Below are positions 1-64,000 of a stretch of 64,000 nt of DNA, one piece after another. The stretch is taken from NCBI GenBank assembly GCA_030272155.1, contig CP126203.1, positions 434,001 through 498,000 on the forward strand, in the 5' to 3' direction. The position numbers and the translations under genes were made by a program. Below the pieces are notes generated by a model. It was given only the letters and a program-made list of their open reading frames with translations. It searched no databases and was not told the DNA's origin. The stretch comes from Tetradesmus obliquus (taxonomy: Eukaryota > Chlorophyta > Chlorophyceae > Sphaeropleales > Scenedesmaceae). Within the stretch, counting starts at the first letter, position 1. Every line of letters begins with the position of its first letter.

Positions 1-582
1 GTGGCTGCTGGATGTGGCAGCTCATACTTTGACGCACATCATCTGATGCTGAGGACAATGTCCTCAGGACACGAGGCATGGCTGCTAGCTGAGGCAGCTC
101 ACACATCCAGATGGAGCAACACGCCTATGATTTGATCAGATCTTGTGGTCAGTGTGGCTGTTGGACGTGCTCAAAGGCGATAGCTAGCTCACTGAGCACC
201 CCCTGTCCTGTCTCAGCTAACTGCCCTGTTCTGCTTGCCAACATTTCAAGTAGCCGAGAGCGTATAAAGAAAGTTGCCGATTGCATTCATTCAGCGTATT
301 GCAGGTTCACCCACAACCACTGAACAGCAGAACGCTGTCAGCATGCCAACACACATGTGATCTCACTGTTAAAAGGCGTCTCACAGCTGCTGTCACTGCG
401 CAGCATAATTTAAATACTGTCCTACAGCTCCTCGAGTCAAGGATCGTCAGACGACGCACAGAATATATATGCAGTGCTGAGTTACAGGAGTATGCAGCAT
501 ATATGCAGCCTGCATGTACTACTTGGCCAAGCTGTACATTAATCATGGCCAATCTTCCACTGCTGTTTGTCCTAGCCTTCCC

Positions 583-800
583 TGCGGCACACACCCGCAG
601 GTCCCGTGCACACAACCAACTGGCAAACGCCCTGCAGCACACACCCGCAGGTCCCGTGCACACAACCAACTGGCAAACGCCCTGCAGCACACACCCGCAG
701 GTCCCGTGCCCCCAACCAACCAGCAGACACCCTGCGGCACACACCCGCAGATCCCCAGAACCAACCAGCAACCCCCCCGCAGGACACACCCGCAGGTCCT
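583..800. repeat. 50-bp tandem repeat, about 4.5 copies
   Basis: A 50-bp unit recurs with the same phase marker (gtcccgtgca) at 601, 651 and 701, then decays in two further partial copies to about 800. The first two units are almost identical. It lies in noncoding DNA downstream of the KH-domain gene. Confidence 0.9.
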
Positions 801-1558
801 GCCATCACCTCGAGCAACACTCCCTGCAGCGGCACCAGTCCCATGCTCCACCCTGCAGCTGAGGGCTTTGTGCAGCACACATGCGCTCAAACTGGCCTTC
901 AAAGATACAGCGACTTGCACCACCGCCAGCCAAACAGCGCTGCTATTGCTTAGCAGACTTCCTGCAAGGCACTTTCCGCAGCTTGCAACCTCCCTGCAGC
1001 ATCCCAAGTCAGCTCATGCTCAACCACCAACCATCAACGTCAGCCTCCATACTGCCGCAGCATCCCCCAACACAGATCCGTCAAGCACCTCCTCGGCAAT
1101 CACCCGCCATCCAGTCCTGCAGCACAAGCAGAGGCTTGCAGCAGGGCAGGCAGGCCATGCAAATGCCATCCACACATCTACACCTGCCGTGCTGTCAACA
1201 CACAGCAGTGTTAGATGCTTTCAGTTCAGTCATCGCCACCTCCATAGTTGCCCAGCAGTCCTGCAAGCACATAGCTCTCCTGCTGCTGAGGGGCCTGCTG
1301 CTGCTGGTAGCCTGCTGTACAAGCAAACAGCATGCATGTGTGCATGGCAATGCATGTAATGGTTGTGCAATGATGAGTGGCAGTGGACACACAAGTCGCA
1401 AGCATGTTCAGACAATGCAATGCATAGCACGAAGAGGTTGAATGCATCAAGGTAAGGTAACAGGGGCAGCACAAAGCAGCAGCAGGCAAACAGAACAGGC
1501 AGACACAGAATGTAGATGAGTGTGATGCAAGGAAGCACAGGAAAAGCATGCAGCAACA

Positions 1559-1563
1559 TTACA
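1559..1563 (-). terminator. Candidate poly(A) signal TGTAA (KH-domain gene)
   Basis: TTACA on the plus strand reads TGTAA on minus, the usual chlorophyte polyadenylation signal. It lies about 550 bp beyond the last stop I can place for the minus-strand KH-domain gene. It is short enough to occur by chance. Confidence 0.35.
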
Positions 1564-2111
1564 AGCAGCCATTAGACAAACCACACATCAAACAAAATGC
1601 ACATCATCGATGCAAGACAGGTGGCCAGACAGAGCAGCAGTAATGTGCAAGTGGCAGGCAGCGAGGCAGACGAGGCATTGTGGAAGCAACAGGCGGCAGG
1701 GTGAGACAGGGAGCACATGTAAAGCAAGCATAGAGAAGCATTACCATTCATATAATGTGTGTGTGTGTGTGTTTACGTGTTGATGGGCGCCAGCGAAGTA
1801 GCGACGGCGGCGGCGTTTGAAGCAGCAGACGACGCGCACCCAGGCGACGCACATGCGAAGCAAGAAACAGGCAGCGGCAGAGGCAGGCAGGCAGGGGCAG
1901 ACAGGGCAGCGGGGCAGGTGCGGGAGGGGGAGGAGGAGGAAAGGCAGCAGTACAAAGAGCGGGCGTCAGTGGGCTGTTTGGTGCAAACAGCAGCAAGATC
2001 ATGCAGTGATAATGCGGTGCATCCGACCCAAGTCTGCCAAGCAGCAAGTGACGCCCTGTGGACACATACAGTGCAAGGTTGTTCAGCAGAAGCTATTGCA
2101 AGCATGATGCA

Positions 2112-5100
2112 TCAGTGATCGCAGGTACATGCCGAACACTCCGTATCCCATCTGCCTTCGCACTGCCCTACACAGCATACTTCAGCAAGCACTACGCAGC
2201 TGGCATGAGATGAATCTACAGATCTAACAACCAAATCCCAGATCAGACCAGCCAGGGGTGATGCTCTGCGCAGCAGCGACGGAAACATGCAGCAGGTGTG
2301 TTCAGTGCACAGACCTTGCTGGTTGGTGCGGCCTGCAGGGAAGCGGGGAGGTGGAGGCGCCATTGCACCGGGGCCTGCAGGGGGCGGGTGCGGCGGCAGA
2401 GGCGGCTGCGGCGGCAGTGGCGGCTGCTGCTGCTGCTGCGGGTAGCCCTGCTGCTGCTGCTGCTGCTGCTGGTTGGCAAACTGCTGCTGGTAGTGCTGCA
2501 TGTAGGGGTTGCCCTGCACAGCACAAATTGGAAAACGCAGCACAGCACAGCAGACATGGGTGAGACCTGCAGGATTGCCAGCAGCTTGCATTGCAGTGTA
2601 CAGCAAGGCTGCAGTGGATCGATGGCAACTGAAAGTGGCATATGCGTGCTCGTCCAGGCAGTTGACCAGGCAGCCAAACCAAAGCACAGCACACAGCAGA
2701 GTGAACAGCATGCTTACATGCTTAAATGCCATATGCAAACTCTCTGTCAACAGCATAGCCAGCGCTCATCATTCCTACCTGCATGTCGCCGCCCTCCTTG
2801 ACCTCCTTGAAGCGCCTCTTCTTCTCAGCCTGTGCCTGAGCCTGCTGCTGCTGCTGCTGCTGCCCCTGCTGCTGCTGGGCCCCCTGCTGCTGCTGGCCCA
2901 TCTGCTGCTGCTGGGGCGGGTAGCCCTGCTGCCCCTGCTGTGCATATCCTTGCTGTCCCTGCTGAGGGTACTGCTGCTGGCCTTGCGCATTGTACTGAGG
3001 CTGCTGCTGCTGCTGCTGCTGCTGAGGCTGCTGCTGGCCGTACTGTGCCGGGGGCTGTCCTGGCGGCAGCGGTGGCTGCTGCTGCTGCTGCGCATACTGC
3101 CCTGGCTGCTGCTGCTGAGGCTGCTGCTGCTGCTGCTGGGGCTGCTGGCCGTACTGTGCCTGCTGCGCTGCCTGCTGCTGCTGGCCGTATGCCTGCTGCT
3201 GCTGCGCATACGCCTGCTGCGCTGCTGCGTACTGTGCGTACTGTGCATAATACGCTGCAACAGCAGGATCTTGAGGAGGCATCTGAGGCTGGCCTGGCAT
3301 GCCAGGAGCAGCAGGAGGAGCCACAGCACCCTGCTGCTGCTGCGCATAGTATGCAGCCTGCTGCGGAGGTGCAGCAGGTGGCGCCCCTGGCGGTGGCTGT
3401 GCTGTTGCTGCTGCTGCTGCTGCTGCAGGGGCAGCGTAGGAATATGCAGCACCTGGTGCAGCAGCATAGCCTGGATACTGCGGAGCCGCTGGCTGCTGGG
3501 GTGCCTGCTGCTGCTGTGCCTGCTGCTGCTGTGCCTGCTGAGCCTGCTGCTGCTGCTGCGGTGCTGCCTGCTGCTGTGGCTGCTGCTGTGCTGCAGTGGG
3601 CGTAGAAGGCTGCCCTGTTGATGAAGGCTGCGGCGGGGGCTGCTGCTGCTGCTGGTTGTACGCGTAGGGGTAGGGTGGCTGAGCAGCAGGAGCAGCAGGG
3701 GGTGCAGGAGCAGCAGGGGGTGCCGGAGGTGCAGGCGTGTCAGCAGGGCTTGCAGGCGGCACTGGGGCCTGCTGCTGCTGCTGCTGCTGCTGCTGTGGCT
3801 GTGGTGCTGCTTGCCAGGCTGCATACGCACCGCCAGCCATTGGTGCACTTGTCGGTGGCGTGGCTGCAGGCTGGTAGGTGGGAGGCTGTGCCTGCTGCGC
3901 TGCTGCCTGCTGCGTTGCCGCCTGCTGTGTTGCCGCCTGCTGCTGCTGCGCTGCCTGCTGCTGCGCTGCCTGCTGCTGCTGCTGTTGCGCTGTTGCCCCC
4001 GGCTGCCCTGTGGAGCTTGGGGCCTGCGGCTGCAGCTGAGGAGAGGACTGCGGCTGCCCTGCTGCTGCTGCTGCTGCTGCAGGCTGCTGCCCTGCTGCTG
4101 CTGCTGCCGCTGCTGCCGGCTGCTGCCCTGGTGCGGGCCCTGCGGCAGGGTTTGGAGGGTAGTAGTACCCTGCAGGCGGTGCACCTGGCTGCTGCTGCTG
4201 CTGCTGCTGCAGTGCAGCATAGTATGGGTGCACTGCAACAGCTGCTGGAGGTGCACCAGCAGCACCAGGCTGCTGCTGCGGCCAGCCTGGCGGGGCAGCA
4301 CCAGGAGCACCTGGGGGTGCCTGCCCAGCAGCAGCAGCAGCAGCAGCAGCTGCAGCAGCAGGGTCACCAGACGGAGCTGCCCCTGGCATGCCAGGTGGGG
4401 CCTGTCCTGGTGCTGCTGCTGCTGGCGGGTATGCTGCCAGCTGGTAAGGTGGCGGCTGCTGCCCTGGCACTACAGCGTACTGCTGAGGCGGTACACCTGG
4501 CATGGCGTACTGCTGAGGCAGCGGCTGACCTGGCACGGCGTACTGCTGAGGCGGTACACCTGGCACACCAGGCGGTACAGCTCCAGGCGGTACACCTGCT
4601 GCAGCCGCCGGCGGCGGCGCGCCTGGCACGCCCCAGCCCGGGAACTGCCGTGCCACCTCAGCGCGTAACGTTACCAACAGATCTTCTGCCAGCCGCCGCG
4701 CGGCCTGCACGCATGCCGGATCTGCTGCTGAGATGGCCAGGTGCAGCGGCGTGTGCTGCTGCCAGGGTGCTGCACTTGCGCTGCTGGCGCTGCTGCCGCG
4801 GCCTGCTAGCACGACTGTGGCGCGGCTGGTGCTGGCGATGTGGGAGAGGTAGGCGTCACCTGGTGTAGGATGGAGATTGAAATGGAAGATGAAGAATTGA
4901 TTGCAGCAGCAGCAGCAGCAGCAGCAGCAGCGGGTATGAGAAAGAGATACTGAAGGAACCCAGGGGATGGGCACACTGACACTGACACTATATGCTGCAG
5001 CAAGCAGCATACACCTACACCTACACCTACGAACCACTCACACGGCTGCACACGTCGCGCAGCAATGCTCACAGCTGACATCAGCTCACCCACCATTCCC

Positions 5101-7253
5101 CAACCAACAAAGCAAACAAGCAGTTGCACGCACCTGGCCCGCGGATGCGTGCTGCCAGGTTGGCCTCGGGGGGCGCCTCGCAGCCCACAAACACCGTGGC
5201 GGGCACTGACAGTGATGCTCTACACCACAGCAAGCAGCAGACGGGCCCTGCCTACCACACGCAGCTGCGTACATTGCGCAGCACTGCACAAAACCTGCAT
5301 GCATCCAACCCCACAACTACAATGCAACACAGCATGATGAACGATACTTGACCCAGAAACATTAGTGGTAATTGCACGCACCTGGCCCGCGGATGCGCGC
5401 TGCCAGGTTGGCCTCAGGGGGCGCCTCAAAGCCCACAAACACCGTGCAGTGGTTGGGCGCGTTGCTCACAGCCGCCGGCCGCCACGTAGCCGCATTCGCA
5501 GCCGCCGCAGCTGCCGCCGCAGCCGCCGCCATGTGCGCCTGCATCGGATCGGCCCCGGGTGGTGGGCCCCAGCCGCCGCCGGGCGCGCCAGGCGGCGGCT
5601 GGCCGGCGGCTGGAGCAGCACCCTGCTGCGGCGGCTGGCCACCGAGCATGCCTGGTGGGGGTGGGCCTGAGCCGTAGGGGGCCTGCCCGGGGTGTGGTGC
5701 TGCGCCGTGCGGGCCTTGCTGCTGCTGCTGCATGACCAGGGTGCCTGGCGGCAGCAGCTTGGAGACAGGCACGCCGGACATGACTGCCCGGATGTCCAGG
5801 CAGGCGGCGTCTACTGCGGCCCGCTTGGCATCGTCAGTCTGCAGAGTGGGCGTTACGGAGGAAGTGAAACGTGAAATGTTAGTTGAGGCCAGCTCACACG
5901 TACGGACCCACAAGGACGTTATTGATTCAAGCGAGAGAGACGCATGCGGCAGGATGACTTGCACTGCCTGGCGGTGACAGCACTCGGTGACATAGTGCAG
6001 ACGAACAGATCGTCCGCACGATGACACCGCGTGCTGTCACTACAGGGCAGAGCAAAGCATCCGCAGCAGGCGTCCCTCTTAAGCGTATACCAGAACTGGC
6101 GTGCATGTTCTGTACGCATGAGCTGTATGAACAAAATACATCATTTGCCGACCACTTCAACCGCTCACATGCAAAACTGCGACCTCTCTGTCAACAAACA
6201 AACAGCAGACATTTAAACCCATCACAGCACCTTCAAACTCTCAATCTTTCAACACGCAGCCTGCCGCCCACCTGCCCCGCGTTGGCTCCAGGCGTCACCC
6301 TCAGGAACAGCGGCTTCTCCGCAGCATTGCTGCCAGCCTGCGCAGCAACAGCAGCCTCTTTGCCCTGGATGTAACGCCCACGCGTGACGATCTGCGTGTG
6401 CGTGCGCCGGCATATCTCCTCCTGCGTCTTGCGCTGAGTCAGCGCAAAACGCGCAGCGCCAGGCGCGTCGTTAATGACAACCTCGGCAAAGATGTCAGAT
6501 CCAGATCCGCGCGCGGCAGCGGCTGTGGCGGCGGCAGCAGCAGCGGCAGCTGCAGATTGCGCGGCAGCTGCCTGCTGCGCTGCTGCTGCGGCAGCGGCGT
6601 AGGGGTGGCCGGGCGGCAGCTGCTGCGGCTGACCTGGCAGGCCTGGGTGCTGAGGTGGCATCTGACCTGGCGCTGCTCCTGGGTAGTAGGGGTAAGGGTG
6701 CTGCATTGCACCTGGAGGGGCTGCATGGGCCCCAGGGTAAGGAGCAGCAGCAGCAGCAGGTGCTGCGCCTGGCTGGGTTTGCAGTGCCTGCGCAACAGCG
6801 TTAGCTGCGCTGGCCCTAGCGAGGGCTGCTGCTTGAGCTGCTGCTGCCGGGTTGCCCTGTGTGGAGCAAGGGGGTGGCCAGAAAGCAGGTCAGCAGCGCA
6901 GCAGAAGGAAATGCAGACCCCCCTGAGCTGCATGTATGACCCTGAAACTCAGAAGATCGCGTTGCTGCTGCAGAGCGCGTCACGTGACGCTGTGATTAAA
7001 ACAGATGACCATGTGCAAGCAAGCTTGCGTGGAAAATGTTCGCAGGCATGATCAGGACACTTGGTTGGCCAGGAAGCCATAAACAGCAGCGCCTACTCAC
7101 TGCAGTCAGCTTCTGCGCTGCGGCAATAGCCGCAGCTTGCGCCTGAGCTAGCAGATCAGGCGGAAGACCTCCAGCTGCGGGGATCAAGCTGGCCGCTTGC
7201 CCTGGGGCAGCAGCTGCGGGCTGGTCCCATTTTCGCTTGCGTTTGTCGTTCAT
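2112..7253 (-). CDS. KHDC4: KH-domain RNA-binding protein, KHDC4/RIK-like
   Basis: Five exons, minus strand: 7101-7253, 6272-6856, 5382-5838, 2779-4859 and 2112-2513. All junctions keep phase and give about 1,225 residues. The start MNDKRKRKWDQP is typical of the family. KH1 spans roughly residues 172-265 (EVVINDAP, then TRGRY). KH2 spans about 375-450 and carries the GxxG-type loop IRGPGDAYLSHI across the exon 3/4 junction. A very long poly-Q/P/A region follows, then a conserved KKRRFKE motif. Family members (animal KHDC4/BLOM7, plant RIK) bind RNA and associate with splicing, so a nuclear RNA-processing role is expected. The C-terminus is the weak point: after exon 5's PPPPRF tract the frame reads Cys-rich sequence to a stop, and a further intron (possible donor near 2308) may exist. 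The 3' edge of exon 3 is echoed downstream at about 5125-5205. Confidence 0.82.
5125..5205 (-). repeat. Echo of KH-gene exon 3 3' edge, with donor
   Basis: This intronic stretch repeats the last ~70 bp of exon 3 (5382-5450) and its GTGCGT donor with a few substitutions. It lies downstream of the parent exon in transcript orientation and has no acceptor of its own. Confidence 0.85.
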
Positions 7254-7515
7254 GGTGTGTCGGCTGAACAAAACCAAGAAGGAGCATGAACCCCTGACGC
7301 GATTCTTCAAGTTCGATCGCCTATTTGGCAGGCCGTGACCGGGGTCTGAGGTGCAGTGTCATGTTGTTGGTGGTGCAGCAGCCCTTCCTCGACGTCCATT
7401 CAAGCAGCCTCCTGTTTCATTCGTTCTGCACAGCACGGTTTGCTTGGTTTCATCAGGAGGCTGTTGGCTCGAGTACCTAGATGCGTGCGTGAGATTGTGT
7501 TCTGCTGTCTGTGAG
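7254..7515. promoter_or_regulatory. Divergent promoter region, KH gene / zinc-finger gene
   Basis: About 260 bp separate the two divergent start codons (7253 minus, 7516 plus), so both promoters and 5' leaders must fit here. No TATA box is evident. An in-frame open stretch upstream of 7516 could extend the zinc-finger protein if an upstream non-ATG start or hidden exon is used. Confidence 0.5.
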
Positions 7516-10127
7516 ATGTGTGGCATCAACGGCCTCCCAATCGCTGAGCCCAGGGACGAAGACTTTGCTGAGGCTCTGCTTGCTCTCTCTGGGGTTCCGG
7601 AGGAGCCTGTAGAAGATGTTGAGACCACCCACCAAGTCGACCCCAGCCAGCAGGTTGATGATCGCTTCTACTGCCCCTTTCCTGGATGCCGGCGCAGCTT
7701 TGCTGAGCTCTGGCGCCTTAAGGTCCACTACAGGTAAGCTTGAGGCCTGTGCTGCTTGCGATGCAGGGCTGCACCAGGCCCTCCAACAAGCACTGCCTCT
7801 CATCTGGGCTAAAGCACGCCAGCGCTTGCATTTCAGAATCAGCTGCGTGGTGTCTGCTCCATACCGATCTGTCCTGGCTCTGCGATGATGGCGTAAGCAG
7901 CAGTTTCGGTGGGCGTGGGCATGACAGCAGTGCCTTGCAGTTTCTGTGTTTCGTCTGCAGCTGATCCCTCCTCTGTTTCCGTATTGTTCATGTTGTATGT
8001 ACCTCGGGGCGAGCAGAGCTGGCTGACTGGCCCCAGCGTGTTGGATGTGTTGCTTACTGTGCTGCTGCTTGACTAGTGCTTGCTGTGCTGCGCTGCTCCT
8101 CCTCCTGCCTGACAGGGCTCCCCCAAATGTGAGGGGCTCTGGCAAAGAGAGGGGCCATGGTATGCGGCTGGACCGCTGCCCCAAGTGCAACGCCGTGCTG
8201 AAGGTGCGCTATGAGTCAGCAGCAACAGTCCAGCAGCAGCCTAGCTGCAGCAACACCTGCTGCTGGTGCAAGCATACCACCATGTCCTTCGTGCAAGCAA
8301 CCAGCTCATCTTGCTCAATGCAGGCAGCAGCAGCATGTATTGTGCCTGCACAGGATGATTACCGGCAACAACTTGTAGTAGCTTCCGCAGCTGTCTCAGC
8401 AGTCTGCATTTCCCTTGTGCTGCCTGACTTGCAGATTGGCGGCCACCATGTGCGCTGCTCCGCACGCGAGGCTGCACGGCAGCTTGCAAAGAAGCCTCGC
8501 CGCACGGTGAGCTCAGCAATTTGCCGTATGCAAAAAAGCAACACATAAGACTTTGTTAACAAATAGACATCGCAGCAGGGCTGACTAGGCAGCCAGCACT
8601 CGCAAGCAGACGTGCTCACCTGTTAAGTTATGCAGCTGTCCCCCGGCTGGTATGGCGTGCACTGCTGGGCCAGGGCTTGCAGGCAGATCACACAGATGTT
8701 CGTTGGGTAGCAAGGGCTCAGGAGGTCCTTGTGGGCTGGCTTACTGGATATATATGTGCATGCTATCAAGATGCTGTGCCGATATCCACATGCTTGTGGT
8801 TTTGGTGATGCTTCTGCAGGGCCCTGCGGCAGCTAGTGAGACAAAGGCCACGCAGAAGCAGCAGAAGCAGCAGCAGCAGCAGGCTGATGAGGCTGGCAGC
8901 GACTCCTTTCCAGACTCAGGCTACACTGCTACCACCACACATGGCGCACACCTGGAGGCCAGCCTGCCTTATACTCACCTGGAGGAGCAGCAGCAGCTGC
9001 TGCTGCCGCAGCTGCAGCAGTTTGAGGAGCAGCCGCGGGTGCAGGTGCCAGTGCTGCCAGAGGTGCAGCAGCTGCGGCGGCTGCAGCAGCTGCTAGACAG
9101 GGTTGACCAGCACCTGGGCTTTGACTTTGACCCAGCGGAGCCTGCTGCTGCTGTACCCATGTTTGACCAAGCGGCTGCTGCTGCTGCCGCGGGGTATGGT
9201 GAGGCAGCAGGTTATGGGGGAGATGCAGCGATGGCTGCAGCAGATGCCGGCGGCTACCAGCCAACTGCTTACCACCAGCAGCTGCTTGCAAGCCTCACTG
9301 GCACAGCAGCAGGCGGCTTTGCAGCAGCGGCAGCAGGAGCAGATGAGGGCAGTTCCCTGCCACCGTACCCGCTGTCAGTTCAGCAGCAGCTGTTTGGTGA
9401 TGCAAGCTACCAAGCTGCGCAGTATGCTGCGGCACAAGCAGCGCACGACAGCAGGGAGCAGCAGCAGCAGCATGCCGCGAGCAGCGACAGCAGCACCAGC
9501 AGCGGTGGTGGCGGTGGTGGTGGTGGCAGCAACAGCGGCGGCGGCAGCAGCAGCAGCCTGGATGCGAGCCGCGTATCCTCCCAAGCGGCCGACATGCATT
9601 ACGAGCTCAGCGCATCGGCTCAGCAGCAGCACGAGCAGCAGCAGGTGCAGTCTCAGCTGCTGCAGATGTTCCAGCAGCATGCAGGCGCGCAACCCGCACT
9701 GTTTGGACTTGACGCTGCAAAGCATTCCGCACTGCTGCAGCACCCCGCAGAGCCGCACGCACCGCTGCAACCTGCAGCAGCAGCGGCTGCTGCCCTACCT
9801 CCGCCAGCAGCAGCAGGCGAGTACCCAGGAGCGGTGCAGGCACTGCTGCAGCAGGCATTGCAGGCAATTGCTGCTGCACACACGCCGCAGCCTCCCACCC
9901 ACGTGCTCGAACCCTCACAGCTGCACGCTGCAGCACTGGCAGCAGCACCGGCAGGAACGGGAGAGGCTGCGCCGGCAGTGCACTCAGCAGAAGAGGAGGA
10001 TCCAGCTGCAGCGGCAGCTGCTGCAGTTGCTGCTGCTGCCGTTGCTGCTGTACAGGCAGCGCTGCAGCAGCGGCCTGCACAGGATGAGTCTCACCTGCTG
10101 GCCCTGCTGCGTGAGACGCTTGCGTAG
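7516..10127 (+). CDS. Putative Cys/His zinc-finger protein with Q/A-rich C-terminus
   Basis: Four exons: 7516-7733, 8116-8203, 8435-8506 and 8820-10127, all in phase, giving about 561 residues. The first ATG in the open frame is used (MCGINGLPIAEP). Near residues 52-72 is a finger-like CPFPGC...RLKVHYR segment (Cys-x4-Cys, His 12 residues on). A second Cys-x2-Cys follows across exons 2-3 (CPKCNAVLK, then GGHHVRCS). The order suggests one C2H2-type and one C2HC-type zinc site. The remaining ~430 residues are dominated by Q, A and S runs including a poly-Gly stretch near 9510, as in many algal nuclear regulators. I do not recognise a specific orthologue. A nuclear, nucleic-acid-binding role is inferred only from the fingers. 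Exon edges here show no echoes, unlike most other multi-exon genes in the window. Confidence 0.6.
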
Positions 10128-10978
10128 CAGCAGCAGGCTGCAGCAGAAGCAGGCTCAGCAGCAGCAGGCTGCAGCAGCGGCGACATGGGGTGTCTGGCGC
10201 CGCACAGATACAGACACATGCAGTAGTCTTGCCACACACTCTTGAATGATGCATGATGATGCAGGCAGGGGGCGCCCTCGGCCCCCGCTTGCTCATCAGT
10301 TTTGGCAGCTGCGCGTTTACATGGTGTGCTGTTGCTGCGTATCACTCTGCAGCCGCTTTTGAAGCGCCTTTTGCAGCACACTCATGTGTGGTGGGCTGTT
10401 GCCGGTTCTGTGTTGCTGTTGTTGCCGGACTGTTGGGATGCAATCGCGGTGTTATCAGTTGTTGCAGCAACTGCCCATCAGGAGCGAGTTCCTGTGCGCT
10501 GCCTGAATGCCGCTGTTCTTGGCTCAGCAGCGCTGCAGGTTGCGCCCTCACCATGGTGCATCTGCTGATACATCTGTCTAGAGGTTTGTGTGAAAGTTAC
10601 AGCGACCTGCAGCCGTCCGGTTTGTTGCTGCCTGTCATCGTCTGCAGATGCTTTTGCCGGGCTGTTTGTAGTGCGGTGATAGACGTACTTTGGTGTATGG
10701 GTTGCAGCAGTGAACGTGGTCACGTGCTGCACATGTGTCCCCATGCACTTTTTAGTCCCTTCTGTCACGTGGTTGCTTGAGCAAGCAGGGCTGCGGTTAT
10801 TTCAGTGTGTGTGCTGAGTATATGATTGCCATTTATCCTAGCTTGTGTGGTGGCAGTGGCACACTGTTGTTTGCAGTACCTCAGCTTGCAGTGTGGCAAT
10901 GGCTGCCGGGTCGCAGTGCACTGCAGGCTGCGCACAGCTGTGAGATGCAGCCTGCCTGTTTGACATTGTGGGTACTTC

Positions 10979-10983
10979 TGTAA
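10979..10983 (+). terminator. Candidate poly(A) signal TGTAA (zinc-finger gene)
   Basis: This is the TGTAA I noted downstream of the zinc-finger stop, giving a long 3' UTR of about 850 bp. It is a chance-prone pentamer, so the call is tentative. Confidence 0.35.
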
Positions 10984-12249
10984 TACCAGTGCTGATTACA
11001 CCGGCTGCTGCTGCGTTGCTGTGTTGCATGGCACCTGGTGCCTGACTGTTCAGGCGTGCTCTGCTGCTGCCAGCCGCCGCTGTTGCGTGTCTTGTGCGTG
11101 GCATGGCACTGAGTTCACATCACGCGTGGTGCGGCTGCAAAAGCGGCTGCTTGCCCCATGTGTGTGTACTTGTACTAGTGGGCAGCACTGCGTGAGCTGC
11201 CTTTGTAGGCGGTGCATGCCTGCTGCCTGTTGCTGGCTTGCAGTTGTGATGCATCTTGCCAGTGGGAGTCTTGCCAAGCAGACTGTTCCCATGAGTGGAT
11301 GCCTTAGCCTGATTCCTTTTTCCTTTACTGCTTTTTTTGATGTTGGTGTTGGATCCGTCGGTTGGTTACGGTGTGTGCTGCGCGCCCAAAGGCCATCGCG
11401 TGGCCTGCAATGGTGTATTGCGCGCTTGGCTTACGTGCAAGATCATTGGCGGCGGCACATGTGCAGTGTGTGGACAGTACGTAGACAGCACATGTGCAGT
11501 GCATTGGCAGTACTACATTGGCTGTACACTGGTACGAAAGTGTCGGCACTGCCGTGGCAGAGGGAGCGTGGTGGTGTTTCTTCGCCTCGTGCGAGAGGCA
11601 GGGTGTATGTATCTCTCTTTCACAGCACTGCAACTGCCGGTTGACGCCACCCAGCAGGTGCGGCAGCGCCCTGTTGGTGAGCATGTGGGGGGCAGTTCTA
11701 TGATCAAACCAGCTGTGCTAGGGCGAGCGCGTTTGCGGGTCATGTTGGTGTGTGTTTGTGGCAGATCAGCAGCGAAGCGTCGAGGGTGGGTTGCCTCGCC
11801 ATTTCTTGCCTACCTTGACTGACGTGTGTGATGCTGCAAAGTGTCTGGTGTTTGGTGCTGGGCGTATGCGTGTACGTGTGTGTACGCGGTGTCATCAGCG
11901 CGCAATGCAGGTGGCAGCCTTTTGCGTGTTCTCGTTACTGCCTTCTTATGTCTGCTGCCTCTGTCGCTGCTGTGGGCACAGGTTATGCCTCGGCGCAGTG
12001 TGTCATGCAAGCTTGAGCGCGGATCGGCACTGCTGCGCGTGTTGCACGCCGGTGTTGTGTACAGCAGCTGCTGCCTCCTGATGCGCTGTGCTGCTGTGCT
12101 GCAGTTCGGCAGTGCGGTGTCGAGCAAGGCACGGGGTGCTGGCTGTGCTCTGCGATGCATCTGCAGCTAAGAAAGGATGTGGAGCTGTGCTGTGCTGTGC
12201 TGTACAGTGTGCAAGATCATGAGGTGTCCCTTGTACGAGGTTGGGGGAT

Positions 12250-12415
12250 CAAGCACCAGACTGGTTGGTGTAGGCATGCATGCGGGGTGCCTTGTGCTCT
12301 CGCACGCGACATGGGACGGGATGTGATGCTGGTTCAAGCACCAGACTGTGGTTGGTGTAGGCATGCACGCGGGTGCGGTGTGCTCGCCCGTGACATGTGA
12401 CGGGATGTGATGCGG
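12250..12415. repeat. Diverged tandem duplication, period about 86 bp
   Basis: Two head-to-tail copies share 'aagcaccagact', 'gttggtgtaggcatgca' and 'gacgggatgtgatgc' blocks. They lie in DNA with no gene. No coding meaning is visible. Confidence 0.75.
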
Positions 12416-13472
12416 ATGGTAGCTCTTTGCTGTTCAATGCTGCTGTGTGAGCTTGCGAGGTCAGCGGCCCGGCTGGTTACATTTGGTATGTGATACATAA
12501 ACCCAAACCGGTGTTGGCCAATACAAGGGTGAGGCGTTATGACGGTGGGGTGTGTATTAGGGTGTACCCCAGGAATAACCCATACTGGCCAAGGAGTAAT
12601 TAAGCTCTGCAAAAGTGGGCTGAGTCAGCGTGTTGGTTCCCCTGGGGCTGCGTGTGTGCTGCATCTTCTTGTGTTTTTTAAATGCAATGCGGCTGATTTG
12701 AATTGGGGCCCGTGTATGCAATGTGCTAGTAGTAACGGGACACCCTGCTAGGTTGCACAGCACTGTTTGGAAGCCTCATGCTGCATGCCTGCCTGCTGCA
12801 TTGGGTGGAAGAAGAAGTGCCTTGGCAAGCGCAGAGCTTCGCCTGTTTGAACAGCTACGCATATGTTGCGCCTGTGCGCCATGCTGCAGGCGGCGTGTCT
12901 GTCTGAATGGATACGGCAGCAGGTGCCTCTGCTGCTTGGAAACAAGCAGTTGCGGCGCTGCTTGGTGCGCATGCACGCGCATGCCTCAGCTGTCATGTCT
13001 GTTGCCGCCTATGACGTGTGTATGCTGCACAGCTGCAGCACGTGCGGCAGCTGACTGGCTTGTTGTGGTCTGCCGTATGTCACTGCCCGATCTGTGCATT
13101 GCCGCATATGCAGACAACTCGTTGGGCCCTACAATGGCCCCCTGCCATGCATGGCCTGGCCAGGCTGTTATATAACCATGTATGGCTCAGAGCTATGTGT
13201 GGCAAGTATATCTGGCACGCGTGTGCTGTCACATTGCATCGGATCGTGTTGGCTGTCTGCAGCGCTCTGCATTTTGGCTCTGTTGTAACGAGACAAATAC
13301 GTGCTTGATTTGTTGACCGCTTCCCTCAAACGTTTACATGCAAATGCAATCACACTGTCGACGTCATGCATGCACTGCGCAGTCAAGCTCACGCCGCCTC
13401 CAGCAAATGCATGCACAGGGAGCAGGCTACTTACAAGAGGAGCAGTGTAGCATGTAATCAGCCGTCGGCCAA

Positions 13473-13689
13473 GGGGCGAGCCACAAACCACTGTCAGGGG
13501 GGGGGAGACGCGGTGCCACTTTCGCGAGGGGGGGTAGGGGTTCCGACGCGCCCAGCCTTGCGGCAGACACTGCCCATGCGGAAGCCACTTTCCGCAGGGG
13601 GGAGGGGGTGCTCAAAAGCACGCGCCACCCCCCCCCCCCCCCCCCACCCCACCCCACCCCACCCCCGAGAGTGGTTTGTGGTTCGCCCC
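13473..13689. mobile_element. MITE-like element with terminal inverted repeats
   Basis: A ~217-bp segment begins at 13473 with ggggcgagccacaaacca and ends with its near-perfect reverse complement at 13689. The flanks carry a possible 3-bp target duplication, caa (13470-13472 and 13690-13692). The interior has G and C homopolymer blocks, including a 13620-13675 C-rich tract with a CCCCA-type repeat, and repeated 'gccactttc' words. There is no coding capacity, so a non-autonomous DNA element fits best. The short target duplication could be chance. Confidence 0.5.
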
Positions 13690-14514
13690 CAAGCATTGGC
13701 AGTTGTTGTCTTGCTAGGGTTTTGTTTGGGGTAACACGCTGCACCCCCACAGCTTCAAGTCCAAGCATGTCCAATGGACAGCTTTTGGTGCGGTGTGACG
13801 TGGTTGCTTTTTTGTGTTCAGTACCCTGTGTAGCTTTCTGTTTGCTCTGCCAAGCAGTACCCTGTAGTTCAAGTAGCAACCCTTGCAGGAGGAGTCCGTT
13901 GCCTCGATTCACATTTCAATCGTATCCAGTCCTCTGTAAAGTTCCTCATCACCTAGAAGAACCCAAGGGATCGTCGCTGGCAAGGCGAGAAAGCACCAGC
14001 AACAGGTACGAGTGGGCTCTCGTTAGGCACTCTGCATGCATACTCTGCAGCTTTTGTTGCCGTCAAAGGAGGAATCCCACACACGTTATTCATAAAACTG
14101 TATAGACTGTATGTTATGGGGTGATGACCTGCCTCCACTTGTGTCAGCATGACCTTTTACTGACTTGAAGTTCTGGGTTGCAACAGACCGTGCTGTGCTT
14201 GATGAAAGCTGCGTGCCAGGCTTGTGTAGTCAAAGGGACTGATCACACGTAAGACCACCTTATCGTGCTTCCACAAAGTGACCAAGGCTATGGGAGAGCC
14301 TGATCCATCATGGTCTTAAGCCTGCGCTTGCTGCTTTTGTGCTGCTTGCAGAGCCTGCGCAAGCTCAAAGCACATCGGCACTGCTCAAGGCTTCTCCACA
14401 CATCATCAAACCTTAGCATTTGCGCAGAGTTAGCAGTTCCTGCAAGCACATCTGCACCGCTTGCCCACAACTGCCGCAACTGCCGACAGCGGCAGCGCAG
14501 TCCCGTCAGCAACC

Positions 14515-17500
14515 ATGCAGCTCACCATAGCAGCGTGGGATGACCGCGTGTTTCCAGTTGAGCTGGATGCCAACGAGCCTTTTGCAACGCTTATGGCTAT
14601 CCTGGAAGCCGAGTCAGGGCTTCCTGCAGCCCAGCAGCAGCTGCTGCACAACGGGCGCCCTGTGCCTCCTTCGGCACACGGCCAGGGCTTGACTGCGCTC
14701 GGCATTGCAGATGGGGACATGCTGATGCTGATGCCGCTGCAGCAGCAGGGCGGCGCAGCAGGCCAAGGCCAGCAGCAGCGCGGGGGTGCAGGTGTGTGTC
14801 CAATCGTTTATGCAGTAGCAGGTATGCCCGTGCTATGTGCACCAGGCACTTCTGTGACAGTTTGCTTGCCTTGATTGCAACAATACAACTTAGCTGATTG
14901 CCTGTGTCAAGGACGTCAACCAGCCACCATGCGCCTTGATACTCGACTCTTATCAATGTTATTGCTGAAGCCCGCTGACCTGCCACGCTCGCCTGTCACG
15001 CTGACATGTCACAATTAACTGTTAATCACACCAGGCCAGCAGCAGCAGCAGCCGGCGCACGACCCCATGATGGACCTGAACGAGGATGGCAGCGCAAAGG
15101 CGCCTGTTGCTTTCATCGAAGCCGTGCGCGCCAAGCCTGACATCTTGGCGGCCATCCAGCACGGCAACCCGCCACTGGCCGCAGCCATCCGCAACGAGGA
15201 CATCCCCGCAGTGCAGGTGGGACATAGTGAAGAAGTTGTTTCTTTTCTGGGTAGTAGGTTGTGTCAGGGTTGTGTTGTCCTGGGTTCTGCGTGGTTAGTA
15301 AGGTGTTGCTGTGCCCTTGGCAGCAGCAGCAGCAGCACTGGATGAGCTAAAAGTCATTAGCTGGACAAGGTGGGTTGTTGCTTGTCGCCAAGCCAAACAT
15401 CACGTCGGCCATCCAGCAGGGCAACCCGCCGCTGGCCGCAGCCATCCGCAACGAGGACATCCCCGCAATGCAGGTGCGTCCTATGGCAGGACTTGTTTGA
15501 ACCTGCGGTTCTGGGTTCTGCGCGGCTGGTGGCCGGCTTCCTGCCTGCGCAGCAGCAGCGGGTAAGCAAGGCCCCTTTGCAGGAGAAGTAAGGGGAAGTC
15601 TGCGTGCGAGGCGGAGCTGCTGTCAGCCACCCCTGTTTTTGTGCAAGCATCTCCCTTGTACACCCTTGCAGGACTTGTACGGCAGCACGGCAAGTGCAAG
15701 GCTGCCAATCCGAGTGCGCAGGGCACGGTAACACACTGCACAGAACTGACTTCTGCTCATCACCTTGTCACCATGTCCCTGCAGGCGGAGCTGAAGCGCG
15801 TGCGCGCACTGCAGCGTGAGCAGCAGGCTGCTGCTGCGCGTGAGGCTGAGCTGCTGTCCGCAGACCCCTTTGACCCTGAGACGCAGCGCAAGATTGAGGA
15901 GCTGATCCAGAAGCAGAACATTGAGGAGAACCTGGCCGCGGTGAGTCTGCAAATGTGTACAGGGTGTTGCTCTTCGTTTTCACTGCACACGATTGCCTCT
16001 GCGCCTTACTTCTTTTGCACTTTGGCCCCAGTGTAGGCCCCAGCCTCCAGGAAGCTTGTTTTGCTACCACAGCTACCACAGCTACCTCAGCATCAACACA
16101 TCACTTTGCACCTTTTCCAGCGTACCTGATTATACTGCCATGCCCCTGCACCTTCCTGCCTCCTGCTTGTGTTGTTGTTGGCTGTGGGCAACAGGCGCTG
16201 GAGCACAACCCTGAAGTGTTTGGCAGCGTGGAGATGCTGTACGTGGACATGGAGGTGCGCAGGCCCAATTGCTGGCAGCAGCAGCAGCAGCTGTCGCATT
16301 TGTGGCAGCACCACATGAGCACTTGATACACCTTTGCCGCCAGGTGCAGAAATTGCCCGTCTGCCACATCTGCTGCGGCTTTTGCCTCTGTTGGTGTGGC
16401 GGCCTTTCCCATCCTAAAAACCGCCTATGGTTTTGCATGTTTGATCAGAGTGGCACACTGCATTAAGCTTGGCTCCAACAAACGCACTGCTGCAGGTGAA
16501 CGGCGTGCCTGTGAAGGCCTTTGTGGACAGCGGCGCGCAGATGACCATCATGACGCACGAGTTTGCGGCCAAGTGCTACCTCACGCGGCTGCTGGACAAG
16601 CGCTTTGCAGGCATGGCTGTGGGTGTGGGCAGCAGCAGGATCCTGGGCCGCATCCACCAGGCGCCTTTGAAGGTGCGGCTGCAGCATGGTGTATTGCTTG
16701 CAGGAATGGTGTCATTATAGAAAGTGCCTGGTAGGGTGGTTTGTAGTTGGCCGGCGCAGCAGCAGGATCCTGGGCCGCATCCACCAGGCACGCCTCAAGG
16801 TGCGGCTGCAGCAGCATGCTATAATGCTTGCAGGGGATGTGTCATTGTAGGAAGTGCCTGGTAGGGTGGTTTGTTGTTGGCCGGGGCAGCAGCAGGATAC
16901 TGGGCCGCATCCACCAAGCGCCTTTGAAGGTGCGGCTGCGGCAGCATGCTGTTTGGCAGCAGCTTCAACAAACAGCTGATCCTGTGCATGGCACTGGGCA
17001 TCTTTAAGCCATCCTGCTGCTGACAAGCTTCGCCCTCTGCTTCTGCTTCTGCTCGTCCAACACGCACTCACACTCACACACCACATCACGCACACTTTGA
17101 TTCTCCAACTTTCACCTGTACGTTGCCGCTCACCTCACCACCTGCGGCATCACGGTGCTGGAGCAGCGCGATGGGCCTCAAGTCACCTTGTGCTCACACA
17201 CAGATACTGCGCTCACCCACACCCGCGTAGCCGGACACTGCTTGTTCAACACGCACTCCTATACATCCTTGCCACATGTTTGCCGACTCGCAGGTTGCCG
17301 GGCACTTCACCACCTGCAGCATCACTGTGCTGGAGCAGCGTGACGGGCCGCAGTTCATTTTTGGGCTGGACATGCTCAAGCGGCACCAGTGCGTGCTTGA
17401 CCTGGCGCAGAGTGAGTGTCGACACATTGCTGAGCAGGACTGTTGAGGCTTTGCTGGGTGGTTTTTGTGCAGTTCATGTTGGGCTGGACATGCTCAAGCG

Positions 17501-18031
17501 GCACCAGTGCGTGCTGAACCTGGCGCAGAGTGAGCGCCCCTGTGATGAGAAACACAGACACATTGCCGAGCAGGGTGGGATGCATGTATTGGGGCTTGTG
17601 TCCGTGGTGTTCGTGTTGCACCATTGCGTGCTGAACCTGACGCAGAGTGAGTGTTGACAGACACGGTGTTGAGCAGGGTTGTTGAGGGTTTTCCTCTGGT
17701 TTCGGGCGATCGATCTTTAGGCTGGACATGCTGAAGCGGCATCAGTGGGTGCTGCACCTGGCGCAGAGTGAGTGGGCAGCCACATCACAGTCCGAGCGGG
17801 GCGGGATGCATGCTGTTGTGTTCCTTTGTGTCAGTGTGCGCTAAACGTGGCGCAGAGTGAGTGGGCAGCACCGGCAGTCCAGGAGTCTGAGCACCAGGCA
17901 TGACCCACTTTAGCAGCTTGCAACAGTGGAACTGCTGCTTCTCAAACTGGCCTAACTATTGCTGCTGCTGCTGCAGGCGAGCTGCGCTTTGGCAGTTGTG
18001 ACGCCACGCTGGGCTTCCTGCACTGACTCAA

Positions 18032-18080
<49 letters not shown>

Positions 18081-19090
18081 AGGCGAGCTGCGCTTTGGCA
18101 GCTGTGACGCCACGCTGGGCTTCCTGCCGGAGCACCTCATCCCCAAGGACTTCAAGCGCCACATCGAGGAGGTGTGTGCATTTTTGTTAGCATACAGAGT
18201 GTGTCTGCATTTGAGGCTTGCAGTGCGCCGTAGATGTGCTGGGGCATTGTGTGAAGTGACTGGTGAGCACCTCATCCCCAAGGACTTCAAGCGCCACATC
18301 GAGGAGGTGGGCGTGTGTGGCGCTGTGTTTTGGGGGGGGGGGTAGAAGGGGCGGGGTCGTTATAATAATTTGTTTTGATGCCTGTGCAATGCCTGTGCAT
18401 TGGATGTGTTGTGACTTGTGGTATCGAGTGCGTGGGGCAGCCGCGGCCTGTTCTGAGTGCCTGCACATGTTTGTGTTTTGTTGTGGCGTGTGTTTCGCAT
18501 GCGGCTGGTTGGTGGCAGGTAGTTTGCTTGGCTTTGATCACACAGGGCAAGCGGTCCTCCTCAAGTAGCAGGTGCTGCTTGTGCGCAGCAAACTGGCAGT
18601 AGTTTGTATGAATATTGCTTTCACCATATTGCCTTTGCTGCGCTGCGTTGTGCTGCCGCAGGTCTCCAAGCAGCAGGCAGAGAAGAACGTTGCAGAGAAG
18701 GATGCAGACCCAGCTGCAGCAGCAGCAGCAGCACAGCCTGCAGCAGGATCTGGCAATGCAGGCGCATCTTCTGCTGCTGCAACTGCTGGCGGCAATGGCA
18801 GCGACAATGGCCCTGCACCAATGGATGCGACCCCCTCAGGCGCTGCTGCTCCTTCAGGTGCAGCTGCTGCAGGGGCCGGGGCGGCTGCTGGTGCAGCAGC
18901 AGCTGGCGCAGGCAGCGGCCAGCAGCAGCAGCAGCAGTCAAGTGATGCGTCAGCAGCTGGGCCGGCAGTGAATGAGGCAGCTGTCACGCAGCTGGTGGGT
19001 TTAGGGTTTACGCGGGAGATGGCTGTGGGGGCGCTGCGGGCAATGAATGGGGATGTGGATGCGGCAGCATCCATGCTGTTCGGCATGTGA
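14515..19090 (+). CDS. DDI1: DDI1-type ubiquitin-receptor aspartyl protease
   Basis: Eight exons: 14515-14791, 15035-15216, 15785-15940, 16195-16254, 16496-16672, 17294-17411, 18083-18171 and 18662-19090. All are in phase and give about 495 residues. The N-terminal ubiquitin-like domain (residues 1-75) begins MQLTIAAWDD. A helical linker includes PFDPETQRKIEELIQ. The retroviral-like aspartyl protease follows with the active-site motif DSGAQMTIM in exon 5 and FGLDMLKRHQ in exon 6. A C-terminal UBA domain (LVGLGFTREMAVGALRA...AASMLF) ends the protein. DDI1 proteins shuttle ubiquitinated clients to the proteasome and cleave heavily ubiquitinated substrates, in cytosol and nucleus. A poly-A/Q/G linker of about 80 residues before the UBA is lineage-specific. 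Introns 2 and 5-7 contain about ten partial echoes of exons 2, 5, 6 and 7. Confidence 0.94.
15388..15480 (+). repeat. Echo of DDI1 exon 2 3' edge, with donor
   Basis: About 85 bp repeat the end of exon 2 (from the 'aagcctgacatc' region to GCAG/GTGCGT) with several substitutions. It lies in intron 2, downstream of the parent, without a usable acceptor at its left edge. Confidence 0.9.
16745..16945 (+). repeat. Two echoes of DDI1 exon 5 3' edge
   Basis: Copies at about 16752-16812 and 16884-16945 repeat the last ~45 bp of exon 5 (agcagcaggatcctgg onward), the GTGCGG donor and ~15 bp of intron. Spacing is about 130 bp. The second copy is closer to the parent at its exon end than the first. Confidence 0.92.
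17107..17190 (+). repeat. Echo of DDI1 exon 6 5' edge, acceptor lost
   Basis: Upstream of exon 6, about 70 bp repeat its start (gttgcc...ttcaccacctg, then gtgctggagcagcg). The base triplet at the acceptor is TAC rather than CAG, so this copy cannot be spliced in as the parent is. Confidence 0.88.
17462..17870 (+). repeat. Four echoes of DDI1 exon 6 3' edge, with donors
   Basis: Copies near 17462-17535, 17608-17655, 17715-17778 and 17830-17866 repeat the end of exon 6 (gctggacatgctcaagcgg ... gcgcagagtgag). The parent is at 17360-17420. They shorten and diverge with distance and keep the GTGAG donor. Confidence 0.92.
17970..18082 (+). repeat. Echo of DDI1 exon 7 5' edge plus (CTG)n expansion
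   Basis: A (CTG)nCAG acceptor followed by ~40 bp of exon 7 start occurs at about 17975-18025, just before the true exon. An uninterrupted CTG run (18034-18082) leads directly into the genuine acceptor at 18082. Confidence 0.9.
18262..18310 (+). repeat. Echo of DDI1 exon 7 3' edge, with donor
   Basis: The last ~43 bp of exon 7 (agcacctcatccccaagg ... gaggag) and the donor are repeated about 138 bp downstream of the parent, essentially unchanged. Confidence 0.92.
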
Positions 19091-19599
19091 GGGGTGCTGC
19101 GGCTTTGTGCTGTGGTGGGTGTGTATGACTGCAATATCAGCTGTGGTGCAGGATTCTTGATCTTGTATCTTTCAGGCTCTGTTCAGTGGGCGCCAAGTGT
19201 AGTGTTTTGAGGCGCCAGGGATGCCCTGGCCCTGTCTTGTCTCCAATGACGGCAATGAATGGCGGGGTCCTGCGCTGCCATGATGGTGGTTGTTTGGGAG
19301 ATGCAGCTTGCATCAATGGCATTCCATTCGCATCAGGAACGCAGTCCAGGGAAGCACTGCACGAGAGATGCTCTTGGTTTGCAGTCCTGTTGAGCGCGAG
19401 ATCTGACACATTGCTTTCTTGTCAGCCTATGTCAGTGACTCACTGACGGCATCATCAGCAGTACCGGTCACGTGCCCACGCTATTGGTGCAGATGCCTCG
19501 TTCGGCCTGGTATTGTAAGATGTCGTAGAGACGTTGTGTTTGAACAACCATTCGGTCGCTTACACGCGTTGCACACCAAGATTGCACCGTCTCGGAGAT
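19091..19599. other. DDI1 3' UTR and promoter of the coiled-coil gene
   Basis: I see no coding exon. A TGTAA at 19514-19518 would end a ~430-bp DDI1 3' UTR. The start of the next plus-strand gene follows within 90 bp, so the two transcription units are tightly packed. Confidence 0.55.
19514..19518 (+). terminator. Candidate poly(A) signal TGTAA (DDI1)
   Basis: The TGTAA pentamer lies 424 bp after the DDI1 stop and shortly before the next gene start, a plausible position for DDI1 polyadenylation. Confidence 0.5.
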
Positions 19600-19812
19600 A
19601 TGAGTGGCAGCAAGGCAGACGACTTGCAGAGCTTGCCGCGAGAAACTCTAATAGAAAACTTGCAGATCGTTAGAGATCATGTGCCAAAGATTATCGACGA
19701 GAAGCGGGCGCTGGAGCATGAGAACCAGGAGCTGAAGCAGGCACTGCAGCAGAAGGATGCAGAAGTGGAAGCCCTGAAAGCGCAGCTGGCAGCAAAACGC
19801 AGCGAGAATTAG
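19600..19812 (+). CDS. Small coiled-coil protein, 70 residues
   Basis: A single-exon frame of 70 codons starts MSGSKADDLQSLPRE and ends AAKRSEN before TAG. Residues 30-68 form an amphipathic coiled coil with Leu/Ala heptad positions (KRALEHENQELKQAL...VEALKAQL). Composition is ordinary for a protein, not the Cys/Trp/His-rich pattern of spurious frames, and it follows the DDI1 poly(A) signal. I do not recognise a family. It could be a subunit of a small helical complex, or a larger gene with unseen exons. Confidence 0.5.
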   Translation: MSGSKADDLQSLPRETLIENLQIVRDHVPKIIDEKRALEHENQELKQALQQKDAEVEALKAQLAAKRSEN

Positions 19813-21413
19813 GCATTACTCGACATCTGCATGCTGAGTATAGCACCACACTGCTTGGCGCATTCAACTTGGGGTCCAGCCTGCTGCTTCTGGCCCAGCC
19901 TGGCAGGCAGGCTACTGCAGTAGAGTTGCTGCGCATGGATGCAGGATCATTTGCTGAAACTGCACAACACAGCATGTGTGTACCTTTCAGTCTTGCATTC
20001 TACCACTTGCTACTTGATGCGGTGTGACGATTGTATAGCAGCTGCAAACTGGGAAGAACAGCTCCAGCGATACTCAGCCTTGGCCCAAGCCTGGCTGGCT
20101 GCAGCCTAGCCTGCAGTGTGGCGGGTGGGGCAGCACGGCTGTCAATCTAGCATTCTCCCCTGCAGAACTTTATAGATTGTGAGGGATGGCAGCCCTTTAA
20201 CCTTCTACAGCAGCAGCAGCAGCAGCCTGTGACCTTGTCACAAGGTCACCACAGCAAGTTGCTGGTGCCCAAAGCGCACTCTGCGCATCATGTGGGCTGG
20301 TGGCACCAGCAGGATGTTGGGTTCGAAATATATTGCATGTGGATGATGGCAAGCAGGACAGCCATACTGCTGACGGGTTGCAGTCAGAGCGCTGCTGCCC
20401 AGTGGCGCTTTCGAGCTCAGCGGGAAGTAACATGGGTGTACACAAGGTGTTGCATGTATACTTTTTGACGTGCGGGATCAGCTGTCTTTCACTGGCAGGA
20501 TTGGCTGGCTTAGTGGGTGGATTACGATTCAGTATGGCCAGCCTGACCACGCTGAGCATCATGCGGATAATGTGTATGCCAGCTTAGTTGTGTACAGCCA
20601 GCAGGCGTTGCAGAGTTGCTGGATTGATGCTGTGGCTTGATTAGAGACAACAAGCTACTGATGATGTTTGTCAAAGGCTGCTTCTACTTCTATGCTTTGA
20701 TTTTGTTGCGCCGCAAAATTGCAGTTCAAACTGCATACCTGCAGGGGCCCTCCAAGGTTTGCCACAGCAGGCCTGGTTGAGAGCAGCGCTTGGTGGCACG
20801 GGTGCAAAGTACATATTAAATCGTTACAACGATGGTCTGCTGGTTTGCCAGGCCTTCACTAGGCAGTCTTGTGAACAATTGAGGGCAGTTGTCCTGCACC
20901 AAAGGGGCGAGTCAAAGCGGGTGTACACCACTTCTTGGAAGCAGATCTGCACTGGCCAGACCAACTGCTTCAAAATCGGATGGTGGTCATGAGTGTGGCA
21001 TGTATGTTTGGGGTGGTTAGCAACCTTTCGGATGCTGCCTGTGTCTATGCCACCCGGCAAGAGCAACAGCGGCAGCAGCAGCACTGGTGCCGGCAGCAGC
21101 AGTGCTACTGCCTTTGCAATGGCGCCCGAAACAAAAGCTTTCTTTTGATACGCAACTGCTTGTTCGAATATCTGATTGGCTGCAGTGGGTTCCGCACGGC
21201 CCAAAACAGGAGAGGCATCGCGGTGATACTGAACATCGCACCTCTTCGAACCTTCTTCCCGGTTCTTCATTGTGCTGAAAGTCATTAATGCACAGTACAC
21301 GAATCTGCTGCTCTTAAATCAGTTTGCTTCAGGGGTTTCTTTTCGTTGCTGTCAACTGCTTGTGCGCAAGCACCGAGGGACTGCACACGTGTCCTGGGCA
21401 CAGCCCGAACGCC
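19813..21413. other. Intergenic stretch before ERO1
   Basis: No conserved coding sequence was found on either strand. Minus-strand frames near 20824-21300 look protein-like for about 40 residues but then run into poly-Leu translations of CAG repeats, so I do not call a gene. The last few hundred bases are the presumed ERO1 promoter and leader. Confidence 0.5.
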
Positions 21414-23894
21414 ATGAAGGCGTTTTCCTTCGTGGCAGTGGCACTCCCGGTGCTGCTAGCCATCGCAGCGTACCACCAGCAGGAGCAGCTGCCACCCCAG
21501 CTAGCTGGGGTAGTGAAGGTGATAGAGACAAACGGACTGGAAGCATGGCAGCAGCTCAGCTCCCGCCTTACGGCATGTGCTAAGAGCCAGCAAGCTGTTC
21601 GCGAGCCCGCAGCTGCAGCCAGCGAAGCAGACTATGCAGAAGCAGCAGCACCAGCAGCAGGAGCAGGAGAGCCAGCAGCAGCAGGTCAGACAGCTGCAGC
21701 TGCTGCGCAAGCAGCTGCATCAACTCCTGCAGCAAGCATGGTGAGTGTTGCTGCCTGTCCATAAGCTCTTACAACCAGTTTGCATGATAAACAGTTGTGT
21801 ATCATGTGCAGTCTCTTGCAGCAGCTCTGCAGGCAGTAGTGAGCCGGCTTCCAGGCAGGCCAGCAGAGCACGCTGCATGTACGCCAGCGAAAGGCAGCAA
21901 CGCGGGATCCAGCGCACAGGCATTGCACAGGCGCTAGTGGCATGCAACAAGCATTGCACACACAGACGTGCACATACATACATCAGGCAACACGGCAGCA
22001 GCACTAGCAGCACTGCAGCACATTATGAAGATGCTTCAAACAGCCAGGGGCAGCACCTCTTGAGCTGTGCAGCTGCAGCGGCAGCGGCAGCAGCTGCTGC
22101 TGCTGCTGCACTTCTGCTGTTGTTACCCGCATCATCATCCACTCCAACACCGGCTGCCCTGCTGCTGCTGCTGCTGCTGCTGTCCCTGCAGGTTCCTGCA
22201 GCCATCCAGTCACTGGCAGCCACGACAGATGCGGGGCAGTGCCAGATCCAAGGCATTGTGGATGACCTGAGTGAGTGCCTGTTGTCCCAACAAAGCAGCT
22301 GCTTGCTGGGCCTGTGGTGATTGATTGGTTTGAGCAACAATGCATTGTAGATGGCCCCATTGAGTGCAGCTTTCCTGCAGCAGCAGCTGCTGCTTGCAGA
22401 GGATGCCCTAGTTGATCAGGCATGTATTTGGCCAGGCAGTCGATCACACTTATGCTGTACAAGATGAGTCCGCAGGCTGCACGTGATGCTGTACAGCAAC
22501 ACGGGGCGCTATACTGTCTGATCCCACAGCAGCTGCTTAGCTTATGAGAGGGATGCTGCCTGTGAACGCTGCTGCTGCTGCTGTTGCAGGTGACTGCACC
22601 TACAGTGCTGTGCACAGCCTGAACACGCAGCATGTGAACCCAGTTGTGGAGCAGCTGGTGAAAACTGCTTTCTTCAGGTTCTTCAAGGTACGAGTGGTGC
22701 AGCAGCAGCAGCAGCAGCAGTGCAGAAGCAGCCGCAGCAGCACTGGCAGCAGGTACTGGCATTGATTGCAGTAACAGTGCCAGTTCTGGCGATGGCGCAT
22801 GCGTGGATCTTTTGGATAACAGCAGCAGCATCGCCTGCACGGGCAGTTGCATCGGGAATGGATGTTGTTATGGATGTTCGTTGATTGCACCGAGGACAGC
22901 AGCACAAAGCAGCTAGCCACCACCTTGGCCGCTGCAGATAGATGTGCTGTCAGCTAGGTGCATGGACTCCATTACAGCAACAGCTGTTCAGGTGTTGTGT
23001 AATCCGTCGCAAAGCAGTTGAACAGCTGTTACAAGCGCTTCCCACGCATACTTGGCACATGCAGGTCAACATCTACTGTGACTGCCCCCTATGGCCGGAC
23101 CACCGCCACATCCTGCACATCCTGTTACAAGTTGTCATAGCATTTGTTACAACTGATGCACTGCCTCCTGCAGGTCAACATCTACTGCGACTGCCCGCTG
23201 TGGCCTGATGACAGCATGTGCGCACTGCGGGCGTGCAGCGTGTGCGAATGCGCGGAAGATGAGGTGCCTGCGCCCTGGCTGGCTGCTGAGAAGGCTGCTG
23301 CCACCTGCAAGGGGGCGCACACGCCCGACTGCAGCACCAACGACTGTAAGTGGCTTGGCAGCGTTGTTGGTGATTTGGGTGTTGCGCAGTGCTGCTGGTG
23401 CCTGGCTGGCTGCTGAGAAGGCCGCTGCTACCTGCAAGGGGGCGCACACGCCAGACTGCAGCACCAATGAATGTGAGTGGCCTTTGTGCAATTTATTTTA
23501 TCGTGCGCGTGTATGTACAAGATGTGGCAGCAGGTGCTGCTTGATGTGTTGGCTGGTCCAGACAGGGCGGAGCTGGTCTATTGCTGTATTGCAGCAGCGT
23601 TAGTAACTTACTGACCTGTTCCTACATCTGCTGCAAACAGCACGGTGCGCAGGGGCTGATGTTCTGGGGTGCAGTCACCAGCAGAAGTGCTGCTGCTGCT
23701 GCTGCCGCCTCACTCAACCGCGAGTTGGACCCGGGAATCAAGCAGCAGCTATGTACACATGCGCGAACTGACACGCCACTGCTGCTGCTGCTACTATCAT
23801 GCAGTTGCACTGGAGGTGGAGGGTCATGTGAATCGCGAGCTTGACCCCGCGATCAAGCAGCAGCTGCTGTACACATGCATCAACCCACAAGCCA

Positions 23895-23947
<53 letters not shown>

Positions 23948-26532
23948 ATGCAGGCGCGTTGGAGATGGAGGGTCATGTGAACCGTGAGCTTGACCCCGCG
24001 ATCAAGCAGCAGCTGGTGCGCCACGGCAAGGGCTGGCGCGGCCTGAACAACCCGTGGATGGCTGGAGGGGAGCGCTCCGAGGAGTTCCAGTACATCAACC
24101 TGGTGGTGAACCCTGAGCGCTACACAGGGTACAAGGTGGGGTTGTGGGGGCTTTATTGGTTGGGGTACAGGGGTTCTGAGTTTGCTGCACATGGTGTAGA
24201 CATCCTTTGGGGCAATGCATTTGCAGAATGGCCACGCGGCCCTGACTCCTGCGCGTGCTTTCCTTGATAAGCACACTCCACAACACCTTCAAAGCCACGC
24301 GCCATTACATCAAAAAATACTGCATCGCTTCAGCACGCGCATGCGCAGGGCGAGGATGCGCACCGCATCTGGTCGGCCATCTACAACCAGTCCTGCCTCA
24401 GCATGGCCAGCACCCGCACGTATCAACTGCCTAAGCCCCTACACGCTGACGCGTGTGGCACTGTGCTGTTGCCTGCAGGGCGAGCACGCGCACCGCATCT
24501 GGTCTGCCATCTACAACCAGTCCTGCTTCAGTGACGGCGTGTCCTGCAGCGAGGAGCGCGTGTTCTACCGCCTGCTGTCAGGCATGCACGCCTCGATCTC
24601 AACGCACCTGGCGGCGGATTACTTGCTGGACGAGCAGAAAGGGCTGTGGGGGCCGAATCTGAGCGAGTTCAAGGAGCGCCTGGGCACACCCGACAAGCTG
24701 TGAGTGTGAGAGTTTGGAGGGTTTAGGGTTTTTGGTTGCTGGGTTTCAGGGTCCAAGGGTTTTGGGGGCAGGCGGGATGATATCTTATTGAATGAGCAGC
24801 ATGGCTGTGGGGGCCGAACTTGAGCGAGTTTAAGGAGCGCCTGGGCATGCCCGACAAGCTGTGAGTGCTATGCGCCTGGGCTGTGTAGTTATGTTGGCCG
24901 CAGCAGCATGCTGCCCTGCGCATGTCGAAGCTGTGTCCGTATGGCTCTGCTGCCATCCCTGTGCTTCTCCTCACATCCTTTTGCTGCTGTTGCTGCTGCT
25001 GTCCCGTGCTGCACTCTGCTGCCGCAGCGACCGCGTGCAGAACCTGTACTTTGCGTACCTGTTTGTGCTGCGCGCTGTCATGAAGGCCGCGCCGCTGCTG
25101 ACGTCATATGATTACAACACGGGCCTGCCGGAGGAGGACGCACACACGCGGCAGCTCATCACGCAGCTGGTGGGTGCTGCTGCTGTTGCTGTTGTTGCTA
25201 ATGTCGTGCCTATTGGCATGCGCCTACCGGGTTCTGAAAGTCAGCCGGCAGTCATACTCGCTTAGATGTGCTTCATGTGCACCTACTTGCTGTGGATGGA
25301 CTTGCAAGACGTGGTGCAGCTACTAGCTGCCAGCAGCAGTGTGCCTGCAGCAGCTGCTACAACAACTATGTTACTGTTCTATGTTATGTCGTACGGACAG
25401 TTGGCCAACCTGGCTATTTCTGAGTCGAGCTCCATGCCGTTTGACGAGGGCCGGCTGTGGAAGGGCAAGGGCGCGGCGGAGCTGCTCAAACAAACATCAT
25501 TGTGTCTGCTGCTATGTGTATGCAGCTAGCTTACACGGCTGTCTCCGAGTCTGCCCCGTGGCGCATAGCCGCCTATCTTTTGACTCTGTTTCTGTGTTTG
25601 TTGCTGTGTGGTGCAATGCAGCTGGCCAACCCGGCTATCAGTGAGTCCTGCCCCATGCCGTTTGATGAGGGCCGGCTGTGGAAGGGCGAGGGCGCGGCGG
25701 AGCTCAAGGCGCAGCTGCAGCGCACCTTCCAGAACATCACGCGCGTGATGGACTGCGTGGGCTGCGAGAAGTGTAAGCTGTGGGGCAAGCTGCAGACGCT
25801 GGGTGAGTATACATATAGAACACAGAAGAGCGCGATGCTCCAATGTTGTTTGTGCACGGGTTGTGTTGGGCAAGCCGGCGGCAAGCTGTGGGGCACGCTG
25901 CAGATGCTGGGTGAGGAACTGTAGCATATGATGCTTTTCCATTGCTGGTCGTGCACATCCGCAAGGGGTGTCTTGTGCAAGCTGTGGGCCAAGCTGCAGA
26001 CAGTGGGTGAGTGATTGTGACATTTGATGTCATTATATTGTTATTCGTGCTCACCTGCGTGGGCTGCGAGAAGTGCAAGCTGTGGGGCAAGCTGCTGACG
26101 CTGGGTGAGTTGGTTCACAGCTGCCCACTGCGGCTTGTGCGCGCATGTGTTGTGGAAAGGGGCTGCAGGCTGCAAGGCGGCTAGGTGCTGACGGTTATGC
26201 AGCGTGTGGCAGTGTTGCGTGCTCGGGACCTCTTAAGTTCCTGCTGACTTGGTCTCACAACACTCTTGCGTGCACTCACTGCTGCTGCTGCAGGTATCGC
26301 CACCGCACTCAAGATCCTCTTTTCCGCCAAGGACTGCACCGGCACCACGCCAGCAAGCGAAGAGCTGCCTTTTGGGGAAGAACTTGAACTGGAGCGCAAC
26401 GAGGTCATTGCGCTGGTCAACCTGCTGGGGCGGTTTAGCCACTCGGTTGAAACCTACCACCGGCTCACGCAGGAGCTGCAGCGGGAGCAGGGCATTCAGC
26501 CGAGCCTGGTTGAGGAGACGGGCGTGATCTAA
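21414..26532 (+). CDS. ERO1: Endoplasmic reticulum oxidoreductin ERO1
   Basis: Nine exons: 21414-21740, 22192-22270, 22590-22687, 23174-23345, 23954-24135, 24479-24699, 25028-25169, 25622-25802 and 26294-26532. All are in phase and give about 546 residues. ERO1 is the FAD enzyme that oxidises PDI and passes electrons to oxygen in the ER lumen. The start has a signal peptide (MKAFSFVAVALPVLLAIAAY). The shuttle-cysteine segment is in exon 4 (CPLWPDDSMC...ACSVCEC). The tryptophan/FAD-binding block is in exons 5-6 (NLVVNPERYTGYK, then HRIWSAIYNQSC). The active-site CxxC is in exon 8 (VGCEKCKLWGKLQ), followed by ALKILFS. A ~60-residue Ala/Gln-rich insert follows the signal peptide and is unusual for the family. 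Introns 3-8 contain about eleven partial exon echoes. Confidence 0.95.
23060..23112 (+). repeat. Echo of ERO1 exon 4 5' edge, with acceptor
   Basis: A CAG acceptor plus the first ~36 bp of exon 4 (gtcaacatctactgtgactg...) occurs about 110 bp upstream of the true exon. It has no donor. Confidence 0.9.
23397..23480 (+). repeat. Echo of ERO1 exon 4 3' edge, with donor
   Basis: The last ~75 bp of exon 4 (gcctggctggctgctgag ... accaatgaat) plus a GTGAGT donor are repeated about 128 bp after the parent, with a few substitutions. Confidence 0.93.
23690..23895 (+). repeat. Two echoes of ERO1 exon 5 5' edge
   Basis: Copies at about 23704-23760 and 23803-23880 repeat the start of exon 5 (gtcatgtgaaccgcgagctt ... 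atcaagcagcagct). The second has an ATGCAG acceptor like the parent's. Each diverges after 'cagcagct'. Confidence 0.9.
23896..23940 (+). repeat. (CTG)15 microsatellite before ERO1 exon 5
   Basis: This pure CTG run ends about 13 bp before the exon 5 acceptor at 23953, taking the place of a conventional polypyrimidine tract. Confidence 0.9.
24340..24405 (+). repeat. Echo of ERO1 exon 6 5' edge, with acceptor
   Basis: CGCAG followed by ~55 bp matching the start of exon 6 (gcgcaccgcatctggtc ... accagtcctgc), about 130 bp upstream of the parent exon. It lacks a donor. Confidence 0.92.
24800..24875 (+). repeat. Echo of ERO1 exon 6 3' edge, with donor
   Basis: The last ~62 bp of exon 6 (gggctgtgggggccg... 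gacaagct) and its GTGAGTG donor are repeated about 163 bp downstream. One copy reads GAACTT for GAATCT. Confidence 0.93.
25395..25560 (+). repeat. Two echoes of ERO1 exon 8 5' edge, with acceptors
   Basis: The farther copy (25403-25490) matches ~85 bp of exon 8 after a CAG acceptor. The nearer one (25527-25560) is more diverged (ctagcttacacggctgtctc for ctggccaacccggctatcag) but keeps the acceptor. Both precede the real exon at 25622. Confidence 0.88.
25865..26112 (+). repeat. Three echoes of ERO1 exon 8 3' edge, with donors
   Basis: Copies at about 25869-25914, 25974-26011 and 26058-26108 repeat the active-site end of exon 8 (gcaagctgtggggcaagctg...) and its GGTGAG donor. The third also recopies the CxxC codons, so the redox-site DNA is present at least twice. 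Confidence 0.92.
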
Positions 26533-27867
26533 GGGGTGTTGTGGTGTGGTGATGCACTTGGTAGCTTCTTCTTCTTCTGTGTTTTAGTGTCTAGGATCGG
26601 CAGCTGGTTGGCCGACATGCAGCTTGATGTGCTGCTTTGCATTGCTGGAAGCAGGCAGGATATCCTCGATATCATCGATGAACACAGCACTGTCAGTGCT
26701 GGCAGTTGTGTGGGGTGCGCGCTGACAACCTGCAACTGCTGGCTAACCAAGGCCGCAGAAGGATTCACAGATGAGGTGTGTAGAGCAGTTTCTAGTGCCA
26801 AGCTTACGGTTAGAGCTCTGCAATAGTCTAGTTACAAAGCTTGTCCTGCGAGGTCCTGTTCTTGAAGTGCCAGGGCTGTGTGATTGCCGTATGCGGCTTT
26901 GCAGCTTTCTTCCTCTCGTTTGGCGTGCACGGTCTGGTCTGAATTGAATATTCCGAACTATTACTTTCTTCCTTTCCTGCAGTGCGACCTGCACTGTTGT
27001 GTGCGCCGTTAGTTTCGTCTGCTGCTGTTACCAGCAAGCATTTGGATGTTCCTCGGACTGAACACCCTATATTTCCGCTGTGTCTGATGTGTTGGGTTGC
27101 TGCTGCTTGGAGTGTGAACCCAGGCACTGTCTGCAGACAAACCCAGGCACACATCACATTTTTTGGAACAGCAGTGACGTGCGGAATGTTGGATCAGCGC
27201 ATATGGTGATGTGCACACGTTAATTCCTTGCCAACTTCACCATCACTCAGTGATGCATTCAGCTTTTTCACTGCTACGTAGCAGAGTATACTCCCGCTCA
27301 TTTTGGCTCTCATTATGACTGTGGTAGTACCGCCTTCAAGATAGTGTCGGTGCCCACATCATGATGTAACCCCTCTCAATTTAATAAAGGTGTCCTGGGA
27401 TGGCCCTTGCGGCTGTGGGTGGGCAGGAGAGAGCTCTTTGAAGTCTCTGCAGGGGGTTGCTTGATTTGGTGATGGGCATGACTATTACAGGCACGGCATA
27501 TGTCAAAGCAGCAGTTGCGCACACCTCATCGCAGCTGCAATGCAACACACGCAGTACCAGCACGTGAGGTGGACAGCTCAAAATGGCAAGCATGCAGTAT
27601 TGAATTCAAACGGAGGCCATGATGATTTGGGGTGTCACGACCAAGGATCATCAGCAGCTCAGCTCTGAGCTGACAGCTGTGCAAGTTGACAAGGGTCACC
27701 TGCGGTAGTGGTTTAGGGTGTGGCATTGAGCAGGCTGAACCTGGCTCCAACACAGCCGCTTTGCGTCTTGACGAAACAAATTAGGCTGCGTAGTTCGTGG
27801 CTGTGCTCTGCTATCGTATAACAGAACAGGACACTCGACTGTCCACGTCTGCACTGGCCCAACCACC
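26533..27867. other. ERO1 3' region and ACLB promoter
   Basis: No coding exon is evident. A TGTAA lies at 27365-27369 next to an AT-richer stretch. The remaining ~500 bp before 27868 should hold the ACLB promoter and leader. No TATA box is obvious. Confidence 0.5.
27365..27369 (+). terminator. Candidate poly(A) signal TGTAA (ERO1)
   Basis: The pentamer sits in an AT-rich context about 830 bp after the ERO1 stop. It implies a long 3' UTR, or an unannotated small transcript between. Confidence 0.4.
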
Positions 27868-30800
27868 ATGGGGTCCGCAATCTATGGCCAGCAGGGGGAG
27901 CTAGGGCAGCTGTTCAGCAAGGAGACGCAAGCGATCTTCTTCAACTGGAAGGTGCGCCGAGGCAATGGGCTCGGCACGATCGGTTTTGGGCAACCCAAGT
28001 GGGGCTGACACAGTTTGAAGCACAGCATGCCTCTCAAGGCCTTAGCAGCTTTCAAGCGCGTACATTCATGAAATTGAGTAAATGATGCTCCTTTTTGTGG
28101 CCGTTGTCAGCTTTGGGTCGACATGTGCTGGGCGTTATGCACTCTTGCTCTTGAGCTGCTGTAGCACCCATATGATCTGGCATGGGAGTTTCATGCTGCC
28201 TAGGTGCTTCTGTGTTCATGCTTTTCTGTTCATTCTGACCTGCAACCTGCTGTTACTGTGCACCCTGCAGGAGAAGCCCGTGCAGCGCATGCTTGACTTT
28301 GATTTCCTTTGTGGTGCGTGCCACTGCTCCTACCAGCAACAGCAGCAAGCAGTGGACCTGCTGGTATCATGCTACAGCTACAAATGTAGCAGCACAGCAA
28401 CAACCCTTCTATATTTTCAGCAACAGCGCCAAAAGGAAGCGCCAACACAAATGAAATGAGTTCTTTGTGGCAGTTCATGAGGGCAGCACACAGTCAACTG
28501 ACCAGGGGGCGCTGCTGCTTGCAGGACGCCCGACCCCATCTGTGGCGTGTATCGTGCAGCCTGGGTCCAATGGAGGCTTCCAGAAGGTGTTCTTTGGCGA
28601 TGAGGAGATTGCAATCCCCGTGTATGGCAGGTGCGTGCCCATGCCGTGCTGTGCGTTCCTGCAGGAGCGCAACAGCAGTGGCTTAGCAGCAGTTGATGCT
28701 TGCAGGATGCAGGCAAGCTTCAATGAGCAGCAGGGTCTGTTTACCATCAGTTTCCTAGCATAGAGCGCTGCACAGGCACGTAGCTCGGCCAAGGCAGCAA
28801 CAGCAGCTGGCTGCAGCAGTGGTGGCTTGCAGGACAGTCCTGCAAGCCATCGCAGGGTTGCCGCCTGTCCTTGCTGCCTGCGCGTATGCACATGCTTTGC
28901 AGCGGCGTGGACGTACACGTGTACCTGCATACCCAGCCGCTGCAATACAAACTATGTTGTTGCGTGTTGGGCCTTACCCTGCAGAGGCCGCCTTACCCGT
29001 GTGAGCATCTTTGCAGCAAGTGTGCCAGACTTGTCATTGTGAGCAATCCACTAGAATGTCTGCTTGCCTGCTGCCTGCTGTGTGCCTACAGCACCACCGA
29101 GGCAGCCAAGAAGCACCCCAAGGCAGACGTGTTTGTCAACTACGCCTCCTTCCGCAGGTGCGTTGCCAGGTTTTTTTGGGGGTTACATGCTTGTCACCTC
29201 ATCTTGTAAGATTGGCTGGGCACATGCAGCTGAGATTGGGCTTGGTACAGAGAAGCTGGCAGCTGCGGCTATGCTCTGCCATGTATTAATACAAGCAATA
29301 TTGCTTGGTTTCTGCGTTCGTGGCCATGCCAGTGAGGCACCCAGCAGCTGCCGCCAGCTTCAGCGCATGCCCAGGGCAAAGTCGGCAAATCATACGTATT
29401 GTTGGAGGCAAAGCGACGGGTTGGAGCGCACAGATGCTCGCCGCTGGATGTGCAGTGCATACGCGTCGACAATGGAGGCGCTGCAGACGGCCACGGTGCG
29501 CGTGGTGGCTGTCATTGCGGAAGTCAACAGCCATTCACATGTGTTGGGTCAACACATGTACACACTTGCATGTCTACACTTGTGTTTGCAGCGCGTACGA
29601 GTCAACAATGGAGGCATTGCAGACGGCCACGGTGCGCGTGGTGGCTGTCATTGCGGAAGTCAAAAGCCATTTACATGTGATTGACCAACGCGCGTACACA
29701 CGTGAATGTCTTCTTCTGTGCTTGCAGCGCGTATAAGTCAACAATGGAGGCACTGCAGACGGCCACGGTGCGCGTAGTGGCTGTGATTACTGAAGTTGCA
29801 AGCCATTTGAAGGTCACGGACTGACGCATGTACACACGTGAATATCTCTCTCTTCTGTGCTTGCAGCGCGTATGAGTCAACAATGGAGGCGCTGCAGTCG
29901 GCCACGGTCCGCGTGGTGGCTGTGATTGCTGAGGGTGTGCCTGAGAAGGACACCAAGCGCCTCATCGCATACGCGCGCTCCAACAACAAGGTCATCATTG
30001 GACCTGCAACTGTCGGCGGCGTGCAGGTGGGTGAGCTGGCAGGTGCATCTGCATGACTGCATCACTTGCTGCATCAGGCAATGTTGGTATGGCGGTCGAA
30101 ACGTGCTGCCTTCGTAGTCTCTGGTGCAGGGATGTATGATGGCAGCAGGTTCTGGCTGTTCTGCCAACAGCTGAAGTCTCTGTCATTGCTGCGCCCACCC
30201 GTTGCACACTGCTTTAGTACGCCTGAGAATTATCGCACTGCTTGTTCTTAAGTGTGAGCCGCATCTTGGACTGCAGCTGCGGGTGCAGCCTGCCCTGCAG
30301 CAGCCAGATGAATGCAAGCAGCTGGGTGCTGCAAGTGGTGGCTTGGGAGCAGCCGCCTTCACTGAGACAAACCAGGCGTAACCACATGTTCTACGTGGCG
30401 CGTCTGGCCTGTGCTGTAGGCCATGTTTCAAATGATGGGGGCCTTGGCAGGATTGCGCTATTCTGTGTCAGCATAACGGCATCCGGCCTACTAAGCACTG
30501 CCTGTTTCAGCACTGTGACATTTCATTTTCTATAACTGTCGCGCGGTGCAGGCTGGCGCGTTCAAGATTGGAGACACAGCAGGGACGCTGGACAACATCA
30601 TTGCCTGCAAGCTGTACCGCCCTGGCTCGGTCGGCTTTGTGAGCAAGTCAGGCGGCATGAGCAATGAGATGTACAACGTGCTGTCGCGCGCTACAGACGG
30701 CCTCTATGAGGGTGAGGGGCAGCTTGTTGCCGGTGCCTGTGTTGCGTGCAGCGGCTGCAGGAGCTGTGGCAATTCATTGCGAGCAAAAATCAGTTATGAT

Positions 30801-33800
30801 CGCAGCGTCTGCTGCATGCAGCAATAGCCTTCTTGCATTGACATGACGCCAGCCAGCGCAGCAAGACGGGAGGGACGGTGCGTCGGCGCGTCGGGCGCCA
30901 GCGCGATGCGCAGTCAGTTTTACAGTAATCGAGATGTCAATTTCTTGTGTTGTAGTTGTTGTCATGACTGTCACCCATCTCATAACCACTTGTGCTCCTG
31001 CTGCTGCCGACGCTGCTGCTGCTGCTGCTGCTGCCAGGCATTGCCATCGGCGGCGACACCTTCCCCGGCTCCACGCTGAGCGACCACTGCATCCGCTACC
31101 AGCACATCCCGCAGGTGCGGCGGCTCCGCGCTGTCTGTTTCGTCTTTTATGTGTCTTTGCTGTATGTGGTGTTTGGTGTGAAGGTGTCCTTGTGTCAGGT
31201 GGCGACCACTGCATCCGCTACCAGCACATCCCGCAGGTGCGGCCTCTGGACTGTTTGTATCGTGTGTAAAGTGTCTTTGTTATCTGTGGTGTCTGATGTG
31301 AAGGTGTCCTTGTTTCAGTGGGAGAGACAGAGGGATTGTGTTTCAGTGGCGACCACTGCATCCGCTACCAGCACATCCCACAGGTGCGGCGGCTCTGCGC
31401 TGTTTGTGTCGTGTGTTGTGTGTGTCCTGTGATGTGTGGTGTTTGACCTGAAGGTGTCAGGTGGCAACCACTGCATTCGCTACCGGCACATCCCACAGGT
31501 GCGGCGCCTCTCCGCTGCTGGCTGATGTTTTGAAATTCATGTGTGCACTCAGGAGCCATCGTGTCTTGTTTTCTGTGCGCATGGAGCTATCCGCTACCAT
31601 CACATCCCGCAGGTGCGCCGGCTCTCTGCTGCTGGCTGATGTTTGTAGTTGTATGCGTGCACTTGGAACCGTCTTGTCTTGTTTCCTGTGCGCGTTGAAC
31701 TGTCAGCTATGTGTTGACTTCTGCTGTTCCTCAACACCCTCCCTTTGTGTTTTCTGTTCGTGCAGATCAAGATGATCGTGGTGCTGGGGGAGCTGGGCGG
31801 CCAGGATGAGTACTCGCTGGTCAACGCGCTCAAGGAGGGTGAGCAGCAGCAACAAGGAAGCGCTGCTGTATGTGATACTTTGAGTGCTGCTAGCGTTGCT
31901 GCAGCAGCTGGTGATGGGCTACTCCTGTGCTGCAGCACCTTGAAGCAATTTGCAGGCATCTTGCTAATTTCCTGCCGCTGCTGCTGCTGCTGGTTGAAAT
32001 GTGATTCATGCTGCAGGCAAGGTCACCAAGCCCGTGGTGGCGTGGGTCAGCGGCACCTGCGCCCAGCTCTGCCCGCCCTTTTGTAACTGCTGTATGCCTT
32101 GCCCTGCCGGGATCACTGTGCAGGCAAGGTCACCAAGCATGTGGTGGCGTGGGTCAGTGGCACCTGCGCCAAGCTCTGCCCGCCCTTTTGTAACTGCTGT
32201 ATGCCTTGCCCTGCTGGCATCACTGTGCAGGCAAGGTCACCAAGCCCGTGGTGGCGTGGGTCAGTGGCACCTGCGCCAAGCTCTTCAAGAGCGAGGTGCA
32301 GTTTGGCCACGCGGGCGCGCGCTCCACCGGCGAGAGCGACAGCGCGCAGGTGTGTGTGCTGCGCATGGACAGAAAGGAATGCATGCTAAAAGCAACTCCA
32401 GCAAGCAGCCCTGCACGCATGCTGTGAGCCCCCTGCGCCATTGTTTCTGTGATCGACTTCTTTCACAGGTGCAGCAGGCTTATGTGGTGCAGGTCTTTGA
32501 TTCGCCGTCTGCACTGTTTGTACATGGCAGATATTGCTAATGCTAGTGCTGCTGGTGTTTGCGGAACTGCTGCAGGCGAAGAACGCTGCGCTGGCTGCTG
32601 CTGGTGCCATTGTGCCGGACAGCTTTGAGGGGCTAGAGGGAGCAGTCAGGGCCACCTACCAGAAGTGAGTGCAGCAGCATGGACAGAGGAGCATCTGCTA
32701 CCGTTTGCTGTGCAGCATGCACAAAGCTTCTGGCAGCTGCTGTCCTGCAATACTTGTTGCGCTGCACGGTGCAAGCGCCAGGGCCACATACCAGAAGCGA
32801 CTGCAGCAGCAGGCTCAGCAGCGCAGGCCTCGGCACGCGTCCTTGTGTGTGCTGCTGATGCCGTGCAGCTGCTGCCCTGTAATAAGTGCATTGCGCTGCA
32901 AGTGCCAGGCAGGTGACAGCTGTGTTGCAGACATACTTGTCAGGCATTCTTCAGCACTGTTGCACGCTAGCGGTCCAGTTTGTTATATTACAATGCGGCA
33001 GCAGGAGCACCTTGCTACTGTGCCTGCAAATCACCAGCATGCGTCAGACATGTATAGCAACCCTACTGCTGCTGCTGCTGCAGGCTGGTTGACGAGGGCG
33101 TGCTCAGCCCCCAGGCTGACATTGAGGTGCCTGAGATCCCCATGGACCTGGCCACAGCAGTGAAGCTCAAGAAGGTGCGCTTCTCATTTATTGGGCAGTG
33201 CTGCTGCTGCTGCTGTTGTTGTGCTGGTTTGGTATCGCAGCCCCCCCTGCATGCTGCCTTACCAAGCAGGTGAACGTGATGCCAGCACACAGAGTGCTGC
33301 TGCTGCAGTTGCGCTTGTACAGTTGGCATGCATAGGTGCCGTCTTCTGCATGCTGCCTTCTGAACGACATGGAGGAATCAGCACCCAAACCTCAATGCCG
33401 TGTTGCAGCGCGTGCACAAACCATACAAGCAACAAACCACATCAAGCAAAACAAGGAAACATCAATGCGTATTGCACCATCGTATCGTGGCCATTCACAA
33501 TTCACTGCTTAACAATACCCGTCCTTCGTCAAGCTGCACAACCCACCCTGCGACATGCAAACCCAACCTGCAGGTGCGCAAGCCCACCAACGTGGTGTCC
33601 ACCATCTGTGATGACCGCGGCGAGGAGCCCACCTACTTTGGCGTCACCATGAGCGAGCTGATCGAGGAGGACTACGGCATCGGCGACGTGCTGGCGCTGC
33701 TGTGGTTCAAGCGCAAGCTGCCCAAGTACTTCACCAAGTTCATGGAGATGTGAGTGGAAGGCCATTGGTGCTTGAAATTGCTGTGGTGGATTCGGTGCAT

Positions 33801-35683
33801 CATGCTGTGCGCCGACCAAAGGTTCTAGAACGAAGGGTCACATGCGGGTCCTGGTGCCAACTGAGTTGGTATGCGCGTTTGTTTCACACGTGTGGCTGAC
33901 ACGCGCTGTTTGCACTGCGACATCTGTGCTATGCCGCTGCCAGGTGCATCATGCTGTGCGCGGACCACGGCCCCTGCGTGTCAGGCGCGCACAACAGCAT
34001 CGTGACCAGCAGGGCCGGCAAGGACCTGGTGTCGTGCCTGGTCAGCGGCCTGCTCACCATCGGCCCGCGCTTTGGAGGAGCCATCGATGACGCTGCACGG
34101 TGAGAGTGCGGTAGATGGTTGCACGACAGCCTTTTTTCTCAAGGGTTAATTTGGATGATGGGGTTCCATGCCTGGTAGCGTGGCTACCTGTTCTGTTTCG
34201 TACTCAGCCATTTGAGGAGCCATTGACGACGCAGCGCGGTGAGACATTGTGGTACTGCTGACAGCACTTGGTCAACTGCATCCTGCCTTTCAGGTGTGAG
34301 GTGTGCGTGCAAATCAGCTGCACAGCAGCCTGGCTTGTACCATGCAGCAGGATGCATTAGCGCATGCACTGCTCACCATCGGTTGGCACGCGCTTGGGAC
34401 GACCGATGCAGGTGCTTCATGAAGGCGGTCAAGGGCAGCCTGTGCGCTGCTGTGTTGGAAGAGGGCCTGGCAAGCGCGTGCCCGGCATCAAACCAAGCTG
34501 TGCACTGACAGCTTGCCCGCCTCACTTTGCTTGTATCTAATGCAGCTGCTTCAAAAAGGCTGTTGAGGACAACCTGGGCGCTGCCGCCTTTGTTGAGGGG
34601 CTCAAGAAGCAGGGCAAGCGCGTGCCCGGCATTGGGCACCGCATCAAGTCCAAGGACAACAGAGACAAGCGCGTGGAGCTGCTCAGCAAGTATGCGCGGC
34701 GGGTGAGTGCTGTGCCTATCGTGTGTTGTGCTTTTGTTGTGCTTTTTTTGTGCTTTTGCTCACGGTGCTAGTTTTTGCTGTACCGTAGATGCATTTGCTG
34801 TACCGTAGATGCATTTGCTGGCACAACCTCAACACTGCATTGTTGCAAGTGCGTGGAGCTGCTGAGCAAATGCAAGCAGCGGGTGAGTGCTATGCTGGTG
34901 CATACAGCTGCTCATCAAGTAGTGCGTGGCCGGTGAGTGCGTTTGCTCACGATGCCGTCAACGGAACCACATCACTGCGTAGTTGCCTGCACTGCGTGCT
35001 TAGTTATGCATTTGTTTGTACCCGCAGTTCTTCCCCGGCACCAAGCACCTGGACTACGCCATCAGCGTGGAAGAGTACATGAAACAAAAGCCAATCTGTT
35101 GGAGCTGTTTCTTCTTGTGTTTATCCCCACTCGCAGTTCTTCCCTGGCACCAAGCACCTGGACTACGCCATCAGCGTGGAAGAGTACACGCTTGCAACAC
35201 TTTGCTGCTGTTTGCTTGTGTTCTGTGCGGCGCAGTTTTTCCCTGGCACCAAGCACCTGGACTACGCGATCAGCGTGGAGGAGTACACGCTGCAGAAAGC
35301 TGCCAACCTGGTGCTCAACGTGGACGGCTGCATCGGGGCGCTGTTCCTGGACCTGCTGCACAGCAGCGGCTGCTTCAGCCAGCGCGAGATGGATGACATC
35401 ATTAGCGTGGGCTACCTGAATGGGCTGTTTGTGCTAGCGCGCAGCATTGGGCTGATCGGGCACGCGCTGGACCAGAAGAGGCTGCAGCAGCCGCTGTACA
35501 GGCACCCTTGGGAGGACGTGCTGTGTGAGTGGCGGGGAGGGGCTGCCGGGCTGCCAGCAGATGGGGTTGTTGTTGTTGTTGTTTTGTCGTGCTGCGTGTG
35601 GTGCAGACGTGCAGAAGGACGGCTCTGGCGTCGGGATGGGCGCGATGCTTTGTGCTCGTTCTTTCTTGGCTTTTCAGTGGTGA
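27868..35683 (+). CDS. ACLB: ATP-citrate lyase subunit B (plant-type ACLB)
   Basis: Sixteen exons: 27868-27951, 28271-28313, 28525-28630, 29092-29157, 29867-30026, 30552-30711, 31038-31114, 31766-31838, 32231-32349, 32576-32664, 33084-33174, 33574-33749, 33944-34099, 34546-34702, 35236-35524 and 35607-35683. All are in phase and give about 640 residues. With subunit A (not in this window) the enzyme cleaves citrate to oxaloacetate and acetyl-CoA in the cytosol. Exon 6 has FKIGDTAGT and [13 protein letters not shown] of the succinyl-CoA-synthetase-like part. Exon 9 has the phosphohistidine region [11 protein letters not shown]. Exons 12-15 form the citrate-synthase-like part ([46 protein letters not shown]). 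[12 protein letters not shown] ends the conserved region. The last exon adds a short divergent tail and is the least certain. About seventeen exon echoes fill introns 4, 7, 8, 10 and 12-14. Confidence 0.96.
29440..29866 (+). repeat. Tandem array: three echoes of ACLB exon 5 5' edge
   Basis: Acceptors end at 29455, 29591 and 29727, then the true one at 29866, giving periods of 136, 136 and 139 bp. Each unit holds ~65 intron bases, a CAG acceptor and ~70 bp of exon 5 start, breaking off after 'attgcggaag'. The third copy carries an in-frame TAA. No copy has a donor. Confidence 0.96.
31198..31625 (+). repeat. Tandem array: four echoes of ACLB exon 7 3' edge
   Basis: Copies at about 31200-31243, 31349-31393, 31463-31506 and 31587-31622 repeat 'gaccactgcatccgctacca' to the GCAG/GTGCGG junction. 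Divergence rises with distance from the parent (31080-31122). Each unit also carries related intron words (gtgtctttg..., ctgatgtgaaggtgtc). Confidence 0.95.
32016..32230 (+). repeat. Tandem array: two echoes of ACLB exon 9 5' edge
   Basis: Copies start at 32018 and 32124, with the true exon at 32231, a period of 106-107 bp. Each has a GTGCAG or CTGCAG acceptor and ~55 bp of exon, then diverges into intron ('gcccgcccttttgtaactg') with no donor. Confidence 0.96.
32778..32800 (+). repeat. Short echo of ACLB exon 10 3' edge
   Basis: About 20 bp (agggccacataccagaag) repeat the exon 10 end. The GTGAGT donor has changed to CGACTG, so this copy is dead. Confidence 0.7.
33790..33830 (+). repeat. Echo of ACLB exon 13 5' edge
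   Basis: About 25 bp (gtgcatcatgctgtgcgc) repeat the start of exon 13 upstream of it. The preceding bases are TTCG, so the acceptor is lost. Confidence 0.8.
34200..34500 (+). repeat. Echoes of ACLB exon 13 3' edge and exon 14 5' edge
   Basis: At 34206-34243 the end of exon 13 and its GTGAGA donor recur. At 34409-34495 a GCAG acceptor plus a diverged, internally deleted copy of exon 14 precedes the true exon (34546). Both echo types share one intron. Confidence 0.85.
34848..34940 (+). repeat. Two echoes of ACLB exon 14 3' edge
   Basis: Copies at about 34850-34890 (gcgtggagctgctgagcaa ... GGTGAGTGC) and 34918-34940 (gtgcgtggccGGTGAGTGC) retain the donor. A separate 23-bp direct duplication, tgctgtaccgtagatgcatt, lies just before at 34778-34820. 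Confidence 0.85.
35024..35235 (+). repeat. Tandem array: two echoes of ACLB exon 15 5' edge
   Basis: Acceptors end at 35027 and 35135 before the true one at 35235, a period of 100-108 bp. Each copy holds ~55 bp of exon 15 start (ttcttccc...gaagagtaca) and no donor. Confidence 0.95.
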
Positions 35684-36483
35684 GCAGCGTCAGATAACAA
35701 TGATATTTGTGGTTTGCCGTAGTGCTTACGCTGTGCACATACACACACTGACCGCTGCTGTCCCTGCTGTTGTCATTCTGTGCTGTTTGCTGTTCCACCT
35801 CTTGCTGCTCTGCAGACACTCGCTGAGCACATTGGCGAAAACAGCCTCAAGGTGGCTGTTAACATGGAGTTTTCAGAGTTTTTTTAGCATGCAAAGCAGA
35901 TGGAAGTAGTCGAACGAAGTGGCTGTCCTTGCGCGTGCCTGCGGGCAGCCGGGGCCGGCAGCGACCCAGCTGATTGTGCAAGCTGGACCTGCAAGCAGCT
36001 GCTCCAACGCAGACAGTAGTGTCGAGCAGCATTTTATGGCAGCTGGTCGCTGGGCAAGCTGTTTCGACACTGCTGGAGCTGCTGTAACACGCACTTACAG
36101 TTGTGTCCCGCTGCATGCCGCCATGCGTGTCAAGATGTGCAGCACGTTGCGCTAGAGTCACTGGCCAAACCCAGCTGATGGCTGATGGTTCAGGTGTCTG
36201 TACAAAGCGCCCGCAATTGGCTGAAAAGTGTTCGGTGTTCCTGTGTGCAACACACAAATTTCAGCAGCTGTCAATTCTGAACTCTGTCTGCCTGCATGCA
36301 CGTTGTATCTCTTAATCATGAGCTGCCAGTAGCAGGCGTAGTATGAGCGGCTAGCTAGCCGCTTTAGGGGCTCCTGCTTAAGCCAAAGCTTCAGCGCGAG
36401 CTTGATGTGCCCACCACAACTACAACGGCTGCACAACATGCAATGTTTGCTGCACATCTGTACATCATGACCTGCACACCATT
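35684..36483. other. ACLB 3' UTR and spacer
   Basis: There is no coding exon. TGTAA at 36083-36087 is the likely ACLB poly(A) signal. A perfect 16-bp palindrome (gcggctagctagccgc) lies near 36347-36362, just before the mitochondrial rRNA fragment. Its origin is unclear. Confidence 0.55.
36083..36087 (+). terminator. Candidate poly(A) signal TGTAA (ACLB)
   Basis: The pentamer lies 400 bp after the ACLB stop, in keeping with the spacing I infer for DDI1 and NELF-B. Confidence 0.5.
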
Positions 36484-36804
36484 TGTAATCGTGGATTAGC
36501 CTGCCACGGTGAAATTTAGAAGGTTCTCTAGAGTACACACCGCCCGTCACATTGGAAAAATTGTATGGACTAGAAAAGGGAAGATCTTTTTTTATTGTTT
36601 GGCAACGCGCTTTTGTTCTAACGAACAAAAGGGCACTTTTTTAAAAAGACTAAACAGGAATTTTTTTTTGTTAGAACAATGAAAAAAGTTTATTTTTTTT
36701 GAAAGTTTGTACAGTGATTGCGATGAAGTCGTAACAAGGTTGTTCTACGGGAACGTGGAGCAGGAATGATTTTTTTAAATATATTTTTTTTACATATTTT
36801 CTAA
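36484..36804 (+). pseudogene. Nuclear copy of mitochondrial SSU rRNA 3' end (NUMT)
   Basis: Two universally conserved small-subunit rRNA blocks occur in order: gtaatcgtgga...gccacggtgaa then gtacacaccgcccgtcac (36533-36550), and gaagtcgtaacaaggt (36725-36740) followed by a degenerate 3' end, acgggaacgtgga. The ~175 bp between them is very AT-rich, where helix 44 belongs. It is longer than in bacteria, as in expanded mitochondrial rRNAs. The AT-rich composition contrasts sharply with the surrounding GC-rich nuclear DNA and continues to ~36804. No other mitochondrial gene is visible, so it is a short insertion of an rRNA fragment. A plastid origin is less likely because plastid helix 44 is short and conserved. 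A mis-joined assembly cannot be excluded. Confidence 0.85.
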
Positions 36805-38811
36805 AACTGCCACCTGCAGCTGACTTTACTCCCTGCCCAGTCAAGGCAATAAGCATGTCGGGGCACATTATTCCGGCCGGGTAAGGCTGAAAGCAGCAAA
36901 CATCAATGCAAGCACAAGAGCACACCCAACATAACGCTGCCTTGCCGCAACACACCGATCCCACCCAGCTTGATTCCTCCACCGTACAACCTGTGTCGTG
37001 GCACACCAACTTGGGACCTGACGGCCGCGCACAGTGCAGCAGACATTCCAATTACGGGCACCGTGCCACTGACTGCCATGTCACTGCCTGGTGACCAACC
37101 GTCATGCCTGCAGCAACCACAGCACTGCCATGCCACAGCCTGCTGCATAGAGAGCAGTGATGCATCTTTCCACTGCTGCCAGCCAGGGAGGCACAAGGTC
37201 TCAATAACACAGCGCAATCAGAATGCTGACATGCAACATACAGACTCTTTTTCAGCACAAGCACCCCACTGACAGGCCCCCCTGCAAACGATGCTGAGCA
37301 TTGCAACGGGCTTGATTGCTGACAGGCGCATGTACACAACATACTCACTGTTGCACCCGCAGCTGGCAGACAGTATCCTCTTCATATCGGAACTGAAGTT
37401 GACAAACTGCAACGGGCCCTGGATCTGTTGCGACAAGGCAGGCACCAGGCCAGTAATACCCCGCCCCCAAGCACCAATTGCAGCGGCTCGCCTCACAGCC
37501 ACTCTTGCAGGCAATGGCATGGAGGCCGCTGCTGCGTTGTGTTGTGAACCTGCGAGCAAGCGCAACCAACAGCCATAGCTCTGTCCCCCTAAGGCATCAA
37601 CTGCTGTTGCAAAGATGCACACTGTCAAGGTGCACGAGTTTGCTCATAAGGCACCACACACACCACAGGTGGCAGCCTGCAAGGCAGCTGTGTCAGCTTA
37701 GCTGATGTCAGCAGCAGGGCCGCAATGTGGCATTGCTGAGGGGCAGAATGGACGGGACAGCCTGCCGGATACAATGTGATGCAGGGATAACCCTGATCAA
37801 TATGTACACGAGGCCAACACTTCAGACACATGACAGCAGTTTGCTGGCCACAACTGCAGGTTGGTGCGCACACCTGGCTGCATAGCTAACCAAATAGCAA
37901 CTTCACCAGCACTCTCTCAATGACCTGTCCTTTGATGCTTGCAACATGACTGGGAGCGCAGTGACAGCAAACCCAGATGGCATGGATTTGCCACAGCAGG
38001 GACTTGCTTGCCGTAAACTATCGCAAAGTTTGCTGCTTCCACCATGACGACAGCATGCACCATCACTGTCGTGTCTGATACAGACAGGTGTCTGTGCACA
38101 CTCACAGTCTGTTGACACTGTGAGCCACAACCAGATGCTTGCATGGCCTGAGACCAATAGTAAAGGAAGGCACCAAGTACTGTGATGCACACTGTTACGT
38201 GCCAACTCCCATGCTCATGAATCACACAATCAGCACAGCAATGCCAGAGGGCGCACCAACCCGTCAACAGCCTGCTTCCAGTGCAGAGCCAACCAGCAGA
38301 GAGATGCTGCAATGAACGGCTTGCTGTCACCCGCTGGCGCTGGCGGCAGAGCTGGCATGTGAGCTGCACAGCTCAATGCCTTTTACGACTTTCATGCTGA
38401 CAAAACAAGTGGCGATGAACGATGCTGAAGCCCAGGTAAAAGACGTCAATGGCGCATTGGGGTGTCAAGGAGCATGCACGTGTGATGGTGCAGAGCTGCA
38501 AACAGCGCAGACTGTCAGAGATCTTGGCATCAACACATGCAGCCAGCAGGTATGCAGGCAGCGCTCGCAGTCAACCCATATGCCAGTGCAACCGGCCGTG
38601 TGGGGCATATTTCTGACACAATAACAACAAGCAAGCTTGCTTGCCCTGCGTCAGCTTCATGAAGCACAAAAGGCACCAAACCAATCATCCTGGCCCAGTG
38701 CAGCAAGGCAACATCGCATCAAGCGCACAGCCACAAACGACATGTGCACACTGAACAAGTTAGCAAGCAGTGCACTGTTCATGCTACAATTGCCGTACAT
38801 GTAAGCATGAG
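36805..38811. other. Spacer between NUMT and armadillo gene
   Basis: Most of this is unassigned. One minus-strand stretch (37349-37520) looks like a possible first exon and is listed separately. The right part would include the 3' UTR of the armadillo gene; I did not find a convincing minus-strand TGTAA. Confidence 0.45.
37349..37520 (-). CDS. Possible first exon of an unrecognised protein
   Basis: From ATG at 37520 a 57-codon stretch (MPLPARVAVRRAAAIGAWGR...) ends at a good GTGAGT donor. The N-terminus is Arg/Ala-rich without acidic residues, like a mitochondrial or plastid transit peptide, and the following LQFVNFSSDMKRIL looks protein-like. I could not identify downstream exons with confidence or a family. 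It may be chance. Confidence 0.22.
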
Positions 38812-39248
38812 CTACACACTGAGGCCGTGGCTCACAGGCACCTGCTGTGACACGCTGCACGAGTCCTGGAAGCTGCTGCCCCAGCTCCTTTTCGTGCCGC
38901 TCCGGCGCTCAGCATTGCAAGAGCTTATGTTCTGCTGCTCTGTTGCAGCTTGCCAGTGCACTGCAAGCATGGCTGCTGCTGCTGGCGCAGTACCAAGCCC
39001 GCCTGCAGGCACAGGTGGCTGTACTGCTGCTGGCGGCGCTAACGGTGCCAGTGGCACTGCGCCCGGCGCTGCTGCGGCTTCTGCTACATCTGCTGCTGGT
39101 GGTGGGGGCGCAACATCAAGGCCGCCTACAGGAGCAGCTGGCTGCGCAGCTGCTGGCAGCTTGGGTGGGAACAGTGGAACCAACCCTGGTGGTGCTGCCT
39201 CTGCTGCTGCTGGCAGTGGCGCTGCTGCATCTGTTGCTGCTGGGGGTT

Positions 39249-39280
<32 letters not shown>

Positions 39281-42200
39281 TTTGCCTCTGTGAGTGCCGC
39301 TGTCACCTGGTGCCACTGCTGCGAGCTCAGGCCACCTGAGCTTGCGAGGTTGCGCAGTGCGCCTGCTGCTGCCACCTGTACGTCCAGGCTGCTGCTGGCC
39401 AGCAGCTGCGCTAGCTGCTCTACAGCACCTGGCACAGCGGCAATCTGCTGTTTGACTGCCAGGTTGGCAGCAGCTAGGTTACTTAGTGCAGCTGCTGCTG
39501 CCAGCTGCACATCCTGACTGCTGCTGGCCAGCAGCTCCACTAACCTCGTTACAGCTTGCGGCTCAGCCGCAATGCGCCTCTTCAAGCCCTGGTTGCCAGC
39601 GGCCAAGTCGCACAACGTCCATGCCGCTGCCTCCTGCACATCCCGGGTACTGCTGGCTAGCAGCTGCACTAGCTGCTCTACTGCAAGCGGCTGGGCGACA
39701 ATCTGCTTTTTCAAAGCCAGGTCACCGGCAGCTAGGTTGCGCAGAGTGGCAGCTGCCTCCTCCTGCACACCCTGGCTGCTGCTGGCCAGCAGCTGCACCA
39801 GCCTGGCTACAGCTTGCGGCACAGCAGCAATCTGCACCTGCAAGGCCAGGCCACCACAAGCTATGGCTTGCAGTGCGCCTGCTGCTGCCTCCTGCACACC
39901 CTGGCTGCTGCTGGCCAGCAGCTGCACCAGCCTTGCTGCAGCTTGCGGCTCAGCGGCAATCTGTTGCTGCAAGGCCAGGTCACCGCAAGCCAGGTTGCGC
40001 AGTGCGCCTGCTGCTGCCTTCTGCACACCTTCGTGGCCGCTTGCCAGCAGCTGCACCAGCCTCGCTACAGCTTGCGGCTCAGCGGCAATCTGCTGCTCCA
40101 AAGCCAGGTAACCGCAAGCCAGGTTGCTGGCCAGCAGCAGCTGCACCAGTCTCGCTCCAGCTTGCCGCTCAGCGGCAATCTGCTGCTGCAGAGCCAGGTC
40201 ACCGCAAGCCAGGTTGCGCAGTGCGCCTGCTGCTGCTGCCTGCACTTTCTGGCTGCTGCTGGCCATCAGCTGCGCTAGCTGCTGCACAGCGCCTGGCCCA
40301 GCGGCGATTTGCTGCTGCAGAGCCAGGTCACCAGCAGCTAGGTTGCCCAGTGCGCCTGCTGCTGCTGCCTGCACTTTCTGGCTGCTGCTGGCCAGCAGCT
40401 GCACCAACCTCGCTACTGCTTGCCGCTCAGCGGCAATCTGCTGCTGCAGAGCCAGGTCACCGCAAGCCAGGTTGCGCAGTGCGCCTGCTGCTGCTGCCTG
40501 CACTTTCTGGCTGCTGCTGGCCATCAGCTGCGCTAGCTGCTGCACAGCGCCTGGCTCAGCGGCGATTTGCTGCTGCAGAGCCAGGTCACCAGCAGCTAGG
40601 TTGCCCAGTGCGCCTGCTGCTGCTGCCTGCACTTTCTGGCTGAAGCTTGCCAGCAGCTGCACCAGCCTCGCTACTGCTTGAGGCTCAGCGGCAATCTGCT
40701 GCTCCAAAGCCAGGTAACCGCAAGCCAGGTTGCTGGCCAGCAGCAGCTGCACCAGTCTCGCTCCAGCTTGCCGCTCAGCGGCAATCTGCTGCTGCAGAGC
40801 CAGGTCACCGCAAGCCAGGTTGCGCAGTGCGCCTGCTGCTGCTGCCTGCACTTTCTGGCTGCTGCTGGCCAGCAGCTGCGCTAGCTGCTGCACAGCGCCT
40901 GGCCCAGCGGCGATTTGCTGCTGCAGAGCCAGGTCACCAGCAGCTAGGTTGCCCAGTGCGCCTGCTGCTGCTGCCTGCACTTTCTGGCTGCTGCTGGCCA
41001 GCAGCTGCACCAACCTCGCTACTGCTTGCCGCTCAGCGGCAATCTGCTGCTGCAGAGCCAGGTCACCGCAAGCCAGGTTGCGCAGTGCGCCTGCTGCTGC
41101 TGCCTGCACTTTCTGGCTGCTGCTGGCCAGCAGCTGCGCTAGCTGCTGCACAGCGCCTGGCTCAGCGGCAATTTGCTGCTGCAGAGCCAGGTCACCAGCA
41201 GCTAGGTTGCCCAGCGCGCCTGCTGCTGCTGCCTGCACTTTCTGGCTGCTGCTGGCCAGCAGCTGCACCAACCTCGCTACTGCTTGAGGCTGGGCGGCAA
41301 TCTGCTGCTTTAAGGTCAGGTCACCCAGAGCTAGGTTGCCCAGTGCGCCTGCTGCTGCTGCCTGCACTTTCTGGCTGCTGCTGGCCAGCAGCTGCGCTAG
41401 CTGCTGCACAGCGCCTGGCCCAGCGGCGATTTGCTGCTGCAGAGCCAGGTCACCAGCAGCTAGGTTGCGCAGCGCGCCTGCTGCTGCCGCCTGCACGTTC
41501 TGGCTGCTGCTAGCCAGCAGCTGCGCCAGCCTGGCCACAGCTTGCGGCACAGCAGCAATCTGCACTTGCAAGGACGAGCCACCACAAGCTATGGCTTGCA
41601 GTGCGACTGCTGCTGCCTCCTGCACATCCTGACTGCTGCTGGACATCAGCGTCACCAGCCTCTCTACAGCTCCTGGCGCAGCAGCGATCTGCTGCTGCAA
41701 GGCCAGGTCACCGCAAGCCAGGTTGCGCAGTGCGCCTGCTGCTGCTGCCTGCACTTTCTGGCTGCTGCTGGCCATCAGCTGCGCTAGCTGCTGCACAGCG
41801 CCTGGCTCAGCGGCGATTTGCTGCTGCAGAGCCAGGTCACCAGCAGCTAGGTTGCCCAGTGCGCCTGCTGCTGCTGCCTGCACTTTCTGGCTGAAGCTTG
41901 CCAGCAGCTGCACCAGCCTCGCTACTGCTTGAGGCTCAGCGGCAATCTGCTGCTCCAAAGCCAGGTAACCGCAAGCCAGGTTGCTGGCCAGCAGCAGCTG
42001 CACCAGTCTCGCTCCAGCTTGCCGCTCAGCGGCAATCTGCTGCTGCAGAGCCAGGTCACCGCAAGCCAGGTTGCGCAGTGCGCCTGCTGCTGCTGCCTGC
42101 ACTTTCTGGCTGCTGCTGGCCATCAGCTGCGCTAGCTGCTGCACAGCGCCTGGCCCAGCGGCGATTTGCTGCTGCAGAGCCAGGTCACCAGCAGCTAGGT

Positions 42201-44622
42201 TGCCCAGTGCGCCTGCTGCTGCTGCCTGCACTTTCTGGCTGCTGCTGGCCAGCAGCTGCACCAACCTCGCTACTGCTTGCCGCTCAGCGGCAATCTGCTG
42301 CTGCAGAGCCAGGTCACCGCAAGCCAGGTTGCGCAGTGCGCCTGCTGCTGCTGCCTGCACTTTCTGGCTGCTGCTGGCCAGCAGCTGCGCTAGCTGCTGC
42401 ACAGCGCCTGGCTCAGCGGCGATTTGCTGCTGCAGAGCCAGGTCACCAGCAGCTAGGTTGCCCAGCGCGCCTGCTGCTGCTGCCTGCACTTTCTGGCTGC
42501 TGCTGGCCAGCAGCTGCACCAACCTCGCTACTGCTTGAGGCTGGGCGGCAATCTGCTGCTTTAAGGTCAGGTCACCCAGAGCTAGGTTGCCCAGTGCGCC
42601 TGCTGCTGCTGCCTGCACTTTCTGGCTGCTGCTGGCCAGCAGCTGCGCTAGCTGCTGCACAGCGCCTGGCCCAGCGGCGATTTGCTGCTGCAGAGCCAGG
42701 TCACCAGCAGCTAGGTTGCGCAGCGCGCCTGCTGCTGCCGCCTGCACGTTCTGGCTGCTGCTAGCCAGCAGCTGCGCCAGCCTGGCCACAGCTTGCGGCA
42801 CAGCAGCAATCTGCACTTGCAAGGACGAGCCACCACAAGCTATGGCTTGCAGTGCGACTGCTGCTGCCTCCTGCACATCCTGACTGCTGCTGGACATCAG
42901 CGTCACCAGCCTCTCTACAGCTCCTGGCGCAGCAGCGATCTGCTGCTGCAAGGCCAGGTCACCGCAAGCCAGGTTGCGCAGTGCGCCTGCTGCTGCTGCC
43001 TGCACTTTCTGGCTGCTGCTGGCCAGCAGCTGCGCTAGCTGCTGCACAGCGCCTGGCTCAGCGGCGATTTGCTGCTGCAGAGCCAGGTCACCAGCAGCTA
43101 GGTTGCCCAGTGCGCCTGCTGCTGCTGCCTGCACTTTCTGGCTGCTGCTGGCCAGCAGCTGCACCAACCTCGCTACTGCTTGAGGCTGGGCGGCAATCTG
43201 CTGCTTTAAGGTCAGGTCACCCAGAGCTAGGTTGCCCAGTGCGCCTGCTGCTGCTGCCTGCACTTTCTGGCTGCTGCTGGCCAGCAGCTGCGCTAGCTGC
43301 TGCACAGCGCCTGGCCCAGCGGCGATTTGCTGCTGCAAGGCCAGGTCACCAGCAGCTAGGTTGCGCAGCGCGCCTGCTGCTGCCGCCTGCACGTTCTGGC
43401 TGCTGCTAGCCAGCAGCTGCGCCAGCCTGGCCACAGCTTGCGGCACAGCAGCAATCTGCACTTGCAAGGACGAGCCACCACAAGCTATGGCTTGCAGTGC
43501 GATTGCTGCTGCCTCCTGCACATCCTGACTGCTGCTGGACATCAGCATCACCAGCCTCTCTACAGCTCCTGGCGCAGCAGCGATCTGCTGCTGCAAGGCC
43601 AGGTCACCGCAAGCCAGGTTGCGCAGTGCGCCTGCTGCTGCTGCCTGCACTTTCTGGCTGCTGCTGGCCAGCAGCTGCGCTAGCTGCTGCACAGCGCCTG
43701 GCTCAGCGGCGATTTGCTGCTGCAGAGCCAGGTCACCAGCAGCTAGGTTGCCCAGTGCGCCTGCTGCTGCTGCCTGCACTTTCTGGCTGCTGCTGGCCAG
43801 CAGCTGCACCAACCTCGCTACTGCTTGCCGCTCAGCGGCAATCTGCTGCTGCAGAGCCAGGTCACCGCAAGCCAGGTTGCGCAGTGCGCCTGCTGCTGCT
43901 GCCTGCACACCCTCATGGTTGCTGCGCAGCAGCTGCACTAGCCCCGCTACAGCTTGCGGCTCAGCAGCAATCTGCTGTTGCAAGGCCAGGCCACCAATGG
44001 CCAGGATGCACAGCGCCCATGCTGCTGCCTGCTGCACACCCTGGTTGCTGCTGGCCAGCAGCTGCACTAGCTGCGCTACTGCTTGAGGCTGGGCGGCAAT
44101 CTGCTGCTTTAAGGTCAGGTCACCCAGAGCTAGGTTGCCCAGTGCGCCTGCTGCTGCGTCCTGCACACCTTCGTGGCCGCTGGCCAGCAGCTGCACCAGC
44201 CTCGCTACAGCTTGCGGCTCAGCGGCAATCTGTTGCTGCAAGGCCAGGTCGCCGCAAGCCAGGTTGCGCAGTGCGCCTGCTGCTGCCAGCTGTACACCTT
44301 CTTGGCTGCTGCTGCGCAGCAGCTGCGCTAGCCCTGTTACAGCACCTGGTGTATCAGCGACTTGCTGCCGTAGCTCTGGGTGCTCATGAGTGAGGCGCCT
44401 CAGTGCCTGTGCTGCCGCCTGCGGCACAGTCAGTTTGCTGCTGTTGAGCATCTGCACTAGTGCTGCCAGTGCACCTAGTGTACTGACAGCAGCCCTGCAG
44501 CGGAATATCTCCGCAAGCTCACGGGCAGCTGTCACCTGCTCATACCCGCTGCTGCTGTTTACAAGGCGCTGCAGTGCTGCGATGTACTGCGGCCCAGCAG
44601 CAGCAGGGTTTTTAGGTGGCAT
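38812..44622 (-). CDS. Giant armadillo-repeat protein, about 39 near-identical repeats
   Basis: One uninterrupted minus-strand frame of about 1,936 codons runs from MPPKNPAAAGPQY; it stays open to a further ATG at 44853, which would add 77 residues lacking domain character. About 39 armadillo repeats of 43 residues (129 bp) fill residues ~70-1770. Their pattern is LVQLLASSSQKVQAAAAGAL then NLAAGDLALQQQIAA, each predicted to fold as three helices. Such solenoids bind proteins, as in Vac8- or importin-like scaffolds; the partner here is unknown. The C-terminus is Ala/Pro-rich. Several repeats are shortened by 13 residues (LLLASNLACGYLALEQQ, three times), marking higher-order duplications of 606, 645 and 1,251 bp. 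There are no introns, unlike the neighbours. The last ~60 residues after the Pro/Ala tract could hide a short intron. Confidence 0.9.
39310..44400 (-). repeat. 129-bp coding tandem repeat with higher-order units
   Basis: About 39 copies of a 129-bp unit lie head to tail. The segment 40730-41510 recurs at 41981-42761 (period 1,251 bp). The segment 41336-41632 recurs at 42587 and again at 43232 (1,251 then 645 bp). The segment 40124-40680 recurs at 40730 (606 bp). 645 is 5 x 129, and 606 and 1,251 equal 5 and 10 units minus 39 bp. Confidence 0.95.
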
Positions 44623-44853
44623 GGCAGCAGCTGCTGCCCAAAGCCTGGCTGCTGGTCTCCGGCCTGGTATATTTGTCCCTGATGGTTTGCTTGGAGGGCT
44701 TGACTGGCCTGAGCCTGCGGTGCCTGCAAGCTGTAGATCAAGGTGAGCCAACAGCATTCCAAGGTACAGCAAGTTCTGTGCAGGCACAGGCACAGCTGCA
44801 TCTGTTCTGTTGTGTACAGCATCACAACCTTGAAGTTCTTTGAACGGCATCAT

Positions 44854-46856
44854 AATGTAATGAGGAGTAGATATGATTATCTATCTAACAAACGCAGGGG
44901 TCTTTGCAGCACTGGAGCCGCTTCCTTACCTTGAAGTTCGTGCTGTGTTTGCTGGTTCCCTGTTTAGCGCTGCTGATGCATGCAAGTTTTACTTCATGTT
45001 ACAGTAGCCGTTTTGTGACGTTCTACGCGCCTCTTGCGCCAACAAACCTTCAGCACGATCTCTCAGGGAATGTCAGCAGTTTGTTCTGATCGAGGGATGG
45101 ATCTGTCACGATCAGAGGATATATCATATACATATAAACATAGGATGTCAAAGAAAGAGCTTCAACCGAGAACAAGGCTGCAGTCGGGTGGAAAATGGTC
45201 AGATGCGGCGTACCTGTTGTCGGAGGAACCTGACGACCTGAGCTCGTGGTAGATGTTATCTCTCATCAAAGTATTCAAACATAATGGAATGATTGGCAGG
45301 TTGCATGTGTTGCCTGGGCGTCATAGTGCTGATGTCGCATGATCAGCAAACCCTGGACGTCTGAAAATCAGGTGATGCATCACTGTGCCGCACTGGTGGG
45401 TTACTGTTTCCAGGCCTGGACCAGCGTACTTCACTTTCTATTTGTCAACAGTGGCATTGCTTGCAGCTTGGCAGGCATACACGCATTGCCGCAGGCTTTT
45501 GAGTCCACTTTGAGCCGGTGGAACCAGCCAGCTGACCTGCAGCTAGGGGTTGCCTGGATGCCTGGAAAGTGCTGTTTGTCAGCGTGTTGAAACAAGATCA
45601 GATGTGCTTGCCAACTGCAAGCTTGCTGAGAATGTTTAGTTGCCGCCCAAGTACTGCCCCACGGCACGCTGCTGCGCTACATCGCGCGCGCGTCCACCAA
45701 GCTGGGCAGCTGAGCTGGCCGTACACTATGCAGCCTGCTGTTCTCTGAGGCCAGCTTCAGCAGCCAAACTGGCGCACTCTGCACACATGTGAATGTACTT
45801 GTCTTGCAGCTGCCAGTGGTGCGTGCAATATCGTGCCTGGGGTCCTGCGACAAAGGATGTGCTGCCACCAGCAGAGCAAGCAGCCTGTGGTGTACACATC
45901 TAGCTATAGCTGCCAGCGCGCTCGTCAGCTGCGCGCGAGCAGTTTTTGAGTGGTGGTTGATGGCAGCCATGGCATACGTAGCCGCGGACCTGCTGCTGGG
46001 GACTTGCAGCTGGTGGTGTCTGCTGCTGCATGGGGTTGAGCAATGCTCAGCTTGAGAAGCATGTGTCGCTGTGCATGCAATGTGCGCGCATGATCAGCTG
46101 GCAGAGGTGGGCTGCTGCTGCATTGGCAGAGCAGCTTTACACAGCCGAGAGACAATTGCCGCTCACTAATGCTACCAGGTGCGTTGCTTGGAGGTGCCGG
46201 TCAGCAGGCCAGTCAGGTCCCAGGTGCTGCTGGCTTGTGTGGGGTCACTCCCAAGCAGCTGCGCTCTCTGCATCTTGTAATGTAACCATTGAGATGTGCT
46301 GTGTTGTTGCGATTTGTGATTACTTGCGGCTGAGGTGTGAATGCGCATGTGTGGATATGTGTGTGGGGCCCCCAGACACGGTGTGGGCGCCTGCCAGGAG
46401 CCGTGCAGTGCGCGCATCCACTGAACTGTCAGCCTTTGCTGGAAACGAATGCAGACTGCATTGGTCAAAAACCCTTCATAGATTGCTCTTTCTGAAACGT
46501 GTAACAGGCAGTTTCTCACACGCATGGCTGGAAAATTCACCTATGCATTGCTGCCAGGAGTTCTCAAACGTGCTTGGAACTAGCCTGAGTGTCATGGGTC
46601 ACACGGACGTGTCCTGATGGCACATAGACTCCATTACATTCCGTCACGAACATCAGAGAATCCCGTAATGGGTCCTTCGCAGCAAGATTATTTCAAACGT
46701 GGGCCAGGGTTCATGTTGCAAGGGGCGTCCCTTGTGACAGGTACACTCAGCTTGTTGTTCTCCTTCCTTGCCAGCAGCTGCTTCACTTACTTTGTATGTC
46801 TCTGTTCGAAAGCTTAATGGTATTGCAGGGTGGTTCATGCGTGGACACTGGTAAAT
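44854..46856. other. Divergent promoter region, armadillo gene / NELF-B gene
   Basis: Two kilobases between divergent genes with no recognisable exon. An AT-richer stretch (44860-45150) with 'atataaacata' sits 250-300 bp upstream of the armadillo start. Short plus-strand frames here look like chance. Part of the right side may be a NELF-B 5' leader or an upstream exon. Confidence 0.45.
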
Positions 46857-47712
46857 ATGATGCACACTACGGACCCCAGCGGGCCTCGAGCAGCAGCGGC
46901 CCCAACGCTTGCTCAGCTGGGCGTAGGCAAGCCGCAGGGCACTGCTTTGATAGGCGCGGAGGGATCTGAGTTTGTTGCTGGGCTGCTGCGCACCAAGGGT
47001 CCCAACCAGGCTGTACAGGAACTGCATGCCAACTATGGCTTGCAGCACCCTCTGTGCAGGCCCCTGCTGCACATGCTGGACTATCTAGATATCAGCAGGC
47101 GCGATGCGCACGTTTACTTGCTAAACCGCGCTCGCAAGCTGCTGCTGGACTGGGTTAGCAGCACACATGCCTCCACGCAGCAGCAGCGTGGTGCTGAGCA
47201 GCAGCAGGGTGATGCCCCGGAGTCTAGGGAAGAAATCGAGCTGCAGGAAAAGCTGGAGCGCCTGCTGAATGCTAGCTTTAAGTACATGGGCGTGAGGGAG
47301 CTGCAACAGGTGATTTATAAAAGCAGCGTCGACAAGCGTGCAGCAGCAGATGCAATGGTTGCGTTATATGGGGCGCTGTCTGCACGCCAGATTTTTGATG
47401 CAAGTGGTGGTGCGGGATGATTTCTCAAGCTACACACATTCTCATACGTGTTGCCTTGCAGCCGCCGGCATGTGCTGCATTGCCTGTGCCAAGCCATTGC
47501 CACTGTGACAGCAGCGCAGTTGGCAGTTGCTTCCTGCACGCCGCAAGCAGCTGTGCTGCAAGTTGCAAGCAGTATCATTCTTGTTGATCCAGCTGCAAGT
47601 GGACACATGCTTGATGCCTCTGCAGGTGCCCAGCGAGGTGATGAGCTGCGTCAGCCAATGCAGCGAGGTGATGAGCTGCGTCAGCCAATGCAGCTGTGCC
47701 CTTCGTTGATTT

Positions 47713-47746
<34 letters not shown>

Positions 47747-50700
47747 GCTGCCGCAGGTGCCCATTGAGGTGATGAGCTGCATGAGCCACGTGCCCGCGCA
47801 CCACACCAAGCAGCTGCCCTGCCAGTTTTTCTTGAGCTGGCTGCATGTGCCTTTCTGCTTTCCGCTCTGTTGCTTGTCATTGCAGGTGCCCATTGAGGTC
47901 ATGAGCTGCATGAGCCACGTGCCCGCACCATACCTGAAGCAGCTGGCTGAGGACCGGGAGGTCTTCAACGAGCTGCCGGCAGCAGTCAAGCAGCAGGTGG
48001 GATGCTGCCGTTGGTGTTGGCACTTTGACTTTGACTACTGAGAATGAGACACAGAAACAGCAAGGGCCAGTGGCTGGCTGAAGACTGGGAGGTCTTCAAT
48101 GAGCTGCCAGCAGCTGCCGTTTGTGTTGATACTTTGGCTTGTTACTTTGACTTCTCTGAGCATGGTGATGTTGAAGTTGTAAGGGCCAGTGGCTGGCTGA
48201 GGACTGTAAGGTCTTCAATGAGCTGCCTGCGGCAATGAAGCCGCAGGTGGGATGCTGCCGTTGGTGTTGTTACTTTCACTTGTTCCTTTGACTTCCCTAA
48301 GCATGTCATGGTGGTGTCAGACACCACAAAAGTGTCAAGGGCCAGAGGCTGGCTGGGAACTCGGAGCTGTTTGAGCTGCCAGCAGCGGTCATGCCGCAGG
48401 TGCTTGGTTTGTTTTGTTACCTTGACTACTTCAAGGGTTTCTTACGACAACAGACACGCGTGCTGCATGTTGTGGTGCCTGGCCGTGCAGGTCTACGAGT
48501 ACGATTGCAACCTGCTGCAGCAGGATGCGTGCACTATGCTGGTGTGCCTATGACGCCTGTGCTGTTGTGCCTGTGTGCCAACCAGCCTCCTGCATCTTTT
48601 GCCTGCGCTGCAGGTGTACGAGTACGACCGCAACCTGCTGCAGCAGGACGCCGTGCAGTACATTGCAGCCTACAAGTACGAGCTCGGCACGATCCTCGCA
48701 GCCCTCAACATGAGCCAGTTTGTACGGCTGAGACCCCGCCTGTGCGACAAGCAGCCGCACAGCAGCGCACAGCAGCAGCAGCAGCAAGCTCGATCAGGAG
48801 GTTTAGCTAGGGGTGCTGCTGCACTGCTGCCCAAGCCTGGGAAGCCAGGAGCGCATAGCAGCAGCAGGGGGGCAAGGGATAGTAGCAGCGGCCTTCCTGC
48901 AGCAACAGGAGGGTTCCGCATAGGCAGCGTGCTAAGTGCAGTGAGCAGGGATGCGCAGGGGACGCCTCCGGATAGGGAGCAGCAGCGGCAGCAGCAGCAG
49001 CAGCAGCAGCAGCAGCGCGCGTCGCCGAGCAGCTTGCCGCGCGTTGGGGGCGGTGAGTGTGCTGTGATGGTGATGGTGGTGGTGATGCACTCATGGCGAT
49101 TCTTCCATCATGCGCGCAGTTCTGCCGGTCCCGCAAGCAAGCATTACTAAGACATTGTTGGCAATATGAGAGGTCATTACACAACAGCTTGAACCCACAT
49201 GCCGCCAACAGCTGCATCAAGCCTGCTGCCACCATTGCTGCTGCTGCCGTAGGTTCTGGGGATGCCCCTGCCGCTGCTGCTGCTGCCTCGCTGTTGCCGT
49301 CGCGGCGCACCGTGCGCAGTGGCAGTGAGGCGATCAAGCAGCTGCGGGAGATGGTGGGCAGCAGCAGCAAGGTGTACAGCCACCTGGTGGAGCTGTGCGA
49401 GGTGCCTGCTGCTGCAGCTGCTGCTGCTTCTGGTGGTGGTGGTGGTGGTGTTGCCGCTGCTGGTTGCATGCACCGTGCCTGCTGGATTTAAATAAACTTC
49501 CCATTGCGCGCTGCTGCTGATGTTATGTGAGTGTTGTGACATTTGATGTAACATCCCTGCACCTGCAGATGCCATGCGAGAGCCCCAGCCGATGTCTGGG
49601 CATTGAGGAGCTCTCTTACTGAACAATGTTGTTGTTTCAGGTTATGTACGCGTTTTAACATATGTCACATTTGTTATTCTAGCACCTGCAGGTGCGGCTG
49701 AAGGAGAGCCCCAGCCCCTACCTTGGTTCAGTAGAGCTGTCCTACTGCGCGCTGCGCACGCAGCTGCATGATGTTACTTTAGTGCTGTAACCGTTATGTA
49801 ACACCCCTGCACCTGCAGGTGCGGCTGAAGGAGAGTCCCAGCCCCTACCTCGGTTCAAAAGAGCTGTCCTACTGTGCGCTGCGCACGCAGCTGCTGATGT
49901 TTCTCAGTGCCGTAACATGTTATGTAACATCCCTGCACCTGCAGGTGCGGCTGAAGGAGAGCCCCAGCCCATGTCTGGGCAGCGAGGAGCTGTCTTACTG
50001 AACATTGTTGTTGTTTTAGGTTATGTGCATGTTATAGGATATGTCACATCTCTTATTCCTGCACCTGCAGGTGCGGCTCAAGGAGAGCCCAGCCCCTACC
50101 TTGGTTCAAAGGAGCTCTTCAACTGCGCGCTGCGCACGCAGCTGCTGATGTTACTTTAGTGCTGTAACATGTTATGTAACACCCCTGCACCTGCAGGTGC
50201 GGCTTAAGGAAAGTCCCAGCCCCTACCTTGGTTCGAAAGAGCTGTCCTACTGCGCGCTGCGCACGCAGCTGCTGATGGCGCTGCACGACTGCAGCCAGCG
50301 CGCCGGCGTCGGCGGGGCAAAGGCGGCGGCTGGCGGCAGCAGGGCTGAGCGGGACTTCTTCAGCAGGGTGCGCAGACATTTTGTTGCACACACATTCGGT
50401 CTCTCATCATCTTGGCACCAACTGTCAGTTGGTTGTTTGTACTGTCAGTTGGTTGATGTCTTCAGCAGGGTGCGTGTGCATGCGTGTGGGAGAGGGGTCG
50501 TATCCAATGATGAGGTTGCCTGTTTGCGTGTGTTCGTATGGATGTTTGGGGCAGCCCTGAGCGCTGGCGCCCACGCAAGGGAGAATGGCAACGCCAACGA
50601 CGACGGCCAAACAAGCATCGCATGTCTTCGGGTTCAATTTGTTGTCGAAGATCTGTTTGCCCACCAACCCTCTGCCCGGCTGCTGCAGGTGCGCGAGTCG

Positions 50701-53700
50701 CTGCCCCGTGAGGGCCGCTGTTATGACCTGGTGTGGCTGCTGGACGCGGCGCTGGCTGGCAATTGAAAAATGCTTTTGAATTATGTCCTGCTGCTGCAGG
50801 TGCGCGAGTCGCTGCCCCGTGAGCGCCGCTGTTATGACCTGTTGTGGCTGCTGGACGCGGCGCTGGCTGGCAATTAAAAATGCTTTTGAATTATGTCCTG
50901 CTGCCGCAGGTGCGCGAGTCGCTGCCCCGTGAGGGCCGCTGCTATGACTTGGTGTGGCTGCTGGACGCTGCTCTGGCGCAGCGGCGGCTGAGCCTGCCGC
51001 ACATGCGCAAGCTTGCTGAGCTGCTGCAGGAGCACATCAAGGTGGGAAAGCAGCTGCCATTGGTTATGATATGATGCTTCAGGGGTTGTATTTGCACCTC
51101 TGTCATCATCTTGATCGGACCTTGTTACAAATGCTGGCCGAGCTGCTGCAGGAGCATGTCAAGGTGGGGCCAGGTGCATTGGTACGCTTGCAGTTACAGC
51201 TGAAATTCATGATGTAATATCCCAAGCACATTTCAGCTGGCTGGGTGCTCGCCAACGCAACGTGTGGGCTATGTGTTTATAGTCCGATTGATGTAGTGGG
51301 GATGGTCAATCATTCAAGTGCCACTGCTAAGCCCAACACTAGTATACCGCACCCCAGTAAACACAACAGCTGCTGTCCCTGTTGCTGCCCACCGCCGCCC
51401 ACTGCCGCACCCTTTTCCTGCAAGCAGCCGCCGGCTCGTTTCCTGGAAGAGGACGAGGAGCACGGCTCCGCGCGGCATCAGCACAGCGACAACTCATCAG
51501 GAGTACTGCTACCAGCAAAGCGGCCTGGCGCTGCTGCTGCTGCTGCTCGTGGCCATGCCTCATCAGCGCCGTACCGTACAGTCAGCGGCAGTGTCAAGCG
51601 GCAGCGCACATCCGGCAGCTTAGGACCGCAACAGGGCCACAACAGGGCTGCTGTGTATGATTCGGATTCTGATGACGCTGAGGAGGCGGCAGCAGCAGCA
51701 GGGGAGCAGCGGGACTATGATGGGCTTGATGCGGAGGACGCTTGTGGGGCCAATGCTGCTCACTCGCAGGACAAGTGAGCTGGTTTGTTTTCTGCAAAAG
51801 CTGGGCATTTGACGCAGGGGTGTTGGGCTGCGGGTATTGCTGGCTTGCAGTGGGCTGTGTTGATGCCTCATGAAGGTTTTGCTGCTGTTTTGAACCCATG
51901 CCGAGGGACCGGCTGTGTCCTGTTTCATCGCTATGATGGGTTGGATGCAAAAGACGCTTGTGGGGCCAACGCTGCTCACTCGCAGGACAAGTGAGCTGGT
52001 TTGTTTTCTCTAAAAAGTGGGCATTTGATGCAGGGGTGTCGTGCTGCGGGTATTGCTGACCAGCCGTGTCTGTGTTGATGTTCCAGGGTGGTTTGCTGCT
52101 GTTTCAAACCCATGCAGAGGGACCGGCTGTGTCCTGTTTCAACGCTATGATGGAATGCATGCAGAGGATGCTTGTAGGGTGAATGCTGCGCAGTCGCAGG
52201 CCAAGTAAGCTGCAGTTATGAGTTTGCGCATTACAGCATGCTCTCTTGAACCACCCCTGCTCTGTGTCCATGTACACCATCAAGTTTGAGCCTGCCGCCT
52301 GAACCCCCTATTGTTGAGCGCCAAGTCGATCACGTGTCTGACACAATCGTTATGGTGCTTGTCATCAAAGCAGTGTTGCGGCTTTCTTGTGCTCTGCTCC
52401 TGCTGCCGCTGTTCTGCGCGCCAGGTGGCTGGCTGAGGCCGGCATAGTGCTATGCATTTCAGTGACATCATGCTTGTGCCTCACATTGGTGACGTTGCCA
52501 ATGACTCTGTAACATGTGCTGGTGTTGCCTGCTATACCTGCTGCTGCTGTTGCCAGGTGGCTGGCTGAGGCCGGCATGGTGCTGCGAGACCCTCCTGCCA
52601 TGCACATGCTGGCTGCCGAAGTAGCTGACACGCTGCACAGGTGCGCGCAAGATGTTTCAGCAACATGTGTTACATGTGAGTACTTGCATGTGCAATGTCT
52701 GGCCTCGAGCCACCCCCTGCCATGCACATGCTGGCTGCTGAAGTGACTGACACTGCACAGGTGCGAGGCTGGTGTTGCACATACTGCTGTGCTTCATGCA
52801 TGCATGAATGCACCAGCAGTTGCTGTTGGTAGGGTACCATACCACAGACGTGGCAGCTGCGCAAGCTGCTCGTCATTTTGCTGCCTTCATCCTCTCCCAG
52901 CCTGCGCCTGCGCCACCACACGACAAATGCACCCCACTACACCCCTTCTTTAAACACAACTGCTTTGCCTCGTCCCCTCTGAACCTTTGTCAAGCATACC
53001 ACACTCTGTTTTGGTGTTGCTGCAACCGTCAAATTATACAGGTGCATGCTGCAGCGGCAGCTGCCGTGCAACGTGCCGCAGCTGTCGTGGCTGCTGCGGC
53101 TGATGCAGCTGGGCGTGGCAGCGCGCAACAGCCTGAGAGAGTCGCGCTTTGTCACGCCACCACACCCGGCGCGGGACCTGCACGGGGTGAGCGGTGCTGG
53201 AGAGCATGCTGTGTTGACAGCAGTGTGCAACGCTCGCCTGCTTGGGGGAGCTGATAACAATGCCGCAGCATGCACAGTACTGCTTGCTGTGTGCTATTAA
53301 TTACAGCACACAAAGCTTTGAAAAAGACTGCTCTCAGCTGGTAGCGTCACTGCGTCGGGGAGTCAGGCCACGTCGCACCGCCACACCCCTGCTGCTGCTG
53401 CTGCTGCAGGTGTGGGCTGAGCTGCTGGTGCTGCTTGCTGAAGGTGAAATGGAGGCACAGCCCTGGGAGCAAGAGCGGCAGCGGCCACACCGCGCAGCAG
53501 CGCTGGGCAATGACGGGCAGCAGCAGCAGCAGCAGCGTGGCTGGCAGCTGCTGGTGAATGAGTACCGGCGGCAGGAGGTGGTGCGGCGGGTGGTGCAGGT
53601 GGGCAACGCTGCGGTATCATGCAACCTGCGAGCAATCCCAGTCAATAGGCTTCGCTGCTGGAAACCTCGCGATGACACATGCATGCAAATTTGACAGAAA

Positions 53701-54469
53701 GGCACACATGTGCCGTGCACGCTGGAAGCCTGCAGCCTCCAGTCTGAGTTGTGTGCTGCATGCTCACCTCGCCTCATCAACGTTTTGATTCCTCCCCTGC
53801 TTGCTGCTGCTGCAGGCGCTGCTGCTGGACCGCTTGGCTAATGCTGACCTACTCACGGCCCGCAGCCTGCTGCAGCTGCTGCTGGACAGCAAGCATCTGG
53901 CCAGCCCCGCTGCTGTGCCAGAGTATGCCCCATTCGCATACAGCCTGGCCTCTCTGCTGCAGGAGCTGGTCAAGAGCAGGGGCCTGTCTGCTCGCAGTGC
54001 CTTTTGGGGGGCTGCGGTGGGTGAGGTGCTGCTGGCGCTGGTGGACGCGGACAGCCAGGTGGGCGGCAGGACAGTTTTGTTGCAACTACTTATTTTGTTA
54101 CATGAAGGCAGTATAACATGGTGCAGCACTGCCTGGTCAAGAGCAGGGGCCTGTCTGCTCGCAGTGCCTTTTTGGGGGTGGCGGTGGGTGAGGTGCTGCT
54201 GGCACTGGTGGACGCAGACAGCCAGGTGCGACTGCGGCGTATCATTTAATACCAGGTTGTAACTGTTACGTAAAGGTGATGTTACATTTGTACATCATGG
54301 CCTGCGCAAGAGCAGGGGGCTGGCTGCACGCAGTGCCCTTTTGGGGGGTGGCGGTGGGGGAGGTGCTGCTGGCTTTCATATGCAGTGCCTGCAGTTGGGA
54401 GCTGGATCAAGGATTTACTGGCAGTTGGCAGGCGAGTTGCCAAGCGGTGTGCGGTGGTGCAGCGCTGAC

Positions 54470-54503
<34 letters not shown>

Positions 54504-57025
54504 AGGTGCACATTGAGGTGCTGCGTCTTCTGCTGGGCGTGTGCAAGGAGCTGCCGCCTGCCACGCTGGCACGCTACCTTGGGCACATGCTGGCAGCAAC
54601 AGCTGCCAGCCGTGCTCGAGCCAGCAGCCAGAAGAAAAAGTTTGCCAGCATCAGCAGCGCGGCCGCTAGCCACGCTGCATTTGCGCACCACGGTGTGCCT
54701 GGCTATATCGCAGGTGGGGTTGGCTGGTTTGCCTCGATTTGTTTGTACGTTATCTTTTGTTTCTTGATACGCTTGTCACCAGCTGCCCATTGGACGTTTT
54801 CCTTCAGCATAGTGTTCAGTGATGTGTATAACACTATGCTGGCAGCCACGGCTGCTAGCCGCGCGTGAGCCAGCAGCCAGAAGAAAGAGTTTGCCAGCAT
54901 CAGCAGCGCAGCCGCCAGCCACGCTGCATTTGCGCACCATGGCGTGCTGGGCTACATTGCAGGTAGGGGTGGCTGGTTCGCCTCAAATTGTTTGTTCGCG
55001 TTCTTTATTCCTGTTGAGCTTGCCACCAGCTGCCCAATGGACCATGTCCTTCAGCAAACTTGTCAATCGTGTGTATGTATGGCAGTATGCTGGCCGCCAT
55101 GGCTGCTAGCGCGAGCAAGCAGCCAGAAGAAGAAGTTTGCCAGCATCAGCAGCGCGGCTGCTAGCCATTCTGCGTTTGCGCACCACGGCGTGCCAGGCTA
55201 CATTGCAGGCCTAAGGGGAGTGCTCGCGGCACTTTGTGGTTGCAGCGTTTGCCAGTCAGCTGCCGTTGCGTTCAACAACGCTGTGTAACATTTGCCTGCT
55301 AAATCAGGCATCCTTCACAGCATCAGCAATGGCTGCTAGCCACGCCGCGTTCGCACACCACGGCGTGCCGGGCCACATCGCAGGTATGGGTGGCTGGTTT
55401 GCCTCATTTTGTTGGTACATCTTATCTTGTTTTCTTGTTGAGCTCGTCACCAGCCGTTCAACGGGCAGTGTCCTCCAGCAAGCTTTCCAGTCATGTGTAT
55501 GTATGGCAGTATGCTGGCAGCCGGGCAAGGGCAAGCAGTCAGAAGACGAAGTTTGCCAGCAACGCAGCGCTGCAGCCAGCCATGCTGCATTTGCGCACCA
55601 CGGCGTGCCGGGCTACATTGCAGGTGGGGGTTATGGCAAGTGGCGTCCCGCTGATGGATCCGCAGGTGGCGCAGCGAGCGATTGGAGCGTTTGTTGTCGT
55701 ATGGTGCGCCTCAAGTACGGCGGCAACAGCAATGGCTCGTGCCATGTGTCCTGCTAATGGGTCCGCAGGTGGCGCAGCCAGCGAGTGGAGCGACGGCTGT
55801 TGGGCGGTGTCTAGCCTCAAGTACAGCAACAGCAGTGACGGCTATGCAATTAACCAGTATCCTTTTCTTTTTAATGTCCGCACGAGGTGCAGCCAGCGAG
55901 TGGAGCGACGGCTTCCGGACTGTTCGCAGCCTCAAGTACGGCGGCAGCAGTGACGGCTGCACCTGTCAACTCACAGAATGTGTTATTAAACGCGTGTTGT
56001 GTCTGCAGGCGGGGCAGCGAGCGAGTGGAGCGACGGCTTTCGGACGGTGCGCAGCCTCAAGTACGGCGGAAGCAGTGACGGCTACAGTGAGCTGTACCGC
56101 AAGCTAGTAGTGGTTGGGGGGCTGAGTGACAAACAAGAGCTGTGGCCGGCTGAGCTGAAGCAGTACATGCAGGTGGGGAGGCAGTACATGTGGGTGGGCG
56201 GGCAGTACATGTGTTTGTGGGTGGGGTTGGGTGTTGGGCAGTACGTTCGTGAGCTGTATCCAAGCTGGTGGTGGTGGATGGGCTGAGTGACAAGCAGGAG
56301 CTGTGGCCCCAAGAGCTGAAGCAGTACATGCAGGTGGGGGCAGGCAGTTCACATGTGCAATGCGCAGTTACGCATCCACCTTAGTCATCAGGACTCGGGG
56401 GATGTCTAACTTCTTTCTTATACATGTGTTTGTGGGTGGGGACGGGGTGGCATCAGGCAGTAGCATGCACGAGCAATGAAGCAATACATGCTATATGCAA
56501 ACTCTCTGTGAACATGCAGGCGGGGCCAGGAGGTACATGCGGGTGGGGACGAGCAGTACATGGCCGGGGTGGGTTCGTGTCTGGCAGAACGTGCAGGTGT
56601 GGTGGCCAATAGCCTGCACCTAACCTGTTTGGGCCCTCGCCTCTTTGCACTGCGCGGAGGTGCTTCCGCAGCAGTGCAGCAGACAGATGCTGCTGCTTGC
56701 CATACTGCTTGAATGAGTACTGTGTGCCGCAAGCAACCATGGTGCACTGTGCATGCTGTGCTTGTGCCTGCATAAATGCTGCTGCTGCAGGAGCTTGAGA
56801 GGCCGCTGCAGCAGGAGGAGGCTGCGCGGCATGCTGCGTGCTGCTGCCTGATGGAAACAAGCCGTTATCAGTACTTTGATGCTGCTGTGTGCTGCCGTAC
56901 GGCACATGCGTGTGCTGCTGCAGGAGCTTGAGGAGCGCCGGCAGCAGGAGGAGGCTGCACGGCATGCACAGCAGCAGGCGGCCCGCGACGACGAGCAGCA
57001 GGCAGGCGATGGCGACCTGTTCTAG
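46857..57025 (+). CDS. NELFB: NELF-B/COBRA1-like negative elongation factor subunit
   Basis: Fourteen exons: 46857-47309, 47886-47996, 48614-49052, 49253-49401, 50197-50367, 50910-51041, 51428-51774, 52557-52640, 53042-53186, 53410-53598, 53816-54058, 54506-54713, 56009-56172 and 56924-57025. All are in phase and give about 978 residues. Co-linear similarity to animal NELF-B/COBRA1 includes LHMLDYLDISRRDAH (exon 1), VPIEVMSCMSHVPAPYLKQL (exon 2), RRTVRSGSEAIKQLREMVG (exon 4), YCALRTQLLMALHDCS (exon 5) and VLRDPPAMHMLA (exon 8). NELF-B is the helical scaffold of the complex that helps pause RNA polymerase II in the nucleus. Additions here are Q/S-rich inserts in exon 3 and a Ser/Asp-rich exon 7 with a KRQR basic patch. 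The exon 1 and exon 4 donors (GTGATT, GTGCCT) are weak. About 29 exon echoes fill the introns. The assignment rests on remembered family motifs, not a search. Confidence 0.78.
47618..47830 (+). repeat. Two echoes of NELF-B exon 2 5' edge, with acceptors
   Basis: Copy one (from 47627) has an internal 27-bp tandem duplication of 'gcgaggtgatgagctgcgtc'. Copy two (from 47758) runs ~60 bp to 'accaagcagctg'. Both follow CAG acceptors; a (CTG)n run precedes the second. The true exon starts at 47886. Confidence 0.93.
48055..48412 (+). repeat. Three echoes of NELF-B exon 2 3' edge
   Basis: Copies near 48062-48125, 48181-48260 and 48338-48402 repeat 'gtggctggctgaggac...ggtcttcaatgagctgcc'. The second and third keep CCGCAG/GTG. 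Each is preceded by 'aagggcca', so a shared unit was amplified. Confidence 0.9.
48485..48545 (+). repeat. Echo of NELF-B exon 3 5' edge, with acceptor
   Basis: GTGCAG then ~45 bp matching exon 3 start (tacgagtacga...ctgctgcagcaggatg) occurs 124 bp before the true exon at 48614. There is no donor. Confidence 0.92.
49555..50196 (+). repeat. Tandem array: five echoes of NELF-B exon 5 5' edge
   Basis: Exon starts recur at 49569, 49692, 49819, 49945 and 50071, with the true one at 50197. Periods are 123, 127, 126, 126 and 126 bp. Each unit has ~85 bp of exon start plus ~40 bp of intron including 'tatgtaacacccctgcacct' and its GCAG acceptor. Copies at 49569 and 49945 carry in-frame TGA after the serine-tyrosine codons. 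All break off around 'gcagctgctgatg'. Confidence 0.97.
50680..50909 (+). repeat. Tandem array: two echoes of NELF-B exon 6 5' edge
   Basis: Exon starts recur at 50689 and 50800 with the true one at 50910 (periods 111 and 110 bp). About 73 exon bases and the intervening 'aaaaatgcttttgaattatg' are nearly identical between copies. Neither echo has a donor. Confidence 0.96.
51125..51175 (+). repeat. Echo of NELF-B exon 6 3' edge, with donor
   Basis: The last ~33 bp of exon 6 (gagctgctgcaggagca...caag) and GTGGG donor recur 120 bp downstream. Confidence 0.88.
51925..52215 (+). repeat. Two echoes of NELF-B exon 7 3' edge, with donors
   Basis: Copies at about 51930-51985 and 52143-52212 repeat 'tatgatgggcttgatgcgga ... 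cactcgcaggacaa' and the GTGAGC/GTAAGC donor. Intron words (gggaccggctgtgtcctgtt) are shared between the units. Confidence 0.92.
52415..52450 (+). repeat. Echo of NELF-B exon 8 5' edge, with acceptor
   Basis: GCCAG plus ~24 bp of exon 8 start (gtggctggctgaggccggca) lies 134 bp before the parent at 52557. Confidence 0.88.
52700..52768 (+). repeat. Echo of NELF-B exon 8 3' edge, with donor
   Basis: The end of exon 8 (cctgccatgcacatgctggc ... ctgcacag) and GTGCG donor recur 120 bp downstream with a 2-bp deletion. Confidence 0.9.
54128..54385 (+). repeat. Two echoes of NELF-B exon 11 3' edge
   Basis: Copies at 54133-54230 and 54306-54380 repeat 'aagagcaggggcctgtctgc ... gtgaggtgctgctggc'. The nearer keeps AGCCAG/GTGCG. 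The farther loses the last ~25 bp and its donor. Confidence 0.92.
54828..55630 (+). repeat. Four echoes of NELF-B exon 12 3' edge, with donors
   Basis: Donor junctions recur at about 54961, 55208, 55382 and 55624 (parent 54713), with spacings of 248, 247, 174 and 242 bp. Units include the 'agcagccagaagaa' to 'gcgcaccacggcgtgc' stretch and a shared intron part (ggctggtttgcctc...gtcaccagctgcccaatgg). The first copy has TGA where the parent encodes Arg-Ala. Confidence 0.95.
55650..56008 (+). repeat. Tandem array: three echoes of NELF-B exon 13 5' edge
   Basis: Copies start near 55664, 55769 and 55888, before the true exon at 56009 (period about 105-121 bp). Each repeats 'gcagccagcgagtggagcga ... 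ctcaagtacggcgg'. Two have CGCAG acceptors and the third reads CGAG. Confidence 0.94.
56180..56345 (+). repeat. Echo of NELF-B exon 13 3' edge plus short tandem words
   Basis: At 56248-56340 the end of exon 13 (gggctgagtgacaagcagg ... cagtacatgcag) and GTGGGG donor recur. Between parent and echo, and again at 56525-56565, the words 'gcagtacatg' and 'gtgggcgggcag' are repeated several times. Confidence 0.9.
56782..56850 (+). repeat. Echo of NELF-B exon 14 5' edge, with acceptor
   Basis: (CTG)nCAG followed by ~48 bp matching exon 14 start (gagcttgagaggccgctg ... gcgcggcatgc) lies 134 bp before the parent. Confidence 0.92.
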
Positions 57026-57409
57026 GCACAACGCGAGTGTGGCGCATGCCAGCAGTGATGGCTGAGTGTGTCTGTGTGGATGTGCTGATAAGGCAGAGGC
57101 TGCTGGTGACGTCGTCGCGCGTCATTTCTGATGCAACTTGTTGCTTTCCTAGTGACATGGTTTGACTTGTGCTGGCAATTGCCTGCATGTTGCGAGGTCA
57201 TTGAATGTAGTGGGTTCAAAAGCATACCGTGCTGCAACCTTGCATGCAAAGTGAGCACGTGGCCCGTGTTCACAACAAGGGGTGACCACCCGGGGTGACC
57301 TTGCAACTTGCGCAAGTTGCATGCATGGGTCACCAGCCGGTTGACACGTATCACATGCGTGGTGCACCACGGCAACGGCTTGCTGTCCTGCTTTCTGAGT
57401 CGTGACTTC

Positions 57410-57414
57410 TGTAA
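57410..57414 (+). terminator. Candidate poly(A) signal TGTAA (NELF-B)
   Basis: It lies 385 bp after the NELF-B stop, a spacing like that inferred for ACLB and DDI1. Confidence 0.55.
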
Positions 57415-57462
57415 CAGTCGAAGTCCAACATCATCCTGACGCAACCTTTTGACTTGATTGTG

Positions 57463-57467
57463 TTACA
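57463..57467 (-). terminator. Candidate poly(A) signal TGTAA (FdC1)
   Basis: TTACA on plus reads TGTAA on minus, about 640 bp past the FdC1 stop and 50 bp from the opposing NELF-B signal. Confidence 0.45.
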
Positions 57468-58072
57468 ACTGCAACGCTTGCAATTGGATCGGAGAAAGTG
57501 CATGCCGCTACTGCCAGGCATGTGCTACATGCTGACAGTTGGCAGAGCTAGCGCCATGGCCACACTGCTTCATGAAACTCTTTTGCATGCGGCCTGCATA
57601 TGTGCAGTGTGAGGCTGCGACACAGCTGTGCCACTACCAGAAACCCTGCAGGCCACCCGCTGCTAAGATGCCGCCGCCTTCAAAATCAGTGCTGGATGCA
57701 ATGCAAGCGTTGCCTGCTGCAACTGTCAACTCATGGCCGACTGCTACGCCACCAAAGAAGCTATGTGCGCACCAGCACCACCCAACGCACTGCTAAAGCA
57801 CTCGACCACTTCCCCAAACACTCTAGCCCCTCCCGATTGTGTCCAGCAGTGCTGCCTCTCCCAACCGCTCAGCAAGCCTCTATTGCGCAGAACTTGTGTC
57901 ACCCAGCAACCTGCGGGCCGGCTGTGCCTCAGGCCAGGCTGGCCGCTCTCAACAAATAACCCAGAAACAAGCACACACTCCTGCCAAGCCTGCCGGATTG
58001 CCCCAGCTGATGCTGCAGCCCACGCTGCATCTGGATGGCTGCAGTACTAACAGCTGTCCTGCGCTCGGTGTA

Positions 58073-58104
<32 letters not shown>
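58073..58104. repeat. (CTG)n microsatellite next to the FdC1 stop
   Basis: The run abuts the FdC1 stop codon on its 3' side. On the minus strand it reads CAG repeats in the 3' UTR. Confidence 0.9.
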
Positions 58105-58106
<2 letters not shown>

Positions 58107-59310
58107 AGCTGCTGGGAGCGGCGTTCATCCGCTCTCCAGCCACCAGCTGCTCATCCAGCAGCTCCTCCTGCAAGCAGCAAGCAGCATGCAGCATGGCTCA
58201 GTGATTTGTCATCAGTCAAGCGGTGGCCAGCCAACTGGCAGCTGCCTTCAGCCATTGCCTTTAAAGGCAGCACAATCGCTTGGAGAATGTGCAGTTTGCT
58301 GCTGCAATGCAATTACTCAGTCGACAGCGCCGTCAGGCAGATCAGTCAATCATGTCACAGGATCCTTACGTGTGCGCTGCAAATTCAACACCCTGCCCCT
58401 ATGACATGCACATTGTGCACCTTTGTGAAGGTGATGATCTTGCAGGTGCTCTGCGGCATGGCCATGACCCACCACGCTACCCTGGTCATCCAGTAAGTAC
58501 TCAGACACTCAAGCTTCTAGCCATCAAGCGCACCTCTGTGACGGTCACAATTTTGCAGTCGCTCTGCGGCATGGCCATGCACAGCAGCGCGTAGCCCTTC
58601 TCTGCCACGTCATCACTCAGCATGGAGCCGCTCTGGTCAACAGTGCCAGACACCTGCAAGCCAAACACACAGGTGGCATGTTGTTATTCCAAGCAGTTTT
58701 ATGCTTGTGCTGCATGCCCCGTGTCATGTGTGGGGGATTAGAACATACACTCCACTGCCACACAGACGCTGCCACACATACACGTGAAGCACATGCATCT
58801 GTTGCTTTATGGCTGGCCCATACCCACATTGGGACCAGCGCACATGATATTGAATGTGCTTATGCTGACAAATGAATTTTGCCTGCTGCTGTGCTGTAGC
58901 AGTCGTCTGCTGCTGCCGAAACTATCCTACAGTTGGCGGCATTGCCACTGAGGGTGCAGTACGGGGAGTTTGGTATGTGTACAGAGCACAATCAGCACAT
59001 TTGCAGGCGGCATCGCATGTACACCTTCAGTCAAACCCCGTTATTCAAACCAAATGTTGAAATAGCTCACCAGCTTTGCAGGGCAGGTCATGCACACTCC
59101 CAGCTTGCAGTCATGTGGCAGGTCAATGCCCTGGTCCAGTGCAACCTCTAGAATGCTGCTGCCCTCCGGCACGTCCAGCGTGTATGACTTGCCCTCGTGC
59201 GTAACGTCGACCTTGTGCGAACGCACGGGTGCCAGCCGAGCGATCCTGCGTGGTGCTGCAGGCCGGGCTGCTGCTCCTAGCCTGCTGGTGTGCTGCACTG
59301 CAAATGCCAT
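58105..59310 (-). CDS. FdC1: Plastid [2Fe-2S] ferredoxin, FdC1 type
   Basis: Three exons on minus: 59071-59310, 58534-58653 and 58105-58167. All are in phase and give 140 residues. The N-terminus ([20 protein letters not shown]...) is Arg/Ala-rich, like a plastid transit peptide. The mature part has a beta-grasp start ([16 protein letters not shown]). Three cluster cysteines lie in CKLGVCMTC and the fourth in [11 protein letters not shown]. The segment [20 protein letters not shown] and the C-terminal extension [13 protein letters not shown] match the FdC1 subfamily, not photosynthetic ferredoxin. FdC1 can accept electrons from photosystem I but reduces a restricted set of partners. Exon 2 is echoed downstream at 58416-58465. 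Confidence 0.92.
58416..58465 (-). repeat. Echo of FdC1 exon 2 3' edge, with donor
   Basis: About 45 bp repeat the end of exon 2 (catggccatgccgcagagc ... acc ttcac, reading minus) followed by a GTGCAC donor-like site. It lies between exons 2 and 3, about 115 bp from the parent. Confidence 0.88.
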
Positions 59311-59914
59311 CGTGTCTGCGTAGGCAGTGATTCAACGCAAGCTGAAGTGCTAATACTAGCGGTTATAGTATGCAATTGACTACGCAAATTGCCCAGTGGG
59401 CGCAGGGAAAGCCTGTGGTGCCAAGTGAGTGTCGGGAAGATGCGAGCAGCACAACAGCAGAGATCGCTCCAGGATCTAGAAGTTCTGATGAGATTCAAAT
59501 GTACACAGCAGGCAATTGACGGCCCATGTGATCGACGCAGGTTGTTACGTGCCTGTCAATGCCCTGTGCGCTCCTTACCTAAGCTGCTGCAGAACCATTC
59601 ACACAGCAAAGTGTTGCTGGATCTGGGTTGAATTTCATTGTTTCTCACGAGCCAGAGTTGAGTTATACCGGTCTGTGCTGCGTGCTGCCCAACTGCTGCT
59701 GCCACATGTCTAATTCAAGCCGACTAAAATCAACACCACATGCTAAATTACACTCGTTAGCAAACACGACACGTACCACCTGCAACTCTCGCACTCAGGT
59801 CAAACCTTCAATTGGCTTGCTACAGCCAGTCAACCCCCTTGCTTCCACTTCCAACAGTACTGCTATCGCGCCACTCTCACAAATGACTGTCTAGATTCCA
59901 TAGGGCAACCCCCA
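59311..59914. other. FdC1 promoter and 3' UTR of the J-domain gene
   Basis: No exon is visible. The minus-strand TGTAA at 59748-59752 fits the upstream J-domain/thioredoxin gene. The ~430 bp to 59310 must hold the FdC1 promoter and leader. No TATA box is apparent. Confidence 0.55.
59748..59752 (-). terminator. Candidate poly(A) signal TGTAA (J-domain/thioredoxin gene)
   Basis: It lies 163 bp past the KQEL stop codon on the minus strand, the closest stop-to-signal spacing in the window. Confidence 0.6.
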
Positions 59915-61657
59915 CTACAGCTCCTGCTTCTTCTGCTGCTGTAGCCAGGTCTTCAGCGCTGCCACATAATCCGCCTTCTCGATGCAACCAGAGCAGTCAA
60001 CGCCCTTGGCTGCTATGAGCGCCTTGAGTTGACCCACTTTAAGTGCCTGCAAGTTTGTCGAATCGTCCAGCACCACTTGTGCTGCACATTTCTTGCCCGA
60101 TGCATACGAGCTGATGTGGCGCTGCAGAGGCTCTGATTTGACCGTGCCTGCAGAAAACACACACAGCAAACACGTGAGCAGACCGCACAAAGCTGAGGCA
60201 GTTGACTGCAGCAGCTGGTAGCCAGTCAATGGTTGACCGTCATGCTGGTCAACGGGCTGCTGACAGCTGCTGCGTTGTTGCAGTAGACATACATTGCAGC
60301 AGCACCACAACCATCGCAAGCACAGTCATCCAGCTGCTGCTTGCAGGACAACAAGTGCAGCTGCTGCTGTTCTACACCGCTCACCTGAGTAAGCCTCCGC
60401 AGTGCGCACGTCCCCGTTGCAAATCGACACCACCCTGCTGCTCTGGCCGCTGCCCAACTCCCCAGCCGCCCCTAGCTGCGCCAGCACTCCTTTCGCATCT
60501 GCTGTCACAAACCCAAACGCTGCCTTGCCCCTGTAAGCAACTGACAGCGCTTTCCACAGCGATGGCACAGTAGACTTGCTTGACACAAGCACCATGCACA
60601 AGCCCCAGGATGCTCCTGCAGCACTGCCCTGCTTCTTCCTGCTGCTAGTACCAGTCCCGCTGCTGCTGCTGCCGCACTGAGACAGAAATGAGCTCAGGTC
60701 TGACTCCTTTTTGAGCACCACAGCGTCATTTCCAATGAGGCTGGTGGCCCAGCTGCTGAGGGCTGCTGCGCTGCGGTCGCCCTGGTACTCCTGCCAGGAC
60801 TTGGAGTGAGGGGCGAGCGCCATGATTGTTGGGTAGCCGCGCACACCCTGCAGCAACACGGAACAGATGACACCATGCAGGCGACATGATCATAATGATA
60901 CAGATGTGAGTGCTTGGCAGCCCCCTGGTACTCCTGCCAGGACTTAGAGTAAGGGGCGAGCGCCATGATTGTGGGATAGCCGCGCACACCCTGCAGCAGC
61001 ACGGAACACATGACGATTTGCAGGCCATACAGGGTGAAACCGATGCCGGCAGGGAGCATTTGGCAGCAGAAGGACAGCAAGTCGAGCCATAGCTGTGGCA
61101 TGCGTGGCGGCAGGCAGCGTTGGTGAAACATTCTGGCACATGCTGCTCTTGCCGGTCCAAAGGTTAGTCATGCAACCCACACCATGACAACAGCACATCA
61201 CGCCAGCCCTGCAACGCCAGCCCTGCAATGTTAGCGAATACAAAATAGCTGCCGCTGATCTCTCACCCTTGCGCTACATATGGCCTTGTGATCATCGCAG
61301 ACTACTGCTGCCACCTTGGCCACAGCCTTGAGCGACTCAGCAGCTGCACTGCTAGCGTAGCATCCTGGCAGGTGCTGCGCGCACCACTTCAGGGACGATG
61401 GCAGTGGCTTTGCCATGCACACCACACCACAAGCAAAAACGGTACACTACACATCACACTCATCAAGCCCCCCCTACAAAGCTCACATACGTAAAGCTGT
61501 CACTGCCCTCTCACCCTTGCGCTGCAAATGGGTTTGTGGTCATCGCAGTTCACTGCAGCCACCTTTGCGACTGCCTTGAGCGACTCAGCCACCTTCTTCC
61601 ATTTGGGAGCCAGCTGCTGGCAGTGGCCGCACCAGGGCGCGTAGAACTCCACCTGAC

Positions 61658-61707
<50 letters not shown>

Positions 61708-63449
61708 AGCAGAAGCAGCAGCAGCAACAGAAGCAGAAGCAGTGGAGCTGAGCGAAAACAGGTGTGCCTGTGCTCGTGCCAGCCACTGGCAGCTCACCAA
61801 CAGCGAGGCCAAGCAGTTCATTGCATTCAACAGAGTTCCTAGACTATCTGGCAAGGCAGCCAGCCTCCTCACCAGGTGCAGCCAGCCGCTGCTGCCAGCC
61901 GTCATAATCCAGCAGTCAGACCACCACCCTGCACCTGGCCTAACACTGCATGCAACACCAATATTCAAAGACACTCAACCTTCTATAGGCAGCTGGCGCC
62001 CTCACCAGGTACAGCCAGCCGCCGCTGCCAGCCACCGGGAAGCTACCACCACCCAGCTGTAACACAGCAACGCTGCACCTTCTCCACCATTGCATGCAAC
62101 AGTACTCCAACAAAAGCCAGTGCCCTCACCAGGTACAGCCAGCCGCTGCTGCCAGGCGCCAGGAAGCTGTCAGCAACCAGCTATGACCCAACACGTGTTG
62201 ACCCCTGCAACTGCTCCAACAATGTACGCAACAGCAGTCTGCACAGGCAGCCAGCGCTCACCAGGTACAGCCACCGGGAAACTACCACAACCCAGCTGTA
62301 ACACAGCAACACTGCATCTGATTGTGCATTCGCAAGCCTATGTTAAATCCACCAGAGCCCCAGCACTCACCAGGTACAGCCAGCCGCTGCTGCCAGTCGC
62401 GGGAAAGCTGTCAGCATCCAGCTGCAGCACAGCGGGTGCGTCATCGTACAGCCCACCAGGCCCGCCAGCAATCCCCCCGTGCTGCTGCTGCTGCTGCCGC
62501 GGGTGCCCACCCAAGCCACCCACGCCACCAGGCAAGCGGCCACCTACCATTGCAACCGCATACACACTGCATAATTGTGCATTCACCAGCTTCATCATAA
62601 TGCACCAAAAGCCCCAGCACTCACCAGGTACAGCCAGCCGCTGCTGCCAGCCGCCGGGAAGCTGTTGCCATCCAGCTGCAGCACAGCGGGTGAGTCATCA
62701 TACAGCCCACCAGGCCCGCCAGCACTGCCGCCATGGTGCTGCTGCTGCTGCCGCGGGTGCCCGCCCATACCGCCAGGGAAACCACCACCCATACCGCCAA
62801 ACTGAAATCCGCCGCCGCCACCTACACACAGCAGTACAACACAGAAGTGGTGAAAGGCAAGCAATCTCTGATATCAACTGGGTGACGCTTGCAGGATGGA
62901 GGTGCGTGTGGGGCAGGCACACTTGCAGGCAGTTAGATGCAGGCATTGCGGCAAACATCCTGCATAACGCTGCTGCTTGATTTGTAGTACCAACTCCTGC
63001 AGAGGTGCTGCTGCACAGGCATACCAACTGCTGCTGCTGCTGCTCACCTCCTTTCTGGAACTGGAACTGCTGCCTGCCACCACCGCCACCTCCGCCACCT
63101 CCACCAAAGAACATGTTGAACATCTCAAAGGGGTCACCCTGCAGCAGCAGCAGCAGCAGCACAATCATGCAGACTGCAGGACTACGCTGTGTACTGAGGT
63201 ATGGCGCAGCTGCAAAAGCCCACCAGCAGAAGGAGGCACAAGTGGGAGCAAAAGGTAATGCGCAACAACTGCGATACACGCCTCGATCCTGTGCAGCCCG
63301 ACTGCTGTACAGGTGCTGCTGCAGCTGATCCGCTCATCTGCTGTCACCGCTGTTGCAGGTACGCTGCACCTATATGCGCTGTGAGTGCTGCATGTGCATG
63401 CGCAAAAGCATTCGCTTTTGCTGCAGCTGCTGCGGCCGCGAAATCCGCC

Positions 63450-63483
<34 letters not shown>

Positions 63484-64000
63484 ACATGGAACTGGAAGCC
63501 GCCTCCCCCTGGGCCACCAGGGCCCCCAGGGCCTCCCTGCTTCAGGCCCTCCTCACCAAACTGCACGGTACGGAACAGCATGCGGAGTGACGCAAAAGAA
63601 AACAGCAAACAGAGCAGCACAGCTTGCACTAGCATGCACACCACAAAGCAGAGCTACTATGCATCCCACCAACTGGCTGGCTGGCAGGCCGGCAGGTATT
63701 GAGCGCCGCTCTGCTCTGGTTGTACATGCGCTTGATGACACTGCTTCTGCTGTTGTTGAGTGCTCACTATAAATACAGACCCACCTGGCCGTACATGCGC
63801 CGCTTTTCAGGGTCTGACAGTGTCTCATATGCAGCAATGCTTTTGCATCTGACTCCTGCAGGACCACTGCTTTTCTGTTGCATCAAGACCCACCTGGTCG
63901 TACATGCGCCGCTTCTCAGGGTCAGACAGCGTCTCATACGCAGCAGCAACCTCCTTGAAGCGGTCTTCTGCCTTCTTCTTGTCGCCCGTGTGCCTATCAG
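59915..64000 (-). CDS. ER J-domain / thioredoxin / SAP-like protein, 5' end off the edge
   Basis: Seven exons on minus, incomplete at the right edge: 63894-64000, 63486-63560, 63048-63138, 62625-62821, 61515-61652, 60385-60847 and 59915-60147. All are in phase, about 434 residues in view. Order of domains: the end of a J domain (D R of HPD at the edge, then [22 protein letters not shown]), which stimulates Hsp70; a Gly/Phe-rich region ([14 protein letters not shown]); a thioredoxin domain with [11 protein letters not shown] and cis-proline in GYPTI; a second, CxxC-less thioredoxin-like stretch; and a C-terminal SAP-like segment ([20 protein letters not shown]) resembling the MANF/CDNF C-domain. 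The end is KQEL, a KDEL-type ER retention signal. It probably links BiP chaperoning with disulfide chemistry in the ER lumen. Plant TMS1/ERdj3A is the nearest concept I know. The signal peptide lies outside the window. Confidence 0.9.
60920..60998 (-). repeat. Echo of J/Trx-gene exon 6 5' edge, with acceptor
   Basis: Upstream of the sixth exon in view (starting 60847, minus) ~68 bp repeat its start and CTGCAG acceptor almost exactly (cgcggctatcccacaatcat...). The copy diverges after 'taccaggg'. Confidence 0.94.
61258..61375 (-). repeat. Echo of J/Trx-gene thioredoxin exon 3' edge, with donor
   Basis: About 85 bp repeat the end of the exon at 61515-61652 (gccttgagcgactcagc ... tctcacccttgcgct as read on plus) and keep the GTGAGA donor. 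It does not include the CGHC codons. Confidence 0.93.
61658..61702 (-). repeat. (CAG)n / minus-strand (CTG)n before thioredoxin exon
   Basis: On the minus strand this pure CTG run directly precedes the CGTCAG acceptor of the thioredoxin exon, acting as its pyrimidine tract. Further imperfect CAG/AAG repeats continue to 61745. Confidence 0.9.
61860..62560 (-). repeat. Array: five echoes of J/Trx-gene exon 4 3' edge, with donors
   Basis: On plus, the donor-proximal word 'ctcaccaggtacagcca' recurs at about 62368, 62258, 62128, 62003 and 61868 (parent 62621). The nearest copy covers ~180 bp of the exon; the others 30-50 bp. Related intron words (acacagcaacgctgca, caacagt) are shared. Confidence 0.93.
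63451..63482 (-). repeat. (CTG)n run after the second J/Trx exon in view
   Basis: The run begins 4 bp inside the intron donor of the exon at 63486-63560. On minus it reads GTGAG followed by CAG repeats. Confidence 0.88.
63775..63840 (-). repeat. Echo of J-domain exon 3' edge, with donor
   Basis: About 55 bp repeat the J-domain exon end (ctggccgtacatgcgccgct ... tctcatatgcagca on plus) with GTGGGT donor, 110 bp downstream of the parent. The codon before the donor-proximal Gln reads Gly instead of Asp. Confidence 0.93.

Follow-up and report, generated by a model that had tools for sequence, protein, structure and literature searches.

Genes of the window and their exon models

The window, a 64-kb stretch of Tetradesmus obliquus DNA, holds four genes that could be modelled best, DDI1-like, ERO1, ACLB and NELFB, with 42 introns, and these introns contain partial copies of the edges of adjacent exons, hereafter called echoes (Table 1). 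Exons of ERO1, ACLB and NELFB were derived by spliced protein alignment and those of DDI1 by hand; the ends of the gene models and one exon were adjusted by eye. A per-base HMM, trained iteratively, was dropped, as it drifted and called echoes as exons. A length-aware HMM improved on it and still chose the wrong parent copy in both arrays that were read (C1 and C4), therefore the window statistics rest on the protein-guided and hand models, and HMM models were used only for a second echo set (14 genes with echoes, 38 examined). A coding repeat gene at 38.7-44.7 kb was excluded from the local-repeat counts.

Table 1. Modelled genes and exon-edge echoes of the window, in window coordinates
Feature	Position	Strand	Basis
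DDI1-like gene (ubiquitin-like, aspartyl protease, UBA), 8 exons	14515..19090	+	hand-spliced open frame, Pfam
ERO1 gene, 8 exons modelled, 5' end provisional	22192..26529	+	spliced alignment to P0121
ACLB (ATP-citrate lyase beta) gene, 16 exons	27868..35826	+	spliced alignment to P0001
NELFB gene, 14 exons	46857..57022	+	spliced alignment to P0241 (named T. obliquus negative elongation factor B)
KH-domain gene, probable 3' echo (other copy 5372-5446), D 248	5124..5198	-	HMM exon model only
DDI1 exon 2 3' echo, D 257	15386..15473	+	
DDI1 exon 5 3' echoes (16756-16789, 16884-16929), D 127, 257	16756..16929	+	
DDI1 exon 6 5' echo, AG lost, D 172	17122..17180	+	
DDI1 exon 6 3' echoes (17469-17529, 17618-17646, 17713-17767)	17469..17767	+	
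DDI1 exon 7 5' echo, D 106	17977..18021	+	
DDI1 exon 7 3' echo, 100% over 42 bp, D 135	18265..18306	+	
ERO1 exon 3 5' echo, D 109	23065..23099	+	
ERO1 exon 3 3' echo, D 127	23395..23470	+	
ERO1 exon 4 5' echo, D 149	23811..23869	+	
ERO1 exon 5 5' echo, D 130	24349..24401	+	
ERO1 exon 5 3' echo, D 161	24794..24860	+	
ERO1 exon 7 5' echo, D 221	25402..25483	+	
ERO1 exon 7 3' echoes (25883-25910, 25975-26001, 26055-26104)	25883..26104	+	
ACLB exon 5 5' echo array, three copies, unit 136 bp	29457..29793	+	
ACLB exon 7 3' echo array, four copies, first unit 122 bp	31202..31612	+	
ACLB exon 9 5' echo array, two copies, unit 107 bp	32017..32177	+	
ACLB exon 13 5' echo, AG lost	33795..33818	+	
ACLB exon 14 3' echo, D 180	34846..34869	+	
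ACLB exon 15 5' echoes (35028-35079, 35137-35192)	35028..35192	+	
NELFB exon 2 5' echoes (47626-47657, 47757-47816)	47626..47816	+	
NELFB exon 2 3' echoes (48073-48114 GT lost, 48192-48246, 48348-48399)	48073..48399	+	
NELFB exon 3 5' echo, D 123	48491..48536	+	
NELFB exon 5 5' echo array, four copies, unit about 126 bp	49692..50150	+	
NELFB exon 6 5' echo array, two copies, unit 110 bp	50689..50856	+	
NELFB exon 6 3' echo, D 122	51133..51163	+	
NELFB exon 7 3' echoes (51931-51990, 52145-52204)	51931..52204	+	
NELFB exon 8 5' echo, D 132	52425..52451	+	
NELFB exon 11 3' echo, D 167; extra piece without edge at 54307-54365	54133..54225	+	
NELFB exon 12 3' echo array, four copies, GT lost in one	54836..55603	+	
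NELFB exon 13 5' echo array, three copies, AG lost in one	55668..55961	+	
NELFB exon 13 3' echo, D 161	56249..56333	+	
NELFB exon 14 5' echo, D 133	56791..56850	+	
Thioredoxin-domain gene 5' echo (other copy 60780-60882), D 143	60923..61025	-	HMM exon model only
Multi-copy repeat region of minus-strand thioredoxin-domain gene	61854..62767	-	HMM exon model only

Number, side and distribution of echoes

Each exon edge was compared with its two adjoining introns, at a threshold equal to the 99.9th percentile of 3,327 edge-versus-other-intron scores. Echoes were found upstream of 14 of the 41 5' edges and downstream of 13 of the 42 3' edges, the expected sides, against 4/38 and 2/38 on the wrong side, and all six wrong-side cases fall in four exons of 77-118 bp in which the 90-bp test windows overlap. 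A finer search returned 69 rows, from which 12 that broke off over 20 bp before reaching the edge were excluded (8 of them one masked stretch recurring, an artefact), and the 57 retained echoes, 28 five-prime and 29 three-prime, occupy 32 of the 83 edges of the four genes. AG or GT is retained in 52 of the 57. This confirms the observation of exon-edge echoes made in the initial annotation, together with its rule that 5' echoes lie upstream with an acceptor and 3' echoes downstream with a donor. Set beside its count of about 75 in seven genes, the present count covers six: 57 echoes come from the four genes, 6 from the minus-strand gene at 58-63.6 kb, by its HMM model, and there is one pair at 5124/5372; copied lengths of up to 180 bp did not hold, the aligned exon portions being 24-107 bp.

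Local repeats (<1 kb apart) in the window, leaving aside the coding repeat gene, are 89 direct and 4 inverted, and a single shuffle of the whole window gave neither kind. A further 56 echoes were obtained in 14 of the 38 HMM-modelled genes, one gene in the window and the others in four other 50-kb loci, after removal of 11 of 67 edge-reaching rows (identity <0.78) in which N had matched N. The phenomenon had been called genome-wide; it does occur in all four other loci, but more thinly, with 0.74, 0.20, 0.28 and 0.30 local direct matches per kb against 1.53 in the window (2-8 times sparser). The repetitive structure by itself might suggest collapsed or stuttered repeats in the assembly, which we consider highly improbable, given that parent and echo diverge by 0-21%, that their differences follow the reading frame and that local direct repeats occur in 5/5 loci.

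Introners and introner-like elements resemble echoes in being numerous intronic copies in an alga. When dispersed copies of four echo units were searched genome-wide, with very common words skipped, each unit matched only its own gene, and protein searches with NELFB and ACLB matched no locus except their own. Echoes thus differ from introners, as had been proposed, in that the four tested units are not dispersed, each echo resembles its own exon and new introns were not seen. An origin from introner-like or transposable insertions with exon-like ends could draw on the spacers just outside arrays, which lack a clear homologue, but is very improbable in view of the purely local matches of all four units.

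Splice sites and whole exons

All 57 echoes are intronic and are missing from the three aligned proteins (ERO1, ACLB and NELFB; DDI1 was hand-spliced). By splice-site matrices trained on HMM calls their splice sites score on par with real ones, an equality that is partly circular because some of the training calls are echoes. Of 113 echoes, 98 retain the splice dinucleotide, against a neutral expectation of about 101, which leaves the decoy-site function suggested earlier unsupported; the echoes probably have no function.

None of the 57 echoes covers at least 95% of its parent exon, in keeping with the distinction drawn earlier from whole-exon duplication, while 5 of the 56 HMM-set rows do. 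Three of these five were read, in arrays C1 and C4, and by eye the wrong copy had been taken as parent in both. In the C4 array, again by eye, two copies have a correctly placed AG and hence a full acceptor-donor pair, whereas no echo inspected in the initial annotation had both sites. The initial annotation had invoked selection against duplicated whole exons. If units of the sizes seen are placed at random, 6.4% of the visible copies should be whole-exon copies, 2.0 being expected in 32, with P(0)=0.12; since a tandem duplication covering one junction gives one-sidedness geometrically, a selective filter is unnecessary.

A quantised unit, arrays and intron flanks

Distances between copies form a ladder at about 122, 244 and 366 bp. 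Exact 14-mer matches in 264 kb (coding repeat gene masked; echo-echo matches included, so that counts are not independent) number 161 at 100-169 bp, 73 at 210-259 and 17 at 350-379, against 20 at 40-99 bp, 10 at 170-209 bp and, from 620 to 1200 bp, 0.24 per 10-bp bin. At 10-39 bp a further 33 matches make up a short-distance class of their own. The nearest single-unit distance averages 132 bp in the window (sd 21, 28 edges) and 126 bp in the second set (sd 17, 39 edges). The intron part of the unit is shorter than 43 bp in just 1 of 67 single-unit cases, therefore the breakpoints are not uniform. Within arrays, adjacent spacers resemble each other: 26 of 32 pairs score higher than the 95th percentile of 400 unrelated pairs, and 21 score higher than any of these.

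On the basis of these observations we consider it probable (about 0.6) that echoes stem from recurrent tandem duplication of about 122 bp across splice junctions, and that they were later multiplied and refreshed by recombination in the exon part. The recurrent mutation would be a short direct duplication of that size within a gene. Where the unit spans one splice junction, the copy joined to the remaining exon would stay exon and the other would be stranded in the adjoining intron with a single splice site, and because of this 5' echoes would lie upstream and 3' echoes downstream. Arrays would then grow by unequal exchange in steps of the unit, with the exon-derived block as a likely homologous anchor, since the parent exon keeps it conserved, and with the outer intron flanks diverging. 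The head-to-tail duplication of junctions proposed earlier is supported by copies that are direct, local and spaced at multiples of the unit and by the repeated array spacers; the earlier interpretation as a whole is partly supported.

In favour of this account, the 29 echoes with an exon part at least 95% identical have a mean intron-side identity of 0.72; unrelated flanks reach 0.575, and a simulation at the echoes' four-fold divergence of 8.7% gave about 0.9. Other features of the intron flanks complicate it, as do the non-uniform breakpoints and the synonymous bias described below. An intron flank scoring above the 95th percentile of unrelated ones is present in only 26 of 113 echoes, which counts against exact tandem duplication because such duplication should copy the flank. 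In young arrays the outermost copy has no clear spacer homologue, and single high-identity matches typically span 0.5-0.65 of the unit, with one exact case at C2 47,636. Repeat families touch an exon edge in 75 of 86 cases (span-based null 51.9, sd 4.4) and young families in 23 of 24 (14.9, sd 2.4); this avoidance of exon-free DNA is not predicted by random duplication unless exon-free copies decay or vanish faster. Duplication targeted to junctions appeared strong against a unit-based null; it is not claimed, because it is weaker against the fairer span-based null and copies of exon sequence are more readily identified. The analysis adds four features to the earlier description: the quantised unit, the fraction of intron length taken up by echoes, the synonymous bias and the diverged outer flanks.

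Synonymous bias of parent-echo differences

Parent and echo differ at 5.4% of 0-fold and 21.7% of 4-fold sites, a corrected ratio of 4.54 (95% CI 3.4-5.9), while by our reasoning a neutrally drifting copy should give at most about 2. With base-specific rates, 220 differences are found at 1,032 four-fold sites where 113 are expected. Two tallies of window substitutions, 98/2041 and 117/506 or 108/2047 and 120/507, differ slightly because echoes were realigned and carry the same bias. Exchange within arrays is ruled out as its sole cause by edges with a single echo (ratio 3.85, CI 2.7-5.5), and translation as its main cause by the 19 frame-broken echoes of both sets (ratio 5.2; 2.5 for the second set's 6 alone). 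Simple neutral decay is insufficient, since differences are strongly synonymous even in frame-broken echoes.

The echoes might themselves be under selection, either translated in alternative isoforms or purged of amino-acid changes through gene conversion into the parent exon. Such selection would suit the synonymous differences, which extend to echo-echo comparisons (0-fold 108/1,283, 4-fold 94/316; pairwise, not independent), and the window echoes with intact frame (43/57, with an in-frame stop in 1/57). But 13/57 carry frameshifting indels, the frame-broken echoes share the bias, spacing shows no preference for multiples of 3 (35, 38, 40), the ACLB and ERO1 protein records skip their echoes, and changes found in one echo only (0-fold 45/419 sites, 4-fold 21/105) are nearer neutral than those shared or specific to the parent (2/419 and 15/105). 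We regard selection on echoes as distinctly unlikely, though its gene-conversion form is compatible with tandem duplication.

Alternatively, the synonymous excess could be old allelic variation, if echoes are young, parent and echo come from different alleles within a population of very high silent diversity, and these were joined by recombination within the exon. In the young array C1 19,320 three spacer pairs differ at 0/56 each and the exon blocks at 1, 5 and 2 of 62, and in 10 of 13 array pairs whose spacers are young, the exon block has diverged further than the spacer; moreover, the bias is the same in frame-broken echoes, and between the window and the named T. obliquus NELFB record 7 of 977 residues differ. 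An allelic source would nevertheless need silent diversity of roughly 6-14% by our estimate, and the DNA is of one strain only, so that we hold it doubtful; it too is compatible with the tandem-duplication account.

A bolder extension of that account is a self-renewing, exon-anchored regime, in which the step of ~122 bp is fixed, some machinery duplicates across junctions genome-wide and the conserved parent re-seeds and multiplies its echoes by recombination; echoes with changed amino acids would be purged because recombination can return the changes to the gene. We regard this as rather unlikely.

Relation to known duplications and to intron length

One-sided exon-edge copies in introns were not found among the literature titles and abstract openings listed, a coverage outside which most subscription papers lie; the words intron, exon and tandem are absent from the available text of PMC7590803. 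In the potato RdRp case, as far as described in the accessible part of PMC4974935, the copy creates a new intron and inserted exon sequence, whereas echoes stay in existing introns, leave the protein unchanged, number 57 in four genes and are mostly of one size class. The same part names introners among its models and cites internal gene duplication (Gao and Lynch 2009), which like echoes occurs within genes; one-sided intronic copies of exon edges are absent from its description there. Small tandem duplications can arise when breaks that have complementary overhangs are repaired by fill-in and end-joining, the position of priming in the overhang determining their size (PMC8355091). These are head-to-tail, local and direct like echoes, but the sections available give no reason for a narrow size of ~122 bp or for exon-anchored arrays.

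Echo units make up 8,052 of 19,449 intron bp (41%) in the four genes, and their removal lowers the mean intron from 463 to 271 bp. Mean introns of 230-302 bp in four relatives and 462 bp in T. obliquus are given in the part of PMC5966456 consulted, so the echo-free mean resembles that of the relatives. Echoes look like by-products of duplication that make up much of intron length rather than working exons. They offer a concrete cause of intron lengthening that can be counted, amounting to two fifths of the intron sequence of the four best-modelled genes. As internal fossils of the parent exon they can date duplication and recombination within genes, and with duplicate sites scoring like real ones near true sites, and apparently ignored, they offer a natural experiment in splice choice. 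If the self-renewing regime were true, introns would grow at exon edges in quantised steps.

Echoes at exon edges in the window and beyond

In the genome studied here (104.7 Mb, 17 contigs), exons of ACLB, ERO1 and NELFB were placed by a spliced-alignment script, the NELFB model being guided by the named T. obliquus protein P0241, while splicing of the DDI1-like gene was done manually; the four genes together comprise 42 introns with a mean of 463 bp. Judged by protein sequence, the source organism is T. obliquus or a very near relative, because NELFB is identical at 970 of 977 aligned residues to a record named Tetradesmus obliquus. In protein searches ACLB and ERO1 were identical to records P0001 and P0121 at 617/618 and 435/437 residues. 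These records (contigs of at most 2.0-2.6 kb) were taken to be spliced transcripts, since their genes cover several kb, and they leave out all 22 echoes, i.e. intronic partial copies of an adjacent exon edge, of these genes (13 and 9).

Every exon edge was scored against the intron on either side of it, with 3,327 edge-to-other-intron scores as null and their 99.9th percentile as threshold. On the side expected of an echo (upstream for 5' edges, downstream for 3' edges) 27 of 83 tests passed, as against 6 of 76 on the wrong side, the latter confined to four exons of 77-118 bp with overlapping test windows. A finer search gave 57 edge-reaching echoes at 32 edges, and the pattern described in the initial annotation is real. 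A second set, covering 37 genes in four other 50-kb loci (C1-C4) and one minus-strand window gene, yielded 56 echoes at 44 edges in 14 of the 38 HMM-predicted genes after prior removal of eleven masked-stretch artefacts (C1, 27; C2, 6; C3, 10; C4, 7; window, 6), so that echoes occur in all five loci sampled.

Features located in the window and in loci C1, C2 and C4
Locus	Position (sampled stretch)	Strand	Feature
Window	38812-44622	-	One-exon gene; protein of ~1,936 residues built of ~43-residue repeats; unit 129 bp (near the 122-bp duplication step), higher order 387 bp
Window	58-63.6 kb	-	Gene included in second set
Window	58047-59281	-	2Fe-2S ferredoxin exons directly after thioredoxin-domain gene; fused to it by the gene finder
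C1	19320-19909 (L010 9320-9909)		Array of five exon blocks with four identical 48-bp spacers between; block differences mostly synonymous
C2	47636-48073 (L018 7636-8073)		215-bp tandem duplication, 99.5% identical across 219 bp; other size class, apparently very recent
C4	47765-48252 (L028 7765-8252)		By eye, two array copies with correctly placed AG and donor; each a 62-bp candidate cassette exon

The duplicated unit and its placement

Distances between exact 14-mer matches peaked at 100-169 bp and then at 210-259 and 350-379 bp, with few in between; a separate short class lay at 10-39 bp. For the nearest single-unit distance, the window gave a mean of 132 bp (sd 21) and the second set one of 126 bp (sd 17), the mean unit comprising 51-54 bp of exon and 75-78 bp of intron. 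Breakpoints were non-uniform (KS p = 3e-13), and of 67 single-unit cases only one had an intron part shorter than 43 bp, a scarcity which in 5' echoes may be explained by the acceptor's need for upstream signals. Each event is best read as a tandem duplication across a junction, in agreement with the head-to-tail origin proposed initially. Four units from three genes had no match elsewhere in the genome, nor had the NELFB and ACLB proteins any genomic match beyond their own locus; as far as tested, echoes do not appear to be a mobile element.

Selection against whole-exon duplicates had been invoked for the one-sidedness of echoes. When random units of the observed sizes were simulated over the four genes, one-sided detectable copies (0.267) exceeded whole-exon copies (0.018) about 15-fold, and to see no whole-exon copy at any of 32 edges is not surprising (2.0 expected, P = 0.12); hence no selective filter is required and chance geometry suffices. 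In the simulation 53% of units fell wholly within introns, exceeding the observed share of intron-only families: among 86 repeat families in all loci, 75 touched an exon edge, 7 were intron-only and 4 were called intergenic, and random placement of the same spans gave 51.9 (sd 4.4) touching an edge. This excess may reflect preservation instead of targeting, since a copy containing exon sequence is more readily recognised and exchange with the exon may renew it.

Splice sites of echoes

Among four-gene echoes, acceptors with the dinucleotide kept (25/28) scored 6.9 (parents, the copied exons, 6.5) and such donors (27/29) 5.8 (parents 5.9), an equality which is partly circular, as the matrices were trained in the same analysis on sites including some echoes. 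Splice dinucleotides were kept in 98 of 113 echoes, where the 0-fold change rate predicts 101, which gives no indication that selection favours or opposes them. In 5' echoes of ERO1 exon 3 and NELFB exons 2, 3, 5, 6 and 8, GT immediately follows AG; such acceptors could in principle be usable as recursive splice sites. CTG/CAG triplet runs were frequent over the whole window, and several introns have them immediately before the acceptor.

Divergence between echoes and parents

Parents and echoes differed at 5.4% of 0-fold and 21.7% of 4-fold degenerate sites (corrected ratio 4.54, bootstrap CI 3.4-5.9). By our reasoning, a copy that has drifted freely from birth while its parent is constrained would yield a ratio of about 2 at most. 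Under base-specific rates, 220 of the 1,032 4-fold sites differed where 113 were expected to. Single-echo edges retained the excess (3.85), as did 19 frame-broken echoes (5.2, though only 2.5 in the 6 from the second set), which suggests that it mostly accumulated while the sequence was coding and not through present translation. Two readings fit this excess: within-exon recombination that joins alleles from a highly diverse population, and repeated echo-parent exchange purging amino-acid changes. Within arrays, changes confined to a single echo came closer to neutrality (0-fold 45/419, 4-fold 21/105) than did shared or parent-specific changes (2/419 and 15/105). Where array spacers were young (<12% different), the exon block was more divergent than the spacer in 10 of 13 pairs, as expected if exon blocks hold older variation. 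Echoes with an exon part at least 95% identical had a mean intron-flank identity of 0.72, against ~0.9 expected by simulation.

Contribution to intron length

Taking the distance to the farthest echo as the DNA inserted per edge, echo units make up 8,052 of 19,449 intron bases (41%) in the four genes, and without them the mean intron falls from 463 to 271 bp. The 24 echo-bearing introns average 572 bp and the remainder 318 bp. In a published comparison (PMC5966456) the mean intron measures 462 bp in T. obliquus, 230 bp in Raphidocelis, 302 bp in Monoraphidium, 284 bp in Chromochloris and 270 bp in Chlamydomonas. The echo pattern is real, occurs in all five sampled loci, and is quantised as well as quantitatively important. 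Tandem duplication that spans a junction is already known; what is new here is the density, the one-sidedness, the fixed step and, likely, the exon-anchored renewal of echoes.
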